Below are positions 1 through 64,000 of a DNA stretch of 64,000 nucleotides, piece after piece (positions within the stretch are counted from its first letter, which is position 1; each line of letters opens with the position of its first letter). The notes under the pieces are model-generated. The model had not been told where the DNA came from. It did not search any database and was given only the letters and a program-made list of their open reading frames with translations. The translations under genes and the position numbers were made by a program. The stretch spans positions 1-64,000 of the forward strand of contig NZ_ARZY01000011.1 in the NCBI RefSeq assembly GCF_000568405.1, in the 5' to 3' direction. The stretch is from Catenovulum agarivorans DS-2 (GTDB lineage: Bacteria > Pseudomonadota > Gammaproteobacteria > Enterobacterales > Alteromonadaceae).

Positions 1-50
1 ATTGAGTGACACAGATTTCTAAACACTACCCTTATAATCTCAAATAAACA

Positions 51-82
51 AAACCCTAGGTTAGTTAACTAACCTAGGGTTT
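51..82. terminator. Bidirectional hairpin terminator
   Basis: This is a perfect 32-bp palindrome centred on GTTAAC with 16-bp arms, and the outer bases are A-runs on one side and T-runs on the other. It lies 30 bp past the stop of the minus-strand GntR gene, so it probably ends the rhamnose operon. The symmetry means it could also stop a plus-strand transcript entering from outside the window. Confidence 0.85.
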
Positions 83-111
83 TTATTTAAATCAATTGAG
101 ATAAGTTAGGC

Positions 112-819
112 CTAGTCTTCAAAATGCTTCGCTGCGTTTTCGGTTGCACCATCTATATGGTTTTTCATTGCAAGTCGTGCACGCTCACTGTCACGATTTG
201 CCAAGGCTTGATATATTTTTCTGTGAGCTTCAATTGACGGGTGAATACCTTCTTGACGAATTTTTTCAAAAAACGCAGTACTACGATAAGCTTGATTACG
301 AGCTTCCCATAACCATTTAACCGTTTTATACATTGCGGTGTTTTGAGTCGCTTCGGCAATAATTAAGTGGAATTCACTATCTGCTTCTTCACAAGCGCTT
401 GGGCTATCTTTAGAGTTTTCCATTTTGATCAAAGCAGCTTCAAGTCTATCTAACTGTTCATCTGATATACGCTGAGCCGCGATCGCACACATCTCAGATT
501 CCAAAATGTAACGCATTTCTAGGTTTTCAAACGGGCCAATTTCATCATCTGATGCGTCTAAGTCTTTCTTTACTGGCGCAGTCGCGACATAAATGCCAGA
601 GCCTGTACGAATTTCGATTAAACCAGCTAACTCTAACGCAATCATCGCTTCACGAATAGTTGGGCGGCTTACGCCTAGCTTTTCTGCCAACGCTCTTTCA
701 GCCGGAAATCTTTCGCCTGGTTTAAATACACCTTGCTCAATAAGCTCTTTTAATTGGCCTGCAACTTTAATATAAAGTCTCTCGGTGGTTATTACCTTAA
801 ATGCGTCAAATTTCGACAT
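112..819 (-). CDS. GntR-family (FadR/FCD subfamily) transcriptional regulator
   Basis: This is a 235-residue DNA-binding repressor-type protein. Residues about 12-78 form the GntR winged helix, with the typical PGERFPAERALAEKLGVSR core and the SRPTIREAM recognition helix. Residues about 95-228 form an all-helical FCD ligand domain, including a DSEFH segment and later His residues that in this subfamily hold a metal or an acid ligand. Many FCD regulators respond to sugar acids or to intermediates of uronate and aldonate catabolism. It is the last gene of the minus-strand rhamnose cluster, 118 bp after the FGGY kinase, so it is the natural candidate for local control of the rhamnose or kdu genes. 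The effector cannot be read from sequence. Family assignment is firm; the regulon is inference. Confidence 0.88.
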   Translation of the reverse strand: MSKFDAFKVITTERLYIKVAGQLKELIEQGVFKPGERFPAERALAEKLGVSRPTIREAMIALELAGLIEIRTGSGIYVATAPVKKDLDASDDEIGPFENLEMRYILESEMCAIAAQRISDEQLDRLEAALIKMENSKDSPSACEEADSEFHLIIAEATQNTAMYKTVKWLWEARNQAYRSTAFFEKIRQEGIHPSIEAHRKIYQALANRDSERARLAMKNHIDGATENAAKHFED

Positions 820-937
820 ACTTACAAATCTCTATCTTAGCTAGCCGGCCTTGGCCAAACTATCAATTGTTACTCAGTTAAGCTATTTTACCAATTTGCC
901 AATTAATTACAAAAGTATTATTTAACTGGCTTTTTAG

Positions 938-2344
938 TTAACAATTAGCAGAAATTTGCTCTAACCATGCTTGCTTGTATGCCTGTATGTCATTCAGTTT
1001 ACTAACGCTAGCGATACTGGTGTTAACTTGCAGGTCAACCGCGCCCCAATTTGTTAGAGCAGCTGTTCCGGCCACTGTACCTGTGTCGTCCATCGACAAG
1101 TAGACGGTTTGCTCAGGGCGTAGTTGCCCGATTAATCCACACAATAATGGATTTTTCAAAAACGCACCTTCAATATAAATGTCACCTTGGGCATCTAATT
1201 GGCTTAATTGGTAATCTACCAATAATGCTGTGTACAAGGTTGCTATCGCTACCCCTTTGTGGTTTTTATAATCACCAACAAAACTTGCTTTAGCATCACC
1301 AAATGGTCCACTGCCGCCCGCAAAATTAGGTAATGCAAACACTTTGCTGTTGATAACCGCTTGCAAATCTTCAGCGGTAAAAGCGTCTGCCACATCACAG
1401 CCTGTTTGTTGACAAATTTCGCCAAATTCACGTCCACCCATAAAACGAGCACAGGCAATAGGTGTACCTAACGCATCTATATTTGCCAACATGTCTTTAG
1501 CTGGATTTAAATTACTGACTGAAACTTGTGACGCCATAGTAATGGTCCAAGTACCAGTTGATATAACAGTAAATGGTTGTGAGCCTTGAGTTAAACGATA
1601 ACGTAAAAAGCTTGCGTTGCTATCGTGCAAACCATTAAATACAGCGCAGTCTGCCGGCAAACCTAGTTCAGCAGCCAGTTCGGCTTTTACTGTGCCACAA
1701 TTTTGCCAAGCTGGCTCTAACGGTGGGAATTTGTTTTTACAGTCAAGCGCATCAACTAAGCTAGACAATTGGTTTTGCTCTATGTCCCATAAATCTGTGT
1801 GACAACCTAATGAAGTGATCTCAGATGATAAGTGCCCGGTAAACAACCAAATCCAATACTGCGGGTACATTAAAATATCGGTTGCTTGGCTAAATTGCTC
1901 AGGGAAGTTTTGTTGCTGCCAATAAAGTTGTCTGCCTAAGTTTAAACCGGCTGGCAAACTTGGTGAACACGTTTGTTTAAAGTCAGGTCTAACTGCCTCA
2001 TAACCTGTACTGTCAGTATAAATTGTTTCGTATTCGTAATCTAACACAGGTAATACCAGAGCGTTTTCTGGCTCAGCATTCCGGTTAATTAACGCGGCTG
2101 TCGCGCCATGTGTGGTAATACTCAAGCTTGTAATCAAATATTGCTCTGCAGCTTGTTTAATTGCAGACTGAAAAAATTGCCAAATAGTAGCCACATCAGA
2201 GCTTGGATACTCAGGCGTATCTACCACTTTATTACTTATATGCTGAGAAAAAACCGACGTATAACTTGCGTCTAGCACATGTATTTTGACGTGGGTTTTG
2301 CCTATATCCATAACTAAGGTGTATTTTTGGTCATTTTTCTGCAT
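938..2344 (-). CDS. FGGY-family carbohydrate kinase, probable L-rhamnulose kinase
   Basis: This 468-residue protein should phosphorylate a ketose with ATP in the cytoplasm. The N-terminal phosphate loop (VMDIGKTHVKIHVLD, about residues 11-25), the middle GLHDSNASFLRY segment and the STGTWTITM motif (about residues 265-275) are typical of FGGY/actin-fold sugar kinases. It resembles the rhamnulokinase-like FGGY branch used outside enterobacteria rather than E. coli RhaB. It sits among the rhamnose isomerase, the rhamnulose-1-phosphate aldolase and a permease, so rhamnulose is the likely substrate. The cluster contains no other kinase. Related FGGY kinases act on fuculose, xylulose or gluconate, so the exact substrate is inferred from context. 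Confidence 0.82.
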   Translation of the reverse strand: MQKNDQKYTLVMDIGKTHVKIHVLDASYTSVFSQHISNKVVDTPEYPSSDVATIWQFFQSAIKQAAEQYLITSLSITTHGATAALINRNAEPENALVLPVLDYEYETIYTDSTGYEAVRPDFKQTCSPSLPAGLNLGRQLYWQQQNFPEQFSQATDILMYPQYWIWLFTGHLSSEITSLGCHTDLWDIEQNQLSSLVDALDCKNKFPPLEPAWQNCGTVKAELAAELGLPADCAVFNGLHDSNASFLRYRLTQGSQPFTVISTGTWTITMASQVSVSNLNPAKDMLANIDALGTPIACARFMGGREFGEICQQTGCDVADAFTAEDLQAVINSKVFALPNFAGGSGPFGDAKASFVGDYKNHKGVAIATLYTALLVDYQLSQLDAQGDIYIEGAFLKNPLLCGLIGQLRPEQTVYLSMDDTGTVAGTAALTNWGAVDLQVNTSIASVSKLNDIQAYKQAWLEQISANC

Positions 2345-2491
2345 AGGAATACTTCTGTAATTGTCACAATTGAATATAAAGCTAAATCAGTATAAATAGC
2401 GATCATCACAATTTATATTGATTTAACTCTTTTAAATTCAACGCGGTAATAAGGATAAATAGCCTCTAGAAAGCTAGAGTCCTGGTTAAAT

Positions 2492-2525
2492 AATAAGGCC
2501 CTAATTTATTAGAGCCTTATGATTA
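2492..2525 (-). terminator. Hairpin terminator after the NCS1 permease
   Basis: The arms ATAAGGC and GCCTTAT, with an inner CTAA/TTAG pairing, form a stem in the 226-bp gap between the permease stop (2571) and the kinase start (2344). On the minus strand it follows the permease by about 45 bp. It may attenuate rather than fully stop read-through into the kinase. Confidence 0.6.
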
Positions 2526-2570
2526 AAACGTGTTGAGTTTTCACACTCTAGGAATGTATACCGCTTAAAA

Positions 2571-4283
2571 TTAACTAGCTTGAATAGGCTTAGTATCAAC
2601 GCTATCAGACTCATCTTCAGCCGAAGATTGAGTCGCAATATAAGCGTACGTTGCTGTTATAAAATAAATGATAGTCGGCACAATTAACCAAGAGCGTGCA
2701 GATTCCATATCATTGTTAATATAAGCAGCTAAACCAATTGCCAAACAAGCTATTAGTGAAGCGTAAGATACATATTTTGCTAAAGAAGCCAATACAGGCA
2801 ACTGAACTGGGCTTGCGGATGCACTAGCTTGTGATTCATTGGCTAAATACTCAGCTTCGGCTTTTTTACGTTTTAACTCAGCAACTTCGGCAATTTTAGA
2901 TTCTTTGTAACTAGCTTTAGCGCCCATAGCACCTGCTAAGCCTATGTATAAAGCAGTCGCAAATAACCAAATTGGGATCAAGATAAAGAATAGATGCAAA
3001 GTACCGCTGCTTTCTAACCAATAAGCCACAGCTAACGAAACCAACCAAGTTGCCAATGCTGCAAAATTAGTTGTGTTGTTTTTGTATTTAGACCAATAAC
3101 GCGTGAAACCGATTTTTGGGAAAATCCAGTGTTCAGTTACGATAATTGCGCCAACAGGAGCCAACATAATGCCCATGATGCCAACAAAACCTAACAACTG
3201 AGAAAATACAAATGGGAAACAAGCAACAATAGTAGTGACCACACCAACAACAACGGTTACTTTTGTACGGCCCCATTTTGAGTTAAGTGAACTGAAGGCT
3301 AAACCAGCACGGTAAATAGTTGGGTTAGAGGTTGTCCAACCAGCAATAATTACCGCTAAAATACCGGAGGAACCTAAAGCTTGGAAAGCAACAGAACCTG
3401 GGTCTAACTGAGTAATGGTTGTGCCCATTAAAATAGCTGCGCCTGCGCCCATAATACCTGCACAAACCCAAGCCATGTAATGGCCAATAAACATACCTAA
3501 AGCTGAGAAGTAACCATAACGAGAACTTTTAGCAAAACGTAATAAGGTCATATCGCCTAAACTGCCGTGCATAGCTAAGTTAGCAATCCAAGCAAATGCA
3601 GCAACATGCCAAAAACCAACACCTGCGTCAGGTTGTTGTACCCAAATGGTGTTGTTCGCAATATTTAAGAAATCATCAAAACTAGATAAAGACGCAACAC
3701 CTGCTGTGCCGTCAACTATTGTTGGCAATAATACTAACGCGCCAACAAAAAACATTAATATCATCCAAGGTGCACAAATTTCCGCAAAAGCGGCTAATTT
3801 CTTAAAACCTTTCACCGCCATATAAACAACAATTGCACCTACGCCTAATACAACACCAACAAATCCCAGATTAGTTGGATACCAATTGGTTTGTGGTGGT
3901 ATGTTAAATAAAACCTGTACGGCTGAAGCGGAAACAGTGATCATAGCCCCTGCGAGTACGCAGAATAAAATACCGTTAATTACGCTATAGACTTTGATGG
4001 TGCCAGGACCAGCAATTTTCTCTAGATAAGCGTATAAAGTTAAACGCGTGTCTGTTGCGATAGGCGCAGTAATTAAACCCCAAGTTAATACTGCAAATAG
4101 GTTACCTAAAATTAAACCTAATAAAACGTCGTTGGCGCTTACACCCCATGAAACGAATAATGCACCAATAACAAATTCTGTACCTGCAACGTGCTCGCCT
4201 GCATAGCTTGCTGCAAATGTTTTAGCTCCTTGAAGCTTATTGGGTGAAACGGCTTGAGTTTCAAATTCTTCGGCTGTTGCCAT
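2571..4283 (-). CDS. NCS1-family (purine/cytosine permease-like) membrane transporter
   Basis: This 570-residue inner-membrane permease has about 12 predicted transmembrane segments, from residue 35 to about 445, followed by a charged linker and two further hydrophobic stretches near residues 500-550. The overall pattern (GTEFVIGALFVSWG, TAPIATDTRLTLYAYLEKIAGPG, SGILAVIIAGWTTSNPTIYRAGLAFSS) resembles the nucleobase-cation-symport-1 family, whose known members carry cytosine, purines, allantoin, thiamine or hydantoins. Here it lies between rhaI and the rhamnulose kinase, with a strong GGAGGT site 6 bases before the ATG. That position suggests sugar transport, which would be an unusual NCS1 substrate. 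The C-terminal extension of about 120 residues is longer than in typical CodB-like proteins. Family call is good; substrate is unknown. Confidence 0.75.
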   Translation of the reverse strand: MATAEEFETQAVSPNKLQGAKTFAASYAGEHVAGTEFVIGALFVSWGVSANDVLLGLILGNLFAVLTWGLITAPIATDTRLTLYAYLEKIAGPGTIKVYSVINGILFCVLAGAMITVSASAVQVLFNIPPQTNWYPTNLGFVGVVLGVGAIVVYMAVKGFKKLAAFAEICAPWMILMFFVGALVLLPTIVDGTAGVASLSSFDDFLNIANNTIWVQQPDAGVGFWHVAAFAWIANLAMHGSLGDMTLLRFAKSSRYGYFSALGMFIGHYMAWVCAGIMGAGAAILMGTTITQLDPGSVAFQALGSSGILAVIIAGWTTSNPTIYRAGLAFSSLNSKWGRTKVTVVVGVVTTIVACFPFVFSQLLGFVGIMGIMLAPVGAIIVTEHWIFPKIGFTRYWSKYKNNTTNFAALATWLVSLAVAYWLESSGTLHLFFILIPIWLFATALYIGLAGAMGAKASYKESKIAEVAELKRKKAEAEYLANESQASASASPVQLPVLASLAKYVSYASLIACLAIGLAAYINNDMESARSWLIVPTIIYFITATYAYIATQSSAEDESDSVDTKPIQAS

Positions 4284-4351
4284 GTTAGACCTCCGAGCCC
4301 TCTTCTTTGAATTTTATTAAATTGAAGACAGCTACTAAAAAGAAAAAAGGC

Positions 4352-4412
4352 GTCCCTGCCTCAACTACACACACATAAATGAAGGAAGTTTTCCTGTTCC
4401 TTCACCAGGGAC
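4352..4412 (-). terminator. Structured element / terminator overlapping the rhaI stop codon
   Basis: Read on the minus strand, GTCCCTG (4406-4412, touching the rhaI stop codon) can pair with CAGGGAC (4352-4358). Between them is an inner hairpin GAAGGAA/TTCCTTC (4397-4403 with 4381-4387). A T-rich run follows. It may be an intrinsic terminator or attenuator between rhaI and the downstream permease. A diverged copy lies at 19904-19960. Confidence 0.6.
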
Positions 4413-5704
4413 TACACGATACCAGAGCCACTTTGTCCGTTTGACGGACGATCTTTCGCTACCGCTTGGCGATAACCCGAAGCACGGTAAGTTGCTACAG
4501 GGTCAATTGCGCCACCTTTACGTAAACGAGCCATCGCTAAGATAGGAGAAACATCGATATTAAACGCGTGTTTCAACGTATTGCTAGCCATTAATGCATC
4601 GTTATCGTTTTGGTATTGAGTTAGTAGTGGTCTGTTAACTAAAAGCGCTGCAACGTATGAACGTTGAACACTTGCAGCAGAATTCATCAAACTCTCAATT
4701 GGGTCAGTAACGTTATGAGATTGGTCTAACATGTAGTTAGGGCCAAAACCTTCTTGCTTACGGTATTCTGCATCAACTAATTCATTGAAAATCAGGAATT
4801 GTTGATACGGGTGTAAGCTACCGCTATCTAAATCGTCATCACCGTATTTAGAGTCATTGAAGTGGAAACCACCTAATTTCTTGAATTGAATTAAGCGAGA
4901 AACAATCATTTCAATGTTAACGTTTGGTGCATGGTGGCCTAAATCAACTAAAGATTTAGCTTGAGGACCTAACTCCATTGCAGCCAAGATGTTTGAACCC
5001 CAATCTTGGATGATGGTTGAATAGAACGCAGGCTCGAACATTTTGTGTTCGATGTGCAATTCCCAATCACTTGGTAAACCAGCATAAATTTCTTTCATGC
5101 TTTCTAAATAACGCTCAAAAGCACTTTGGAAGTGTTGTTGACCTGGGTGGTTAGAACCGTCACCAACCCAAACAGTCAAAGTTTTAGAACCTAAAGTTTT
5201 ACCCCATTCAATACAATCTAGGTTGTGTTGAATTGCTAAATCGCGAGATTCTTTAGACGTATTGCTTAAAGAGCCGTATTTGAAGCTATGCTCTTGACCA
5301 GCTTGGTCTTGAAATGTGTTAGAGTTAATAGAATCCCACTTTAAGCTCAAGCTATCAGAAAACTCTTTTAATTCTTTAAAGTCATCCACTTTGTCCCATG
5401 GGAAATGCGGAGATACACGTTCAGTTGCTTGAGATAAATCGTTGATAACAGCGCTATCTTCTAATTTCTCGAAAATGTTTCTAGGTTCGCCTATGCCAGG
5501 GAAACGCGCAAAACGCGTTCCACCTGTTCCTGTACCCCATGAAGGTACAGCGATTTGAAACTCTTCAGCCATAGCAGTGATGTCATCAATATTGATGTCT
5601 TCACGCGCTAATTTATTACCCAATGCTTCATAATCTTCTTTAACGAAACCTTCTAACTTAGCGTTTTGTTCAGCGATTAAAGCTTTATCTATACGTGTTG
5701 TCAT
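4412..5704 (-). CDS. rhaI: L-rhamnose isomerase, RhaI type (TIM barrel)
   Basis: This 430-residue cytoplasmic enzyme should convert L-rhamnose to L-rhamnulose. It matches the RhaI branch (the broad-specificity rhamnose isomerase best known from Pseudomonas stutzeri) rather than E. coli RhaA. A xylose-isomerase-like TIM barrel is visible, with metal-ligand segments EHKMFEPAFYST (about residue 220), DLGHHAPN (about 255) and FHFNDSKYGDDDLDSG (about 285-300). The start is supported by GAGAGGA just upstream of the ATG. The gene ends 128 bp before the NCS1 permease and begins 32 bp after the bifunctional aldolase, so the three are probably co-transcribed. Its last codons are part of a structured element that recurs in diverged form near 19.96 kb. 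Confidence 0.9.
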   Translation of the reverse strand: MTTRIDKALIAEQNAKLEGFVKEDYEALGNKLAREDINIDDITAMAEEFQIAVPSWGTGTGGTRFARFPGIGEPRNIFEKLEDSAVINDLSQATERVSPHFPWDKVDDFKELKEFSDSLSLKWDSINSNTFQDQAGQEHSFKYGSLSNTSKESRDLAIQHNLDCIEWGKTLGSKTLTVWVGDGSNHPGQQHFQSAFERYLESMKEIYAGLPSDWELHIEHKMFEPAFYSTIIQDWGSNILAAMELGPQAKSLVDLGHHAPNVNIEMIVSRLIQFKKLGGFHFNDSKYGDDDLDSGSLHPYQQFLIFNELVDAEYRKQEGFGPNYMLDQSHNVTDPIESLMNSAASVQRSYVAALLVNRPLLTQYQNDNDALMASNTLKHAFNIDVSPILAMARLRKGGAIDPVATYRASGYRQAVAKDRPSNGQSGSGIV

Positions 5705-5736
5705 ATTAATTATCCTCTCGAATACTCACTTCGTGC

Positions 5737-7929
5737 TTAACGCAAGAAGGCTTCGTGTAAACCACCGTCTACACTAATTATTTGGCCAGTTGTTTTGCTT
5801 AATTGGCCAGAAACCATTAAGTAAGCCGCTTCAGCTTGGTCAGCTGGTGTAATTGGCGACTTAGTTAGCGTACGCTGAGCATAGAAGTTTGCTAGCTTGT
5901 CACGTAAATCGTCATCAGAATCCGCTTCAGAAAACTCTACGTTATATTTGGTTAAAGAAGCGATTACACGGTCACGTGGGAACATGGTACTACCTTTAAC
6001 AACTGTAGCAGGTGCTAAACCATTTACATTAACAAGTGGCGCTAACTCAACCGCTAATTCACGAACTAAGTGGTTAGCAGCCGCTTTTGAAGTATCGTAA
6101 GCTAATGAACCTTTCTTAGACACGGCAGCATTTACACTAGTTGTTAATACTAACGCACCTTTTAAGCCTTGAGCTTTCCAAAGTTCGTTTGCTTCAGTAC
6201 CAACAATATAGCCACCTTTTACGTTAACAGCGAAGCTTACGTCAAATTGTTGATCGTTGCTCATACCAGCTTGACCCGGTGCTAAGAATACACCCGCAGT
6301 TACGATAACTTTGTCGATACCGCCATAAGCTAAAGTTACTTTTTCAAACATTTTCTTCACGCTTTCACGATCAGTAATGTTTACTTCAGCCGCAATTGCT
6401 GGGCCACAACCAGAAATACCAGAACCAGCTACACCAATACCTTGGCCGTAGATAGCTGTTAATTCGTCTGCGGTTTTTTGTGCAGCTTCACCACGTAAAT
6501 CAGCACAAACAACGTGTGCGCCTTCTTTAGCAACACGGAAAGCAGTTTCTTTACCAATGCCGTCGCCAGCACCAATTACAACTACGATGTCACGCGCTAA
6601 TGGCGCTTCTTTTGGCATACGTTGTAATTTAGCTTCTTCTAATAACCAATATTCAATATCAAACGCTTCTTGTTGAGGAAGTGCAGCATACTCGTCGATT
6701 GCTTCAGCACCGCGCATTACTTCAACAGCACAGTTATAAAATTCTGCAGTCACACGAGACTCAGATTTGTTTTTACCCCAAGCAACCATACCAACGCCAG
6801 GAATCAAACAAATTGAAGGAGACGAAGCACGCTGTGCTGGAGAGTTGTCATGCTTACATTTTTCGTAGTACTCACTGTAGTCTGCTTTATATTTAGCAAC
6901 ACCTTCAGTTAATAACTCTTTTAATTTCTCAACAGAATCAGTTTCTGGGTTCCAATCTACATACAATGGCTTGATCTTAGTACGTAAGAAGTGGTCAGGA
7001 CATGACGTACCTAAATCAGCTAAACGAGGCGCGTCTGCACTGTTTACGAAACGTAAAATTGTATCGTCTTCTTGAACTGTACCAATTAATTTCTTCTCAC
7101 CAGACACTAAACCACGTAAGAAAGGTAATACTTCAGCTAATACAGCGTGACGCTTGTCTTCCGCTAAAGTTGCGTACTTTTGACCACCAAAGGTCATTTC
7201 ACCTTTGTCATGCTCTTCAATATAACGCGCAGCTTTTTCAATAATGTCTAAGCTTAGGTCATAACATTCTTTGTTATCATTCGCCCAGTTAATTACACCG
7301 TGGCCCGCTAAAATTGCACCTTTTGCGTTAGGGTAGTCGCGACAGATCTGTTGCAATTTTAAACCTAAATCAAAACCAGGACGTTGCCATTCAGTCCAAA
7401 CTAACTCGTCGCCCCAAATTTTTTGAGTTAATTCTTTAGAGTTTTTGCTTGCTGCAACAGCAATAACTGAATTTGGGTGCATATGATCAACATGCTTATA
7501 TGGGATAAAAGCATGTAAAGGAGTATCAATTGAAGTTGCACGAGGGTTCAAATTAAACGTCGCGTGGCGATACATAGCAACCATATCGTCTTCAATTTGA
7601 GTTTTTACACCCACTTCATCCGCACTGTTATAAATATCTTGCAGTGCAATTAACTTTTCCATGTATAAAGATGAAAAATTCTCAGGCTTAGATGTTCTTA
7701 AGTCACCACCAGAACCTTTTACCCATAAAACTTCTACTTCCTTCCCTGTTAATGGGTCAATCTCGGTTGATTTTGCTGATGTGTTACCACCACCCGTATT
7801 GGTAATACGTTGGTCGTCACCTAGAATGTTTGAACGATATACTAATGCTTCTACTGGCGATAAGCCTTCTACTGCAGCATCATCCCAACTGTAATCTACA
7901 TGGCGAAATTCATCTTTGTTTATAGGCAT
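5737..7929 (-). CDS. Bifunctional rhamnulose-1-phosphate aldolase / short-chain dehydrogenase
   Basis: This is a two-domain cytoplasmic enzyme of 730 residues from the chosen start. The N-terminal half is a class II aldolase/adducin domain with zinc-type histidines in DHMHPNS and AILAGHGVINWA. It should cleave rhamnulose-1-phosphate to dihydroxyacetone phosphate and L-lactaldehyde. The C-terminal part (about residues 470-725) is a Rossmann-fold dehydrogenase with VVIGAGDGIGKETA and the YDTSKAA (Tyr-x3-Lys) active site, which in this fused family oxidises lactaldehyde. The frame stays open upstream to 8013, but the ATG at 7929 has GGGAGC at good spacing and starts the conserved MPINKDEFRHVDYSWDD. 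The gene heads the rhamnose operon behind a sigma-70-like promoter at 7980-8007. Confidence 0.92.
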   Translation of the reverse strand: MPINKDEFRHVDYSWDDAAVEGLSPVEALVYRSNILGDDQRITNTGGGNTSAKSTEIDPLTGKEVEVLWVKGSGGDLRTSKPENFSSLYMEKLIALQDIYNSADEVGVKTQIEDDMVAMYRHATFNLNPRATSIDTPLHAFIPYKHVDHMHPNSVIAVAASKNSKELTQKIWGDELVWTEWQRPGFDLGLKLQQICRDYPNAKGAILAGHGVINWANDNKECYDLSLDIIEKAARYIEEHDKGEMTFGGQKYATLAEDKRHAVLAEVLPFLRGLVSGEKKLIGTVQEDDTILRFVNSADAPRLADLGTSCPDHFLRTKIKPLYVDWNPETDSVEKLKELLTEGVAKYKADYSEYYEKCKHDNSPAQRASSPSICLIPGVGMVAWGKNKSESRVTAEFYNCAVEVMRGAEAIDEYAALPQQEAFDIEYWLLEEAKLQRMPKEAPLARDIVVVIGAGDGIGKETAFRVAKEGAHVVCADLRGEAAQKTADELTAIYGQGIGVAGSGISGCGPAIAAEVNITDRESVKKMFEKVTLAYGGIDKVIVTAGVFLAPGQAGMSNDQQFDVSFAVNVKGGYIVGTEANELWKAQGLKGALVLTTSVNAAVSKKGSLAYDTSKAAANHLVRELAVELAPLVNVNGLAPATVVKGSTMFPRDRVIASLTKYNVEFSEADSDDDLRDKLANFYAQRTLTKSPITPADQAEAAYLMVSGQLSKTTGQIISVDGGLHEAFLR

Positions 7930-7979
7930 CTGTGTGCTCCCAATGTCATGAATACTTACTACTACTAAATCATCCAAAT

Positions 7980-8007
7980 ATAATACACCACAAACACACA
8001 CAGTCAA
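7980..8007 (-). promoter_or_regulatory. Probable sigma-70 promoter of the rhamnose operon
   Basis: On the minus strand a TTGACT -35 box (8002-8007) and a TATTAT -10 box (7980-7985) are separated by 16 bp. They lie about 50 bp before the ATG of the aldolase/dehydrogenase gene. The boxes are seen directly; use in vivo is inferred. Confidence 0.55.
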
Positions 8008-8283
8008 GCACATTCAATCACTTTCAATCACATTAAATAACATTTAGTAAACAAAAGCTTACATACAATTTCAATAAATCTGTCAAAAGAAATTAAATAA
8101 AAGTACATAAAAACAGGGGTGTATAGGCTAACTAGTGTATAATCACTCGATAAGATCAAGGTGAAGTTCAAATTTAAAAAACAAATTTCTTTAACACTTG
8201 TTAAATTAGAGTGTAGCAAAATATCGAATATAATCAAAACTGATAGATTACTTGCAAAAAAATTGACTGGATAGGTAGGGGAT

Positions 8284-8324
8284 AAGCTTAAACGCCCAAG
8301 AATAAACATTGAGCGTTCAAGCTT
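8284..8324 (-). terminator. Hairpin after kduI
   Basis: AAGCTTAAACGC (8284-8295) pairs with GCGTTCAAGCTT (8313-8324) with one mismatch, just past the kduI stop. The T-run is stronger in the plus direction, so it may act as a stem-loop barrier rather than a classic terminator for the kdu operon. Confidence 0.45.
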
Positions 8325-8338
8325 TTGGCTGAAAATGA

Positions 8339-9169
8339 CTATTTAAGGTCTGTTACTTTTAAGTGGTCCATATCATCGAACTCTTGGTTCTCACCACCCA
8401 TCGCCCAGATAAAGGTATAGTTAGTTGTTCCAACCCCACTGTGAATAGACCAGCTAGGAGATGCAACAGCAACGCCGCTTTCTAGTGAAAGTGAACGAAC
8501 TTCTGCGGGCTCACCCATTAAATGGAACACACGCTCATCTTCTGGTAAATCAAAGTACATATAAATTTCAGTACGGCGGAAATGTGTATGTGGTGGTTTA
8601 GTGTTCCACACACTACCAGATTTTAGTTCTGTGATGCCCATAACCAACTGACAGCTATCAACAATACCTGGACGAATTGATTGGTGGATTGTACGTTCAT
8701 TCGAAGTTTCTGGTGAACCTAACTCTAATTTATTGGCAGCACTTTTTGGCACATGAACTGTTTTAGTCACTCTATGTGCGGGGTAAGACACCAAGTAAAA
8801 TTTAGCTGGGTTGCTTGCATCGTCAGACACAAACTGGACAGACTTAGTTTCTTTAGCCAGATATAAGCTGTCTTTGTTTTCCATTTGGTAAGTTACACCA
8901 TCGGCCACAATAGAACCTTTACCACCAATGTTAATAACGCCTGCTTCACGACGTTGACAAAAATAATCAGCCGCTAATTCTTTGTGCGTTGGTAGCTCCA
9001 GTGCATCAGTTGTTGGTGTAATGCCACCCACTACGCCACGATCAACATCAGTATAGGTTAATTTAACCTCACCTAACGCAAACAACTGCTGGGTAACAAA
9101 TGCATCACGCAATTCTTGATTGCGCATATCTTTATAGCTGCGAATGTCAGCTGCAAATAAAAAATCCAT
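8339..9169 (-). CDS. kduI: 5-dehydro-4-deoxy-D-glucuronate isomerase (KduI)
   Basis: This 276-residue cytosolic isomerase is a two-cupin KduI. It should convert 5-keto-4-deoxyuronate, formed from the unsaturated uronate that lyases and GH105 release, to 3-deoxy-D-glycero-2,5-hexodiulosonate. The zinc site is visible as HTHFRRTEIY (two His and a Glu, about residues 197-206), with a further His in PSWSIHSGVGTTNY (about 240). Length equals the family norm. It follows kduD by 40 bp in the same operon as the TRAP transporter. Together with KduD it gives the usual route from unsaturated glucuronate to 2-keto-3-deoxygluconate. No KDG kinase or KDPG aldolase is in this window. Confidence 0.95.
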   Translation of the reverse strand: MDFLFAADIRSYKDMRNQELRDAFVTQQLFALGEVKLTYTDVDRGVVGGITPTTDALELPTHKELAADYFCQRREAGVINIGGKGSIVADGVTYQMENKDSLYLAKETKSVQFVSDDASNPAKFYLVSYPAHRVTKTVHVPKSAANKLELGSPETSNERTIHQSIRPGIVDSCQLVMGITELKSGSVWNTKPPHTHFRRTEIYMYFDLPEDERVFHLMGEPAEVRSLSLESGVAVASPSWSIHSGVGTTNYTFIWAMGGENQEFDDMDHLKVTDLK

Positions 9170-9209
9170 AATAACTCTCGCTTAATAATGAAAAATAATG
9201 ACTAATGGC

Positions 9210-9983
9210 TTATCGAGCCATCCAACCACCATCAACTAACATGACATGACCATTCATATAGTTTGACGCATTGCTGGATAAAAATACCGTCGCGCCAGCT
9301 AAGTCTTCTGGTTTCCCCCACTCGCCTGCAGGAATACGCGCAGAAATACTCGCGAAACGTTCAGCGTCTTGACGCAGGTTATAAGTATTGTCGGTTTCGA
9401 AATACCCTGGTGCGATGGCATTAACTTGAATATTCGACTGAGCCCATTCATTCGCCAAAGCTTTAGTAATTTGCGCCACACCACCTTTACTAGCAGCGTA
9501 TGCAGGCACTGTGATACCACCAGAGAAGCTCAACAATGATGCAATGTTGATAATTTTGCCTGAGCCTTGTTTCAACATATGTTTGCCTGCTTCACGGCAA
9601 AACTTAAACACACCATTTAAATTAACATTGATCACTTCGTTCCAGTCATCATCTGAAAACTCATGTGCTGGAGCACGTTTAATTGTGCCTGCATTGTTTA
9701 CCAAAATATCAATGCGGCCGAATTTCGCGATAGTATCATCAATAACCGCTTTAATTTGCTCACCGTCACTTTGGTCACAGCCTAACGCTAAACAGTTAAT
9801 GTTTTTTTCTTGCAAAATATCGATGGTTTTTGCCACGTTTTCAGGTTTTGAACCAACAGCAACGACAGTTGCACCCGCTTCACCAAGTGCAATTGCCATG
9901 GCTTGCCCTAAACCACGGCTTGCACCTGTGACTACGGCAACTTTATCTTTAAGACCGAATTGTTGAGTTAAATATGCTTGCAT
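9210..9983 (-). CDS. kduD: 2-dehydro-3-deoxy-D-gluconate 5-dehydrogenase (KduD)
   Basis: This 257-residue short-chain dehydrogenase should reduce the KduI product to 2-keto-3-deoxygluconate with NAD(P)H in the cytoplasm. It shows the cofactor loop VTGASRGLGQAM (about residues 18-29), the NNAG motif (about 95), a Ser in IASLLS and the YAASKGG active site (about 160-166). The sequence is close to full-length KduD along its whole length. It lies between the TRAP permease and kduI, which supports the uronate role over a generic dehydrogenase. Confidence 0.92.
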   Translation of the reverse strand: MQAYLTQQFGLKDKVAVVTGASRGLGQAMAIALGEAGATVVAVGSKPENVAKTIDILQEKNINCLALGCDQSDGEQIKAVIDDTIAKFGRIDILVNNAGTIKRAPAHEFSDDDWNEVINVNLNGVFKFCREAGKHMLKQGSGKIINIASLLSFSGGITVPAYAASKGGVAQITKALANEWAQSNIQVNAIAPGYFETDNTYNLRQDAERFASISARIPAGEWGKPEDLAGATVFLSSNASNYMNGHVMLVDGGWMAR

Positions 9984-10018
9984 AATGTTTTCCTATTAAG
10001 AAGTTACAATTATCGACC

Positions 10019-11311
10019 TTAAATAAGGCCAAACGCGCTTGGTAAAAATTCACTTATCGCAGGAAAAATTGTGACCAAAATCAATGCGATAAACATAGCA
10101 ATGTACAACGGTAAAATGGGTTTGATAATATCGCTAATACTCACCTTACCGATGCTGCATCCAACAAACAGCACACTGCCAACAGGCGGCGTACATAAAC
10201 CAATAGACAAGTTAAGGATCATCATGATGCCAAAATGCAATGGTGATAAGCCCAACGACTCTGCCACTGGTAGAAAAATTGGCGTAAAAATCAATACTGC
10301 TGGTGTCATATCCATAAAGGTGCCGACCACCAACAAAGTAATATTGATAATTAGCAGAATGAGCAGCGGATTTTCCGACAAAGTTAACAATATCTGACTG
10401 ATTGTTTGTGGAATCGACTCATAAGACATTAACCATGACATTGCTGAAGAAGCACCAATTAGCAACATAACGATTGAAGTGGTATTAACCGTTTTAAGTA
10501 AAATTGGATACAAATCTTTAGTGGAAATTTCTCGATAAATACCGACTGATAACGCTAAAGAATACAGCACAGCAACGGCGCCAGCTTCAGTTGGGGTAAA
10601 AACACCACCAATAATGCCGCCAATAATTAAGAAAATAAGCAATAAACTTGGAATCGCGCCGATAAACGCTGGCCAGAATGGTTCAATTGATTCAGTAGCT
10701 AAAGGTTGAACATTGTTGCGCTTAACATATAGAACAGCAGCCAAGATGAGCGCCAGCGTGACCAACAAACCTGGTAAATACCCAGCGATAAACAATGCGG
10801 CGATCGACACTCCACCACTAGCAAGTGAATAAATAATCAGAATGTTGCTCGGTGGTATCAACATACCAGTAGTGGCGGCAGTTACTGTAACAGAGGTACT
10901 GAAAGGTTTTTTATAGCCTTCTTTTTCCATTGCTGGGATCATGAAACCACCGATCGCCGAAGTAGCAGCGACAGCTGAACCAGAAATAGATCCAAATAAC
11001 GCACATGAAATAACATTTACAATTGCAAGCCCGCCTGGTAAGCGACCAACCAACACTTTAGAAAAAGCAATTAAGCGGTGCGCAATCCCACCTTGCCCCA
11101 TCAAATAACCAGATAAAATAAAGTAAGGAATTGCCAACAAGGCAAAACTGTCTATCCCAGCCGTTAATCGCTGGGCAATTGTCGTGAGTGCCGGTAGAGT
11201 ATCTACCGTTGCCAACATAGTAACCAGCGTAGCAAAAATGATTGCTAACGCAATTGGCAAATTGATAAGCAATAAAATCGCAAATACACCAAATAGAATT
11301 AAACTTGTCAT
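10019..11311 (-). CDS. TRAP transporter large permease subunit (DctM-like)
   Basis: This 430-residue inner-membrane protein has about 12 hydrophobic segments covering its full length and the typical DctM features GSISGSAVAATSAIGGFMIPAMEKEGY and TPTEAGAVAVLY. It is the ion-coupled channel subunit of a tripartite ATP-independent transporter. It overlaps nothing but starts only 6 bp after the small subunit and is followed by kduD 35 bp later. That order points to uptake of an unsaturated uronate, glucuronate or a small oligouronide. The substrate is inferred from the kdu neighbours. Confidence 0.93.
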   Translation of the reverse strand: MTSLILFGVFAILLLINLPIALAIIFATLVTMLATVDTLPALTTIAQRLTAGIDSFALLAIPYFILSGYLMGQGGIAHRLIAFSKVLVGRLPGGLAIVNVISCALFGSISGSAVAATSAIGGFMIPAMEKEGYKKPFSTSVTVTAATTGMLIPPSNILIIYSLASGGVSIAALFIAGYLPGLLVTLALILAAVLYVKRNNVQPLATESIEPFWPAFIGAIPSLLLIFLIIGGIIGGVFTPTEAGAVAVLYSLALSVGIYREISTKDLYPILLKTVNTTSIVMLLIGASSAMSWLMSYESIPQTISQILLTLSENPLLILLIINITLLVVGTFMDMTPAVLIFTPIFLPVAESLGLSPLHFGIMMILNLSIGLCTPPVGSVLFVGCSIGKVSISDIIKPILPLYIAMFIALILVTIFPAISEFLPSAFGLI

Positions 11312-11317
11312 AATTGC

Positions 11318-11830
11318 TTACGCCTCTTCTTCCAATGGTAACTGGTCATTTTTAACGAAAGTTTCTGCATCCATAAAAAACAAACAGCTATAAATTAAAA
11401 ACAATATGCCGCTAAGCGGCACCACAGCATAAACAAACGCCATTGGTACGTTTAGCACAGGTGAGAACTGCCCCAACGACCAGGTTAAAAGGACTAGGTT
11501 TCCACCACCAACAATCAACACTGCAATCGCAAAAATAGCGACCAAGACTGAACACAAGCGGACGAAAAAAACAGCTTCTTTGGCAGCTAGTTTTTTAACC
11601 ATTAAATCAAAACCAAGATGACTACTGAGACGATAGGCATACGCTGCGCCTAACAGGCTGACCCAAATTAACAAGAATCGTGCAACCTCTTCGGTAAAAG
11701 AGCTTGGCTGGGGTAAAATAAATCGGGTAAGCACTTGCCATGTGACATCAATCACTAGCAACCCCATTAAAACCGCTAAAAATACGCGTAATATTCGGTC
11801 GAATTTATTCATGATTAGATGTAATTGCAT
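11318..11830 (-). CDS. TRAP transporter small permease subunit (DctQ-like)
   Basis: This inner-membrane protein of about 170 residues has four hydrophobic segments. The DctQ signature is visible in the second half of TM1 and after it (VTWQVLTRFILPQPSSFTEEVARFLLIWVSLLG). I chose the ATG at 11830 because GGAG lies 9 bases upstream. A later ATG at 11812 would overlap the DctP stop codon by 8 bp and could be translationally coupled. It partners the large permease and the binding protein on either side. The short charged C-terminus is not conserved. Confidence 0.88.
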   Translation of the reverse strand: MQLHLIMNKFDRILRVFLAVLMGLLVIDVTWQVLTRFILPQPSSFTEEVARFLLIWVSLLGAAYAYRLSSHLGFDLMVKKLAAKEAVFFVRLCSVLVAIFAIAVLIVGGGNLVLLTWSLGQFSPVLNVPMAFVYAVVPLSGILFLIYSCLFFMDAETFVKNDQLPLEEEA

Positions 11831-12827
11831 CGACATCTTCTCCAATCAATTTAATTTTTTGAATCAGGCTATTAATGTTTTCATCGCGGATAGCTCGGTA
11901 AATCGGTTGAACACTTTGCTGAAATATTGCTTTGTCTGCTTGCAAAATAGTCACACCAGCTTCAGCTACTTTTTGCAAAGACATTTGCGTAGACTCAGCC
12001 CAAATCTTCTTTTGGTATTGAGTTGCTTCATGCATGGCTTGTTGCAGCCAATCTTGTTGTTGCGTCGACAAACTGTCCCACAAATGAGTACCAACAATAA
12101 TGACATCCGGAATCGAGGTGTGTTCATCTAACAAATAGAATTTGCTCACCTCATAGTGCTTAGAATAATAGAAACTAGGTGGGTTATTCTCGGCACCTTG
12201 AACTATGCCTTGCTGTAGCGCCGTATATAATTCACCCCAGCTAACAGGTGTTGCAGCGCCGCCGATGGTGTTAACCATATTTACCGCAGATTGGCTGTTC
12301 ATTACACGGATCTTCAACCCATTTAAATCGCTTGGCTTTTCTACCTTTTTAGAGGTTGTATAAAAGCTACGACTGCCAGCATCGAAATATCCCAGGCCCT
12401 TCACTCGATATCGACTGCCAGAGTCTAACAATTGCTGCCCTAAATCACTTTCGAGAACTTTCCAGTAATGGTCGTGATCATTAAACAAGTATGGCAGACT
12501 AAACACCTTCATTTCGGGAACAAATGGTTCAAGAGAGCTTGCCGACACCTTAGTCATACCTAGGGTACCGATTTGGATTAGCTCGATAATTTCCCGCTCT
12601 GAACCAAGTTGCCCCGCTGGAAAAATATCCAAGCGCATCTGCCCACCTGAAATATCTTGCAATCGCTTATCCATGAATACTAAAGCCAGATGCACCGGAT
12701 GCTGCTGGTCAAGTCCATGAGCTAAGCGAATATCTATGACATCTCTTGCCCGCTCTTGCCAATAAATTACTGGCACGACTACCACGATAGCGGTTAATAG
12801 GATTATAAATTTAGAAAAGCGACTCAT
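11805..12827 (-). CDS. TRAP transporter substrate-binding protein (DctP-like)
   Basis: This periplasmic binding protein of about 340 residues starts with a signal segment (FSKFIILLTAIVVVVPVIYW). The DctP fold is clear: IRLAHGLDQQHPVHLALVF near the N-terminus, the GQLGSEREIIELIQIGTLGMT segment and the ligand-binding Arg region LKIRVMNSQSAVNMVNTIGGAATPV. The first ATG is at 12848, but GAGGTGAGG precedes the ATG at 12827, so the latter is preferred. It heads the TRAP-kduD-kduI operon. The motif at 12938-12955, shared with other operons in the window, lies about 110 bp upstream. Confidence 0.92.
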   Translation of the reverse strand: MSRFSKFIILLTAIVVVVPVIYWQERARDVIDIRLAHGLDQQHPVHLALVFMDKRLQDISGGQMRLDIFPAGQLGSEREIIELIQIGTLGMTKVSASSLEPFVPEMKVFSLPYLFNDHDHYWKVLESDLGQQLLDSGSRYRVKGLGYFDAGSRSFYTTSKKVEKPSDLNGLKIRVMNSQSAVNMVNTIGGAATPVSWGELYTALQQGIVQGAENNPPSFYYSKHYEVSKFYLLDEHTSIPDVIIVGTHLWDSLSTQQQDWLQQAMHEATQYQKKIWAESTQMSLQKVAEAGVTILQADKAIFQQSVQPIYRAIRDENINSLIQKIKLIGEDVDAITSNHE

Positions 12828-12937
12828 CCTCACCTCAAAATTCAGCATTAAAACAGCAAAAGCAACCGTTTAATTGTGTTCCGTGTACAGAAAGTAATAA
12901 AAAAGTTGCTTAAATTTGTTTGAGTAAGATACACAAG

Positions 12938-12955
12938 TGATTATTATTGACAACA
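12938..12955 (+). promoter_or_regulatory. Shared motif TGATT-N4-TTGAC, site 1 (TRAP/kdu operon)
   Basis: The sequence TGATTATTATTGACAACA matches three other upstream sites in this window (19784, 26681 and 32600) over about 16 positions. It lies about 110 bp before the TRAP operon start. A regulator-binding role is inferred from recurrence only. Confidence 0.45.
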
Positions 12956-13105
12956 TAAGCAATAAAAATCAAGCACAATGATTAATTTTAGTTCAAATAC
13001 GAATTAAAAAAACCAAAAATTTTACAAAAACACCACACGTCAATCACGAATAGACACATAACAGTCAACAACAATCCATAAATTTCTTTTTACGTCATTT
13101 TGTGT

Positions 13106-13111
13106 TATAAT
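13106..13111 (+). promoter_or_regulatory. Probable -10 box of the DeoR gene
   Basis: A perfect TATAAT lies about 95 bp before the chosen start. The matching -35 position (13083-13088, TTTCTT) is weak, so activation or a relaxed promoter is likely. Confidence 0.4.
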
Positions 13112-13205
13112 AGCCAATAGACTGTTAACTTTGAGGTTTTGCGAATAGAATATGGATAATGATTTAGACAACACACAAAATAGTATGAATGGGAAGGGGC
13201 TTCCA

Positions 13206-13991
13206 ATGCTAGAAAGACATAGACAACAACTAATAAAAGATATCCTAGACCAAGAACAATTCGCAAGCGTTAGAAGTTTAACCGAAAAACTGAATGCGTC
13301 TGAAGCAACAATACGCAGGGACATTCTAAAGATGTCAAAGCGTGGGGAGATCCAAAAGATTCGCGGCGGCGCTCAATCAATAAACCCAGCGCCAAGTAAG
13401 AAACACATCTCCAGTTCAGCATTTTTTGTTGATAAAGAGAAACACACAGAAACCAAAAAGCGCATTGCTCAGCGCGCGGCTGATTTATGTAAAGATGGCG
13501 ACTCAATTATTGTCAATGGTGGTAGCTCTACTTATATGATGGGTGAATACCTGCGTGATAAACAATTGAACATGTTAACCAATTCTTTTGTATTAGCCGC
13601 TTATATTAGCGAAAACAGCGATATTCAGGTCACACTACCTGGCGGTGAAGTTTACCGCGAGCAAGGGATTATTTTGAGCTCTTATGAAAGAGACAACACA
13701 GAATACTACCACAGCACTATGATGTTTATGGGCACACCGGGCATTGGTCAGTTTGGCGTAATGGAATCAGACCCGTTACTCATCCGCTCAGAGCAGCGTT
13801 TAATGAAACAAACTGAAAAATTGGTTATTTTGGCTGATAGCACTAAGTTAGGAAAACGCAGTAATTTCATTTTATGCCCGCTAGAAGATGTTGACATCTT
13901 AATCACTGATTCAAATGCAGATGCCGAAACCATCCGCCACTTCGAAAAACATGATATTCAGGTTATTGTAGTAGAAGCTGCAGACGACTAA
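13206..13991 (+). CDS. DeoR-family transcriptional regulator
   Basis: This sugar-responsive regulator has 261 residues from the chosen start. The N-terminal helix-turn-helix (LERHRQQLIKDILDQEQFASVRSLTEKLNASEATIRRDILKM) and the GEIQKIRGGAQ turn are typical of DeoR proteins. The remainder is the phosphosugar-sensing DeoRC domain, with the DGDSIIVNGGSSTYMMGEYL and VILADSTKLGKRSNFILC segments. An earlier ATG at 13152 is in frame, but AAGGGG lies just before 13206, so I prefer the shorter form. It is divergent from the TRAP-kduD-kduI operon, and a phosphorylated sugar or sugar acid intermediate is the likely effector. Confidence 0.9.
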   Translation: MLERHRQQLIKDILDQEQFASVRSLTEKLNASEATIRRDILKMSKRGEIQKIRGGAQSINPAPSKKHISSSAFFVDKEKHTETKKRIAQRAADLCKDGDSIIVNGGSSTYMMGEYLRDKQLNMLTNSFVLAAYISENSDIQVTLPGGEVYREQGIILSSYERDNTEYYHSTMMFMGTPGIGQFGVMESDPLLIRSEQRLMKQTEKLVILADSTKLGKRSNFILCPLEDVDILITDSNADAETIRHFEKHDIQVIVVEAADD

Positions 13992-14000
13992 CTGAATTTT

Positions 14001-14033
14001 TTTGTGGTATATGGTTAAACGATATACCACAAA
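14001..14033 (+). terminator. Hairpin terminator after DeoR gene
   Basis: TTTGTGGTATAT (14001-14012) pairs perfectly with ATATACCACAAA (14022-14033), starting 10 bp after the DeoR stop. Confidence 0.65.
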
Positions 14034-14048
14034 CACGCTCCCCTATTA

Positions 14049-14086
14049 AATTAACCTGAACTTGTTATCCCGAGTTCAGGTTAATT
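14049..14086. terminator. Second, bidirectional hairpin between convergent genes
   Basis: The 14-bp arms AATTAACCTGAACT and AGTTCAGGTTAATT form a perfect stem between the DeoR gene and the end of the GH78 operon. It probably terminates the minus-strand operon. Confidence 0.7.
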
Positions 14087-14122
14087 TTGCTTCATCCCAA
14101 ATAGCAGAATGCGACACGACCC

Positions 14123-16903
14123 CTAAGGTGCCTGTCTAGTCAATGCCGCTGAGATTTGATATTCACCGGGCTGAAGATTGCTCAAGTCAGCCGACTTGCC
14201 AGATTGTTGATTAATCATTAAAGTGTTCGCTCGAAACGCTGGTATTACAACGTCTGCGCTCGTGTTTTTCGGGATAGATACATTCATAGTGAACTGCTGC
14301 AGATTCAACTGCCAACTGACTTTAATTCTGCCAGCTGGCGTATCGTAAAATCCTTCAGCACTATCTAACTGACCTAACACTTGAGGTTTAATTTCAACCT
14401 GCTTGAACCCAGCAACTTTGGCTCGAATACCTAAAATCCCTTGATAAAACCATTGAGCAATGCTGCCATATGCATAGTGGTTTAATGAGTTCATCCCTTC
14501 TGGGTTAAAACCATCTTTGATTGAGTAAGAATTCCACCTTTCCCAAGTTGTAGTCGCTCCATTGTTAATGGAATAAAACCAAGAAGGATAAGTTTCTTTA
14601 AATATCAAATCGTAAACAATGTCGCTACGGCCTGCTTCTTGTAATACTTGTGCTAATAATGGTGTACCTAAAAACCCAGTACGCAAATGACCGTCAGCTT
14701 GTTCGATTAATTCAATTAGTTTGTGTTGCGCGATTGCAACTTGCTCACCTGTAAACAAGTCAAACGCCAACCCCAATAAATAAGTGGTCTGTGTCGATTG
14801 GCCCTGTTTAACATTCAACTTCTCGTCAAAAAAGTGATGGACAAACGCATGCTTGATGCGCTCAAACAATGCCAGATAACGTGTCGCATCTGCACTTTTA
14901 TCAAGCACACTGGCCGTTTGTGCGGTTAAATAAACCGAGCGCGCAAAGTAAGCAGTCGAAATTAAGTCAAAACGAGTGTCACCACGATTCGGGTTTTTCG
15001 CAGCAGGATCTGGATAAGGCTGCAACCAATCGCCAAAGGTTTTCATTGAAGATATCAATTCATCGCTTTGGCTTTTGTGATAGTCTAACCAACGCGTCAT
15101 CATTGTATAGTTGTCGGCTAAAATACTGGTATCACCCGTCATTTGATAAAGCTCCCATGGAATTATGGTCGCTGCATCACCCCAACCCGATGAAGGCCAA
15201 TTTATCCATTCAACAAACGGAATATAAAGCGGCACACCACCATCTTCAAATTGCTCTTCGCGCACACTCTGTAGCCATGCCGCCCAGAATGCGTAAACAT
15301 CAGCCATATACATTGAAGGAGTTGTGAATACTTGAGCATCGCCAGTCCAGCCTAAACGCTCGTCACGTTGCGGACAGTCTAATGGAATATCATAAAAATT
15401 ACTTTTTAAGCCCCAGCGAATATTTTGAGCAAGTTTATTTAACTTGGCATGAGACGTTACAAAGTTTTGCTCGACCTCTACATCAGAATGTTGAACAACT
15501 GCGGTTACCCATGATTTGCTCGGTGCTGCATTGGGATCAAACCCCGAAATTTCAACGTATCGATAACCATGGTAAGTAAACCTTGGTTGATATTCAGCAA
15601 TCCCATCCGCAGCAGGAATAAAAATATCGGTCGATTTAGCGCTGCGATAATTCTCTGTGTAAAATTCGCCTTTATGTAGGGCTTCGGCAAACCTTATGGT
15701 TATGGCTTGGTTTGCCAACGCCGGCACGTTAATTTTGGGTACGCCCACCATATTCTGACCAAAATCAAATATTACGGCTTTATTGTTGTTGGTAATAATC
15801 GAAACAGGCTCTAAACTTGCAACGTTTCGAATGGGGGCATGGCGTTTAGGTGCCAATTGAACTTTAAAATCGAGTTGATTTGCCGCAGCAGTTTGCCAAG
15901 CACTATCGTCAAACTGCACTTGAGCCCAGGACGACATTTGCTTGTTTTGGTCATAAAGTTCGCCATCGTAAATACTTGAAAACCGAATGGGCCCTTGTTG
16001 GGTTACACGCCAACTGTTATCTGTTGTAATGACCTGCCGCAGACCATTTTCATCAATAATTTCCAATTGAGCTAAAAACTCAGGTGTGACTTTATGCTCT
16101 TTGTCAGTAAATTTAAACACTCGGCCTGCATACCAGCCACCAGCTAGGTTTGCAGCCAATACGTTTTCACCTTGCGAAAGCAAGTCAGTCACATCATAAG
16201 TGAGGGTTTCGATTCTTTTTGCATAAGGCGTCCAGCCGGGGGTCATAGCATCATCGGGCGCAACCATTTGACCGTTGATAAATGCTTTGAACAAACCTTT
16301 AGCGGTTACATATAGTCTAGCTTGCTGAATAGAATTTTCAGCAGAAAAACGCTTTCTAAAATATTGCGCTGTCGCGATCGTTTTTTGTGAGGGTTTATTA
16401 ACTTGTAATGTATCAGGATGTGCAATCCATTCGGCCTGCCAATCTTGGTTAGACAACAAACCAAGTTCAACACGGTTTAACTCACTCCAGTTCGAGGCTT
16501 GCTTGTTCTCATCCCAAATACGAACGCGCCACAACAGTTGTTGGCGCGATACTAATGGTTGACCAGCATAGCGGATCCAAGCATTGTCAGCACTTGCAAC
16601 TTTGCCTGAATCCCACAAGTTAGCCTTGAAAGACTCACCTTGCTCCACAGCTGAACCAACTTGGATTTGATAGGCGCTTTGCGTGTTTTGTACCGAGCTA
16701 CTGGCAATTTTCCACGAGAACCTAGGCTTAGCTTCGTAATAGCCAATTGGATTAACAAAGCCTTCGCCAACTTTAAGTTCTACCGGTGCATCATTATTGG
16801 AAAATTGCTCAAAACTAAATGAACAAGAGGCCAATAACCAGCAAAACCCTACAAGCATCACATACAGTTTGTATGTACGGCTTAAAACACGCAACCTATC
16901 CAC
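14123..16903 (-). CDS. GH78 alpha-L-rhamnosidase lipoprotein
   Basis: This 926-residue exported enzyme should remove terminal alpha-L-rhamnose. The N-terminus is a hydrophobic signal with lipobox LASC (Cys at about 27), which suggests outer-membrane anchoring. The order of domains is the N-terminal beta domains (about 45-390, including FINGQMVAPDDAMTPGWTPY), the (alpha/alpha)6 barrel (about 480-820) and the C-terminal beta domain. The catalytic acid region DCPQRDERLGWTGD (about 506-519) is intact, as are the downstream WGDAATIIPWE and NHYAYGSIAQWFYQ segments. The start codon is GTG with AGGTG upstream. It follows GH105 by 16 bp. In ulvan pathways GH78 acts on rhamnose at oligomer ends after desulfation; substrate here is inferred. 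Confidence 0.93.
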   Translation of the reverse strand: MDRLRVLSRTYKLYVMLVGFCWLLASCSFSFEQFSNNDAPVELKVGEGFVNPIGYYEAKPRFSWKIASSSVQNTQSAYQIQVGSAVEQGESFKANLWDSGKVASADNAWIRYAGQPLVSRQQLLWRVRIWDENKQASNWSELNRVELGLLSNQDWQAEWIAHPDTLQVNKPSQKTIATAQYFRKRFSAENSIQQARLYVTAKGLFKAFINGQMVAPDDAMTPGWTPYAKRIETLTYDVTDLLSQGENVLAANLAGGWYAGRVFKFTDKEHKVTPEFLAQLEIIDENGLRQVITTDNSWRVTQQGPIRFSSIYDGELYDQNKQMSSWAQVQFDDSAWQTAAANQLDFKVQLAPKRHAPIRNVASLEPVSIITNNNKAVIFDFGQNMVGVPKINVPALANQAITIRFAEALHKGEFYTENYRSAKSTDIFIPAADGIAEYQPRFTYHGYRYVEISGFDPNAAPSKSWVTAVVQHSDVEVEQNFVTSHAKLNKLAQNIRWGLKSNFYDIPLDCPQRDERLGWTGDAQVFTTPSMYMADVYAFWAAWLQSVREEQFEDGGVPLYIPFVEWINWPSSGWGDAATIIPWELYQMTGDTSILADNYTMMTRWLDYHKSQSDELISSMKTFGDWLQPYPDPAAKNPNRGDTRFDLISTAYFARSVYLTAQTASVLDKSADATRYLALFERIKHAFVHHFFDEKLNVKQGQSTQTTYLLGLAFDLFTGEQVAIAQHKLIELIEQADGHLRTGFLGTPLLAQVLQEAGRSDIVYDLIFKETYPSWFYSINNGATTTWERWNSYSIKDGFNPEGMNSLNHYAYGSIAQWFYQGILGIRAKVAGFKQVEIKPQVLGQLDSAEGFYDTPAGRIKVSWQLNLQQFTMNVSIPKNTSADVVIPAFRANTLMINQQSGKSADLSNLQPGEYQISAALTRQAP

Positions 16904-16919
16904 AAATACACCTGTTTAA

Positions 16920-18143
16920 TTACTTGGACCACTTGGCCATTTCACTTGCTGCCAGTAATACAGCGCCAACACCATATAACTGTGAGTCAGTTTTCTTAAC
17001 AGGATCTGGGGATTTTCCAACATGCTGAACCCAATTTACTCGTCCATTAGGCTCAACAGCACGGACTAACGCATCCCAACCTTTTTCAACAACCTTTTTG
17101 GTGTTTGCATCCGTTAGTATGCCGTTGTTAACACCCCAAGCTAAACCAAAGGTAATGAAACCAGTACCACTTACTTCAGGGGTTTTTACTTTGTTCGGGT
17201 CTAATAACGAAGCAGGCCAATAACCTTCTTCCGTTTGTAAACCAACTAAACCAGCTGCATTTTTCTTGTATAGTTCAATGTAGCGATCTCGTGACGGATG
17301 ATCTTTAGGTAGCGCTTCAATAATCAGAGGTAATGCTGCAAATACCCAACCATTACCACGGCCCCAGAAAACAGGTTGACCATTGTCACTCTTCATATCG
17401 AAGTATCGGCTATCACGGAAAAACATGCCGTACTTGTCCGAGAATAAATAATCCGCCGCAGCCCAGTACTCTTGGTCTGCGTATTCTAAATATTTAGGAT
17501 CGCCTGTTATATTGCTCAACATAATCCAAGTACGCGGTGCCATATATAATGCGTCTGCCCAGCACCAACGAGTTTGACAGTTACCTTCAAGGTGAACCGT
17601 GCCATGTCCAGAAGCAGTTTCGTCACGCATTTCTAAACCGACGGTAGGTTTATTCTCTAGAATCCAATCAAACAATTTTTGCACTTCTGCGTAAGCTTTC
17701 TTCTCGCCCGTTTTTTCGGCTAACCAAATGTAGGTTTGACCTATCGTATGGTCATCCGCATGGTAAGGACGGTCTAACAATAATTCGTAATTCTCACCTT
17801 CAGCAATTTCTTTAACTTGTTTAAACAAAGCTTGGTCGTTTGATGTATCAATCCAACGGGTCAAACCAATAAAAAACGAAGCTTGAATCCAGAACTTAGG
17901 GTTTTCAGATTTCGCCTTATGTGACTCTGGAATATAGTATAAATTGTCTAATTGGCGCATTTGCCAGTTTGCAGCACGTGTAGCGACATCGTAAGCAACA
18001 GCATGAATTTGTTTTTCAGTTTGTTTTGCAGTTGCAATCGGAGCAACTGAATTGGTGTCATTTGATTGACTAGTAGCACCACAGCCCAATAAAGCGAGCG
18101 TAGCAGCAACTGGGATAAGTGATTTTTTTAAATTAAACTTCAT
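16920..18143 (-). CDS. GH105 unsaturated uronyl hydrolase lipoprotein
   Basis: This 407-residue enzyme is expected to remove the 4,5-unsaturated uronic acid that a lyase leaves at the non-reducing end. The signal ends in a lipobox (LALLGCG, Cys at about 21). The (alpha/alpha)6 barrel is recognisable, with YHADDHTIGQTYIWLAEKTG (about 125-145) and RWCWADALYMAPRTWIML (about 187-205), which carry the Asp residues used by GH88/GH105 enzymes to hydrate the double bond. It sits between GH78 and a sulfatase in the same operon. The released uronate would feed KduI. Beta-glucuronyl (ulvan) and rhamnogalacturonyl (pectin) forms cannot be separated by eye; the surrounding genes favour ulvan. Confidence 0.92.
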   Translation of the reverse strand: MKFNLKKSLIPVAATLALLGCGATSQSNDTNSVAPIATAKQTEKQIHAVAYDVATRAANWQMRQLDNLYYIPESHKAKSENPKFWIQASFFIGLTRWIDTSNDQALFKQVKEIAEGENYELLLDRPYHADDHTIGQTYIWLAEKTGEKKAYAEVQKLFDWILENKPTVGLEMRDETASGHGTVHLEGNCQTRWCWADALYMAPRTWIMLSNITGDPKYLEYADQEYWAAADYLFSDKYGMFFRDSRYFDMKSDNGQPVFWGRGNGWVFAALPLIIEALPKDHPSRDRYIELYKKNAAGLVGLQTEEGYWPASLLDPNKVKTPEVSGTGFITFGLAWGVNNGILTDANTKKVVEKGWDALVRAVEPNGRVNWVQHVGKSPDPVKKTDSQLYGVGAVLLAASEMAKWSK

Positions 18144-18216
18144 AATACTTTACCTTCACATTCAACATATATCTGTGAGGCAGCATCTCCTTATACTGCG
18201 TCATCTAACTGGCAAA

Positions 18217-19632
18217 TTACTTATATTCTTCGAATAAATCGAAAAACTCTTTTGCAGTACTTGGATATTTAGATGCCAAGTTTCTAGACTCAGATGGGTC
18301 TTTAACAATGTTGTACAACTCTAGTTCGGCATCAAAGCCGTAACGGACAGCTTTCCAGTCACCCTTACGAGCAGCTTGATAAGTATCACCAATGATGCCC
18401 GAGTTAGGATCACCTACTTGCTTAGCAAATTCCCAATATAAAACGCGCTCTTCCATTTCGATTGGCGAGTCATTTAATAATCCGCGAATAGATACACCAT
18501 TTGTATGCACTCGTGGCACAATATTTAAATCAACATCAGCGATATCTGCAAATGTCGGTAGAACATCAGCAAAAATCCACGGTGTCTTATCAACACGGCC
18601 TTGTTTAATTTGAGCTGGCCATTGAACGATCATAGGTACGTGTATCCCACCGTCATATAAGTCACGTTTTTGACCTTTATACGGCGCTGAAGCTTTGAAA
18701 AATTCAGGTGAAGCTCCACCTTCGTCATGCGGGCCATTGTCAGACGTAAATACAATTAAAGTATTTTCTAATTTACCTTCTTTTTCCAACGTACGGAGTA
18801 TTTTACCAACATAGTCGTCAAGTGCGCTCACCATACCGGCTAAAACAGCATTTGGCTTTTCAACTGGCTCTGGATAATAAGCGGCATATTTGTCTGCAGG
18901 CTTACCACCTTTCATCCCTGTATATTCTTTTTCAGCAAAGCGATACTGGTTGCTATACTCTTCTGGTACACCCAACTCAGCATGAGGCGATGTGTAAGTT
19001 AACATCATGAAAAATGGATTTTCACGAGGCGCTTCAATATATTTGATTGCTTCTTCAGTAAAGATTTTTTGTGCATAAACACCTTTGCGGCCACCTTCGT
19101 TTTCTTTTACACGAATTTTTTGACCATCGCGCCACAAAATTTGTGGATATTGTCTATGCCCTTCTAAAATTGAATACATACCAAACCAAGTGTCAAAACC
19201 CATAGCCAGTGGATCAGTTACACCCATTTGCTGGCCGATAGAATATTTACCGATTAACGTTGTATCGTAGTCAGCATATTTCAAAACGTGTGCAATTGTG
19301 ATGTCTTTATGATTCAACTCAACCGTGTTTGAGTTGTTGGTCATATAACGTCCATCTCTTCCGGTAAACAGTGCAACGCGCGAAGGAGAGCAAACAGTGT
19401 TACCTGCATAAGCGTTGTCAAAACGAATACCGTTTTTAGCCATTTTGTCTAAATTTGGGGTTTTAATTGGTGTGTCACCATAGGCGCCAATTTGGTTAAA
19501 CCCCAAATCATCCGTCAAAATAAATATAATATTTGGCTTCTCTGCTGTTGCTGCTTGTAAAACAGCTGGTGCAGCCAAAAGCACAGCCATACATAAGGCG
19601 AATAAACGGCCTTTGCCACGATACAATTTCAT
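18217..19632 (-). CDS. Family S1 sulfatase (formylglycine type), exported
   Basis: This 471-residue arylsulfatase-fold enzyme should hydrolyse sulfate esters on a carbohydrate. A Sec signal (about residues 1-28, ending AAT) targets it to the periplasm. The metal-binding DDLGFNQIGAYG and the CSPSR motif (Cys at about 81) that is matured to formylglycine are intact, with the later VFTSDNGPHDEGG metal site. It is the first gene of the operon with GH105 and GH78. The resemblance to the arylsulfatase A-like S1 subfamilies is clear, but the position of sulfate removed cannot be read. The motif at 19784-19803 is about 150 bp upstream. The sulfatase-maturing enzyme is not in this window. Confidence 0.93.
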   Translation of the reverse strand: MKLYRGKGRLFALCMAVLLAAPAVLQAATAEKPNIIFILTDDLGFNQIGAYGDTPIKTPNLDKMAKNGIRFDNAYAGNTVCSPSRVALFTGRDGRYMTNNSNTVELNHKDITIAHVLKYADYDTTLIGKYSIGQQMGVTDPLAMGFDTWFGMYSILEGHRQYPQILWRDGQKIRVKENEGGRKGVYAQKIFTEEAIKYIEAPRENPFFMMLTYTSPHAELGVPEEYSNQYRFAEKEYTGMKGGKPADKYAAYYPEPVEKPNAVLAGMVSALDDYVGKILRTLEKEGKLENTLIVFTSDNGPHDEGGASPEFFKASAPYKGQKRDLYDGGIHVPMIVQWPAQIKQGRVDKTPWIFADVLPTFADIADVDLNIVPRVHTNGVSIRGLLNDSPIEMEERVLYWEFAKQVGDPNSGIIGDTYQAARKGDWKAVRYGFDAELELYNIVKDPSESRNLASKYPSTAKEFFDLFEEYK

Positions 19633-19783
19633 CCAATACCTCTTTGATTTAACTTAAATTGAAGCATCATTGCGAACAGACAAAGTGTTTACAAAATGCT
19701 CAACCCAACCAAACAATAACTAGCTTATGTTAACTAATATTACATTAATTCAACCAAATTTAAAGATAAAAATTGATTGCTAG

Positions 19784-19803
19784 TGATTTATTTTGACCAT
19801 TAA
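19784..19803 (+). promoter_or_regulatory. Shared motif TGATT-N4-TTGAC, site 2 (sulfatase/GH105/GH78 operon)
   Basis: TGATTTATTTTGACCATTAA matches the sites upstream of the TRAP operon, the PL25 lyase and the receptor-linked lipoprotein. The distance to the sulfatase start is about 150 bp and the orientation is opposite to the gene. Confidence 0.45.
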
Positions 19804-19903
19804 ATTAAAAAATATGTCTTTATGATTAAAGAACGCAAATTTCAAAAGAAGAAGTTTAGACTAAATTTGCCAAGCGACTAATAAAGGAAGGAAAAAAAGA
19901 AGC

Positions 19904-19985
19904 GTCCATGCCTCACACACACATAGTATGAAGGCTATCCAATCACCTTCATTCAGGGACTAAACTGTTCCAGAACCACTGAATC
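19904..19985 (-). repeat. Diverged copy of the rhaI 3'-end structured element
   Basis: On the minus strand this segment resembles the end of rhaI and its terminator. It reads as codons for GFSGSGTV followed by a stop, then GTCCCTG (19954-19960), an inner GAAGG/CCTTC hairpin, a TGTGTGTG-rich loop and CATGGAC (19904-19910). A pyrimidine-rich run follows. The matching copy at 4352-4435 encodes GQSGSGIV and stop. There is no complete gene here, so it is either a relic of a second rhaI-like gene or a conserved RNA element. Confidence 0.6.
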
Positions 19986-20120
19986 CCTGAAGACAGCTAC
20001 AACATCAACAAACAAAAAGCAGGCTCGCTTGTTGATGACACGACAGAGTAGCAAGTCTGGCGAGGATAATACCATCAAAAACAATCACGTCAAGTCAAAA
20101 TATGTCTATTTGCTTTTATT

Positions 20121-20435
20121 TTAGTCTAAATGGAAAACCTGTTTAAGCGGTTTGCTGACAGGAGAATTATCGTCATTCGTCTGCATAATCTCCGCCATAA
20201 AAGCCCACCATTTTTGTACTACAGGATTCGAGGGTAATGCGTCAACCTTTTGTTTTGATTCACAATATAAAACAGCAAACAATACACAGGTTTCTTCATC
20301 TAAAAAAATTGAGTAGTCGCTAATGCCAGCATCTTTGAGCACATTTGACAGTTCAGGCCAAATTTCATCATGGCGCTTTTTATATTCAGCCGCTTGGCCA
20401 GGATAAATTTTCATTGTAAACGCTAGTTTTTCCAC
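20121..20435 (-). CDS. rhaM: L-rhamnose mutarotase
   Basis: This 104-residue protein is full length for RhaM. It interconverts alpha and beta L-rhamnose so that the isomerase gets its preferred anomer. The family pattern is clear: MKIYPGQAAEYKKRHDEIWPEL with the catalytic His (about 22), GISDYSIFLDEE with the Tyr (about 41) and the WWAFMAEIM block (about 70-78). AGAGGTG precedes the ATG. It is separated from the main rhamnose operon by about 10 kb. The next gene downstream on the same strand is the sulfatase, about 490 bp away, so it is probably transcribed alone. Confidence 0.95.
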   Translation of the reverse strand: MEKLAFTMKIYPGQAAEYKKRHDEIWPELSNVLKDAGISDYSIFLDEETCVLFAVLYCESKQKVDALPSNPVVQKWWAFMAEIMQTNDDNSPVSKPLKQVFHLD

Positions 20436-20572
20436 ATATCACCTCTAAAAACTTGAAAAGTCATACACAAAGCTCAGCCCTGCACACAATAATAATTAGA
20501 TCAGCATAGTTCTTTTATGCTTTCACCAAACATTATAACAATCAACTTTAATCACACACAAAGTATTTATAA

Positions 20573-21547
20573 TCACAAGCGTTCAACCTGCAATTTATAC
20601 TTGTGTTTATACTCTTCAACCGTTTGCAAAACTTCATTGACGCTTTCTTCGAGTTCAGATCCCATCTTAGTTATCTCATGTGGAAATTCATCTTGCATTA
20701 GCGTCATGAGTGCATACCAAACAGGTTTGTATTTATCTTTTAAATTATACTCAGGCATTTCCATAGTGCGCGGAACACCGCCGGTTAATCCGCGTAATGT
20801 TTCAATGCGCTCTGGATTATTTTTAATTATGTGCGCAATTTTTTGTTGCTGTTGTTCATTACCTAAACACGCTAGAAAATCAAAACACTCTTGTTTAGTT
20901 AAACCCACTAGTTTGACTAATTTGAAAAATTCATAAAAAGGTTTGCCATAATCAAACTGTTGCTCAAGCATTTTGGTTGAGCCGCCGACAATTTTAAACG
21001 TGGCTGACGACAATAAAATTTCTAGTAACCGGCGCTGCTCTTTCTCTTTTAACTTACCGAGTAATTCATCAATATTATCTATTAACAACAATATCTTTTT
21101 ATCTTGTTGGTTTATCGCGTTTTCTAGGTAACTGAAACTTTTATCGTCATAGTCAGCATCATCAAACAACTCTTCCCTATCATCCAAAATATGCGGAAAT
21201 TCGCTTGGATATAAGCATTGTAAATAGTCGGCTATTTCTTCCCATAAACGGCTGAGTGAACGAATTTGATATTGTTCTTCAGTAAATTTTACTGGTAATA
21301 GGAACTTTGCAAGCTCTCCGTCAGCTTGCACCGATAATTGTATTTTACGCAACATGGTGGTTTTACCCTGCCCACGTTGACCAATAATAATAAAGTGCTG
21401 ACTCGGTACGCTAAAATCAGTTTGCTGAATGTCTTCAAATATTTCATCAAAGTCGTGATTACGTACTACAAATTTGGCTAAAAACTCTTGCTCGTCGATT
21501 TGATCAGGGCTGTATTTAAATCTGGAATACTGATTAGTTAGCGACAT
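20573..21547 (-). pseudogene. AAA-type ATPase, probably internally deleted
   Basis: This open frame of 324 residues encodes a P-loop ATPase. The Walker A (IIGQRGQGKTTML, about 54-66) and Walker B (KKILLLIDNIDE, about 150-161) are intact. The region up to RGLTGGVPRT (about 255) resembles archaeal-type ATPases that normally continue with a winged-helix and a long C-terminal part. Here it jumps to a C-terminal-looking block (NLKDKYKPVWYALMTLMQDE and an acidic coiled tail), so a large in-frame deletion is likely. The neighbouring gene upstream is a decayed member of a similar family. The frame is open and a GGTGG site precedes the ATG, so a product may still be made. The deletion is inferred from recall of the family, not an alignment. 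Confidence 0.55.
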
Positions 21548-21612
21548 TTTTATTCCACCACATTCTTAAAATTGGAGAGTTAAATTTATAAATTCTGCTG
21601 TCGTCGTTATTA

Positions 21613-22154
21613 TTAATAGCCGTCATACACCAGCGATTGTATGTTCTCGAGCGCGTTGTTTTCATCTAACTTATGTTTACTCGCCATGTTGCTGATGTCG
21701 AGCGAGTTGATATAAGTGTCGTTAGAAATTGTGTTCAGCACTTCTTTCGCAAACAGGTATTCATCTTTCTCTAAACCTGTTTTCAGTTTGCTTTGCCAAC
21801 TTTCAAAATGATTGCGGTTATCTAACGCATTATTGATTGCTTGGTCGACAACTCAGTATCTTGCCTTAATTCTCTATGTGCTTTTAACAGCGATAAAGCA
21901 TTCTGTACGTCTTGATATTGAATGATGTTTTCAATGGTTTGGGCAAATTCGTCTATCATAATGATCAGTTTTTTATCCTGATCTAAGTCCTTTATAAGGC
22001 GTTTAAACGCGACTTTGTAATCGAGCACATCACCATCGCCAAACTCAACACCTTCTATGGATATAGAGGTTATTTTTATGCCACATATCTTCCAGTTCGA
22101 ATTTGCGCTCCAAAAATCAGCTTTACGAACAACTTGACCAACGACATTTTTCAT
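21613..22154 (-). pseudogene. Second ATPase gene remnant with frameshift and deletions
   Basis: The open frame from 22154 to 21822 encodes 110 residues with a Walker B-like segment (KKLIIMIDEFAQTIENI) but no Walker A, which should precede it. It ends abruptly after LRQDTEL. A different frame then continues from about 21850 to a stop at 21613, reading VVDQAINNALDNRN and later LEKDEYLFAKEVLNTIS. That is a plausible C-terminus of the same ATPase family. So the gene lost its P-loop region and part of its middle, and the junction is out of frame. It lies 65 bp before the other ATPase gene, with three palindromes upstream. Confidence 0.65.
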
Positions 22155-22158
22155 AACC

Positions 22159-22242
22159 CACCTAACTTGACAAATTATTATTTGTTAAGTTAGGTGACAA
22201 AATATTTTTTTGTCAAACCTTCTGACAAATTATTTTTTGTCT
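22159..22242. repeat. Three phased palindromes upstream of the ATPase remnants
   Basis: Three copies of a 20-21 bp inverted repeat, consensus TGACAAA-N6-TTTGTCA, begin at 22168, 22195 and 22223, that is every 27-28 bp. The first is nested in a 38-bp near-perfect palindrome whose outer 10-bp arms are CACCTAACTT and AAGTTAGGTG (22159-22196). They abut the start of the decayed ATPase gene. Operator sites or recognition sites of the lost system are the simplest readings. Confidence 0.7.
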
Positions 22243-22283
22243 AATGGTTTAGTTGTGAATTCAGGCTCTAGCCCTTAGATAAG

Positions 22284-22312
22284 AAAAAGGCGTTGCTTGT
22301 AGCAACGCCTTT
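22284..22312 (-). terminator. Terminator of the first TonB receptor gene
   Basis: AAAAGGCGTTGCT (22284-22296) and AGCAACGCCTTTT (22300-22312) form a perfect 13-bp stem with a three-base loop, ending in a T-run on both strands. It lies 27 bp past the receptor stop. Confidence 0.88.
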
Positions 22313-22338
22313 TGTGGTTTATACAGCTAAACTAAAGG

Positions 22339-25300
22339 TTAGAACTTAGCAGACAAACTTGCTGTTACCCTGCGGTCTGTCAAACTTTGTTCACACAACA
22401 AAGTGTTTTCATTGAAACACCATCGTGTTCTATCTTCCTGAGTTAGGTTAACCCCATCAATACCAAAGCTAAATGTGTCGTTAATCTTATAGTTAACGCT
22501 CATGTTCAGCTGACCACGAGCCCCAACGACAGGAGGGATGTTGAAACGCATTCTGCTCAATTCTTCTGTGAACGCATCACGCCATGTATATCGCATACGT
22601 ACACTTAAGTCATGCTTATCATAAAATAATGTAAAGTTGTACGAGTGCTTAGACAATTTATGCGGCTGAACACGCGAAGTAACAGGATCATCTTCAGTCG
22701 TTTCAGTTGCACCAAACCAGTCATCTCGCCCTAACATAGTGTCGATAGCATTAGGTGAAATTTTGTCCGGGTTCTCAATACTGGTTGCGCGATAAAAGTC
22801 AGTTAACCCCTCACCAGCTTCTTGGTAAGTGTAGTTTGCGATAATACCGAAACCAGAAGCCCAGCCCAATGAACCTTCAAAATCAGATAAGTCATATTGA
22901 ACGGCAAGCTCAGCACCAGACTGAGTTTGCGTGCCATTTGCGTTAAACTTACTACGCTTGGCTACACAGATACCGTCTTCACCTTGAACGCTAGAGAATA
23001 CATTGAAGTTTTCCCAAGGTACAACAGGATTATAAATACCGCCGCCCTCACATGGTGCAGTCGTGTCACGTTCTATTTGTCCCGTTGACCCTATTGGTTC
23101 TTCAGGAGACTCTTCAATTGTTACGTGTAAATCTGTTCTCTCTTTATGGAATAAACCTACACTAACCAAAGCGGAAGGTGACAAATAGTATTCCCACGAC
23201 AAGTCATATGACCATACTTGCTCTGGTTTCAAATCGGGATTACCTACATTCACAGGTGCTGAAGCGCTGCCACCAAACGAAGCAGATGTAGACAAGTCGT
23301 CAAAGTCAGGTCTACGTAAGTCTTTACCAATACCAAGTCTAACCAACATATCATCAGCGACTTCTGCGGTTAAATTAAAACGTGGTAACACGAAGTCATA
23401 ACTTGATGTACCAACTCTAGGTTTTATAGCGCCATCACTTAATTCATTACCTAAAGAATTAATTTCTGTAGATACGTACCTAACCCCTAAATTACCCATA
23501 AATGGCATACTACCTAACTCAAAATCATAGTTACTTTGGATATAAAATGCCGTAGTTTCTTCTTCTATATCAAAAAACTGAGTATCTTCAGCTGCCATTG
23601 GTACCAATAATGCGTTGAACCCTTCAGCTTCGAGTTCATCTTTACTCATGGTGTTGTACTGACTTTCATCGAAATCTGGGTCAATGAGTTTATTGTTTGC
23701 GGTGATGGCAGAATTAATTACCTGCTTAGTGTAAGCTGGATTATTGAATGAAACTCCATTGTCTATTATTAAATAGTCTTTAACATATAGCTCACGCCCG
23801 TCAGCACCGTTGAAGTTGCTGGCTCCAGGAACAACGATTTCAGAGAATAAATTCGCTCTAGGACGATTCCAGTTACCAAAACTGTTTCGAGATGTTTCGC
23901 TTCTTGTCATGTTAGTGCTTTTGTTCCAACGCACACCAGCATGAATTTCAGTGAAAATAGGGTTCGTGTCTGCAATGTCGTATTTCAAGTCTAAACGCGC
24001 GGCTGTTTCTGCGCCTTCTCTATATCGAAACCCTTCATTTACAGAGCGTAATGCATAATTGGCAGGGTTCAACAATTGTTCAGTAGTTGGTGTTTCTGGC
24101 AACCCCTGAGCAATACCAAATTCAAAACGGTTGTTTGCAATTCTAAATTCAGCGGGCGTACCGTTATCATTACGTGTATCGGCAGAAACCTGCGGCCCCC
24201 TTGGGTTAACGAAGTCTAATTCAGAATTTAAAGAGGGGTTATTCGATTCTGAGTCGGAATATGAAACTTCGGCTGAAACAGTTAATAACTCTGCTCTGTA
24301 CTCACTACCAAAGGCAAACACACGACTTTCTGTGACCCGAGCTGAACTGTTATTACCAACGCGTAAGTTAGGGTCTATAACCTCGCCATCATCAGATACA
24401 CCTACGCCCAAAATACCGCTAGTAACAACCTCAACCTCCCCTAAATCAATTGGACCGTACGCACCGTCTAACGAACCCAAATCAATTTTTTCAAAGCCAG
24501 TATTGTTAGTGTTGTCAATTACTGGGTTTGCGCCAGTACCTGAAAAGTATGCTCTAGAGTTAGTATTTACACTTTCTTGATCGTTGATAGTAGCGTCAAG
24601 GTAGATTTTGAAATTATCTGTGGGTTTCAATTCAATAGAGGTTGTCAAATTTTTCGTTTCATAGTTTTTCGCGTTCAGAGGCTGATCTAAGAATTGTGTA
24701 CGAAGAAATGGTTCAGATCGTGCACTTGCTCTGCCTGAATTTGGCATTACAACTCTGTCTCGGTCAAAACGAGGGTTTGCTGATGCAACGTCTTGCTCTG
24801 CGTAACTACCTGTAACAACAAGACCCAGCTTACCCAATCCAGTTTCCCAATTATCACCATAGGTTGCGGAGATTTTTGGAGTTGTTGAGTCAGCTAAGTC
24901 ACTATTTTCCATTTGTACTTTAACTTGAGTCAAACGTTCTCTTAAGCTATTGCCCCGTAAAGTTTTTAAGTTGATTGTCCCCCCAACAGAGCCCTCAACT
25001 GTTTTGGCAGTAGGCGCTTTTGTAACCTCAACCGCAGCAATAAGAGCTGCAGGTAAATCTTCAAAGCTAATGCCTGTTCTGCCACTGCCCGAACTTACCG
25101 TTGATACGCCATTAATTTCAACTCGGTTCGCATCGGTACCACGAATTTGCACACTTGTACCAACACCATTTGTTCGGTCTATTTGTACGCCTGTAACATT
25201 CTCAAGTACTTCAGCTAAGTTGTTATCAGGTAACTTACCTATATCTTCAGCTTTGATAATTTCAGTGATATTTGTGGTATCACGTTTTTGATTGAGGGCA

Positions 25301-25455
25301 CTGGCAAGGGCACTGCGAATACCCTGGACTTCAATAACTTCGGTAGATTCTTCGGCGCCCGTGCTTGATTGGGCCATAGCTAAACCAGTGTATCCATTTA
25401 ATGCAGCAGTAATAGCAACCGCCACACTTGCTCTTTTGTTAAATATTTTATTCAT
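22339..25455 (-). CDS. TonB-dependent receptor (outer membrane)
   Basis: This 1038-residue outer-membrane transporter has a signal peptide (about 1-28, ending AMAQ), a TonB-box-like EVIEVQGIR (about 40-48), the plug domain (about 55-170: LPDNNLAEVLENVTGVQIDR, VQIRGTDANRVEINGV) and a 22-strand barrel. It ends in the typical DRRVTASLSAKF with a terminal Phe. It belongs to the large carbohydrate-type TonB receptors of marine Alteromonadales that work without SusD. Three such receptors in this locus suggest import of different oligomer sizes or sulfation states. It is monocistronic and ends in a strong terminator. Confidence 0.93.
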   Translation of the reverse strand: MNKIFNKRASVAVAITAALNGYTGLAMAQSSTGAEESTEVIEVQGIRSALASALNQKRDTTNITEIIKAEDIGKLPDNNLAEVLENVTGVQIDRTNGVGTSVQIRGTDANRVEINGVSTVSSGSGRTGISFEDLPAALIAAVEVTKAPTAKTVEGSVGGTINLKTLRGNSLRERLTQVKVQMENSDLADSTTPKISATYGDNWETGLGKLGLVVTGSYAEQDVASANPRFDRDRVVMPNSGRASARSEPFLRTQFLDQPLNAKNYETKNLTTSIELKPTDNFKIYLDATINDQESVNTNSRAYFSGTGANPVIDNTNNTGFEKIDLGSLDGAYGPIDLGEVEVVTSGILGVGVSDDGEVIDPNLRVGNNSSARVTESRVFAFGSEYRAELLTVSAEVSYSDSESNNPSLNSELDFVNPRGPQVSADTRNDNGTPAEFRIANNRFEFGIAQGLPETPTTEQLLNPANYALRSVNEGFRYREGAETAARLDLKYDIADTNPIFTEIHAGVRWNKSTNMTRSETSRNSFGNWNRPRANLFSEIVVPGASNFNGADGRELYVKDYLIIDNGVSFNNPAYTKQVINSAITANNKLIDPDFDESQYNTMSKDELEAEGFNALLVPMAAEDTQFFDIEEETTAFYIQSNYDFELGSMPFMGNLGVRYVSTEINSLGNELSDGAIKPRVGTSSYDFVLPRFNLTAEVADDMLVRLGIGKDLRRPDFDDLSTSASFGGSASAPVNVGNPDLKPEQVWSYDLSWEYYLSPSALVSVGLFHKERTDLHVTIEESPEEPIGSTGQIERDTTAPCEGGGIYNPVVPWENFNVFSSVQGEDGICVAKRSKFNANGTQTQSGAELAVQYDLSDFEGSLGWASGFGIIANYTYQEAGEGLTDFYRATSIENPDKISPNAIDTMLGRDDWFGATETTEDDPVTSRVQPHKLSKHSYNFTLFYDKHDLSVRMRYTWRDAFTEELSRMRFNIPPVVGARGQLNMSVNYKINDTFSFGIDGVNLTQEDRTRWCFNENTLLCEQSLTDRRVTASLSAKF

Positions 25456-25639
25456 AATGTTATTCCCATGTTTTAAATTGTGATCCAGCAGTTTGATCTA
25501 ATCACAAAACAAATCACATTCAACCACCAAATAACAAAATTAGTCCAAAATGTTCATATACGCAACAAATTGTCAGGCAATTTTACCAATAAAATAAAAA
25601 ACTAAATTATTTCAATACTTCAGCAGAGATTTTATAAAG

Positions 25640-26521
25640 TTAATATAGGGTTGTTGGGCGGGAATCAGTGTATTGATAATGCACCCAAAGCTCAGGTCGG
25701 TTTAAGGGTACACTATTAGGCAATAGGGGGTTCACTAGGCGAATAATGTTACGATCACCGGTTAAAAACTTCTTAATTAGCTGGCTGTGATGTTTTTCAA
25801 AAATTTTATCAAATTCACCTGTTTGAATAATTTGTTCAAAGCCACTGTTAAGTAGTCTGGCCAATTTATGGTTGTTTTTTTCCACATAAAAGTAAAAACA
25901 CACTGGGTAAGTAATTAATACATGCGGATCTACAGCAATTGATAACTTATATTCTTGTTTGTATAACTCAGCCTCACGAGCTGCTTCTAGAATAGACATT
26001 GGAAAATAATCAAAGCGCTGTTTGTGCAGCATGCGGAACAAACCGATAAAATGTGCACCTTTTACCGGACTAATGCCATTATGCTCAAAAATTCGATTGT
26101 CAGTCCAAGTATGAAACATCCCTGGTTTAAAGGCTTTTAACTGTTCAAGCGTTTTGACTGCTTTTAAGGTATCCAATTGGTTTTCATGTACTAAGGCCAC
26201 TCGCCAACCACTTAGTCCCTTCATTATCGGGTATTGAATGGCTTGGTATGCATCTAATCTTTCTTGAGTCGCATAGCCAATCATAATATCGATATCAGTT
26301 CGTGCGACTAATAATTCAAAGGCGCGCTGATGGGGTATAGAAAGTGGATAACTTTTTGCAGTATATTGGTCAGATTCTGCCGTATTTAAAATGGCTTGTA
26401 ACAATTCTGTATGATAAGCATCTCTGTATACACCCAGACCGCGATAGACCACATCTTGCGCATAACAAACATTCAAGCTTGCTAGTAAAAGCATAATACT
26501 CGATTTAAGCCAACCAAACAT
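25640..26521 (-). CDS. Stand-alone type 2 periplasmic solute-binding protein
   Basis: This 293-residue protein carries a signal peptide (about 1-22, ending CYAQ) and a bilobed type 2 periplasmic-binding fold like SBP family 3 proteins (YRGLGVYRDAYHTELLQAIL; later LLNSGFEQIIQTGEFDKIFEKHHSQLIKKF). No ABC permease or ATPase is nearby. Such orphan proteins in Alteromonadales often act in sensing rather than transport. It is divergent from the PL25 lyase, with about 200 bp between them. The ligand is unknown. It could report on extracellular degradation products, but only position suggests that. Confidence 0.7.
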   Translation of the reverse strand: MFGWLKSSIMLLLASLNVCYAQDVVYRGLGVYRDAYHTELLQAILNTAESDQYTAKSYPLSIPHQRAFELLVARTDIDIMIGYATQERLDAYQAIQYPIMKGLSGWRVALVHENQLDTLKAVKTLEQLKAFKPGMFHTWTDNRIFEHNGISPVKGAHFIGLFRMLHKQRFDYFPMSILEAAREAELYKQEYKLSIAVDPHVLITYPVCFYFYVEKNNHKLARLLNSGFEQIIQTGEFDKIFEKHHSQLIKKFLTGDRNIIRLVNPLLPNSVPLNRPELWVHYQYTDSRPTTLY

Positions 26522-26680
26522 ATACTCGCTCGCTCCGAGTTCAATGATAAAAATTCTTTTAAATTATAGTTCACAAATTATATTTTGCCGCTTCAGAAAT
26601 AAAACTCAGCAATCTGAACAACATTTTACTAATTTTTTTGTTACAACCACTCTATTTAATGAGTTACAGTATGTTATATT

Positions 26681-26704
26681 TGATTAATATTGACAAACTT
26701 TGAT
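26681..26704 (+). promoter_or_regulatory. Shared motif TGATT-N4-TTGAC, site 3 (PL25 lyase)
   Basis: TGATTAATATTGACAAAC starts 37 bp before the lyase ATG. From 26682 it agrees with the site at 32601 in 20 of 23 positions. A second TTGACA (26704-26709) follows closely. Confidence 0.5.
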
Positions 26705-26717
26705 TGACAGAATTAAT

Positions 26718-28199
26718 ATGAAAAATCCACGTATCAAACGTTCACTCATCCCACTTGCTTCTCTTTTTGCGACAAGCATTTTATTGTTTGGCTGCGGAGG
26801 TACAGCAAATACTCTCAGCCAAGCCGAAAATACCAAGGTAAAAGTCGAATATTTTGCCAACAATGCACTTGGCAACTCACTAGCCGTGGTGCAACATCCA
26901 GCGGGAATTCACAAAAACGGCATTACTTATGTGTCTTATCAAGGGCCTTTAGAAGACCCATATGTGGCTTCCTACAATCACGATAGCGGTCAATGGCTTG
27001 GTCCATTTAAAGCAGGTATAAGTGAACTAGGTAAAGATGCAGAACAACCTAAAAAAATAGATAACCATGGAAAACCAACCATGATTATTGATGACTTGGG
27101 CTATATACATGTGTTTTTTGGTGGGCATGGCGGCGACAAACGTCATGGGAAAAACCCCTTAGGCAATATACATTATGGTGGTAATAAACACGCAGTGAGC
27201 AAACGTCCTTACGATATCACTGAGTGGGAAGAATTAGACAACATCACCCCGTTTGGTACTTATAACCAAGCAGTCAAAATGGACAATGGTGATATTTACC
27301 TGTTCTATCGCCACGGTGCACATCGCAGTGATTGGGTTTATCAAAAATCAACCGACCATGGACGAACTTTTGGTCCAGCCGTATCATTTTTAAAACATAA
27401 GAAACGCAAGGATATTGCAGCAGATGACAGCTGGTATGCTTGGGTAACAAAAGGCCATGGCGACGACATTATTATCTCGTACGACTACCACGTTTGCTGG
27501 AACCATAAAGCAAATAATGGTCGCGGCCATACTACCGAAAGACATAATGTTTATTATATGGTGTTTAATACCAAAACCGGTGAGTGGAAAAACGTTAATG
27601 GCAAAGCGTTACAGTTACCAGTAACAAAGGAAGCTGCGGATATACATACGCTCGTTGCCAGTACTGGCAAAGATTGGACTTTTAACGGCTCTGCACATTT
27701 AGATGAAAATGGTTATCCGCATATTGGCATCAATATCGGTAAAGATTTAGGCGCCAAAACAGGTGGGCCAAAACAAACCAGCTATTTTAAGTGGACAGGC
27801 AGTCAGTGGGTTGGCGGCAAGCCGGTCAATACACAAGCTCGGCTTGACAACACAGACACACGCGGTGATTTTATGATTAAATCGTCCAATGAAGTTAGTT
27901 TTATATTAGGGTACAAAGAACAAGAGCAAGCCATACTCAGCTACTTTAATAGCACGGATGGCGGTAATACTTTTGTAAAAGGACAAGAATTACTCCGCAA
28001 GCAAAAAGCAGGCTGGGCGCTCACCGCACTCATTGAAAATGCTCACCCTGATGCTCGCATGATAGTCGCTGAAAAACCACAGGGTTCGAGTTGGAATAAA
28101 GTATACCTGATAGGTGACAATGGGCCGATCATGCGCGACAAAAGCCAAGCTGACGTGTTAACCCTAAAAGATAAACAACGATTGGAAAACTATAAATAA
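26718..28199 (+). CDS. Ulvan lyase, PL25-type, seven-bladed propeller lipoprotein
   Basis: This 493-residue secreted lipoprotein (signal and lipobox LLFGCGG, Cys at about 26) should cleave the polymer by beta-elimination next to glucuronic or iduronic acid. The body is a BNR-type beta-propeller. His117 (DNHGKP), His137 (GGHGG), Tyr182 (FGTYNQ) and Arg198 (FYRHG) have the spacing 20-45-16, which is what I recall for the His/His/Tyr/Arg set of the PL25 enzyme PLSV_3936. A Cys-His-rich segment (DYHVCWNHKANNGRGH) may hold a structural metal, as in related PL24/PL25 propellers. The frame opens at a TTG (26700), but ATG 26718 is a better start. PL24 is the main alternative. Confidence 0.85.
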   Translation: MKNPRIKRSLIPLASLFATSILLFGCGGTANTLSQAENTKVKVEYFANNALGNSLAVVQHPAGIHKNGITYVSYQGPLEDPYVASYNHDSGQWLGPFKAGISELGKDAEQPKKIDNHGKPTMIIDDLGYIHVFFGGHGGDKRHGKNPLGNIHYGGNKHAVSKRPYDITEWEELDNITPFGTYNQAVKMDNGDIYLFYRHGAHRSDWVYQKSTDHGRTFGPAVSFLKHKKRKDIAADDSWYAWVTKGHGDDIIISYDYHVCWNHKANNGRGHTTERHNVYYMVFNTKTGEWKNVNGKALQLPVTKEAADIHTLVASTGKDWTFNGSAHLDENGYPHIGINIGKDLGAKTGGPKQTSYFKWTGSQWVGGKPVNTQARLDNTDTRGDFMIKSSNEVSFILGYKEQEQAILSYFNSTDGGNTFVKGQELLRKQKAGWALTALIENAHPDARMIVAEKPQGSSWNKVYLIGDNGPIMRDKSQADVLTLKDKQRLENYK

Positions 28200-28217
28200 T
28201 CATAGGACACAACTTAT

Positions 28218-28922
28218 ATGCTTAAAAAATTGACCTTTACAAGCCTGTTTATATTGCTGGCAAGTTGCAGCCTAAATACGTCACAGAAAAAACCAAACGT
28301 ATTGCTGAGTGAAAGTTTAACCCATTGGCATAATGTTTATGCCGATGGTGAAGCAAAAATCGTTGATAACGAAATACACCTAATTTCACATGGCAACTGG
28401 TTCTTTTTAACAAAAGAACAATATTCCGACTTTGTGTTAGAAGCCGAAATACTCATGCCTGATGTTGAAGAGTACTCAAACTCTGGTTTTATATTTAGAG
28501 CTCAGACTCGTCCGCACAAAAGTGGCAAAGGCTTAGAAGCATACGGATACCAAGCAGAAGTTGATCCAAGCGATCGAAAATGGAGCGGCGGTTTGTATGA
28601 TCAGGGTCGAAGAAAGTGGTTACATCCAATTCACCCTGAACGCTCACATCCAGATAGTGATTTTAAACTAAACAAATCACCGACCTGGACGGATGAAAAA
28701 GCAAATGCATACAAGCACCTGCAATGGAACAAGTACCGCATCGAAGCAATCGGTACTGAAATCAAAATATTCGTCAACGGAGTTTTGACCACACATGTTA
28801 TCGATTTAAAAGAGTCAAAAGGCCATATTGGTATACAACACCACGGTAGCAAGCTTTACAGTAAAAGTGGTGACCGTAGTGGCGCAATTAGATTTCGCAA
28901 TATCCAGCTCACTTCTATTTAA
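28218..28922 (+). CDS. DUF1080-family lipoprotein
   Basis: This 234-residue exported lipoprotein (signal with LLASCS, Cys at about 16) consists of one jelly-roll domain of the DUF1080 type (3-keto-disaccharide hydrolase-like, laminarinase/LamG-like fold). Visible family blocks are FVLEAEILMPDVEEYSNSGFIFRAQ, AYGYQAEVDP, WNKYRIEAIGTEIKIFVNGV and GHIGIQHHGS. It starts 18 bp after the PL25 lyase and is surely co-transcribed with it. DUF1080 proteins are glycan-binding or act on modified disaccharides. The exact role is unknown; binding the polymer at the cell surface or acting on lyase products are both possible. Confidence 0.85.
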   Translation: MLKKLTFTSLFILLASCSLNTSQKKPNVLLSESLTHWHNVYADGEAKIVDNEIHLISHGNWFFLTKEQYSDFVLEAEILMPDVEEYSNSGFIFRAQTRPHKSGKGLEAYGYQAEVDPSDRKWSGGLYDQGRRKWLHPIHPERSHPDSDFKLNKSPTWTDEKANAYKHLQWNKYRIEAIGTEIKIFVNGVLTTHVIDLKESKGHIGIQHHGSKLYSKSGDRSGAIRFRNIQLTSI

Positions 28923-28932
28923 TTTGTAACAA

Positions 28933-28974
28933 ATTGGCTGTTTATCGGGTAAAAAAGCCGACTAAACAGCCAAT
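28933..28974 (+). terminator. Terminator of the PL25-DUF1080 operon
   Basis: ATTGGCTGTTTA (28933-28944) and TAAACAGCCAAT (28963-28974) form a perfect 12-bp stem right after the DUF1080 stop. There is no clear T-run. Confidence 0.65.
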
Positions 28975-29072
28975 CACCCAACCAGCAAATTCAACCATAA
29001 CAAATCACTTTAATCACACAATCGATCTTTCAGTTATTATAAACGTGTTTTATATGCTTTTATATTCCTAAA

Positions 29073-29087
29073 AATTGATCTAAATTG
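29073..29087 (+). promoter_or_regulatory. AATTGATCTAAATTG motif upstream of second TonB receptor
   Basis: This 15-bp sequence matches the reverse complement of 41378-41392 in 14 of 15 positions, and that site precedes the GH106 operon. It lies about 100 bp before the receptor start. Confidence 0.35.
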
Positions 29088-29190
29088 ATTGCCAAAAGCA
29101 TTTTTTGACCTAAAATCGCGATCGAAAACCAACAAACATTTTGCCAACAAAATGTTAACAACCACCCCTCTTTATTTCGAGGTCATAAAA

Positions 29191-32100
29191 ATGATAAAAA
29201 AAGTAAACTTGTGCACATTCAAACTGAATCAAATTGCTGTTGCGTTCGGTACAGTTGGGTTGTTGTCAATTAGTAGTTCGGCTTTAGCGCAAACTGCACA
29301 AGAAGAAGACACGGAAGTAATCGCGGTTACTGGTGTTCGTAGTTCATTGGAAGCCGCATTGAATACCAAGCGTGAAGCAGTTTCAATTGTCGATGCGATT
29401 TCAGCATCAGATATCGACGCATTACCCGCATTGGACTTAGGTGAAGCACTACAAGCTTTGCCAGGTGTGCAATTAAACTCAGGTGACGAAGGCCGTCAAT
29501 CAACCATTAGTTTGCGTGGTTTAGGCAGTGGTTTTGTTAAAACAACTGCTTTTGGTCAATCTTTTGCTGTACCTTCTGCAGCAGGCGGCCCTGATAAAGT
29601 GGGTGCAGCAAATCCATTTTCTTCATTCGAAGCTGGCGTGTTTGACGGTGTCACCGTTGTTAAATCTCCAACAGCTGACCTGCAAGAAGGTGGTATGGCA
29701 GGTATTGTTGATAAAAAATTACAACGTGCATTAGCCAAAAAAGATGGCACTGCAGGCTTTAGTATCGGAGCTATTTATGAAGAATTAGCTGATGCAGTCT
29801 CGCCAGAAATCAAATTATATGGTGTCAAACACCTAATTGAAGACAAACTAGCAGTTGCATTTAAATTTAGTGCTTCAGAGCAAGAATTTAGACGCGATAC
29901 TTTTGACGTTATTGATTACGTAAATGTAGAAGATCAAATAATCGACATTACAAAAACAGTCGATGGTCAAAAAGTTAAAGTTCCAACACTATACACACGA
30001 GCAACTAACTTAGCAGAATATAAAACTAAGTGGGCAGATGTATTAGGTGACAATGCTGAAATTCGAGTACCACATAGAGGCCGTAACGTTACTCAATATA
30101 GCGACGGTAATCGTGCGTCTTTTTCAGGTAATATTGAGTTAAAAGCGACTGATAACTTAAAAGTTGGTGCACATATTTTAGCGTCACAACGCAAACTAGA
30201 TAATGGTACGAAAGAAACCACTAACTATGAGCTTGGTTTACATAAATCTAACCCTGCAACCAGCGATTGGATTGACAGCCAAGTAACCTTAGATTTAGAC
30301 ACAGCACCATTTGCTTACACTTGTGTAACAGAAGACTGCGCTGGCGGACAAGCATTTGTGGTATCTAACATCGACTTTAGCAATGGCCGTTACCAAATTG
30401 AAAACCGTAAAACGACCTTTGTCGAAAAAACAGCTGGAGTGATTTTATATGCTGATTACACCAAAGACGACTGGGTAATTGACGGTAAATTAACGCACTC
30501 AGAAGCTTCTAACCAATTTGAAAATATTGGACTTAACTTCTCTCATGTGGGCAGTAACAACGCTAAATTTGCACCAACAGGCTTTAACGGTACGATAAAT
30601 ACCGGTAATGGTGACCTAGCTTCAATTGAAGTGTCAGGTGGTTTAGCCGTGCCTTATGTTTACGACAAACTTGAGTGGTCAGTACCAACAGCAAGTAGCT
30701 CGAACATTACTTCTCGTGATGAGTTAAACCAAGGGCGAACATTACAAGCTAATATTAATGGTCGTGTGCGTGATTTAGATAGCAAATATACAGCTGTTGA
30801 AGCAAACGCTAAACGTTTTATTGAACTAGGTTTAGGTGATGCATTACGTTTTGATGCAATTAAATTTGGTGCACGTTTTTCTCAAGAAACCATTAGCAAC
30901 CTAGACCAGCTACAAGGTTTTGGTGGTATTGATACAGCTAATGTTGGCAGCGCATATTTATCCACAGAAAACGTATTATCTGCTCAGCAAGCACCATTTT
31001 TTAATGGCAAAATTCCTGGCTCTTTTGACCACACAAATGGGTGGGTGACAATTAACAATGAGCAAGCCATTGAAATTTTACAAACAAATATAGTAACAGA
31101 TAGAAATGACCTTGTTTTACCAAACGGTGTTACAACTATTGACCCTAATTTACAAAGAAATCGTTCAGGTTTCTGGGATCGAATCAATAATACTGGTTTC
31201 GCCAGTCAAGCAAACCAGAATTTTGAAGTTGAGCAAGATGTTAGTGCGTTTTATGTGACAACTGATTTTTCAGGTGAATTACCACTTGATATAGCATACA
31301 CAGGTAATTTAGGTGTGCGTTATGTCGAAACGGCTAATAAATTTGATGCGGTTAATATCGCGCAAGACTTTTTAAAGGACGAAAATGGTCAAGCAGTATT
31401 GGACGCAAAAGGTAATGAAATAGCAACTTATGCAGTTGAACCTTTTATCATTAAAGACGACTACAACGTTACTTTACCTATGGCGAATATATCGTTTGAA
31501 TTATCTGATGATGTGATATTACGTGCTGCTTATTACGAGAGCATGGTTAGACCAAACTTAGTTGCGCAATTGCCTAGCCCTAAAGTAGGTCAATATACAA
31601 ACAGAGTAGAGATTGACTTACCTTCAGCCACAGTTAGACCTTATGAAGCTGACAATTATGACTTGTCTTTAGAATGGTATAACCGTGAAGGTAGTGCTAT
31701 ATCAGTTGGTTTTTTCCAAAAAAACATTACCAACTTGTTTGAGAGTGACTTAAATCTTTATTGCCCAGAAAACAATTCAGACCCTATCGTTAGTCAATTT
31801 GCAGGGGAAATATACTTTGATGAAGCGAATGGAAAATGTAAGCAGGTCGCGTTTACCAATATCATAGACCCTACAACAGGCGAAGTAACTGATTCAGAAC
31901 AAAGAGAAGTTAATATTGATAGACTTATTAACACCGACGGTGAGTTAAAAGTTGAAGGTTTTGAATTATCTATTCAACAAAAACTCGACTTTTTACCTTA
32001 CCCTTGGAATGGTTTCGGTGGTGTATTTAACTTTACTAAACTTAGACAAAGTGGTGACGAAAATGAACTTCCGCGCGTTTCACCAAAATCATATAACTTA

Positions 32101-32397
32101 ATTGGTTATTGGGAAAACGATGGTTTAAGTTTACGTTTGGCTTATAACTGGCGTGACGAGCAGAAATTAGCTGGCGCGAACTCTTTCTTGGGCACAGGTA
32201 CTAGAACCCGCTCTGAAAGAAGCCGTTTAGACTTTTCAGGCTCGTACAAAGTTAGCAATAAATTCAGTGTTAACTTACAAGCGTTTAACTTAACAGATGA
32301 GGTAGGTACCGACTACTACGGATATGACGAGCGCGCGATACATAGCTTGCAATACGAAGGCCGTGTATTAAAAGCAGGTTTTAGTTTGAAATTCTAA
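29191..32397 (+). CDS. TonB-dependent receptor (outer membrane)
   Basis: This 1068-residue receptor starts at 29191 with GAGGT upstream; the open frame from 29089 would add an unlikely 34 residues before the signal peptide. The signal ends SSALAQT (about 33) and is followed by a TonB-box-like TEVIAVTGVR, a plug domain (LDLGEALQALPGVQLNSGDEGRQSTISLRGLG) and the beta-barrel ending AGFSLKF. It stands downstream of the PL25 operon and is followed by a separate lipoprotein gene in the same direction. That pattern, receptor then surface lipoprotein, fits a polysaccharide import unit. The specific ligand cannot be read. Confidence 0.93.
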   Translation: MIKKVNLCTFKLNQIAVAFGTVGLLSISSSALAQTAQEEDTEVIAVTGVRSSLEAALNTKREAVSIVDAISASDIDALPALDLGEALQALPGVQLNSGDEGRQSTISLRGLGSGFVKTTAFGQSFAVPSAAGGPDKVGAANPFSSFEAGVFDGVTVVKSPTADLQEGGMAGIVDKKLQRALAKKDGTAGFSIGAIYEELADAVSPEIKLYGVKHLIEDKLAVAFKFSASEQEFRRDTFDVIDYVNVEDQIIDITKTVDGQKVKVPTLYTRATNLAEYKTKWADVLGDNAEIRVPHRGRNVTQYSDGNRASFSGNIELKATDNLKVGAHILASQRKLDNGTKETTNYELGLHKSNPATSDWIDSQVTLDLDTAPFAYTCVTEDCAGGQAFVVSNIDFSNGRYQIENRKTTFVEKTAGVILYADYTKDDWVIDGKLTHSEASNQFENIGLNFSHVGSNNAKFAPTGFNGTINTGNGDLASIEVSGGLAVPYVYDKLEWSVPTASSSNITSRDELNQGRTLQANINGRVRDLDSKYTAVEANAKRFIELGLGDALRFDAIKFGARFSQETISNLDQLQGFGGIDTANVGSAYLSTENVLSAQQAPFFNGKIPGSFDHTNGWVTINNEQAIEILQTNIVTDRNDLVLPNGVTTIDPNLQRNRSGFWDRINNTGFASQANQNFEVEQDVSAFYVTTDFSGELPLDIAYTGNLGVRYVETANKFDAVNIAQDFLKDENGQAVLDAKGNEIATYAVEPFIIKDDYNVTLPMANISFELSDDVILRAAYYESMVRPNLVAQLPSPKVGQYTNRVEIDLPSATVRPYEADNYDLSLEWYNREGSAISVGFFQKNITNLFESDLNLYCPENNSDPIVSQFAGEIYFDEANGKCKQVAFTNIIDPTTGEVTDSEQREVNIDRLINTDGELKVEGFELSIQQKLDFLPYPWNGFGGVFNFTKLRQSGDENELPRVSPKSYNLIGYWENDGLSLRLAYNWRDEQKLAGANSFLGTGTRTRSERSRLDFSGSYKVSNKFSVNLQAFNLTDEVGTDYYGYDERAIHSLQYEGRVLKAGFSLKF

Positions 32398-32422
32398 TTT
32401 CAGCCGACACTGTGATTTAGCA

Positions 32423-32470
32423 AAAGCCCAACTAGCTTGCGGATGAGATCCCCAATAGTTGGGCTTTTTT
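32423..32470 (+). terminator. Terminator of the second TonB receptor gene
   Basis: AAAGCCCAACTA (32423-32434) pairs with TAGTTGGGCTTT (32456-32467) and a T-run follows, 25 bp after the stop. Confidence 0.88.
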
Positions 32471-32599
32471 AGTTCAATAGGCTCAAATGCTTGTACCTAA
32501 TTTTGCTAACACATGGTAATTAACGGTGAATCTCATATTTAGCCATTGCAGCGATATAGTTATTCTAAAACAGCCTAGTTATCATCCTATCAAGCCAAT

Positions 32600-32623
32600 A
32601 GATTAATATTGACCAAATATGAT
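32600..32623 (+). promoter_or_regulatory. Shared motif TGATT-N4-TTGAC-like, site 4 (receptor-linked lipoprotein)
   Basis: AGATTAATATTGACCAAATA matches the PL25 upstream site in 20 of 23 positions counted from 32601. It ends about 50 bp before the GTG start of the lipoprotein. Confidence 0.5.
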
Positions 32624-32672
32624 CACAAAAGTTAAAATAATGACTCCAATTGTTATTATTAAGGAAATTTTT

Positions 32673-33866
32673 GTGAAGTTTTGGAAATGTACATTAAGTA
32701 CTTTATTAGCATGTTCTATCGTATCATGCGGAGGTTCAGGGAGCTCTGATGAGAGCAAGTTGTCAAATTCAGATATTCAGCAGGTTAAAGCTGAACTAGC
32801 AAGCTTGGGATACACCGACTTTTCTAATCTTACCCAGCAGCAAGTAGAGCAATTGCAAACCGCTCTGCAAAATCAAGGCTTTAACTCTTCCGAAATAGAT
32901 AAACTGTTTGTTGCTTTAAATGTAGGTACACAGGCAGATGAACAAGAAAGTGATAAGGCTTACGTAACTGATGTTATCGAACCCAATTTATTCGGTTATT
33001 GGCAAAATGAAACGCGGGACAGATATCTAGTTGTCGGTAATTCCTCTCTAGTCGAATATGTAGACATTGGCGGATGTTACCAAGCAAAGCCATACAATGT
33101 TTTGGCGAATCAATCAGGACAATTGTCACTTGAATCAGTTGTAGATGATACTGTAAGCTCAGCAGCTTTTGCCCTAGACGGTGCATCTATATTAGCCGAA
33201 CTGCCGGGTGCAGGGACGCAAACTTACTCATCTGTTTCAGCTATCCCACATGGCATGATTGGCTGTTCAAATACAAATTCGGTGTTGGTAGATATTGACT
33301 TTAGAGCCTTACCACAATCCATTCGTAACTCAGATACGACATACAGGATAGTGGTCTTTTTTGATGTAAATCGAAATGATAAATTTGATGTAGGTGATTT
33401 TAACCTAATTTTTGTCAAGCGTTCATCGTCCCGTTCAACTAGTACTTATTTACAAGTTCCAAGTGACTTAAGCGCTACCGTTTCTATTGTAAATGAATTT
33501 TCGGACCGCTTATCCAGCCGCTCTACCCCTAACAATGCTATCCCCGCGTTAATTTCCGGCAATCGATTGTCTTTACAAGCAAATACAAAACAAGCGGCTT
33601 TATTGCAGTACTTGTCTACGACGACACCTTTCAAAGTAACAGCAAGCTTGGATTACCCATCACCGGAAAGAACACCGTATCCAAATATGACAATGCAAGA
33701 TGAAGGCCCTTGGTTATGGGCAGAGTCAAGCATAAAACATACGGATAGCTACCCAAGCGAGGGTTATGCAGATTTTACAGCAAGTGTTTATCAAGATGAT
33801 TTAAACGACCAAACTGGCGAGTCAGGTTGGGTTGACATAGAATCAGTCACTATCTCATTTAATTAG
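32673..33866 (+). CDS. Unrecognised lipoprotein linked to TonB receptor
   Basis: I do not recognise this 397-residue protein. It starts at a GTG (32673) with AAGGAA at good spacing. The signal ends with a clear lipobox (ACSIVSCGGS, Cys at about 16), and then a Ser-rich linker. Residues about 30-90 contain two helix-like repeats (IQQVKAELASLGYTDFSNL and EQLQTALQNQGFNSSEIDKL) that recall calcium or small peptide-binding turns. The rest is beta-rich, with one short acidic DVNRNDKFDVGDFN loop (about 235-250) like an EF-hand or dockerin-type calcium loop. It follows a TonB receptor and its promoter carries the motif shared with the PL25 lyase. A surface glycan-binding role is my inference. Confidence 0.75.
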   Translation: MKFWKCTLSTLLACSIVSCGGSGSSDESKLSNSDIQQVKAELASLGYTDFSNLTQQQVEQLQTALQNQGFNSSEIDKLFVALNVGTQADEQESDKAYVTDVIEPNLFGYWQNETRDRYLVVGNSSLVEYVDIGGCYQAKPYNVLANQSGQLSLESVVDDTVSSAAFALDGASILAELPGAGTQTYSSVSAIPHGMIGCSNTNSVLVDIDFRALPQSIRNSDTTYRIVVFFDVNRNDKFDVGDFNLIFVKRSSSRSTSTYLQVPSDLSATVSIVNEFSDRLSSRSTPNNAIPALISGNRLSLQANTKQAALLQYLSTTTPFKVTASLDYPSPERTPYPNMTMQDEGPWLWAESSIKHTDSYPSEGYADFTASVYQDDLNDQTGESGWVDIESVTISFN

Positions 33867-33872
33867 TGTTGA

Positions 33873-33903
33873 GCTACGCAGAGCCGCAACTGCTTTGCGT
33901 AGC
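33873..33903. terminator. Hairpin between convergent genes
   Basis: GCTACGCA (33873-33880) pairs with TGCGTAGC (33896-33903), with further inner pairing. It lies between the lipoprotein stop and the stop of the FecR-LamG gene and may serve both. Confidence 0.55.
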
Positions 33904-33906
33904 CCA

Positions 33907-35565
33907 TTAGTCAACAGGCAACCCTGTGGAAGGATCTAGTTTAATTATCTGCTCCGATAGAAGCCGAATTTGAATTGTTTCTGGCAGAGGCTGAGCACTT
34001 GGTGTTAAGCCAAAATAGTTTCGGCCTTTTTTTGTATTTTGATAATGTTGATAAACCCGTTTGGCAGGCAACGCAAAATCGTAAAAAGCAACTTCGTCAA
34101 TCACACCTGCATAAGCCTCCTTTGCACTATTTGGTTGGTTAGGTGAGTTACCAATATTGGCTAATCCTGAGCCACCACTAAGCATTTTCGAACCAGCTGG
34201 ATACTGGTAGCTGGCTAACATTTTTCCATCTAAATATATGGCTTTCAGGCCCGATTTAACATCATATGTTGCAACTACGTGATGCATTTTTCCGTCTTTA
34301 AGCTGGGCTAAAGTTGGCCTGCCATCTACCCCATCCAGCGGCAATTTAAGTTCGTGATAGCCCTGGCCAAGAATATACAAACCAAAACTAAGTGACTCAT
34401 CAAACTCCCCTGCTGGTCTTAAATTAGTTTTGCCGTGATCGTTTTGAAAACTCAACAGCATTCTGTGGTCTTTGTCAGTTTGGTCTTTACGAAATATCTC
34501 GTCCATTTCACCAAAACGGCCATTTTTCGGCCCTTCGCCGCTATATTCAGGGATAATCAGTGCTTCAATGGTTACGCCATCCGTTACTGCAAAACTGCCC
34601 GAAGCTGGCACAGTACCGCCGCCGCTACCTACGTTTATCCGTGCATCTTTACTATTGTCAAACTCAAATGCGCCCGCACCAACTAAGCCTTTAATTCGTT
34701 TTGCGCCCTTGCTGACGATCCCCGTTGCGTCACCAGAAAAATCGATCGCTCTGTCATTACTACCGTCAAATGACCAATAATGTTTTGGTCGCCAGCGTTT
34801 TGGTATCAATACAGCCCTGCCTTGCGCCTGAATAGTTGGCTGGTAGTTTGCCAAGTCTATTTCCACATTATCGCCGTTACTATGAATGGTAAAACCATCA
34901 GCAAGCACAATAATATTATTTTTGGAATTAGCTTCTATAACAACACTGCCCGCTTTTAATTCAATTTCAGTTGCATTGTAAAGCTTAAAACTTGATTGCT
35001 CTGCAAAGTGTAAAATGTCGCCAGACAACAACTTTACTTGGGTTGCTTGAATATTTTGATAATCGCCAGGTGCAAGATGGCCGTTTTCTATTTTGCCTAA
35101 CCCATTAATTTGTAACTGGCCAGATAAAATATGCGCTGGGGCATTATTATAGTTGTCGTTTTTTAGAAACTGCAGCAAAACAACAACGGATAAAGGGATA
35201 ATAATAAGCGCCGCAATAATAATGGGCCATATACTGTTATCTGATTTACTGCTTGATGATTGATTGAATGCCGTTGGTTGATTTGTACTAGCCGGACTAT
35301 TCTCAAGTGGTGGTTGTGCGCCACTATTGGTTGGACGCACGATAACTTCATCGACCATCATGCGTCGCCGAACGACTTCAAAATTAGGGACAACTTCGGA
35401 CGACATTTGCACATGTAGTTCGATGTATTCTTGATAAAAGCGCTGTGCCTGTGGATTACCTTTTAGTAATACATCTAGTTTTGCCATTTGCTCTGGCGTA
35501 GCACTTTGATTACAAACACTGTCTGCTATGTCGCGTATATCAGAAAATTCATCGGTTCTATTCAA
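33907..35565 (-). CDS. FecR-like anti-sigma / LamG-domain membrane protein
   Basis: This 552-residue single-pass inner-membrane protein has an N-terminal cytoplasmic part (about 1-105) that looks like an anti-sigma domain (DEFSDIRDIADSVCNQSATPEQMAKLDVLL), a transmembrane segment (about 110-132), a FecR-like beta region (about 145-250) and a LamG/concanavalin-like domain (about 265-520, with HVVATYDVKSGLKAIYLDGKML and GVIDEVAFYDFALP). Its start overlaps the end of the sigma factor gene by 4 bp. FecR-LamG fusions are best known from Planctomycetes and Verrucomicrobia. A LamG domain on a sigma regulator suggests that the signal is a glycan, but this is an inference. Confidence 0.82.
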   Translation of the reverse strand: MNRTDEFSDIRDIADSVCNQSATPEQMAKLDVLLKGNPQAQRFYQEYIELHVQMSSEVVPNFEVVRRRMMVDEVIVRPTNSGAQPPLENSPASTNQPTAFNQSSSSKSDNSIWPIIIAALIIIPLSVVVLLQFLKNDNYNNAPAHILSGQLQINGLGKIENGHLAPGDYQNIQATQVKLLSGDILHFAEQSSFKLYNATEIELKAGSVVIEANSKNNIIVLADGFTIHSNGDNVEIDLANYQPTIQAQGRAVLIPKRWRPKHYWSFDGSNDRAIDFSGDATGIVSKGAKRIKGLVGAGAFEFDNSKDARINVGSGGGTVPASGSFAVTDGVTIEALIIPEYSGEGPKNGRFGEMDEIFRKDQTDKDHRMLLSFQNDHGKTNLRPAGEFDESLSFGLYILGQGYHELKLPLDGVDGRPTLAQLKDGKMHHVVATYDVKSGLKAIYLDGKMLASYQYPAGSKMLSGGSGLANIGNSPNQPNSAKEAYAGVIDEVAFYDFALPAKRVYQHYQNTKKGRNYFGLTPSAQPLPETIQIRLLSEQIIKLDPSTGLPVD

Positions 35566-36134
35566 AACATTCCCTCACGCTTTTTGCGATCAACACAATC
35601 AAACAGTTTTTTACGTAATTTATGAATTGATTTTCGCACACCAAAAATAGACCGACCAGTGTTGTCTGCTATTTGTTGCGCATTTTGGTTTTCAACATAA
35701 AAACCTTGATACAAACGCTGATCTGACTCTGATAACTGGGCACGACAGCTTTGTAGTACATTCCATCTTTGTTCTGAACTTTGTGAATAGTCTGCATTGG
35801 CAACAAGCTCGTTTAACACCTCATCACTCAACCCGACTAATGATTTATTATTGCGTCTATAAGTACGTACGCAATTAAATACAATTGCGTTTGACCATTT
35901 GGTAAAGCTAGTGCCAAGGGTAAACTTGTCAAATTCACGCCACAATATAGTGCTGGTTTCTTGAAAAATATCATCAGCAGCAGCTTTGTCGCCAACAAAA
36001 GCATAAATGTAGGCATAAATACGTTTGCGCTCAGCTTCAAACAAGGCTAAAAACTGAGCAGAGTTATCCACTAGCTCTGTGCCATTATTGTTTTCGGCAA
36101 TTTGTGTTGAACATAACGCGGGTTTATTCATCAC
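35562..36134 (-). CDS. ECF-type RNA polymerase sigma factor
   Basis: This 190-residue sigma factor has region 2 (about 28-95, FEAERKRIYAYIYAFVGDKAAADDIFQETSTILW) and region 4 (about 135-185, YVENQNAQQIADNTGRSIFGVRKSIHKLRKKLFDCV). The sequence is closest to the Rhodopirellula/Verrucomicrobium-type ECF group. It is translationally coupled to the FecR-LamG gene by the overlapping ATGA, so the pair forms a sigma/anti-sigma switch. Its target promoters are not known; adjacent GH43 and TonB genes are the obvious candidates. The second ATG (36131) is equally possible as start. Confidence 0.88.
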   Translation of the reverse strand: MMNKPALCSTQIAENNNGTELVDNSAQFLALFEAERKRIYAYIYAFVGDKAAADDIFQETSTILWREFDKFTLGTSFTKWSNAIVFNCVRTYRRNNKSLVGLSDEVLNELVANADYSQSSEQRWNVLQSCRAQLSESDQRLYQGFYVENQNAQQIADNTGRSIFGVRKSIHKLRKKLFDCVDRKKREGMF

Positions 36135-36221
36135 TGCATCTATTAATCGACAACTTCAGTATTTATAACAACTAATGTAAATAATTGCTACATACCGTCA
36201 TTTGGTTATTTTGCTCTGCAA

Positions 36222-36259
36222 AAAAGCCTTGAATGAAACATGTCCAATTCAAGGCTTTT
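36222..36259 (-). terminator. Terminator of the GH43 gene
   Basis: AAAAGCCTTGAAT (36222-36234) pairs with ATTCAAGGCTTTT (36247-36259), about 70 bp past the GH43 stop and before the sigma gene start, so transcription of the two units is separated here. Confidence 0.8.
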
Positions 36260-36329
36260 CACCTAAGCTATTTGAATATGTATCTTCAAATAACAGTAAG
36301 TATACATAATGCTTTGTATAAGCTATTGA

Positions 36330-38138
36330 TTAATTTTTTACAACTCGTGCCGCTTTTGGGCCATCATAATCGTAAGTAAACCAATCAACATCTATGTAAC
36401 CCGCATCTTCATCGGTTTTTTCATTCCAACTGAAGAAACCTAAACGGTCACCAGTCCATTTACCGAAGGCAATTGTAAATACAGGGCCAAATGCATAATA
36501 GTTTTTACCATCAAAGCTATACTCATAAGTTGCTTTGTTACGAGCATTTGAAGTACGCACATACAAATCATTACCGTTTAATTCAGGTCCCATGGTCTTG
36601 TTGCTCATCTTATCCATGTAGAATAAGTGTTTGCTACCGTCTTCTTTCATTTCCACGCCGAGTAGGTTGAAAACACCACCGTAGCGAACAAAACCAGCTA
36701 ACTGATTTGGTTTCATACCTGAGATATCAAACTTGGCTATGGCTGTACCTGTGGTAATACCCATCATACGTTGGCTTAAGGTATTTGGCGCGCGCCAGAA
36801 ATCTGAATCTGAACCATCGTTATTAGTCCATTCATTAATTTTTGGACCATGGTTATTGTTGTTTGGTAAAACCTTGCTAGCCTTCAAACGCAACCAACCT
36901 GGGCGCTCTGTTAACGACCAGTGCGTATCACGTGGGTTATGATTCCACTCCCACTGCGCACCTAACTTGTCAGAAGAAAAATCATCGTCTGACGATGGTG
37001 CTGTTATTGGGTAACCATCAATTGGCTTTCTATGACGCTTAACAGGTTCACCTATGCCATCACCATCTTCGTCAAATCCTATAATTGGCCAACCATCAAC
37101 CCAAGTAACAGGTTGTAAGTTTTGTGGGCGTCCTTGGAATGGAATATCGTCATTTTGAATCAGCTGATGCATATACCACCAAGAGCCATCAGGCGCAGTC
37201 ATAAAGCCACCTTGGCTAGCACTACGATGGCCAAACTCTTTGCCTTTTTCCATTATGGTTTTTACTTCGTAAGGGCCATATATACTTTCTTTTGAACGAA
37301 GTATTAACTGTTTTCGGTCATTTTTCGGGTTTTTAACACCAGGTTTGGTTGAATAATCACCCATAGTCCATTGCGCCATAGTGATATACCAAGTGCCATC
37401 AATCTTGTATATTTTAGCCGCTTCGGCACCCATACCTGTGTAAACTAATTTACCTTCATCTAGGATCTTAGTACCGTCCCAGCTCATTTCATAAATATAG
37501 TTTTCATTACCTTCAATTTTATTTTCTGGGCTCTTATGCTTTAAACCCGTGTTGATGATCACATAAGCTTTTTTGGTGTCATAGTCAAAATACACACCTG
37601 GATCATCTAATACTTCTTCATGCGGCAACATCATAATTGGCTCGCTCCATGGGCCTTCAATGTTGTCAGCCATGGTCACCATCAAACCATTTTGGTAATC
37701 AATTTGATAAACGTACCATTTACCTTCATGATAAACGAGATCACCCGCCCAGGTACCAAAAGAATAGCCATTCATACGATCCCAGTCGTATTCAGGTGCC
37801 CAAGATAATTTGGGGAATGCATGACCAACATTTTCCCAGTTAACCATATCTTTTGATTTTAATATTGGCATGCCTGGCGACATATGTTGTTTAGACGTGA
37901 TCATGTAATAAGTATCACCCACTTGCTCGATATCTGAATCTGGATAATCGGCATTTAAAATTGGGTTTATATAGGTACCATCACCTTGATCACCAAAACT
38001 ACCTGTTTGCGCTGGAATGATGGTTTCTGATGCTTGTTCAGACGCCACTGGCTGTTGAGACTCGACTTTAGTTTCGGAGTTACAACCCGCTAAAACTGCG
38101 GCAATTGAAAGTCCTAAAAATTTTTTAGACAACTTCAT
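36330..38138 (-). CDS. GH43 glycosidase (beta-xylosidase-like) lipoprotein
   Basis: This 602-residue protein starts at 38138 with GGGA before the ATG; the open frame to 38243 is not used. The signal has a lipobox (AAVLAGCNS, Cys at about 19). The five-bladed propeller catalytic domain (about 50-390) shows the base region NADYPDSD (Asp at about 67), a DDPGVYFDYD modulator and the acid region GMGAEAAKIY. A C-terminal beta-sandwich (about 400-595) resembles the GH43_C2 domain. In ulvan pathways GH43 enzymes release xylose, but arabinose is possible. It is monocistronic, upstream of the sigma/FecR genes. Confidence 0.88.
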   Translation of the reverse strand: MKLSKKFLGLSIAAVLAGCNSETKVESQQPVASEQASETIIPAQTGSFGDQGDGTYINPILNADYPDSDIEQVGDTYYMITSKQHMSPGMPILKSKDMVNWENVGHAFPKLSWAPEYDWDRMNGYSFGTWAGDLVYHEGKWYVYQIDYQNGLMVTMADNIEGPWSEPIMMLPHEEVLDDPGVYFDYDTKKAYVIINTGLKHKSPENKIEGNENYIYEMSWDGTKILDEGKLVYTGMGAEAAKIYKIDGTWYITMAQWTMGDYSTKPGVKNPKNDRKQLILRSKESIYGPYEVKTIMEKGKEFGHRSASQGGFMTAPDGSWWYMHQLIQNDDIPFQGRPQNLQPVTWVDGWPIIGFDEDGDGIGEPVKRHRKPIDGYPITAPSSDDDFSSDKLGAQWEWNHNPRDTHWSLTERPGWLRLKASKVLPNNNNHGPKINEWTNNDGSDSDFWRAPNTLSQRMMGITTGTAIAKFDISGMKPNQLAGFVRYGGVFNLLGVEMKEDGSKHLFYMDKMSNKTMGPELNGNDLYVRTSNARNKATYEYSFDGKNYYAFGPVFTIAFGKWTGDRLGFFSWNEKTDEDAGYIDVDWFTYDYDGPKAARVVKN

Positions 38139-38288
38139 TGTGAATATCCCATATGTTAAGAAGATGCTAAATAATATCGAACATAAACAATTTTGTACAG
38201 TTATGAATACAAATGACTGAGTATGATTTATTATACCTAACATATGTTATTTAACCCTACCCATAATTTTGAGTGGGGCAGAAACAAT

Positions 38289-38317
38289 AAAGCCCCTAGC
38301 ATATAGCTAGAGGCTTT
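38289..38317 (-). terminator. Terminator of the third TonB receptor gene
   Basis: AAAGCCCCTAGC pairs with GCTAGAGGCTTT (one mismatch) 20 bp after the receptor stop. Confidence 0.75.
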
Positions 38318-38336
38318 GGCACAGGGACACACTTAC

Positions 38337-41186
38337 TTACATTCTGTATTGCACACCAACGAAATATCGCGTGCCCGAATATTCAATTCGGTTATACGCT
38401 TCACTTACCACACGTTGTTCAACATATGGTTCGTTGGTTAAATTTAACGCTTGAAACTTCAGTTTAAAGTTCTTGTTAATTTTGTATGATGCACTTAAAT
38501 CAACCGATTTCGTGTCATCGACTATACGATTAGTTTGCGCCAAATTATTACCAAATGGTTTTAAGTACTCAGAACGATATTTATAAGATAAACGAACTGA
38601 AATATCGTCATTTTCCCAATAAAACTGGTTGGTAAAGTTGTGCTTAGACAAGCCAGCTAAGTTTGCAGGTACTGTATTATCACGGACATCTTGTGTAACG
38701 TTAGATCCAGACTCAGGTGTTTCAAAATCAGAATCTGCATAGTTATAAGTTGTTGATAAACCGAAACCGAAATCAAACTTATGCATCACGGTTAGCTCAA
38801 CCCCCTTGATAGACGATTCTTCGCTTTGTACTTCAGGAATACCTTGTACCAAAGTATTGTATTGCTGACCATCAACCGTAATGGTTTCTTCTTCTGCCTT
38901 GTTACCAAATTTCGCATTGAAGGTTTTGTAATATAAAGCGGCTGAGAGCATAGTGTCAGATTCATGATACCAACTTAAGTTAATATCGTAGTTGTTTGAC
39001 TCAATCGCTTCAATGTACGGATTACCTTTTGCTTTGACTTTATTTTCTAATGCTTGCTCAACCGTAGTGAACTCTTCTTCGCTACTTGCACTACCAATAT
39101 CTCGCCCTGCCCCCATGTACCACATGTCAGGTCTTGATATACCAACAAAAGCCGCACCGCGTAAAATTAAATCATCAGCTAACTCTAATGATAAATTTAA
39201 GCTAGGTAGCACATTGCTATAAGAGTTTGTGTAAGGGGTGTATTCAAGGTTATCGTTTGATTCAAACGAAACAAAGCCAGTTACTGGATCGGTCACAACA
39301 TTGTAGCCATTGCTAATACCAAGTGAACTCACATCAGTCTTAACATGACGCAAACCAACATTACCAGTTAAATATTTATCACCTAATTCTGTTGCGAAAT
39401 TTGCAAGCGCGTAAATTGAACGGATATCCTCAGTCAAGTTAATATCAGCCGCATCCGGTGCTTGTGGATCTGGTTGAGTGCTTGTATCAAATAGAGCATG
39501 TGCACAATGGGTATCAAACGTTGCCCACGAAGTGACTGGACTATTAGCGTCATCACCATAATCTTTTTGCGCCCAATCAGTTTGGCATGACGCTTTAACT
39601 TGCTCCAAAATCGGCGTGTCTGTATTCAGCGCATTCTTGTGCGTAACTCTATGTGCTGCATAGTTTTTATGCTTGTGACTTGAACCTGCTAAACCGAACT
39701 TCACCGAGGTAAAGAAGCCTTCATCAAAGGTATAGATACCGTCTAACCTATGGCTGTTAATAGAGTCTTTAATGTCGTAGCGTTCAGTTCTAGCTTCATA
39801 GTTTGCGTCAAAGAAGCTCAAATCTTGGATTTCACTTAACCAGTCAACCTGACTACCTTCAGGGTCGTCTTTATCAGTGTAAACACGCGCAATATCAGGG
39901 AAAGCTTCGCTACCCATCACTTGCCATTGAAAGAAATGTCTATCGCTTCTAAAACGCACAAAGTGCATAGTTTGCCATCTGTGCGTACCTGAATAAGCAG
40001 CATCGGCAATAACTTTTAAATTGTCTGTAGCTTGCCATTCAACATTAATGCCCGCACCTTTATACTGTTCATCACGAACTCGATAATCACCATAACTGCT
40101 AATCCGCGACTCACCACTATATTGGGTTAATGCATGTTGGTCGTTTGTTTGCCAATCGTGAATTCGACGACGACCATCATCAAAGTACAAATCATGTCTG
40201 TCTTCGTAGTAATTTCGATCAGACCATTGGCCATCAACATTAATATCTAACGAGTCATTCGGCTGCCACTGCAATGCAACAATGGCCGCATCACGTTTTT
40301 CTTCAGACTCCATTTGACGATAATAGAATAAATTTGGGATAAAATAGTAGTCGCCATCAACCGCTGCGCCGCCATTGGCCGCTGCATTGCTATCTTTAAA
40401 AGAACAGTTACTTCCACCATCTTTTAAATAATCAGAGTTACAGTTACGTAAGGTTGAGCTAGTGTTATAGCTTTCTTCTGGCGAACTTGTTCGTGCACCT
40501 GCATAACCAATTGCAAAACCAAAATTACCTAAACTCGTACCTTCAAAATTTTTGGTGTATGAAATGGAATTACGTTGGCCAATGCCATTATCATCGTTAA
40601 ATTTTGCTTGGTAAGGATTGTAGTTCAGTTTAATTTCAGCTTGTAATCTGTCTTTACCATAATCTAACGGTTTAATAGTCGCTAAATCAATTAAGCCAGA
40701 TACACCGCCCTCTAATAAATCAGCAGTTTGTGCTTTATACACTGTTACACCGTTGACCAACTCTGATGGGAATTGGCTAAACGCAACCGAGCGATTGCCG
40801 CTACCTGAAGAAATTGCACGGCCATTAACCGTTGACATCCCTAAAAATGGACCTAAACCACGAATTGAAATTTCACTGGCGTTACCTTTAAAACGATCGC
40901 CGGTAACCCCGGTAATACGCTCAAGTGTTTCGGCAACCGATAAATCAGGCAAGGCTCCGATGTCTGCGGTTGATAAAGAATCGACAATTGTTGGTGCAGC
41001 ACGTTTTTCGTTAATTGCATTACGATAAGACTGAGCGATACCGCTCACAGAGATAGTTTCAATTTCTTCTGTTTGCTCGCTCTCAGCTGCCACCGCAACG
41101 GGTGTCAGCAACATGCTTAACATGCTCGCAAGCACTGTTTTTTTGCTGATAAATTTTTGTTTGGAAAATTTAATTGCTTCGTTCAT
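38337..41186 (-). CDS. TonB-dependent receptor (outer membrane)
   Basis: This 949-residue receptor has a signal peptide (about 1-34, ending AVAAE), TonB box-like IETISVSGIA (about 43-52), a plug domain (IGALPDLSVAETLERITGVTGDRF, EISIRGLGPFLGMSTVNGRAIS) and the beta-barrel ending GTRYFVGVQYRM. It is transcribed away from the GH106 operon. The common upstream region contains inverted 12-bp repeats (41225 and 41363). Four Cys residues in external loops (GGSNCSFKD and nearby) are unusual among the three receptors here. It is likely the import partner of the GH106 operon. Confidence 0.93.
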   Translation of the reverse strand: MNEAIKFSKQKFISKKTVLASMLSMLLTPVAVAAESEQTEEIETISVSGIAQSYRNAINEKRAAPTIVDSLSTADIGALPDLSVAETLERITGVTGDRFKGNASEISIRGLGPFLGMSTVNGRAISSGSGNRSVAFSQFPSELVNGVTVYKAQTADLLEGGVSGLIDLATIKPLDYGKDRLQAEIKLNYNPYQAKFNDDNGIGQRNSISYTKNFEGTSLGNFGFAIGYAGARTSSPEESYNTSSTLRNCNSDYLKDGGSNCSFKDSNAAANGGAAVDGDYYFIPNLFYYRQMESEEKRDAAIVALQWQPNDSLDINVDGQWSDRNYYEDRHDLYFDDGRRRIHDWQTNDQHALTQYSGESRISSYGDYRVRDEQYKGAGINVEWQATDNLKVIADAAYSGTHRWQTMHFVRFRSDRHFFQWQVMGSEAFPDIARVYTDKDDPEGSQVDWLSEIQDLSFFDANYEARTERYDIKDSINSHRLDGIYTFDEGFFTSVKFGLAGSSHKHKNYAAHRVTHKNALNTDTPILEQVKASCQTDWAQKDYGDDANSPVTSWATFDTHCAHALFDTSTQPDPQAPDAADINLTEDIRSIYALANFATELGDKYLTGNVGLRHVKTDVSSLGISNGYNVVTDPVTGFVSFESNDNLEYTPYTNSYSNVLPSLNLSLELADDLILRGAAFVGISRPDMWYMGAGRDIGSASSEEEFTTVEQALENKVKAKGNPYIEAIESNNYDINLSWYHESDTMLSAALYYKTFNAKFGNKAEEETITVDGQQYNTLVQGIPEVQSEESSIKGVELTVMHKFDFGFGLSTTYNYADSDFETPESGSNVTQDVRDNTVPANLAGLSKHNFTNQFYWENDDISVRLSYKYRSEYLKPFGNNLAQTNRIVDDTKSVDLSASYKINKNFKLKFQALNLTNEPYVEQRVVSEAYNRIEYSGTRYFVGVQYRM

Positions 41187-41224
41187 GTGTAGTACCTGTG
41201 TTGTTAATTACCCACTTAATGGCA

Positions 41225-41374
41225 GGTGGCCTTACCAATATAACAAATAAACAACATATAACAACATTAAAATTAAAAAAAAGAAAATAATGAACTACTA
41301 AAGCAACAATGTGATTAGAAAAAATTTAAAATGAAGGTTTAAGCAAGTAAAAAACAAACACAGGTAAGGCCACC
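41225..41374. promoter_or_regulatory. Pair of inverted 12-bp operator-like sites
   Basis: GGTGGCCTTACC (41225-41236) and its exact reverse complement (41363-41374) stand 126 bp apart in the divergent promoter region. Arrangement and symmetry suggest looping by a dimeric regulator; this is not shown by the sequence alone. Confidence 0.5.
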
Positions 41375-41377
41375 CTA

Positions 41378-41392
41378 CAATATAGATCAATT
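41378..41392 (-). promoter_or_regulatory. AATTGATCTATATTG motif upstream of GH106 operon
   Basis: On the minus strand this matches 29073-29087 in 14 of 15 positions. It lies about 130 bp before the first GH106 gene. Confidence 0.35.
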
Positions 41393-41521
41393 TATATTCA
41401 GCTAATAGATACCAACGCCCTAAATCTCAGCCTCCGCAACTTAATAAATTTTAGGTATCAATCTTTTACTCATCAGCCTTTTCTTAGCAAAACCGATAGA
41501 AACGTTAAAAGCGGAGTTGAT

Positions 41522-44500
41522 GTGTTAATAAAACGCCTAATTATTTTTTTGTTGTGTATATGCTCGTACGCAGTTGCCGCAAACTCATTGCAACAGCAAT
41601 TTGAGCAGCCCAGTGCACAACATAAACCTTGGGTATTTTGGTATTGGATAAATGGCAATGTCACAGCTGAAGGCATAAAAGCTGACCTACAAGCCATGGC
41701 CGATGCAGGTTTAGGCGGTGTGTTGCTAATGCACATTAACGAACATGAAGTGATACCCGCAGGGCCTGTACGTTTTTTATCCGACGAATATCAAGCTTTG
41801 TTAAAACTCACCTTTGAAACCGCCGCAGAGCTGGGTTTACAAGTTAATTTATACAATGGTGAAGGTTGGTCGGTTGCGGGCGGCCCTTGGATAACACCAG
41901 AGCTTGGCATGAAAGAACTAGCGTGGAGCGAGTTGAATATCACAGCAAACACCAAGCGCATTCAATTTCCTAAACCGCATGCACCACTTGGCTTTTATCA
42001 AGATATTGCCACTCTAGCTTTCCCAACCCCCAAAGGTTTTATTGAGCCCAACTTTGTCGATTTAGTGAATAAAGTGACGGTTTCTGGCGAAAAATGGTAT
42101 CAATTTAGCCAAACCGACAAAGTGATTGATGGCGACTGGAATACGGATGTTAAGCCAACTGTAGATGCCGACACAGGCGAAACTTTTATCAAGCTAGATT
42201 TCAAACAAGACTACACCTTCAGCAACGCATTTGTGAAGTTTGCCGCCTACGGCATGATGGGGCGCAATTACTTAATGGTATCGGACGATGGCGAAAACTA
42301 TCGCGAAGTGGCGTTTAGTAAACGTGGTCAAATTTACGATGATATTAGCTGTTTTCAATTTGAGCCTGTTACCACCCGCCATGCCAAAATTGTTTTTAAA
42401 CCAACTGACAATAAATTGTTATATACCGCCATGCCCAAAGTTAAGGTGTCGGTACGCGAAATAGCCCTAGACAACCGCCCACGTATTGATAATTGGTGCC
42501 AAAAAGCCGCGCATGCGTTTCCATTTTTTATGCCTGAAGCTGAAAGACAAATTGCACAACCAACACTCGCTAATCTCAGCAAAAAGCACGGCAATAACAA
42601 CAGCAGTATAGATTTCAACTCAATCATTGATGTCAGTGAATATTTAACCGCGGATGGCAAACTTAATTGGACACCACCAACTAGCTCTGCTAATTCAGAG
42701 AAAGTAGACAACTGGACAATTGTGCGTTTTGGCATGTCATCCACCGAGGCAATCAACCGTCCAGGCTCAAAAGGTGGTGAAGGTTTAGAAGTAGACAAAA
42801 TGGATGAGCGCGCGCTTGATGTGCATTTTGCTAACTACTTAGCAACCGCCAAAAAACTAGCAGGCGATCAAGTAGGTAAAGCATTTGCCAGCACCCATGC
42901 CGATAGTTGGGAAGTTGGCCGACAAAACTGGACACAAAATTTTGCCAACGAGTTTAGCCAAAAACGTGGGTATTCGCCGATTAAATATTTACCAGCGACT
43001 TTGGGTTACCAAATAACCAGCTCACAAGCTGGCGAACAAACCAGCGAGCGTTTTTTATGGGACATGCGCAAAACCATGGCAGACTTAATTGCCGAGCGTT
43101 TTTATGGCGGTATGACTAAACGCGCCAATGCGATGGGCATTAAATTTTCAGCGCAATCGATGAAACCTTTTATTGATAACCTATATGCGCTTGGCCAAGC
43201 CGACATCATTTATGCCAACAGTGCATTTAGATCGCTTAATCCAAAAGACAATATTAAAAACCAAGAGTTTGCTTATTTAACTGCCAAAATGACCGCATCA
43301 GCTGGCTCAATTTATGGCAAACCTGTACGCTCTGAATCCTTTACCTCTTTGCCAGAAGCCAACCGCTGGTTAAGTCATCCACTCACCTATAAATCACAAG
43401 CCGACACCGACTTTGTGGGTGGCGTCACTTTAGTTACTCACCATTTATTTACCCATCAACCTTGGACCAATTTACAACCTGGCATGACCTTAGGCTATTG
43501 GGGATTGCATTTTGAACGTACCCAAACTTGGTGGCATGAAATTAATGCTTGGAATAGCTATGTACAGCGCAGCCAAGCACTATTAAGCCAAGGCCAACCT
43601 GTGTTTGATGTGCTGCATTTATTAGGTGATGACTCTTCCACTAAATTCGACCGCGAGTTTGTTTATAACACCCTCCCTAAAGGCCACGACTTTGAGTTTA
43701 TTTCGACTCATGGGTTGTTGAATGTGTTGTACGTTAACAACAATAAAAAATTGAGCTTCGCCACAGGTCGAGAATATCAAATATTGTCGTTAGCTGATGA
43801 CATCAGCATGCGCCCACAAGTGTTACTAAAACTTAAACAGTTGCTTGAGCAAGGCGCAGTTATTGTTGGTAAAGCACCGCAATTTTCACCCAGCTTAGCC
43901 AATGCACAGCAAGCAGACCAACAAGTTAAGCAACTCGCCAACCAAATTTGGGGTGGTCAATATAACCAGCAAGTATTTGCCAGCCTACCAGAGGCTTTTG
44001 CCCAGTTAAACATTCAGCCAGACGTGCGTATAACAGGCACAGATAATCGCATTATTTGGCGCCATCATCAGCTTAAAGAGCAGAACAGCCATTTCTATTT
44101 TGTCAGCAATCTTGAGCAATCAAAAACCACAGCCAAGCTAGACTTTAGAACAACAGGTAAAGTGGTTGAATTGTGGGATGCCATGTCGGGTAAACGCCAA
44201 CGTTTAACTGATTATTCCGTTAGCAATGGCCGCACGCAAATTGAGTTTACTTTTGAACAAGCACAATCATTTTTTGTCGTGTTTAGCGACACAGCAAGCA
44301 CCATTGAAACATATCAGCAAGCGCCGCTCGCACCAGTTCAGAATATTCAAACACCTTGGCAGTTAGACTTTATCAAAGGTGCGCAGCAGCCCGAATCAGT
44401 TGTGTTAAAGCAACTTATCGACTTAACCGAGCATCCAACTGACGATGTTAAATACTTTGCCGGTACAGCTCGCTACCAAACCGAATTCACTTTTAAAGGT

Positions 44501-44905
44501 AGTGTTAATCCACAAGCACAATATTTCTTAGATTTAGGTCAAGCTCATCAGTTTGCCCGCGTATATATCAACGGCTACAACCTAGGCGTGCAAATGTGGG
44601 CACCGTATCAGTTTGATATCAGCCAATACCTAACAACCGGAACAAATCAACTAATAGTAGAAGTCACCAACCTTTGGCCAAACCGTTTAATTGGTGATGA
44701 GCGCCAATATTCTGATTCAGCTAAATGGAAACAAAATGGTTATCAAGGCTGGCAACTGCTTGAATTTCCTAACTGGTTAACAGGCGCAACACCACAACAA
44801 CCAGGTGAGCGCAACACGTTTGCGACTTGGAAACACTGGGACAAAGACGACCCATTAATGCCATCAGGCCTGATTGGCCCAGTACAAATATTGACGCGCG
44901 AATGA
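41522..44905 (+). CDS. GH106-family alpha-L-rhamnosidase-like protein 1 (divergent active site)
   Basis: This 1127-residue periplasmic protein starts at a GTG with GGAG 5 bases upstream. A Sec signal (about 1-20) is followed by the GH106 N-terminus (KPWVFWYWINGNVTAEGIKADLQAMADAGLGGVLLM) and the GEGWSVAGGPWITPE block. The conserved HADSWEVG (about 460) and SESFTS segments are present. The C-terminal region (from about 970) is a galactose-binding-like jelly roll. In its two paralogues a block SSEAYLYGP or LEPYGSGP is followed by an EFW motif. Here these read SAQSMKPFI and YANSAF, so at least one conserved Glu is lost. It may have another specificity or be a non-canonical member. Confidence 0.88.
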   Translation: MLIKRLIIFLLCICSYAVAANSLQQQFEQPSAQHKPWVFWYWINGNVTAEGIKADLQAMADAGLGGVLLMHINEHEVIPAGPVRFLSDEYQALLKLTFETAAELGLQVNLYNGEGWSVAGGPWITPELGMKELAWSELNITANTKRIQFPKPHAPLGFYQDIATLAFPTPKGFIEPNFVDLVNKVTVSGEKWYQFSQTDKVIDGDWNTDVKPTVDADTGETFIKLDFKQDYTFSNAFVKFAAYGMMGRNYLMVSDDGENYREVAFSKRGQIYDDISCFQFEPVTTRHAKIVFKPTDNKLLYTAMPKVKVSVREIALDNRPRIDNWCQKAAHAFPFFMPEAERQIAQPTLANLSKKHGNNNSSIDFNSIIDVSEYLTADGKLNWTPPTSSANSEKVDNWTIVRFGMSSTEAINRPGSKGGEGLEVDKMDERALDVHFANYLATAKKLAGDQVGKAFASTHADSWEVGRQNWTQNFANEFSQKRGYSPIKYLPATLGYQITSSQAGEQTSERFLWDMRKTMADLIAERFYGGMTKRANAMGIKFSAQSMKPFIDNLYALGQADIIYANSAFRSLNPKDNIKNQEFAYLTAKMTASAGSIYGKPVRSESFTSLPEANRWLSHPLTYKSQADTDFVGGVTLVTHHLFTHQPWTNLQPGMTLGYWGLHFERTQTWWHEINAWNSYVQRSQALLSQGQPVFDVLHLLGDDSSTKFDREFVYNTLPKGHDFEFISTHGLLNVLYVNNNKKLSFATGREYQILSLADDISMRPQVLLKLKQLLEQGAVIVGKAPQFSPSLANAQQADQQVKQLANQIWGGQYNQQVFASLPEAFAQLNIQPDVRITGTDNRIIWRHHQLKEQNSHFYFVSNLEQSKTTAKLDFRTTGKVVELWDAMSGKRQRLTDYSVSNGRTQIEFTFEQAQSFFVVFSDTASTIETYQQAPLAPVQNIQTPWQLDFIKGAQQPESVVLKQLIDLTEHPTDDVKYFAGTARYQTEFTFKGSVNPQAQYFLDLGQAHQFARVYINGYNLGVQMWAPYQFDISQYLTTGTNQLIVEVTNLWPNRLIGDERQYSDSAKWKQNGYQGWQLLEFPNWLTGATPQQPGERNTFATWKHWDKDDPLMPSGLIGPVQILTRE

Positions 44906-44916
44906 GGGAAATAACA

Positions 44917-47900
44917 ATGAAAAAGTTCAAATCTTTAATCATATCCACGGCTATCGCGGGTTTATTAAATACTGTACCTAGTGTGGCAATGGCGCAAAAC
45001 CAAAGTGGTGCGACTGAGCTAGAGCAAGCCTTTAAAAACCCAGCTGATCAAGCTAAACCTTGGGTCTATTGGTTTTGGATGAACGGCAATTTATCTAAAG
45101 AAGGCATAACCGCCGATTTAGAAGCCATGAGCCGAGTTGGCATTGGTGGTGCCTTGATAATGGAAGTGAATTTTCGCACCCCCGCAGGCAAATACGCTTA
45201 TTTAAGCGATGAATGGCGCGAGCTATTCAAATTTGCCATGAGTGAAGCCAAACGCCTAAAGCTAAAAATAATCAAAAACAATGATGCAGGTTGGACAGGC
45301 AGCGGCGGCCCTTGGGTTACGCCAGACAAATCGATGCAACAGCTCACCTTTAGCGAAATGGTTGTAGAAGGAGGTGGCAAATTTGATTTAAGTTTGCCGA
45401 TGCCGCCACACAATTTAAATCACTATCAAGACATTGCGGTTTTTGCAGTACCAGCCAAACCGGCTTTACCAACCAAGCTGTTAGAAATTACCACCAGTGG
45501 TATAACCTACCCTGGCGCTAGCTTAATCGATAATAAGTTTGCAAAAGCCGTTACTGCAAACGACATTAAAACCAAAAAACATTGGATTTTGTTTGATTAC
45601 AAACAGCCAGTCGAAATTCAAGCCATGACCATAGTGCCGAAAATACAAAGCCGTGGCGAAGTATTTGGTGAACTATTAGTGTCGAACGACAATAAAAATT
45701 TTACCAAAGTAAAAGACTTTTATATCGCGCATAAAAGTGAGCGCGAAGCGTTAACTTTTGCACCTGTTACCGCACGCTACTTTCGAATTAACTTACGTGG
45801 TCAAGGGTTAGATCCCCAACCGAAAAAGCCCAAATTTAACTTTTGGAAAGTTGAAGATTTCCCAGAAGTGCATCTACATATTTCTGAAATTCTCTTTCAC
45901 AATACGCCAAGATTAGACTCATGGGATGAAAAGGCGCTGTTTGTCTACTCCAATGCCAAAGCACCTGAATTTGGTCAAACAAACAAAGCGCCTGAATTTA
46001 TAAATATAACCCAACACCTAACCCAAGATGGCCGTTTACAGGTTAGCTTACCTAAAGGCTATTGGAATATTTTGCGTATTGGCCATACCTCAAGCGGACA
46101 AAAAAATAATCCACCACCCAAAGCTGGTGAAGGGTTAGAAATTAGCAAACTCAACCCACAAAAACTTAAATTTCATTTCGACAATCTGATAGGAAAATTA
46201 GTTAAAGATGTCGGTCCGCTGGCTGGTGACACACTAATGGGCACTCACATAGATAGTTGGGAAGTTAAGTTTGATAACTGGGATGACACCCTGCCAGCTG
46301 AATTTAAACAGCGCACTGGCTACGACATGATACCGTTTTTACCAGCCACAGTCGGTCATATCGTTAAAAGCGAAGAAATAACCGAACGGTTTTTATGGGA
46401 TTTACGCCGCGTGATGGCGGACGTAGTCGCAGATAACTACTATGGGAAAATGCGCACATTAGCCGCTGAGCATGGTATGCAATTGTCATCAGAAGCCTAT
46501 TTATATGGGCCACTTGATAGCCTGCAAGCGGCTGGCCGTACTGACATTCCAATGAACGAGTTTTGGACAACCGACGATGGTTACGAAAAACCTGGTTATA
46601 GTGCGCGTCAAGCGGCATCAGCTGCCCATACTTATGGCAAAAAAATTGTTGCCGCTGAAGCTTTCACAGCTGTGCCATTTAGTGCCAGCTGGAGTAATCA
46701 TCCATACACTTTAAAAGGCTTGGGCGATCGCATGTTTGCCCGCGGCACCAACCGATTAGTCTTCCATCGTTGGGCAATGCAACCTTGGACAGATCGCTGG
46801 CCAGGCATAACCTTTGGCCCTTATGGCTTTAATTACGAGCGCACCTTAACTTGGTTTGAACAAAGTAAAGCTTGGTTAACTTATTTAAGCCGGTCACAAG
46901 CATTATTACAAAGTGGTCAATTTCAAGCGGACTATGCGGTGTTTGTTGGCGAATCAGCCCCATACGATATCGCCTCGTTTCACGACAAGGTCAAAGTTAA
47001 AGGTTATAACTACGATTACCTCAATCAAGAAATTATTCGTCAACTGCAGTTTAAAGATGGCCAATTAGTGTTGCCAACTGGCATGCAATATAAGTTGTTG
47101 GTGCTTAAAAATAGCTCAGTGATGACAGAAAAAACCATTAAAAAACTGGCAGAGCTGGTTAAACAAGGCGCTGTTATTTTGGGTGAAAAACCGCAAGGTT
47201 CACCCACCTTAGTTAACTACCCGCAATCTGATGTAAATGTACAAAACATTGCAAATAAACTTTGGGCAAATTACCAACAAGGCCAAGCTGGATCTAATAC
47301 TTACGGTAAAGGCAAAGTGTTTTGGCATACAGACATAAGCCAAGTTATTCAGCAACTTAACTTAACCCCAGATGTCGCATTTAACCAAGCCGGACAAAAT
47401 ATTGAATGGCTGCACCGCCAAACTAAAGATGCGGACGTGTACTTTTTAAGTTTGTTTAAAGCACAAGCAAAAGGAGTTGAAGCCACATTTCGTATCAGTG
47501 GCCGCCAACCAGAATTTTGGGATGCGTACACAGGTGACATAGTTAAACCTGCAAAATGGCGCGCCAATGACAACGGCACAACCACAGTGTTTTTTGACTT
47601 AGAACCAAGCGGTTCTATTTTTGTGGTTTTTCCTAAACATAACCACAAAATTGCCCATGCTCAGGGCGGTGAAAAACCACCTGTGGTCAGTGTGCAACCA
47701 CAAACAGGCATCAAAACCATTATTAAAGGTACTGATCATAAAACTTCTGTGACGGCTCAAATATTCAAGTCGGGCTCATACCAAATTAATTTGGCAGAAG
47801 GCCAGCAACAAACACCTGTCAGTACAACTATCAATGCAAAAGTGCCAGCACCAATTAATATCAATACACCTTGGCAATTGTCCTTCCCTAACCAATTCGC

Positions 47901-48459
47901 CTACAAACAACAGTTACCACAAACCCAGACGGTTAAAACACTAAAATCATGGCCTGAATTTAACGATAACAAAGTTAAATATTTTTCAGGTACAGGCGTT
48001 TACACCACCACATTTACAATCGACTCATTTTCCAAAGAGCAAAAACACTTGCTTGATTTAGGTAATGTGCAAGTGATTGCCGAAGTAATAGTTAATGGCG
48101 TTGAACTAGCGACCTTGTGGAAACCACCGTATCGCGTGGATGTATCCGAGGTTTTAAAACCAGGAAAAAACCAGCTAGAAGTGCGCGTAACCAACCTTTG
48201 GATCAACCGCATGATAGGCGATGCCGCCTATCCTGATTTATTTGAACGCACACCTATGGGCGGCTCAAAAGGTTTTCCTGACTGGTTGTTAAACGGTGAA
48301 CCAGTGCCAGAAACAGGCCGCACCACCTTTAGTACTTATCACCCATACCAGATAAACGATCCGCTCCAGCCATCAGGATTAATAGGTCCGGTAAAGCTGA
48401 TTCCGTACATAGAGCAAACCTTATTAAGCTCGAAAACACACAACACAAATAACAGGTAA
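44917..48459 (+). CDS. GH106 alpha-L-rhamnosidase 2
   Basis: This 1180-residue protein starts at 44917 (GAGGGA upstream; the open frame from 44827 overlaps the previous gene). It has a Sec signal (about 1-27, ending AMAQ). GH106 blocks are complete: KPWVYWFWMNGNLSKEGITADLEAMSRVGIGGALIM, NDAGWTGSGGPWVTP, THIDSWEV (about 446), SSEAYLYGP (about 523), MNEFW (about 545) and AAEAFTA. A C-terminal jelly-roll with NVQVIAEVIVNGVELATLWKPPYRVD follows. GH106 enzymes hydrolyse alpha-linked rhamnose with calcium. It is directly followed by rhaT. The sequence is longer than GH106-1 by about 50 residues, mostly after the catalytic core. Confidence 0.92.
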   Translation: MKKFKSLIISTAIAGLLNTVPSVAMAQNQSGATELEQAFKNPADQAKPWVYWFWMNGNLSKEGITADLEAMSRVGIGGALIMEVNFRTPAGKYAYLSDEWRELFKFAMSEAKRLKLKIIKNNDAGWTGSGGPWVTPDKSMQQLTFSEMVVEGGGKFDLSLPMPPHNLNHYQDIAVFAVPAKPALPTKLLEITTSGITYPGASLIDNKFAKAVTANDIKTKKHWILFDYKQPVEIQAMTIVPKIQSRGEVFGELLVSNDNKNFTKVKDFYIAHKSEREALTFAPVTARYFRINLRGQGLDPQPKKPKFNFWKVEDFPEVHLHISEILFHNTPRLDSWDEKALFVYSNAKAPEFGQTNKAPEFINITQHLTQDGRLQVSLPKGYWNILRIGHTSSGQKNNPPPKAGEGLEISKLNPQKLKFHFDNLIGKLVKDVGPLAGDTLMGTHIDSWEVKFDNWDDTLPAEFKQRTGYDMIPFLPATVGHIVKSEEITERFLWDLRRVMADVVADNYYGKMRTLAAEHGMQLSSEAYLYGPLDSLQAAGRTDIPMNEFWTTDDGYEKPGYSARQAASAAHTYGKKIVAAEAFTAVPFSASWSNHPYTLKGLGDRMFARGTNRLVFHRWAMQPWTDRWPGITFGPYGFNYERTLTWFEQSKAWLTYLSRSQALLQSGQFQADYAVFVGESAPYDIASFHDKVKVKGYNYDYLNQEIIRQLQFKDGQLVLPTGMQYKLLVLKNSSVMTEKTIKKLAELVKQGAVILGEKPQGSPTLVNYPQSDVNVQNIANKLWANYQQGQAGSNTYGKGKVFWHTDISQVIQQLNLTPDVAFNQAGQNIEWLHRQTKDADVYFLSLFKAQAKGVEATFRISGRQPEFWDAYTGDIVKPAKWRANDNGTTTVFFDLEPSGSIFVVFPKHNHKIAHAQGGEKPPVVSVQPQTGIKTIIKGTDHKTSVTAQIFKSGSYQINLAEGQQQTPVSTTINAKVPAPININTPWQLSFPNQFAYKQQLPQTQTVKTLKSWPEFNDNKVKYFSGTGVYTTTFTIDSFSKEQKHLLDLGNVQVIAEVIVNGVELATLWKPPYRVDVSEVLKPGKNQLEVRVTNLWINRMIGDAAYPDLFERTPMGGSKGFPDWLLNGEPVPETGRTTFSTYHPYQINDPLQPSGLIGPVKLIPYIEQTLLSSKTHNTNNR

Positions 48460-48463
48460 CCAG

Positions 48464-49546
48464 ATGTTTGATTTATTTCAAGTACAAGAAAACCCATTTA
48501 CCGGCGTATTGTTTCACGCCGTTGGTGGTTTAGCGGCGGCGAGTTTTTATATTCCGTATAAAAAAGTCAAAGCTTGGTCGTGGGAAATTTATTGGATGAT
48601 AGGCGGCTTTTTTAGCTGGATTATCGCCCCTTGGGCTTTGGCTATGCTGATTTTGCCACAAACCCCACAAATACTCGCGCAAGCGTCAACCTCCAGTTTA
48701 GTTTGGACCTTTAGTTTTGGATTGCTCTGGGGTGTGGGTGGTCTCACTTTTGGTTTAACCATGCGTTATTTGGGCATAGCGCTAGGGTATTCAATTGCAC
48801 TGGGCATAAGCGCAGTTATCGGCACACTGGTGCCGCCTTTGTTTGAAGGCAAGTTGTTATCTATTGCTGCGACTCAATCCGGCCAAGTGATGTTACTCGG
48901 GGTGTTTATTTGTTTAGCGGGCATTGCGCTAGGCGGTAAAGCGGGTACCAATAAACAAAATGAATTATCCGATGAGGACAAAAAACAAAGTGTTAGTGAA
49001 TTTCATTTTGGCAAAGGTTTAGCGTTAGCACTTTTTTCAGGCGTAATGAGCTCGTTTATGGCATACGCCTTTGCCGCTGGTAAACCCATTGCTGATATTG
49101 CAGTTGCTCAAGGTTCACCGAGTTTATGGCAAAACTTACCAGTATTAATTGTTATTTTAGCGGGCGGTTTTGTAACTAACTTTATTTGGTGCGCCTATTT
49201 AGCCACTAAAAATAAAGCGTGGTCACAATTATCTTCTGCAACGGTTCACAACCCAAGACTAGTCAATATTTTATTTTGTGCGCTCGCGGGTGTCACTTGG
49301 TATATGCAGTTTTTCTTTTATGGCATGGGCACCACCATGATGGGCGAATACGAATTCTCAAGTTGGACGCTGCATATGGCCAGCATCATAGTTTTTAGCA
49401 CACTATGGGGCTTAGCATTAAAAGAATGGCAAGGCGTTAGTGCGGCGACACAGCGTTGGAATTTAGCCGGATTAGCCGTGCTTATTTTAAGCATGGTCGT
49501 GATTGGTTGGGGGAACACACTAGCAGGATCAGCTGCCGCTCACTAA
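48464..49546 (+). CDS. rhaT: L-rhamnose/H+ symporter RhaT
   Basis: This 360-residue inner-membrane protein has ten hydrophobic segments and the RhaT family sequence from end to end (NPFTGVLFHAVGGLAAASFYIPYKKVKAWSWE, GGLTFGLTMRYLGIALGYS, FYGMGTTMMGEYEFSSWTLHMASIIVFSTLWGL). It imports L-rhamnose with a proton. The start is 4 bp after the GH106-2 stop, so translation is probably coupled. It provides the entry for rhamnose released by the periplasmic GH78 and GH106 enzymes. The charged loop near residue 170 is the least conserved part. Confidence 0.95.
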   Translation: MFDLFQVQENPFTGVLFHAVGGLAAASFYIPYKKVKAWSWEIYWMIGGFFSWIIAPWALAMLILPQTPQILAQASTSSLVWTFSFGLLWGVGGLTFGLTMRYLGIALGYSIALGISAVIGTLVPPLFEGKLLSIAATQSGQVMLLGVFICLAGIALGGKAGTNKQNELSDEDKKQSVSEFHFGKGLALALFSGVMSSFMAYAFAAGKPIADIAVAQGSPSLWQNLPVLIVILAGGFVTNFIWCAYLATKNKAWSQLSSATVHNPRLVNILFCALAGVTWYMQFFFYGMGTTMMGEYEFSSWTLHMASIIVFSTLWGLALKEWQGVSAATQRWNLAGLAVLILSMVVIGWGNTLAGSAAAH

Positions 49547-49678
49547 ACCTGAACGGCCTTTTGTTTCGAACTCTTTGTTGGAAGTGCTCATTTGTACATA
49601 CAAACTCCGCGCTTGTGCCTCGATTTCGAACCAAAATTCTCGTTCAAATAAAACAACAAACAAGATAAAGGGTTAAAT
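49547..49678 (+). other. Intergenic spacer with repeat-like sequence
   Basis: This spacer is longer than the others in the operon. It contains two TTTCGAAC copies (49564 and 49624) and a 14-bp palindrome TTTGTACATACAAA (49591-49604). No gene is present. It could be an intergenic repeat element or an mRNA processing structure. Confidence 0.4.
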
Positions 49679-51085
49679 ATGAAAACAGGTTTATTTTCAA
49701 TAGGTTTAGACACCTACTGGCCGCAATTTGACGGCTTATTAGATAACTTAAATGGTTACCACAATCACATCAGTGAGCAAATAAAAGGCATGGGCGCCGA
49801 TCTAGTGGATGCTGGCATGGTGGATACCCCAGAAAAAGCGCAAGATGCGGCAAAATTATTTAAAACTGAAGATGTAGAAATCATCTTTTTGTTTATCTCT
49901 ACCTATGCTTTGTCATCGACAGTTTTACCTGTAGTGCAAAAAGCTAAAGTACCAATTGTAATGCTCAATATTCAGCCTGTAGCTCAGCTAGACTATGAAA
50001 AATTCAACGCCATGGGCGATCGCGGCAAAATGACAGGCGTGTGGTTAGAACATTGTCAGTCGTGTTCATTACCCGAACTTGCTTGCGTATTTAACCGCGC
50101 AGGGGTTGATTACCATGTAGTGTCTGGCTATATGCAAGAAGACTACGTATGGCAAGAAATTAACGACTGGGTAGATGCAGCAAAAGTTTCGATGGGTATG
50201 CGCCAAAACCGCGTTGGTATTTTAGGCCATTATTACAATGGCATGTTAGATGTTTATAGCGACTTAACTCAACAAGCTGCCGCTTTTGGTAACCATTTCG
50301 AAATATTAGAAATGTGCGAACTGTTTGATTTGCGCCAAGCAGTAACTGCCGAAGAAATCGCTGCCAAAATTAACCAATTCCATGAGAAATTTGATGTATC
50401 TGACGAATGTGAGCAATCAGAGCTTGAGCGTGCAGCACAAACTTCAGTTGCGCTGGATAAGCTAATCGCCAAACATAAACTCGGCTCAATGGCCTATTAC
50501 TACGAAGGCTCAGGCGAGTATGAAAATATCGTTACCTCAGTAATCGCAGGTAACACGCTTTTAACTGGAGATAATACGCCGATAGCCGGTGAGTGCGAAA
50601 TTAAAAACGTGCAAGCGATGAAAATTATGGACTTATTTGGTGTTGGTGGCTCGTTCTCTGAGTTCTACTTAGCTGATTTTAAAGACGATGTCGTTTACCT
50701 CGGCCATGACGGCCCAGCCCACTTTGCAATAGCCGAAGGTCGTGTTGGCTTAGTGCCACTGCCAGTTTATCACGGCAAACCCGGCAAAGGTTTGTCTATT
50801 CAAATGACTGTTAAACATGGCCCAGTAACGGTTTTATCTGTGGTCACACGGCGCGATGGCAGTGTGTTTTTGCAAGTGTGTGAAGGTGAGTCAGTTGCAG
50901 GCCCTGTTTTACATATCGGCAATACCAACAGCCGCTACAAATTCCCTATGGGTGCGCGCGAATTTATGAATGAATGGTCACGCGGCGGCCCATCACATCA
51001 TTGTGCCATTGGTGTTGGCCATATTGCTGACAAACTTGAAAAGTTAGCCGCCATTTTAGCTATAGACATTCGTCGTTTAAGCTAA
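49679..51085 (+). CDS. L-fucose/L-arabinose isomerase family protein
   Basis: This 468-residue cytoplasmic protein belongs to the FucI/AraA-like isomerase superfamily. The N-terminal domain is Rossmann-like ([31 protein letters not shown]). The C-terminal half shows likely metal ligands: Glu in [11 protein letters not shown] (about 275-285), Glu in [12 protein letters not shown] (about 303), His in [12 protein letters not shown] (about 342-347) and the [12 protein letters not shown] block (about 440-451). rhaI already provides rhamnose isomerase in this window, so this may process another sugar from the polymer, such as xylose or arabinose, or act on rhamnose as a second enzyme. It lies between rhaT and a sulfatase. 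Confidence 0.82.
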
Positions 51086-51107
51086 CTTATTAACAATAGA
51101 TTTTTAT

Positions 51108-52604
51108 ATGAAATTTCAATTTATGACATTTATGAAAGTAGTACCACTCATGCTAATAGCAGCACTCTTTACAGGCTGCACTCAATCACATATTAGTAGC
51201 AACCAATCAACTCAAGTAACTAAACAGCAAACAAAAACACCTCCAAATGTATTGGTGTTTTTCATTGACGATTTAAGAGCTGATTTAGGCACCTACGGTC
51301 ACCCAGGTGTGATTAGTCCAAATATAGATAAACTCGCAGCCGAAGGAGTAAAATTTAACCATGCGTATGCCCAGCAAGCTATTTGTGGACCTTCTCGGGT
51401 GAGCATAATGACAGGGTTAAGACCTGAAACAACAGGTTTATATACCATTTTTAAAAATGGTCGCTTACGCCTTAACCAACCCGATGTGGTCTCCATGCCA
51501 CAATTATTTAAAGCCAATGGCTACCAAACCATTAGTATTGGCAAGGTTTACCATCACGTTACCGATGATCAAGAAAGCTGGACCACGCACATAAAAAAGC
51601 TCGATAACTTTTATTCGATACCTGGCAATAAAGAAAAAAGATTTGCCTACGAAGCAGGTGATGTTGACGACAATTTCTATAAAGATGGCAAGGTTGCCAC
51701 AGATGCAATCAATACTTTAAAACAGCTAGAAGACGATCCATTTTTAATGTTCGTTGGTTTTAGCAAACCCCATTTGCCTTTTAACGCACCGAAAAAGTAC
51801 TGGGATCTGTACGACAGAGAGCAATTTGCCGTACCGAGTCGCAAAAAACCAAATGACATGTACCGACTCGCCCTTACCAAATGGGGTGAGCTTCGTATGT
51901 ATGGCGGTATTCCAAAAGAAGGGGACGTGGATGACGAACTGACTAAAACGCTGATTCATGCTTACTACGCAACCGTTAGCTATATGGATGCACAAGTAGG
52001 CCGAGTGATGCAAGCCTTAGAAGAAACCGGCCTTAGAGAAAATACCATGGTGGTGTTTATTAGCGACCATGGTTACAAACTTGGCGAATATGGCGCGTGG
52101 AACAAACATACCAATATGGAATTAGACACTCGAGTCCCTATGATTATCAGCCGAGAATTGTCATATAAAAATAGACAAGCTGGTGTCACTTCAAACGCAT
52201 TAGTTGAAAATGTCGATATCTTTTCAACGATTGTTGAAGCAACTGGCCTACCCATGCCAAAGGTAGAAGGAAAAAGCTTAATCCCCTTGCTCGATAATCC
52301 CCACATGCCATGGAAAGAAGCAGCCTATAGCTTATTTACCCGCGGAAAAACCATGGGGGTCACTGTGACTGACGGAGAGTGGCGTTATACTGAGTGGCGA
52401 GATGCCGCCACCCAACAAGTTAAGTTCACCGAACTATACGACCACGTTAACAGTGATGTTGCCAAAGCCAATGTATCAGGCCATTCGCAATACCGCACAA
52501 TTGAACATAAGCTGAAAACTTTGTTGCATGCAAAGTTTCCATTGAATGCACCCTCGTTCTATCAAAAACGCCAAATTAAAAATAATCAGTTGTTAAATCA
52601 ATGA
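51108..52604 (+). CDS. Family S1 sulfatase (iduronate-2-sulfatase-like) lipoprotein
   Basis: This 498-residue enzyme has a signal with a lipobox (ALFTGCTQ, Cys at about 24). The [18 protein letters not shown] metal site, the formylglycine motif CGPSR (Cys at about 93), [19 protein letters not shown] and the [23 protein letters not shown] metal site are all visible. The family pattern is close to iduronate-2-sulfatase-like S1 subfamilies. It ends four bases into the following GH39-like gene (ATGA overlap). It should remove sulfate from rhamnose or uronate units. It is clearly related to the partial sulfatase at the window end (63129-64000), which has a similar [12 protein letters not shown] block. 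Confidence 0.93.
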
Positions 52605-54349
52605 AGATAGCAAACTTAAAACTACTACATAAAATGTTACTGCCCCTGCTGTTACTTGCAGCCGGGTGCAGCACAGCCCCCTTTCAACCAAAAGCAGATA
52701 ACAGCCAAAGCGCCCAAGCGTCGACACAACTGTTTGCTGATTTCACTAGCAAACAAGCGCAAATTGGTACTATTTACGACTTTTTTGATGTCGCGGTGCG
52801 AACTGAACGCGGCAATCCGAAAGGCAAACCTGCTACTTTTGGCCGCAAAGCTAAAGTGAATACAGTGCGTATGTTAGGCGGTTGGTATAACCAAGATATA
52901 TCTGGTGATACCTACCAATGGGATGGCGAAAAATATATTTATAACTTTGCAGCCGCAACCAAACGCATAGATGCTTGGCTCGACAATGATTGGGATATTT
53001 TTCAAATTGTTTTAGACAACCCACCTTGGGCATTTCAACGTGGCTATAAATTTGTGACTGAACCAGACGGTAAACATTACCTAGCCAAAGACCGCGTAGG
53101 CGTTTATGGCAATGGGTTACCACCAAAAGATGCACAAGCTTGGAATCAATACATTCAAGCATTTATTCAACATTTAGTGACTAAATACGGTAAAGAAACC
53201 GTATTATCTTGGCGCTTTCGCATTGGCTCAGAAATAGACACCCGACCGCAACATTGGGCCGCGACGCGACAAGCGTTTTTTGACCACTACAAAAACACGG
53301 TAAACGCAGTCAAAGCCGTATTGCCAAACGCCACAGTTGGCGCCCACTTTCGTGAAGCAACACATAAAAGCCAATACGTGGATTACACGGGCAACAAAGA
53401 AGATGCATACGCGCCTTATTTTGTAGAATGGGCAAAACAGAACCAAGTGCCATACGACTTTTTAGCCATATCTTACTACCCGCATATCACCCACCCGCAC
53501 GAAATGGATATGCAGCAAGTTTATCAAACACAAATAGCGCCAATATTGGAACACCCTGATTACAACCCAAATGCAAGTTTTGAAATTCACGAATACAAAT
53601 TTATTGTGAAAATGCTTCGTGCGGGTTTTGTCAGTGTTGCCACATCACACAACTCTGCATTTTTCGCCATGCTGTCAAAAATGATGTTAGAAAATAACAT
53701 CCAAGAAGTATTTCAATGGGGCAATATGCGTGCAGGTTCGTATAGCCCAGAAGCCATGACTCAACTAGCGCTACACCGCATGGTCGGAAATAAACTATAT
53801 AAAAATGCGATAAGCGGTGCGCCCAATATTGAGGGCAACATTATTGATGGCATTTTTAGCCAAAAAGCAGATAAATCAGGTTTTGACATACTCACCTTTA
53901 ACTTTAATAAAGAAAACATGAGCTACCAAAAACCGGAGCCAATAGCACTTGAGTTAACAACAAACAAACCAGCAGGCAGCCAATTTAGCTATCGTGTCGC
54001 GCAAATCGACCAAACCAGCAACCTAGATCAACTGTTTATGGCTGAGTTTCCTAAAGCGAACATACCACAAAGCCAAGGCGGTTGGCGTAAAGACGATGCT
54101 CACCCAACCGCCTCAATAACTCATGCACTGAATAAAACTGGCTTAAAAGTGTTTCAACTAACAAAAGCTAAATACGGCAAGATCAACCAGCTAAAGTGGA
54201 GTGAATGGCAAGAAGCAACAACGCAAGTAAGTGCAGAATCGCAAGTAAATGCAAAACTTCAAGCTGGTTCAGGAAAAGGCTCGTTGATAAAAATATATAA
54301 TCAACTACCTTCATTTACAGTGCAAAAGTATCAAGTGCGTTGGAGATAA
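52601..54349 (+). CDS. GH39-like glycoside hydrolase lipoprotein
   Basis: This 582-residue protein has a signal ending in a lipobox (LLLAAGCST, Cys at about 23). The TIM-barrel core (about 55-400) contains [34 protein letters not shown] with a Glu in the acid/base position (about 210) and FEIHEYKF with a Glu in the nucleophile position (about 329). A beta-rich C-terminal domain follows (about 420-580). GH39 includes beta-xylosidases and iduronidases, and members occur in ulvan loci of marine bacteria. Clan A alternatives (GH5- or GH30-like) are possible. It is co-translated with the upstream sulfatase. Confidence 0.72.
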
Positions 54350-54435
54350 AAGGCCAAGGTTTTTTGTCACTTTAGGGTATCAATTTCCGAATTTAGCGAC
54401 TCTACTTTATAAGATATATACCCAAGGAAACAAAC

Positions 54436-57400
54436 ATGCAGTACTGGCAAAAACAACTAAAATTCACCAGTATTATACTACTGTCGGGCCTTACCTTAGG
54501 AGGTATAACCGCTTGTGCTGAGCAAGATATTGCGCAGCTGCAAAATGTAGAGGCTGAACCATCACCAGTCGAACAAGAGGCACAAACAAGTTTAGCGACA
54601 AGCTTTAAACACCCGCCACATGAAGCCAAACCTCTGACTTGGTTACACGCTATGAGCGGCAATATGTCCAAAGCCGGTTTAACCAAAGATTTAGAAGCAA
54701 TTGCTGAAGCTGGCCTGGGTGGCACTATGCTCTTTAATGTCACCCAAGGTATTCCGCTTGGTAAGGTAAAATTTAATTCTACTGAACATATTGATTTAAT
54801 TGGGCATTTAGCAGCTGAATCACAAAGATTAGGTTTGTCATTTGGTATGCACAACTGTGATGGTTGGACATCAAGTGGTGGCCCTTGGGTCACACCTGAG
54901 CACTCGATGAAACAAATCACCTACAATGAAACCATTGTTGACGGTGGTAATGTCAACATCAAGTTGGCGCAACCCGCGACTATGCTAGATTATTATCAAG
55001 ATATTGCCGTGATAGCCTACCCCTCGCTGGCAACTGAAATAACCGATTTCACCGTCAAACCCAAGATAACCGCATCTGATGCTAATTTTGATGCGCAAAT
55101 TGTGCAAAACAATAATTTAACCGATTACAGCAGCATTACCCCAAGTAACGAACAACCTGGATGGCTACAATTTTCTTATCAACAACCCTATACACTTAGG
55201 TTGATAGATATGCTGCTGCACAGCGGCCGCGGATTGAATGTTTCACTGCACATTTCTGATGATGGGAAAAATTTCAAACAAGTTGATAATCTAACCTTAA
55301 GACGTCCAGGTAAATCAACTTACGCGTTTGATGAAGCTTTTGCTGGTTACACCGCCAAACATTTTCGTTTAGTCAGCAACAAAGTTATGCACATTAAGGA
55401 ACTGCGTTTATCGTCGACGCCATCGCTAGATAATTTTTCAGGCCGCACCGCAGCAAGCCGTAGTGATTACCAAGAATTTGAAGATATTGGAAAGCCCTCG
55501 GCTGAATTAGTAATAGATCCAGAATCAGTCATTAATTTAACCGCTAGTTTAAATTCTGAAGGGCAACTAATCACGACCTTACCCGCAGGCAAATGGACTA
55601 TTATGCGTTTCGGTTATACCTCAACGGGTGCAGTTAACATTCCAGCTTCACGAGAAGGCACAGGGTTAGAAGTCGATAAATTCAGTAAAGCTGCGTTTAA
55701 AAGCCATTACGATGCCTATATCACTAACGTGATTGATAAACTAAAAGTTGTTGCGCCAAACGCTTTATATTCTATCGAAATTGACAGTTATGAAGTGGGT
55801 GCGCAAAACTGGACACACAATTACGAACAGCTATTCCAAGCGCAATTTGGTTATGATCTGGTACCATTTTTACCATTATTTGCAGGTAAATTTGTCGAAT
55901 CGCCAACCGTAGCAGAAGCCGTTTTATGGGACACTCGTGATTTAAACAATAAATTAATCACAGAAAATTATTATGGTTATTTTCGCGAACTAGCACACCA
56001 AGATGGCATTAAAACCTATTTAGAACCATACGGCTCAGGGCCATTTAATGAGCTAGACGTTGCCAGCAAAGCTGATTTACCTATGGGTGAATTCTGGCTT
56101 GATAACAATAACTTTAGACTTTCAGCCTCAGCATCTGCCGCGCATATTTATAACAAACCCATTGTTGCAGCCGAAGCTTTTACCCAATTTCCACGCAATA
56201 ACTGGTTATTTCATCCAGCCGAAGGCAAAGCAGACAGTGATAAAAGCTGGGCGCTCGGTGTAAATCAGCATGTATTTCATCGTTTTGCCCACCAAGCGAA
56301 TACTCATGTAATGCCAGGTATGACCATGAACCGCTGGGGCGCACACATGGATAGAACGCAAACTTGGTGGACAGTTGCTGGCAAACCTTGGTTTAAATAT
56401 GTCGCCCGCGGACAACAATTATTGCGCACAGGTCATAACGTTGCTGATGTACTGTGGTTTTTAGGTGATGCGACACCGACCACCTGCCCTGAAAAAGACC
56501 CCATCAGTGCTGTGCTGCCACTAAATATTAATTACGACTGTTTAAATAGCGAAGTTTTACAACGGCTTAGTGTTGAAGATGGCAAAGTAACATTACCACA
56601 CGGTAGCCAATATAAAATATTGGTTTTAAACAACCATCAAACCTTAACGCTTAAATCACTGAAGAAAATTTATCAACTAGCTCAACAAGGGGCAGTAATT
56701 GTTGGCACGCCTGTAGAGCAGTTAGCAGGACGATTTGTTTCAGAACAACAAAGGCAAGAACTGAAAATGATGGTCGATTATATTTGGTCGCAACCAACCA
56801 CTTATAATATTTCGACCAAAGCCAAAACCAGTCATGGTCATACGGGTGTATTTCCAACTCATGAAATCGCAAAAACCAGTAAAATTGATTGGCAAAAGAT
56901 TTACAACGAACAAAACTGGCCGTTAGATTTAGCCATAAAAAACGCAGACAAATTCTATTTCACCCATCGCCGCTCTGCACAATATGATATTTATTTTATC
57001 TTCAATGACTCAGCACAAGCGCAAGTATTTGATGCTCGATTTAACATCAGCGGCAAAATACCAGAGCTTTGGGATGCCGACACCGGAAATATCACCCAGT
57101 TAGGCGCTTTTTCAGACAATGGGCAAATTACCCGTGTTCCACTAAAACTCGGCGCTTATGATTCGGTGTTTGTGGTATTTGAAAAATCATCAAAAGCCGT
57201 TACCGCGCTAAAGCCTGAGTTTGTTTTGTCACAACCTGAACTAGACGTTGTATTAGATGCACAACAGCAACCAAAAGTGATTAAAACCACTCATGAAGCG
57301 ATTGAAATTACAGGCGCTTGGCAGGTTGAGTTTGATAAGTTTTATGGCTTAGACAAAAGCTTTACCTTTGAGCAACTAATTGATTGGAAATTACATCCAG

Positions 57401-57876
57401 AACAAACCATTCAAGATTACTCCGGCACAGCAACATATCAAAAAACCATTGATGTACCAGCCGAGTTGTTAGCTGACAACAAACAAATATTCTTAGACCT
57501 TGGTAAAGTTAAGGTCGCAGCTAATGTTTACCTTAATGACAAATTAGCAGGTAGCGCTTGGCATGCACCTTATAGAATTGATATTTCTAACTTTGTACAA
57601 GCGGGTAAAAACAAATTAACCATCAAAGTTGCTAATCTGTGGGTCAATCGCTTATTGGCTGATCGCAAGTTACCTGATACCTCAGGTTTTAAAATTGCGC
57701 GTTGGCAAAATCCAATTACCCCAATGCCACAGTGGTATGTTGACAACCAACCAGCACCAAAATCTGAACGCGTGACTTTCGTTACCCAAGTATTTATGGA
57801 CGATAATGAACCACGTCAAAGCTCAGGTTTGATAGGTCCAGTTCAATTGTCTGTAAGAAGTAAAACACAACTTTAA
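54436..57876 (+). CDS. GH106 alpha-L-rhamnosidase 3, lipoprotein
   Basis: This 1146-residue protein has a lipoprotein signal (LGGITACAEQ, Cys at about 27), unlike GH106-1 and GH106-2, so it is probably membrane-anchored. GH106 blocks: KPLTWLHAMSGNMSKAGLTKDLEAIAEAGLGGTMLF, CDGWTSSGGPWVTP, IEIDSYEVG (about 449), LEPYGSGPFNELD (about 526), MGEFW (about 549) and VAAEAFTQFP. The usual jelly roll is at the C-terminus (KVKVAANVYLNDKLAGSAWHAPYRID). It is separated from the GH39-like gene by 86 bp, with its own possible promoter (TATAAG near 54410). Confidence 0.92.
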   Translation: MQYWQKQLKFTSIILLSGLTLGGITACAEQDIAQLQNVEAEPSPVEQEAQTSLATSFKHPPHEAKPLTWLHAMSGNMSKAGLTKDLEAIAEAGLGGTMLFNVTQGIPLGKVKFNSTEHIDLIGHLAAESQRLGLSFGMHNCDGWTSSGGPWVTPEHSMKQITYNETIVDGGNVNIKLAQPATMLDYYQDIAVIAYPSLATEITDFTVKPKITASDANFDAQIVQNNNLTDYSSITPSNEQPGWLQFSYQQPYTLRLIDMLLHSGRGLNVSLHISDDGKNFKQVDNLTLRRPGKSTYAFDEAFAGYTAKHFRLVSNKVMHIKELRLSSTPSLDNFSGRTAASRSDYQEFEDIGKPSAELVIDPESVINLTASLNSEGQLITTLPAGKWTIMRFGYTSTGAVNIPASREGTGLEVDKFSKAAFKSHYDAYITNVIDKLKVVAPNALYSIEIDSYEVGAQNWTHNYEQLFQAQFGYDLVPFLPLFAGKFVESPTVAEAVLWDTRDLNNKLITENYYGYFRELAHQDGIKTYLEPYGSGPFNELDVASKADLPMGEFWLDNNNFRLSASASAAHIYNKPIVAAEAFTQFPRNNWLFHPAEGKADSDKSWALGVNQHVFHRFAHQANTHVMPGMTMNRWGAHMDRTQTWWTVAGKPWFKYVARGQQLLRTGHNVADVLWFLGDATPTTCPEKDPISAVLPLNINYDCLNSEVLQRLSVEDGKVTLPHGSQYKILVLNNHQTLTLKSLKKIYQLAQQGAVIVGTPVEQLAGRFVSEQQRQELKMMVDYIWSQPTTYNISTKAKTSHGHTGVFPTHEIAKTSKIDWQKIYNEQNWPLDLAIKNADKFYFTHRRSAQYDIYFIFNDSAQAQVFDARFNISGKIPELWDADTGNITQLGAFSDNGQITRVPLKLGAYDSVFVVFEKSSKAVTALKPEFVLSQPELDVVLDAQQQPKVIKTTHEAIEITGAWQVEFDKFYGLDKSFTFEQLIDWKLHPEQTIQDYSGTATYQKTIDVPAELLADNKQIFLDLGKVKVAANVYLNDKLAGSAWHAPYRIDISNFVQAGKNKLTIKVANLWVNRLLADRKLPDTSGFKIARWQNPITPMPQWYVDNQPAPKSERVTFVTQVFMDDNEPRQSSGLIGPVQLSVRSKTQL

Positions 57877-57904
57877 AGTAAGCACCTTTAGGAAAAGACT
57901 TGAT

Positions 57905-58855
57905 ATGCCAAATTTAAAATACACAATACCTGCACTTGTTTTGCTAAGCGCGAGCTGTGCAACAAGCGAAAGCAACAATACTAAACAAGCTAAAGATGTC
58001 AGTGTTGCTTCCCCCAACATAAATGGCTCGATAATAGCTGAATCTTTTGAAGCTGGTGGCTGGAATGCACCTGGTGCACGTGGCTTTACTCCAGGTTTAA
58101 AAGCTGAACTACCCAAAAACTTTATGTTTAATCAGCACCAAGGTAACCACTCGTTTGTGTTGGAAGACAAAATTGTCCGCGCGGGTAAATACTCAGCCAA
58201 ATTAGTTTGGCACCACAAAAACCCAGCGGCATACAATGGCGACAAAAACAAAATAGACAATGTCGATCGTAAAGCTATGTTCCACGGCTTTAAAACCAAA
58301 AAAGTGATGGGCGCAGAAGCTTGGTACGGTTTCAGCTTTTATTTTCCAAGCGAAGGAACAGCAACCGAAGAAAATCCGTGGTTGTTTTTCCAAATCCACG
58401 GCAGTGCTGATAAACGCTTAAAAGAGCATTCACGCAACCCACCGTTTAGCATCACTATGGATGAACAAGGTTTAAAAGGCAGCTGGAAGTGGGACCCAGA
58501 TGAGAAAAGCATAACCCGTACAGGTAAAGGCACAGAGTATTACCAAATTCCTGGGGCTAAAGCCAACTACCTAGACCGATGGGTTGATTTTGTGGTGCAT
58601 GTAAAAGTGGATTACTCTTCAGCCAAAACCGGCATTATCGAGCTGTGGGTCGATGGTAAAAAAGTATTGAACAAACACAATATACAATTTGGCTACAACG
58701 ACGACAAAGGCATTTACCCTTCTTGGGGCATGTACTTTAACGGCGATTTAAGTGTGATGAAAAACGACCATTATCTATATCTGGATGAAGTTAAAATGAC
58801 AGATGCAGAAGGTGCGGGCTATAAAGATGTAGCACCGGGGTTTAATTCAAAATAA
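57905..58855 (+). CDS. Heparin-lyase-I-like polysaccharide lyase lipoprotein (PL28/PL20-type candidate)
   Basis: This 316-residue lipoprotein (LLSASCATS, Cys at about 19) contains one beta-jelly-roll domain of the heparin lyase I-like type (Pfam Polysacc_lyase). Visible blocks are FEAGGWNAPGARGF, AEAWYGFSFYFPSEG, WLFFQIHGSADKR, WKWDPDEKS, RWVDFVVHVKVDYSSAKTGIIELWVDGKKV and FGYNDDKGIYPSWGMYFNG. This fold includes ulvan lyases (PL28) and glucuronan lyases (PL20). Basic and Tyr residues that could serve catalysis are present, but I cannot assign them with certainty. It starts 28 bp after GH106-3 and is the last gene of the operon. A second lyase beside PL25 would fit an ulvan system. Confidence 0.68.
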   Translation: MPNLKYTIPALVLLSASCATSESNNTKQAKDVSVASPNINGSIIAESFEAGGWNAPGARGFTPGLKAELPKNFMFNQHQGNHSFVLEDKIVRAGKYSAKLVWHHKNPAAYNGDKNKIDNVDRKAMFHGFKTKKVMGAEAWYGFSFYFPSEGTATEENPWLFFQIHGSADKRLKEHSRNPPFSITMDEQGLKGSWKWDPDEKSITRTGKGTEYYQIPGAKANYLDRWVDFVVHVKVDYSSAKTGIIELWVDGKKVLNKHNIQFGYNDDKGIYPSWGMYFNGDLSVMKNDHYLYLDEVKMTDAEGAGYKDVAPGFNSK

Positions 58856-58865
58856 CTTCAATATC

Positions 58866-58905
58866 TTGCCGCAACTAACAATTGAACTAAATCTAATTGC
58901 GGCAA
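58866..58905 (+). terminator. Terminator of the GH106 operon
   Basis: TTGCCGCAA (58866-58874) and TTGCGGCAA (58897-58905) form a stem just after the operon end, followed by a short T-run. Confidence 0.75.
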
Positions 58906-59036
58906 TTTCACTCACCACATTCACAACCAAACAAAATGTAACATAAACGTTTCAAAATCGTTCACATTTAGTTTATTGTTATAGATTACAAATTGCACAA
59001 AAAAACAATCAAAACACGAAACAAGCGAGAGACAAC

Positions 59037-61082
59037 ATGAATTTGATTAACAACATTCGCATTAAAAACCGTATTTTGATCTTAGTGTCAATTCCGGTCG
59101 TTGTGGCGTTATTCTTTGCAGTTCTGCGTTTTCAACAGGCAAATCAAACCCTAACGAACATAGAAAAACTGGATGCCGTTCAGGAATATCTGTCGAAAGT
59201 CTCTCCTTTAATATCAGCAATCTATCAAGAAAGACTGATGTCTAAATTTTACATTGGGCCTGGTGAGAAGTCAGACATAGGACTTGAATTCAAATCACAA
59301 TTCGAACAAAGCCAGCGGGCAACAGAAAAACCTCTGCGAAATTACCAAAATTTTATTGCTGATAAAAATAAGTTTAAAGGCTTTCCTAAGTTACTAGAAG
59401 ATATCAAAGACATAGAAGAAACAATTCTCCTATACAAAAAAGCACAAAAAATAGCCCAAAGAAAAATGCGCTTTGAAATTGACTCTGGTACCGGAGAAAA
59501 AACAGCAGTGTTGGCCGTGATGAATAGCATAGTGTCTAAACTAATTAGCAGCTCTCAACAAGTGGTTTTACTTTCAGCTAGCAATAAGCAGTTGTCTTTA
59601 TTAACAAACTCTTACCAAAGCCTGTCTAACGCGCAAAATTATTTAATGTTGCTAATTGGCAATGTTTACGAAGTGACTGCGGTAAAGCTTTCTCTTACCA
59701 CTTATGCGAACATTTCAAGACAAGTTGGCCAAGAAATGGTGCATTTAGACAATTTTGCAAATTTTGCACCTGAATCAATATTGCAGTTTTACCAAAAAGA
59801 ATTAGGCAAACACCCTTCATTCAAAGAAGCGCAAGACATTTACGAAAAAATTCGCCGAGTACAACCAGATACAATTGGTGAAAAGTTTGACGGCAATAAA
59901 AACGATTGGTTAGCAACTGGTGACCAGTTGGTAAACGCATATAATAAAGTTGTCGACAATGTAATCCAAGAAATAGAGTCGACTAAGTCTGACATTCTAG
60001 CCCGCTCAAAAAATGCAGTAACTCAAACAATATCAGTGATAGTGGCACTCATTGCTGTGCTGGTTATCGTGTCCTACAAAATTATTGTCAGTATAAACAC
60101 ACCGTTAAAACAAATGATAAACGATTTCGCAGCACTCGCTGAAAGCAAAGATATGACACTACGCACGCAAATTAACGGTAATAATGAATTAACCTCAGTG
60201 GCTGCGGCCTTTAACTCACTGATTGAATCTTTTGAACAAACATTACTCAGCGTTCGGCAAAAAATGCTGCAAATGGATGAGATTACTCACAAGGTATCTG
60301 GCTCAATGGGTGATTCTATTCAGCTAATTGATAGTCAAAAGACTGCAACCGACAGCATTTCGGTCGCAATTAATCAAATGACAGCAACTATTTATGAAGT
60401 TGCAAAAATGTCTGCAGCGACATCTGAAATAGTTAAACGAGCCAATGAACTCTCTGTTACTGGTGAAAAAGATGCACATTGCAGTAAAAAGACAATGGAT
60501 GCGTTATTTGCTGAACTCGCTAGCACGAGTGACTTAATAAACGACCTAAACCAAGAAGCTAGCCAGATAAGTAATATAGTACAAGTGATTAAGGGAATTT
60601 CAGAGCAAACTAACCTGCTGGCATTGAACGCAGCGATTGAAGCGGCGCGCGCTGGTGAAATGGGTCGAGGATTTGCAGTTGTCGCGGATGAAGTAAGAGA
60701 GCTTTCCAAACGCACCCATGACTCTACAGATCTCATTCAAGGCCAAATTGAAATGCTAACAAAAGGTGCGAGTAATGCATTGAGCAAAATGGAATTATTG
60801 CAGGCCAATGGTTCGGAGGCCGTTACAATAGTTCAAAGGAGTTCCGAAGCTTTCGTGACCATCAAGCAAGAGCTTGAGCAAATCACCGATATGGCTAACC
60901 AAATTGCTGTTGCCTCAGAAGAGCAAACCAATGTAGCAGACGAAATTAACCAACGTGTGCATGAAATTAAAGATGAATCTGACAGAATATCTCAACAAGG
61001 CAGAGAAACTCAAAAGGACACTGAAGATCTGAAAAAGCATGAAACAGCGCTTAAACTTGATATAGAAAAATTTCATTTTTAG
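59037..61082 (+). CDS. Methyl-accepting chemotaxis protein with NIT-like sensor
   Basis: This 681-residue transmembrane receptor has a first membrane helix (about 13-31), a periplasmic all-helical domain (about 35-330) that resembles the nitrate/nitrite-sensing NIT domain ([22 protein letters not shown]), a second helix (about 333-352), HAMP and the signalling domain. The tip [34 protein letters not shown] (about 522-555) is intact. No CheB/CheR binding tail is visible. It is transcribed alone beyond the GH106 operon terminator. Polymer breakdown products are a conceivable signal but the domain type points to small anions or other ligands. Confidence 0.9.
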
Positions 61083-61092
61083 CTAAAAGCGA

Positions 61093-61123
61093 ATGTACCA
61101 GGCTGCTAACCTAGTTGGTACAT
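61093..61123. terminator. Hairpin between convergent MCP and XRE genes
   Basis: ATGTACCA (61093-61100) pairs with TGGTACAT (61116-61123). It may act in both directions, but no strong T-run is visible. Confidence 0.5.
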
Positions 61124-61140
61124 ACTGCAAGTTGGAAATT

Positions 61141-61896
61141 TTACTCAAAAGGCTTATCAGTATCAGGCTTTCTCAGTTGATGAAAAAGCTTAATGTCCCA
61201 AGGTCGCATGGCGATCACTAAACTGGTGCCAAATTTGTTTTCTAATAATTCATGTTCATCTTGTTTATGCAACGCATCAAACGACATGGCTAGATTTTTA
61301 ATTTTTTGCCGCATTTCATTATTCGAAGATTTGGTCAACATACCAGATACAAACAGTTTAATTTCGCCGGGTGAGTTGAAATCACAATTAAAAAAGTCGC
61401 TTTCAATATGCTGTTGAAAAAACCTTTGAATTGGCCCGTTTTTAATCCATGCAAACTTTCTACTCACTTTTAAACGCACTTTTTCATTGGGTAAATAATC
61501 AATTATGTCCATGCGATCTAAACGACAGAGTAATTGCACCATAGTTAACTTATCAATTTGATAGTGATTAAGTATTTGATGCACAGTCCATTTGTTTATC
61601 AACAGATGGGCAGTTAGTAGCAATTTAACGTCTGATACTAGCTCGGCTTCATGCTGATAGCTCAGAATATCAGTCGATAGAGTTTGTTCTTTCGCAAGCT
61701 CAATTAAGTCAAAAATTTCAATATCGGCAAGCTGACAGACTGTTTCGAGCCGCTCTAAGGTGAAATCATAATTAGAGAAAATTCGCTTGATAGACCCCTC
61801 GCTGAGCCCTAATTGCTCAGCAATCATTTTGTAAGTGATGCTCTTGTGTTTGAGCTGGAGTTTTAGTGCATCAATAATTTTATGGTTTTGCAGCAT
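61141..61896 (-). CDS. XRE-family transcriptional regulator
   Basis: This 251-residue protein has a Cro/C1-type helix-turn-helix at the N-terminus (about 7-62; ITYKMIAEQLGLSEGSIKRIFSNYDFTLERLETVCQLADIEIFDLI). The remainder (about 70-250) is a mixed helical region that I recognise only as common in marine Gammaproteobacteria XRE proteins. It may bind a ligand. It is divergent from the YiiX-like gene and not obviously tied to the polysaccharide locus. Confidence 0.8.
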   Translation of the reverse strand: MLQNHKIIDALKLQLKHKSITYKMIAEQLGLSEGSIKRIFSNYDFTLERLETVCQLADIEIFDLIELAKEQTLSTDILSYQHEAELVSDVKLLLTAHLLINKWTVHQILNHYQIDKLTMVQLLCRLDRMDIIDYLPNEKVRLKVSRKFAWIKNGPIQRFFQQHIESDFFNCDFNSPGEIKLFVSGMLTKSSNNEMRQKIKNLAMSFDALHKQDEHELLENKFGTSLVIAMRPWDIKLFHQLRKPDTDKPFE

Positions 61897-62041
61897 ATTT
61901 ATCCGCCTTGACGCCTACAAGGTAACGTATTTTGACACCAAAGGTATTTCATTTTGCAACTTAGAGCAATCAAGTATCAATATATGTTATTTAGCAGGAC
62001 AATTTTGTTATCAACAATTAATGCTGATTAAGGATAACAAA

Positions 62042-62617
62042 ATGGCCAACCAGCAAATAAATATAAATACCAAACAACTACGCGAAGGGGATATTATTTT
62101 TACCTCTATCCCAAATTATTTGTACCAAAAAATACAAAAAGGCACTAAATCAAAAACATCACACGTGGGTATTTTATTTAAGAATAATAACCAATGGTGG
62201 GTTGCTGAAAGCAAAATACCTTTTGCTAAATATTCAACACTCAATGATTTTGTTGCACGCTCTAAAGACCACTGGTTTGAAATTAAACGGGTAAAACGAC
62301 ATCTAACCCAAGCTCAAGTTGAACAACTGAAAAAGTCCGCCGAGCAGCGCATGGGCGGCTGTTATGATTTAAGTTTTAATTACCATTCTAATAAGTTGTT
62401 TTGCTCCAAATTTGTTTACGATGTGTTTAAAGAAGCATGCAACATTAAAATTGGCGAGCTTGAATCTTTTAACGCGCTAATTGAAAAAAATCCAAGCAGC
62501 CTAACCCTTTTTTGGCGAGTCTGGTTTTGTGGATTTATCCCCTACAACACTATAACTGTGACACCACAAAGTCAGTTAATGGATAGGAAATTACAAGGCG
62601 TGTGTGGGTGTGGTTAA
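62042..62617 (+). CDS. YiiX/YebB-type permuted NlpC/P60 cysteine peptidase-like protein
   Basis: This 191-residue protein starts at 62042 with AAGGAT at 10 bases, although the frame is open upstream to 61835. It matches the permuted NlpC/P60 group (YiiX/YebB): a His in KSKTSHVGILFKN (about 38) and a Cys in NKLFCSKFVYDVF (about 121), with a Glu in VAESKIPF. These proteins cleave peptides or amides or act in lipid or cell-wall turnover. No signal peptide is present, so it is probably cytoplasmic. The C-terminal GVCGCG is unusual. Confidence 0.78.
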   Translation: MANQQININTKQLREGDIIFTSIPNYLYQKIQKGTKSKTSHVGILFKNNNQWWVAESKIPFAKYSTLNDFVARSKDHWFEIKRVKRHLTQAQVEQLKKSAEQRMGGCYDLSFNYHSNKLFCSKFVYDVFKEACNIKIGELESFNALIEKNPSSLTLFWRVWFCGFIPYNTITVTPQSQLMDRKLQGVCGCG

Positions 62618-63128
62618 AAATTTCGGCTAGCTGTGGTAACGACTTGATTAGATGTAGCAAGTGCACTGTGGGTTTATTAAACGCTTGCACACGTGTCGGC
62701 TTGACGCATATGCTTGGTATCAGCGCGTAATATAAGTAATTACGGCGGCTTTCACGCCAATGACACTTTTACCACCCATTGCTCCCCAATATGTGTTATT
62801 CATAACTAAATTAAGTTGTTGCTGTTTGCTTGCATGTATATTAATTACAACAGATGTAGCTATGAATTTTGAACTTCTTCATATGTAGCGCGAATAATCC
62901 AAGTATCGACTTCGCGAGCATTGAACTCTCTGGCATAATCTAGAAGCTAGCTTCATACTTTTCCTTGAAAGTGTCATGATAAAACGGATTGCTTTGACTG
63001 CGCCTGTTTGAACATTGGTATATTTTATCGAACCACATAACTCTACCACTGAAAATACACTAGATATAAATATAGTCTGCTGGCTTGAGTATATTTTGCT
63101 CTGCTCAGATGCGAGCAGAGCCTTCTTA
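62618..63128. other. Gene-poor region
   Basis: In this 511-bp stretch I see no supportable gene. On the minus strand a short coding-like fragment (about 62870-62950; LDYAREFNAREVDTWIIRAT) and a 27-codon frame (about 62710-62795) stand out but are broken by stops and lack ribosome sites. A stem GCTCTGCTC/GAGCAGAGC (63098-63121) lies next to the sulfatase end. Confidence 0.5.
63098..63121 (-). terminator. Hairpin at the 3' end of the partial sulfatase gene
   Basis: A 9-bp perfect stem (63098-63106 with 63113-63121) lies 7 bp past the sulfatase stop. There is no T-run on the minus strand, so termination is uncertain. Confidence 0.45.
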
Positions 63129-64000
63129 TTAGTGAGTTTGACAGTTTTGCGTTGTCATACAGGCCGTTAGTCGAGCTCTAAGCTCTGCGGCGATAGGTGC
63201 ATATTTGGCTTGCTGCACAATATTAACGGTTTCATGCGGGTCGTTTTTTAAATCGAACATCATTTCTTCACGTGTCCCTGTTTCAGTTTTATAAGAGGTA
63301 AATATAAACTGGCCATTGATGATAGAATCGCCTGCTTTAAACCGGCTATAGAGATACGTTTTGTGCTCAACGGATGGATCTTTTAGAACCGACATTAAAC
63401 TTTTACCTGCAATGTCTGCTGGGGGTTGGCTATTCGTTAACTCAGTAATGGTTGGGAAAATATCAATCAGCTCAACTAATGTGTCTGTTTGTTTGCCTTT
63501 CGCGATAGAAGGGCCCGCAACTATCATAGGGATCCTAAGCGCGGTATCTAACATGGTATGTTTAGTCCAAAAGTTATGTTCACCCAAATTAAAACCGTGA
63601 TCACTTAATAAAACTATGGTGGTATTATCGCTCAAGCCCAACAGGTCAATTTTCTTGACCACATCCCCGACTAAAGAATCGATATAACTAACGGAAGCAT
63701 AATAGCCACGTAACGAAGCGGTATGAAACGCATCGCTGTTGTATTCATAATCTTTAAAATGGTAGGTTTTTATCTCATTAGAACTTTTTAATAAGCTCGG
63801 TGCATTTTCTGGTAGCTGGCGATGAAAAAACGGTGGAAACTTAGACTCAGGGTGTAAATCATAATATTTCTTCGGTGCATTAAACGGTAAATGCGGACGG
63901 ATAAAACCAACACTCAAGAAAAAAGGTTGTTCATTTTGAGCTAATTTTTCGAGTGCAACCAATGCTTTTTGCTTAACCTTGCCATCAGGGTAATCTTCGT
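63129..64000 (-). CDS. Family S1 sulfatase, C-terminal part (5' end outside window)
   Basis: The minus-strand frame is open to the window edge and reads YPDGKVKQKALVALEKL upstream of the apparent TTG start at 63962, so the gene continues beyond 64000. The available part (about 290 residues) contains [58 protein letters not shown] (metal site) and a C-terminal DLKNDPHETVNI block. That is the pattern of iduronate-2-sulfatase-like S1 enzymes. The formylglycine motif and signal peptide must lie outside the window. It resembles the sulfatase at 51108-52604. Confidence 0.9.
   Translation of the reverse strand, partial: EDYPDGKVKQKALVALEKLAQNEQPFFLSVGFIRPHLPFNAPKKYYDLHPESKFPPFFHRQLPENAPSLLKSSNEIKTYHFKDYEYNSDAFHTASLRGYYASVSYIDSLVGDVVKKIDLLGLSDNTTIVLLSDHGFNLGEHNFWTKHTMLDTALRIPMIVAGPSIAKGKQTDTLVELIDIFPTITELTNSQPPADIAGKSLMSVLKDPSVEHKTYLYSRFKAGDSIINGQFIFTSYKTETGTREEMMFDLKNDPHETVNIVQQAKYAPIAAELRARLTACMTTQNCQTH

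Follow-up and report, generated by a model that had tools for sequence, protein, structure and literature searches.

The closest described systems are regulons under the control of DeoR-family proteins. IolR of Bacillus belongs to this family, has operators built of tandem direct repeats whose unit is similar, and controls the inositol regulon. An IolR consensus was not found in the literature that we searched. Rodionova et al. (2013) described the RhaR regulons of L-rhamnose catabolism in eight lineages, and 'Alteromonadales' is absent from the main text of that study (PMC3870299). The motifs of the DeoR-family RhaR proteins in four other lineages are given there as two imperfect direct repeats with a period of 10–11 bp (PMC3870299).

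We analyzed 64,000 nucleotides of the seaweed-degrading bacterium Catenovulum agarivorans DS-2 (contig NZ_ARZY01000011.1, positions 1 to 64,000 of the forward strand; the window), in which a sequence-only reading had noticed a shared TGATT-N4-TTGAC motif upstream of four operons. The observation holds, although the motif had been misread. Its functional unit is a direct repeat whose period is exactly 10 bp, with two to four tandem copies of a unit of about TGATTGAATA (approximately TGATTGANWN). When the sequence was read by eye, TTGAT or TTGAC words appeared every 10 bp in the intergenic DNA before the PL25 lyase gene, the sulfatase operon and the lipoprotein gene. The repeat was found before rhaD, deoR and the TRAP-kdu operon, the sulfatase operon, the TonB receptor genes and the PL25 lyase gene, and it is conserved in many relatives. 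The sites and genes are listed below; G177 is C. agarivorans YM01 and G085 is C. maritimum Q1.

7998–8041, minus strand: putative rhaD operator array, GTTATTTAAT GTGATTGAAA GTGATTGAAT GTGCTTGACT GTGT; top matrix matches, leave-one-out p=0.005
7980–8007, minus strand: predicted rhaD sigma-70 promoter, TTGACT-N16-TATTAT, with the -35 within an operator unit
12937–12951, plus strand: putative operator GTGATTATTATTGAC in the divergent TRAP-kdu/deoR region; counterparts TGACTAGTAATGAC (G177) and TTGACAAATTATGAC (G085)
12953–12976, minus strand: neighboring stretch GTGCTTGATTTTTATTGCTTATGT, the top matrix match of that region; leave-one-out p=0.025
12926–12953, minus strand: predicted TRAP-kdu promoter, TTGTCA-N16-TATCTT, with the operator over the -35 and spacer
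13152–13991, plus strand: gene for the DeoR-family regulator (PF08220 and PF00455), the proposed binder and repressor
19773–19797, plus strand: putative operator preceding the sulfatase-GH105/88-GH78 operon, made of three units in phase, TTGATTGCTA GTGATTTATT TTGAC; leave-one-out p=0.005
20074–20098, minus strand: putative second, distal operator of the sulfatase intergenic region, TTGACTTGACGTGATTGTTTTTGAT; score 20.4, exact three-unit match
25504–25537, minus strand: putative operator before TonB receptor 1, TTGTTATTTG GTGGTTGAAT GTGATTTGTT TTGT; score 16.3, leave-one-out p=0.015
26672–26680, plus strand: predicted PL25 extended -10, TGTTATATT (in three Catenovulum genomes, TGTTATATT twice and TGCTACAAT once)
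26680–26709, plus strand: putative PL25 operator with three units in phase, TTGATTAATA TTGACAAACT TTGATTGACA, after the -10 and ahead of the start codon
26718–28199, plus strand: PL25 ulvan lyase, a lipoprotein (BNR_4; matches the solved PL25 ulvan lyase 5uam at E=3.3e-194)
28985–29008, minus strand: possible operator before TonB receptor 2, GTGATTTGTTATGGTTGAATTTGC; score 17.8, the best of its region
29075–29110, plus strand: phased block before TonB receptor 2, TTGATCTAAA TTGATTGCCA AAAGCATTTT TTGACC, containing TTTTTTGACC
32599–32628, plus strand: putative lipoprotein operator, TAGATTAATA TTGACCAAAT ATGATCACAA; leave-one-out p=0.020

The four sites first described do precede four transcription units, and all are on the plus strand. 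Those at 12938, 19784 and 26681 are exact TGATT-N4-TTGAC sequences, and that at 32600 has one mismatch (AGATT). The identity of 20 of 23 positions reported for the PL25 and lipoprotein sites is right; it belongs to the best 23-base comparison, at 26682–26704. The statement that all sites lie between genes holds for the three exact matches (3/3 intergenic, none in a coding sequence) and is conditional for the fourth, which is intergenic provided that GTG 32673 is the lipoprotein start, whereas the listed open reading frame start, ATG 32619, falls inside the extended site. From an AAGGA sequence and a signal peptide, we infer that GTG 32673 is the probable start. The site at 19784 is present upstream of the sulfatase operon to which it had been assigned, but it is oriented away from that operon. 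The gene labels (TonB receptors, sulfatase, GH88-type unsaturated glucuronyl hydrolase, rhamnosidase and TRAP DctM) were confirmed. The strongest site of the window (7998–8041, rhaD) and the site at 25504–25537 (TonB receptor 1) were absent from the first list of four.

As a fixed string, the 14-mer performed differently in the window and in the genome. With up to one mismatch, TGATT-N4-TTGAC occurred 17 times in the window against 7.23 expected, a count reached by none of 100 shuffles, and TTGAC was moderately enriched in intergenic DNA (3.4 vs 2.4 per kb). Genome-wide (4.57 Mb), however, the exact 14-mer gave 18 matches, three of them in the window, against 14 for the reversed control. The string is therefore near background, the outcome that the sequence-only reading had named as evidence against its motif, and TGATT-N4-TTGAC was rejected as a genome marker. 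The other outcome so named, a lack of conservation before orthologous operons, did not arise for the phased repeat, which is kept before many of them, though not all (12/35 missed). The additional string TTTTTTGACC is present at 29101 before TonB receptor 2 as reported, but the same string occurs twice more in the window, both times within genes, and TTTTTTGACC alone was rejected as a motif. The copy at 29101 lies inside a block that contains phased repeats and is conserved in G177.

Analysis of spacing showed a sharp preference for one helical turn. Among seven promoter regions of the window, 11 pairs of TGAY words stood 10 bp apart, against a mean of 0.435 and a maximum of 4 in 1000 shuffles, and no shuffle attained 11 at any spacing from 5 to 42. 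The remaining 14 intergenic regions examined (3153 bp) held one such pair. Because the seven regions were chosen after the motif had been seen, independent sets weigh more. In seven relatives, 28 regions upstream of orthologous genes together held 26 TGAY pairs spaced at 10 bp, compared with a mean of 3.55 for spacings 5–42; the second-highest count, 11, was at 20 bp. Before the PL25 gene, G085 and G177 both retain all three TGA words in phase, the first being TTGAA in G177, although the intervening bases differ. In the sulfatase promoters, the core TCAAAATAARTC is exact in 5/7 orthologues and present as one-base variants in the other two.

Motif discovery was performed on the 28 relative regions with the window excluded, using 60 random starts for the real set and 30 for each shuffled set. 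At width 24 the motif was TTGATTGATTATGATTGANTATGA, with a log-likelihood of 162 vs 76–83 in five shuffled sets; at width 14 it was aTGATTGAATATGA, with 85 vs 41–44. When the window was scanned with these matrices, 17 (width 14) and 19 (width 24) of the best 30 matches were intergenic, whereas intergenic DNA makes up 9.6% of the window. The best match was the rhaD promoter, and TonB receptor 1 was another added site. The 12938 site scored low (rank 27 among width-14 matches), and the first two units of the 29075–29110 block ranked 14 at the same width. In both the TRAP/deoR and TonB receptor 2 regions, the top-scoring site was a neighbor of the one originally listed; that at 28985–29008 had a leave-one-out p of 0.005 both in the window and at the matching offset in G177.

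In leave-one-genome-out tests, which used only upstream regions of genes with more than 55% identity and had a p floor of 0.005, p<0.05 was reached by 23/35 regulon promoters (7/7 in the window) and by 6/36 other promoters. The 36 controls include SBP3 twice, which shares the PL25 intergenic region, and the ulvan-cluster genes GH105, DUF1080 and GH39, which are possibly true targets. The 12 regulon promoters that did not reach p<0.05 were PL25 in G009, G049, G085 and G160; kdu/TRAP in G009, G085 (two), G134 and G177; TonB receptor 1 in G009 and G177; and sulfatase in G160. The PL25 gene of G009 and G160 lies directly downstream of a sulfatase gene in the same direction. In stretches of the own genome on which the matrix was not trained (contig C11 beyond the window, and contig C35), 9/9 matches scoring at least 13 were intergenic, that is, outside open reading frames of at least 120 aa, and they formed eight separate arrays. 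The genes behind these arrays include two TonB receptors, three BNR_4 proteins, one ECF sigma gene and two GH88-type proteins, one of the latter below the cut-off.

We compared the positions of the putative operators with those of the promoters. The sequence TTGTCA-N16-TATMTT precedes the TRAP-kdu operon in the window, G177 and G085, with operator units across the -35 and spacer. At PL25, the extended -10 directly precedes the operator in three Catenovulum genomes (TGTTATATT twice and TGCTACAAT once), and therefore the repeats would lie at and after the expected transcription start. For rhaD, TTGAC[TA]-N16-TANN[AT]T was found in 16/23 promoters examined and in 7/7 of the closest set, with the -35 within an operator unit. 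For TonB receptor 2 and the sulfatase operon, no conserved -10 was established. In the three readable promoters, the predicted operators cover parts of the core promoter that differ from one promoter to the next. This suggests repression, because such varying positions over the core promoter would serve a repressor, whereas activation would require a fixed location upstream. As a counterpoint, the constant position of the rhaD site over the -35 is also compatible with an activator.

The same positions bear on whether TTGAC is a plain sigma-70 -35 box and the remainder AT-rich chance. The rhaD TTGACT is very probably a -35, and both the intergenic enrichment of TTGAC and the background level of the 14-mer fit this explanation. 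It is nevertheless contradicted for most sites and is highly implausible as a general account. The 10-bp phasing is exact and, at PL25, outlasts the divergence of the intervening bases; a -35 role is impossible at PL25 or at the 19784 sulfatase site; in G138, G193 and G158 the rhaD site retains the repeat without TTGAC; and the genome-wide excess of the repeat, given below, depends on the presence of DeoR. The rhaD site and perhaps the lipoprotein site alone double as a -35.

It is likewise highly implausible that the sites serve as promoters for the ECF sigma factor encoded at 35562–36134 with a LamG-domain partner, even though the sigma gene adjoins the cluster, a paralogue on contig C35 is preceded by a matrix match and TTGAC is similar to a -35 box. 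A close homologue is missing from 3/8 of the closest genomes (G134, G009 and G160), where the best matches by E-value have 21–26% identity, and these three genomes have significant sites all the same. Three or four units in 10-bp phase are also unlike a two-box promoter, and neither the 19784 site, which faces away from the sulfatase gene, nor the PL25 site, which follows the -10 and precedes the start codon, is placed as a sigma promoter would be.

The DeoR-family protein is the local regulator that fits the repeat. It carries PF08220 at residues 24–78 and PF00455 at 98–254, both above the cut-off, which places it in the DeoR family; no relative of solved structure was found by sequence at E<=0.001. 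Its gene is located between the TRAP-kdu operon and a rhamnosidase-GH88-sulfatase operon, and kdu, TRAP or rha genes adjoin deoR in many relatives. Among 196 family genomes, eight carried a copy of DeoR at >=70% identity, and a further 17 carried one at 47–60%. We counted the three-unit pattern TGAY-N6-TGAY-N6-TGAY genome-wide against a reversed control. The counts were 74 vs 20 in the eight genomes with the closest DeoR, 97 vs 46 in the 17 genomes and 595 vs 478, a slight excess, in the 171 genomes without DeoR. The own genome alone gave 5 vs 4, which is the control level. The excess per genome was larger in the two groups that have DeoR (one-sided Mann-Whitney p=0.00015 and 0.013, uncorrected for phylogeny), and it grows with the closeness of DeoR, a dose relation whose statistics ignore phylogeny.

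The repeat was also examined upstream of deoR and rhaD. In a strand-aware count, the 10-bp pair preceded deoR at 4/8, 11/17 and 7/10 loci in three sets; in the closest set, spacing 30, which is also in phase, exceeded spacing 10 (7 vs 6 pairs). The ten-locus set consists of named genomes, from which L139 was omitted (57 bp upstream) and L129–L131 were dropped as duplicates of G085, G177 and G134; within it, L141 duplicates G169 of the 17, with the pair in neither, and one genome contributes two copies, L136 and L137. The rhaD gene (E<=1e-100) was present in 22/196 family genomes, all 22 among the 25 that bear DeoR, and no genome with rhaD and without this DeoR was found among the 196 sampled. 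All 23 rhaD promoters from these genomes have the site (seven at p=0.005, five with the 10-bp pair). The rhaD promoters fetched afterwards gave p<=0.030 in 11/11, with one common orientation and an exact TGAY pair in nine. Some rhaD promoters are near-identical (G138 and G158, G121 and G164, and the two of G049). The repeat tracks one DeoR clade across genomes.

These distributions also separate DeoR from the GntR protein encoded at 112–819, a member of the FadR subfamily resembling ExuR and UxuR. In the window and G177, its gene stands within the rha cluster; 8/8 of the closest genomes have, somewhere, a homologue with at least 55% identity; and the NCBIfam models that match it best are ExuR and UxuR, both scoring below the cut-off. 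It is very unlikely to be the protein that binds the sites. It was not seen, at the threshold applied, in the orthologous stretches examined from other close genomes. An orthologue (E<=1e-60) is present in 17/196 genomes and missing from 12/22 rhaD genomes, all of which have the rhaD site, and five genomes without DeoR possess it (G004, G116, G118, G173 and G180). Operators of FadR-type GntR proteins are short inverted repeats of the TGGTNNACCA type. Only two copies of TGGTNNACCA were found in the window, both within genes and not in the target promoters, which is at chance level (1.25 expected). The earlier suggestion that the motif is a regulon site of a local regulator, GntR, DeoR or the sigma factor, therefore stands for DeoR and fails for the other two.

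OmpR-type and AraC-type proteins also bind direct repeats in helical phase, which counts for a response regulator or activator of these types, encoded elsewhere, as the binder. We consider such an outside regulator improbable, since the repeat precedes deoR itself in many members of the clade, its genome-wide excess follows the closeness of DeoR, and the PL25 operator, downstream of the -10, is unsuited to an activator.

Taken together, the sites are quite probably operators of the DeoR protein (13152–13991), which would act as a RhaR-like repressor connecting the ulvan loci with the catabolism of rhamnose and uronate. From the promoter overlap and the protein family, we infer that it may be a repressor released by a sugar phosphate. 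DeoR subunits would bind successive 10-bp units on one face of the helix; the bound protein would cover the -35 at rhaD, the -35 and spacer at TRAP-kdu and the DNA just downstream of the -10 at PL25, and would thereby repress transcription. An intermediate of ulvan breakdown would release DeoR. The effector is a guess, the likeliest candidates being a phosphorylated rhamnose derivative (e.g., L-rhamnulose 1-phosphate) or a uronate-derived keto sugar. DeoR may also regulate itself.

A further, tentative idea, which we hold to be doubtful, is that a single DeoR-type repressor reads helix-phased arrays of variable length (two to four or more 10-bp units) and so imposes graded repression on a scattered Catenovulum ulvan regulon. 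This regulon would comprise monomer catabolism, uptake, lyases, TonB receptors and, in a second cluster, an ECF sigma gene, and the order in which genes are induced would depend on array length and promoter overlap. If true, it would be a simple master circuit for the use of a green-algal polysaccharide in Gammaproteobacteria. The analysis provides one regulator, a predicted operator and a testable gene list tying sugar catabolism to polysaccharide loci, and the scoring matrix can be used to find more ulvan genes.

The repeat architecture is already known, and the regulon itself was not found in print: among the matches listed in the openly licensed literature, there was no paper on a rhamnose-DeoR-ulvan regulon or on such a regulon in Catenovulum or Alteromonadales. 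The best NCBIfam match of DeoR over nearly its full length is UlaR (PRK13509), at 203 bits; this is below the curated equivalog cut-off of 244, so the protein is not assigned to UlaR. The likeness to IolR lies in the tandem repeats, and the IolR regulon is that of inositol. Two features of a RhaR regulon were found here, namely operators of imperfect direct repeats with the expected period, in this case exactly 10 bp, and a regulator linked to rhamnose genes that have sites before them. As in the RhaR regulons described in the main text of Rodionova et al., a DeoR-family regulator stands beside rha genes, its sites are imperfect direct repeats with a 10–11 bp period, and genes for rhamnose oligosaccharides are co-regulated in some lineages, a shared trait (PMC3870299). 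Unlike the RhaR sites described there, those of Catenovulum often have three or four units of about TGATTGAATA, and the predicted regulon extends beyond rhamnose to uronate (kdu), TRAP uptake and ulvan-locus genes.

High-scoring sites of the operator matrix were also found in other carbohydrate clusters of the same genome, on the window's contig beyond the window (C11, 64-111 kb) and on contig C35 (loci L085-L090). They stand ahead of genes of the GH88 type and of genes coding for TonB receptors, BNR_4 proteins and an ECF sigma factor, indicating that the regulon is probably scattered over the genome. Within the window, a site upstream of the chemoreceptor gene at 59037 (58902-58915) scored fairly high with the width-14 matrix (15.1, rank 4 in the window scan); the best width-24 site in that upstream region was a different one, with a non-significant leave-one-genome-out score (p=0.119).

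Two neighboring features lie at the ulvan cluster:
19633-20572, intergenic region of 940 bp with two predicted operators and an inverted-repeat-like block
20573-21547, single NACHT/STAND-type ATPase gene within the cluster

The block reads TTCAGGGACTAAACTGTTCCAGAACCACTGAATCCCTGAA and looks partly conserved in C. agarivorans YM01. The leader of TonB receptor 2 (29061-29130) was strongly conserved in comparison with YM01. In both genomes the word GCGATCG follows the phased block, and in YM01 it also precedes the block; this word may represent a second regulator site.

An ECF sigma factor recurs, at several loci next to a partner with a LamG domain that is likely its anti-sigma factor:
33907-36134, pair in the window
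C35, about 5990-8115, pair in the same genome
YM01 C9, 2126-4173, pair, with further sigma copies on C22, C24 and C33

The sigma factor is present in two copies in DS-2 and seven in YM01 (46-94% identity), and the partner was found in the window, on C35 and on YM01 C9. On C35, a PL25-like gene directly follows the partner.

One further gene concerns a relative of another genus, G049:
G049 C1, 1050023-1052200, rhaD

This rhaD was 92% identical to that of the window, whereas rhaD of six same-genus genomes showed lower identities of 76-87%. The higher identity of the other-genus gene suggests horizontal transfer of rhaD.
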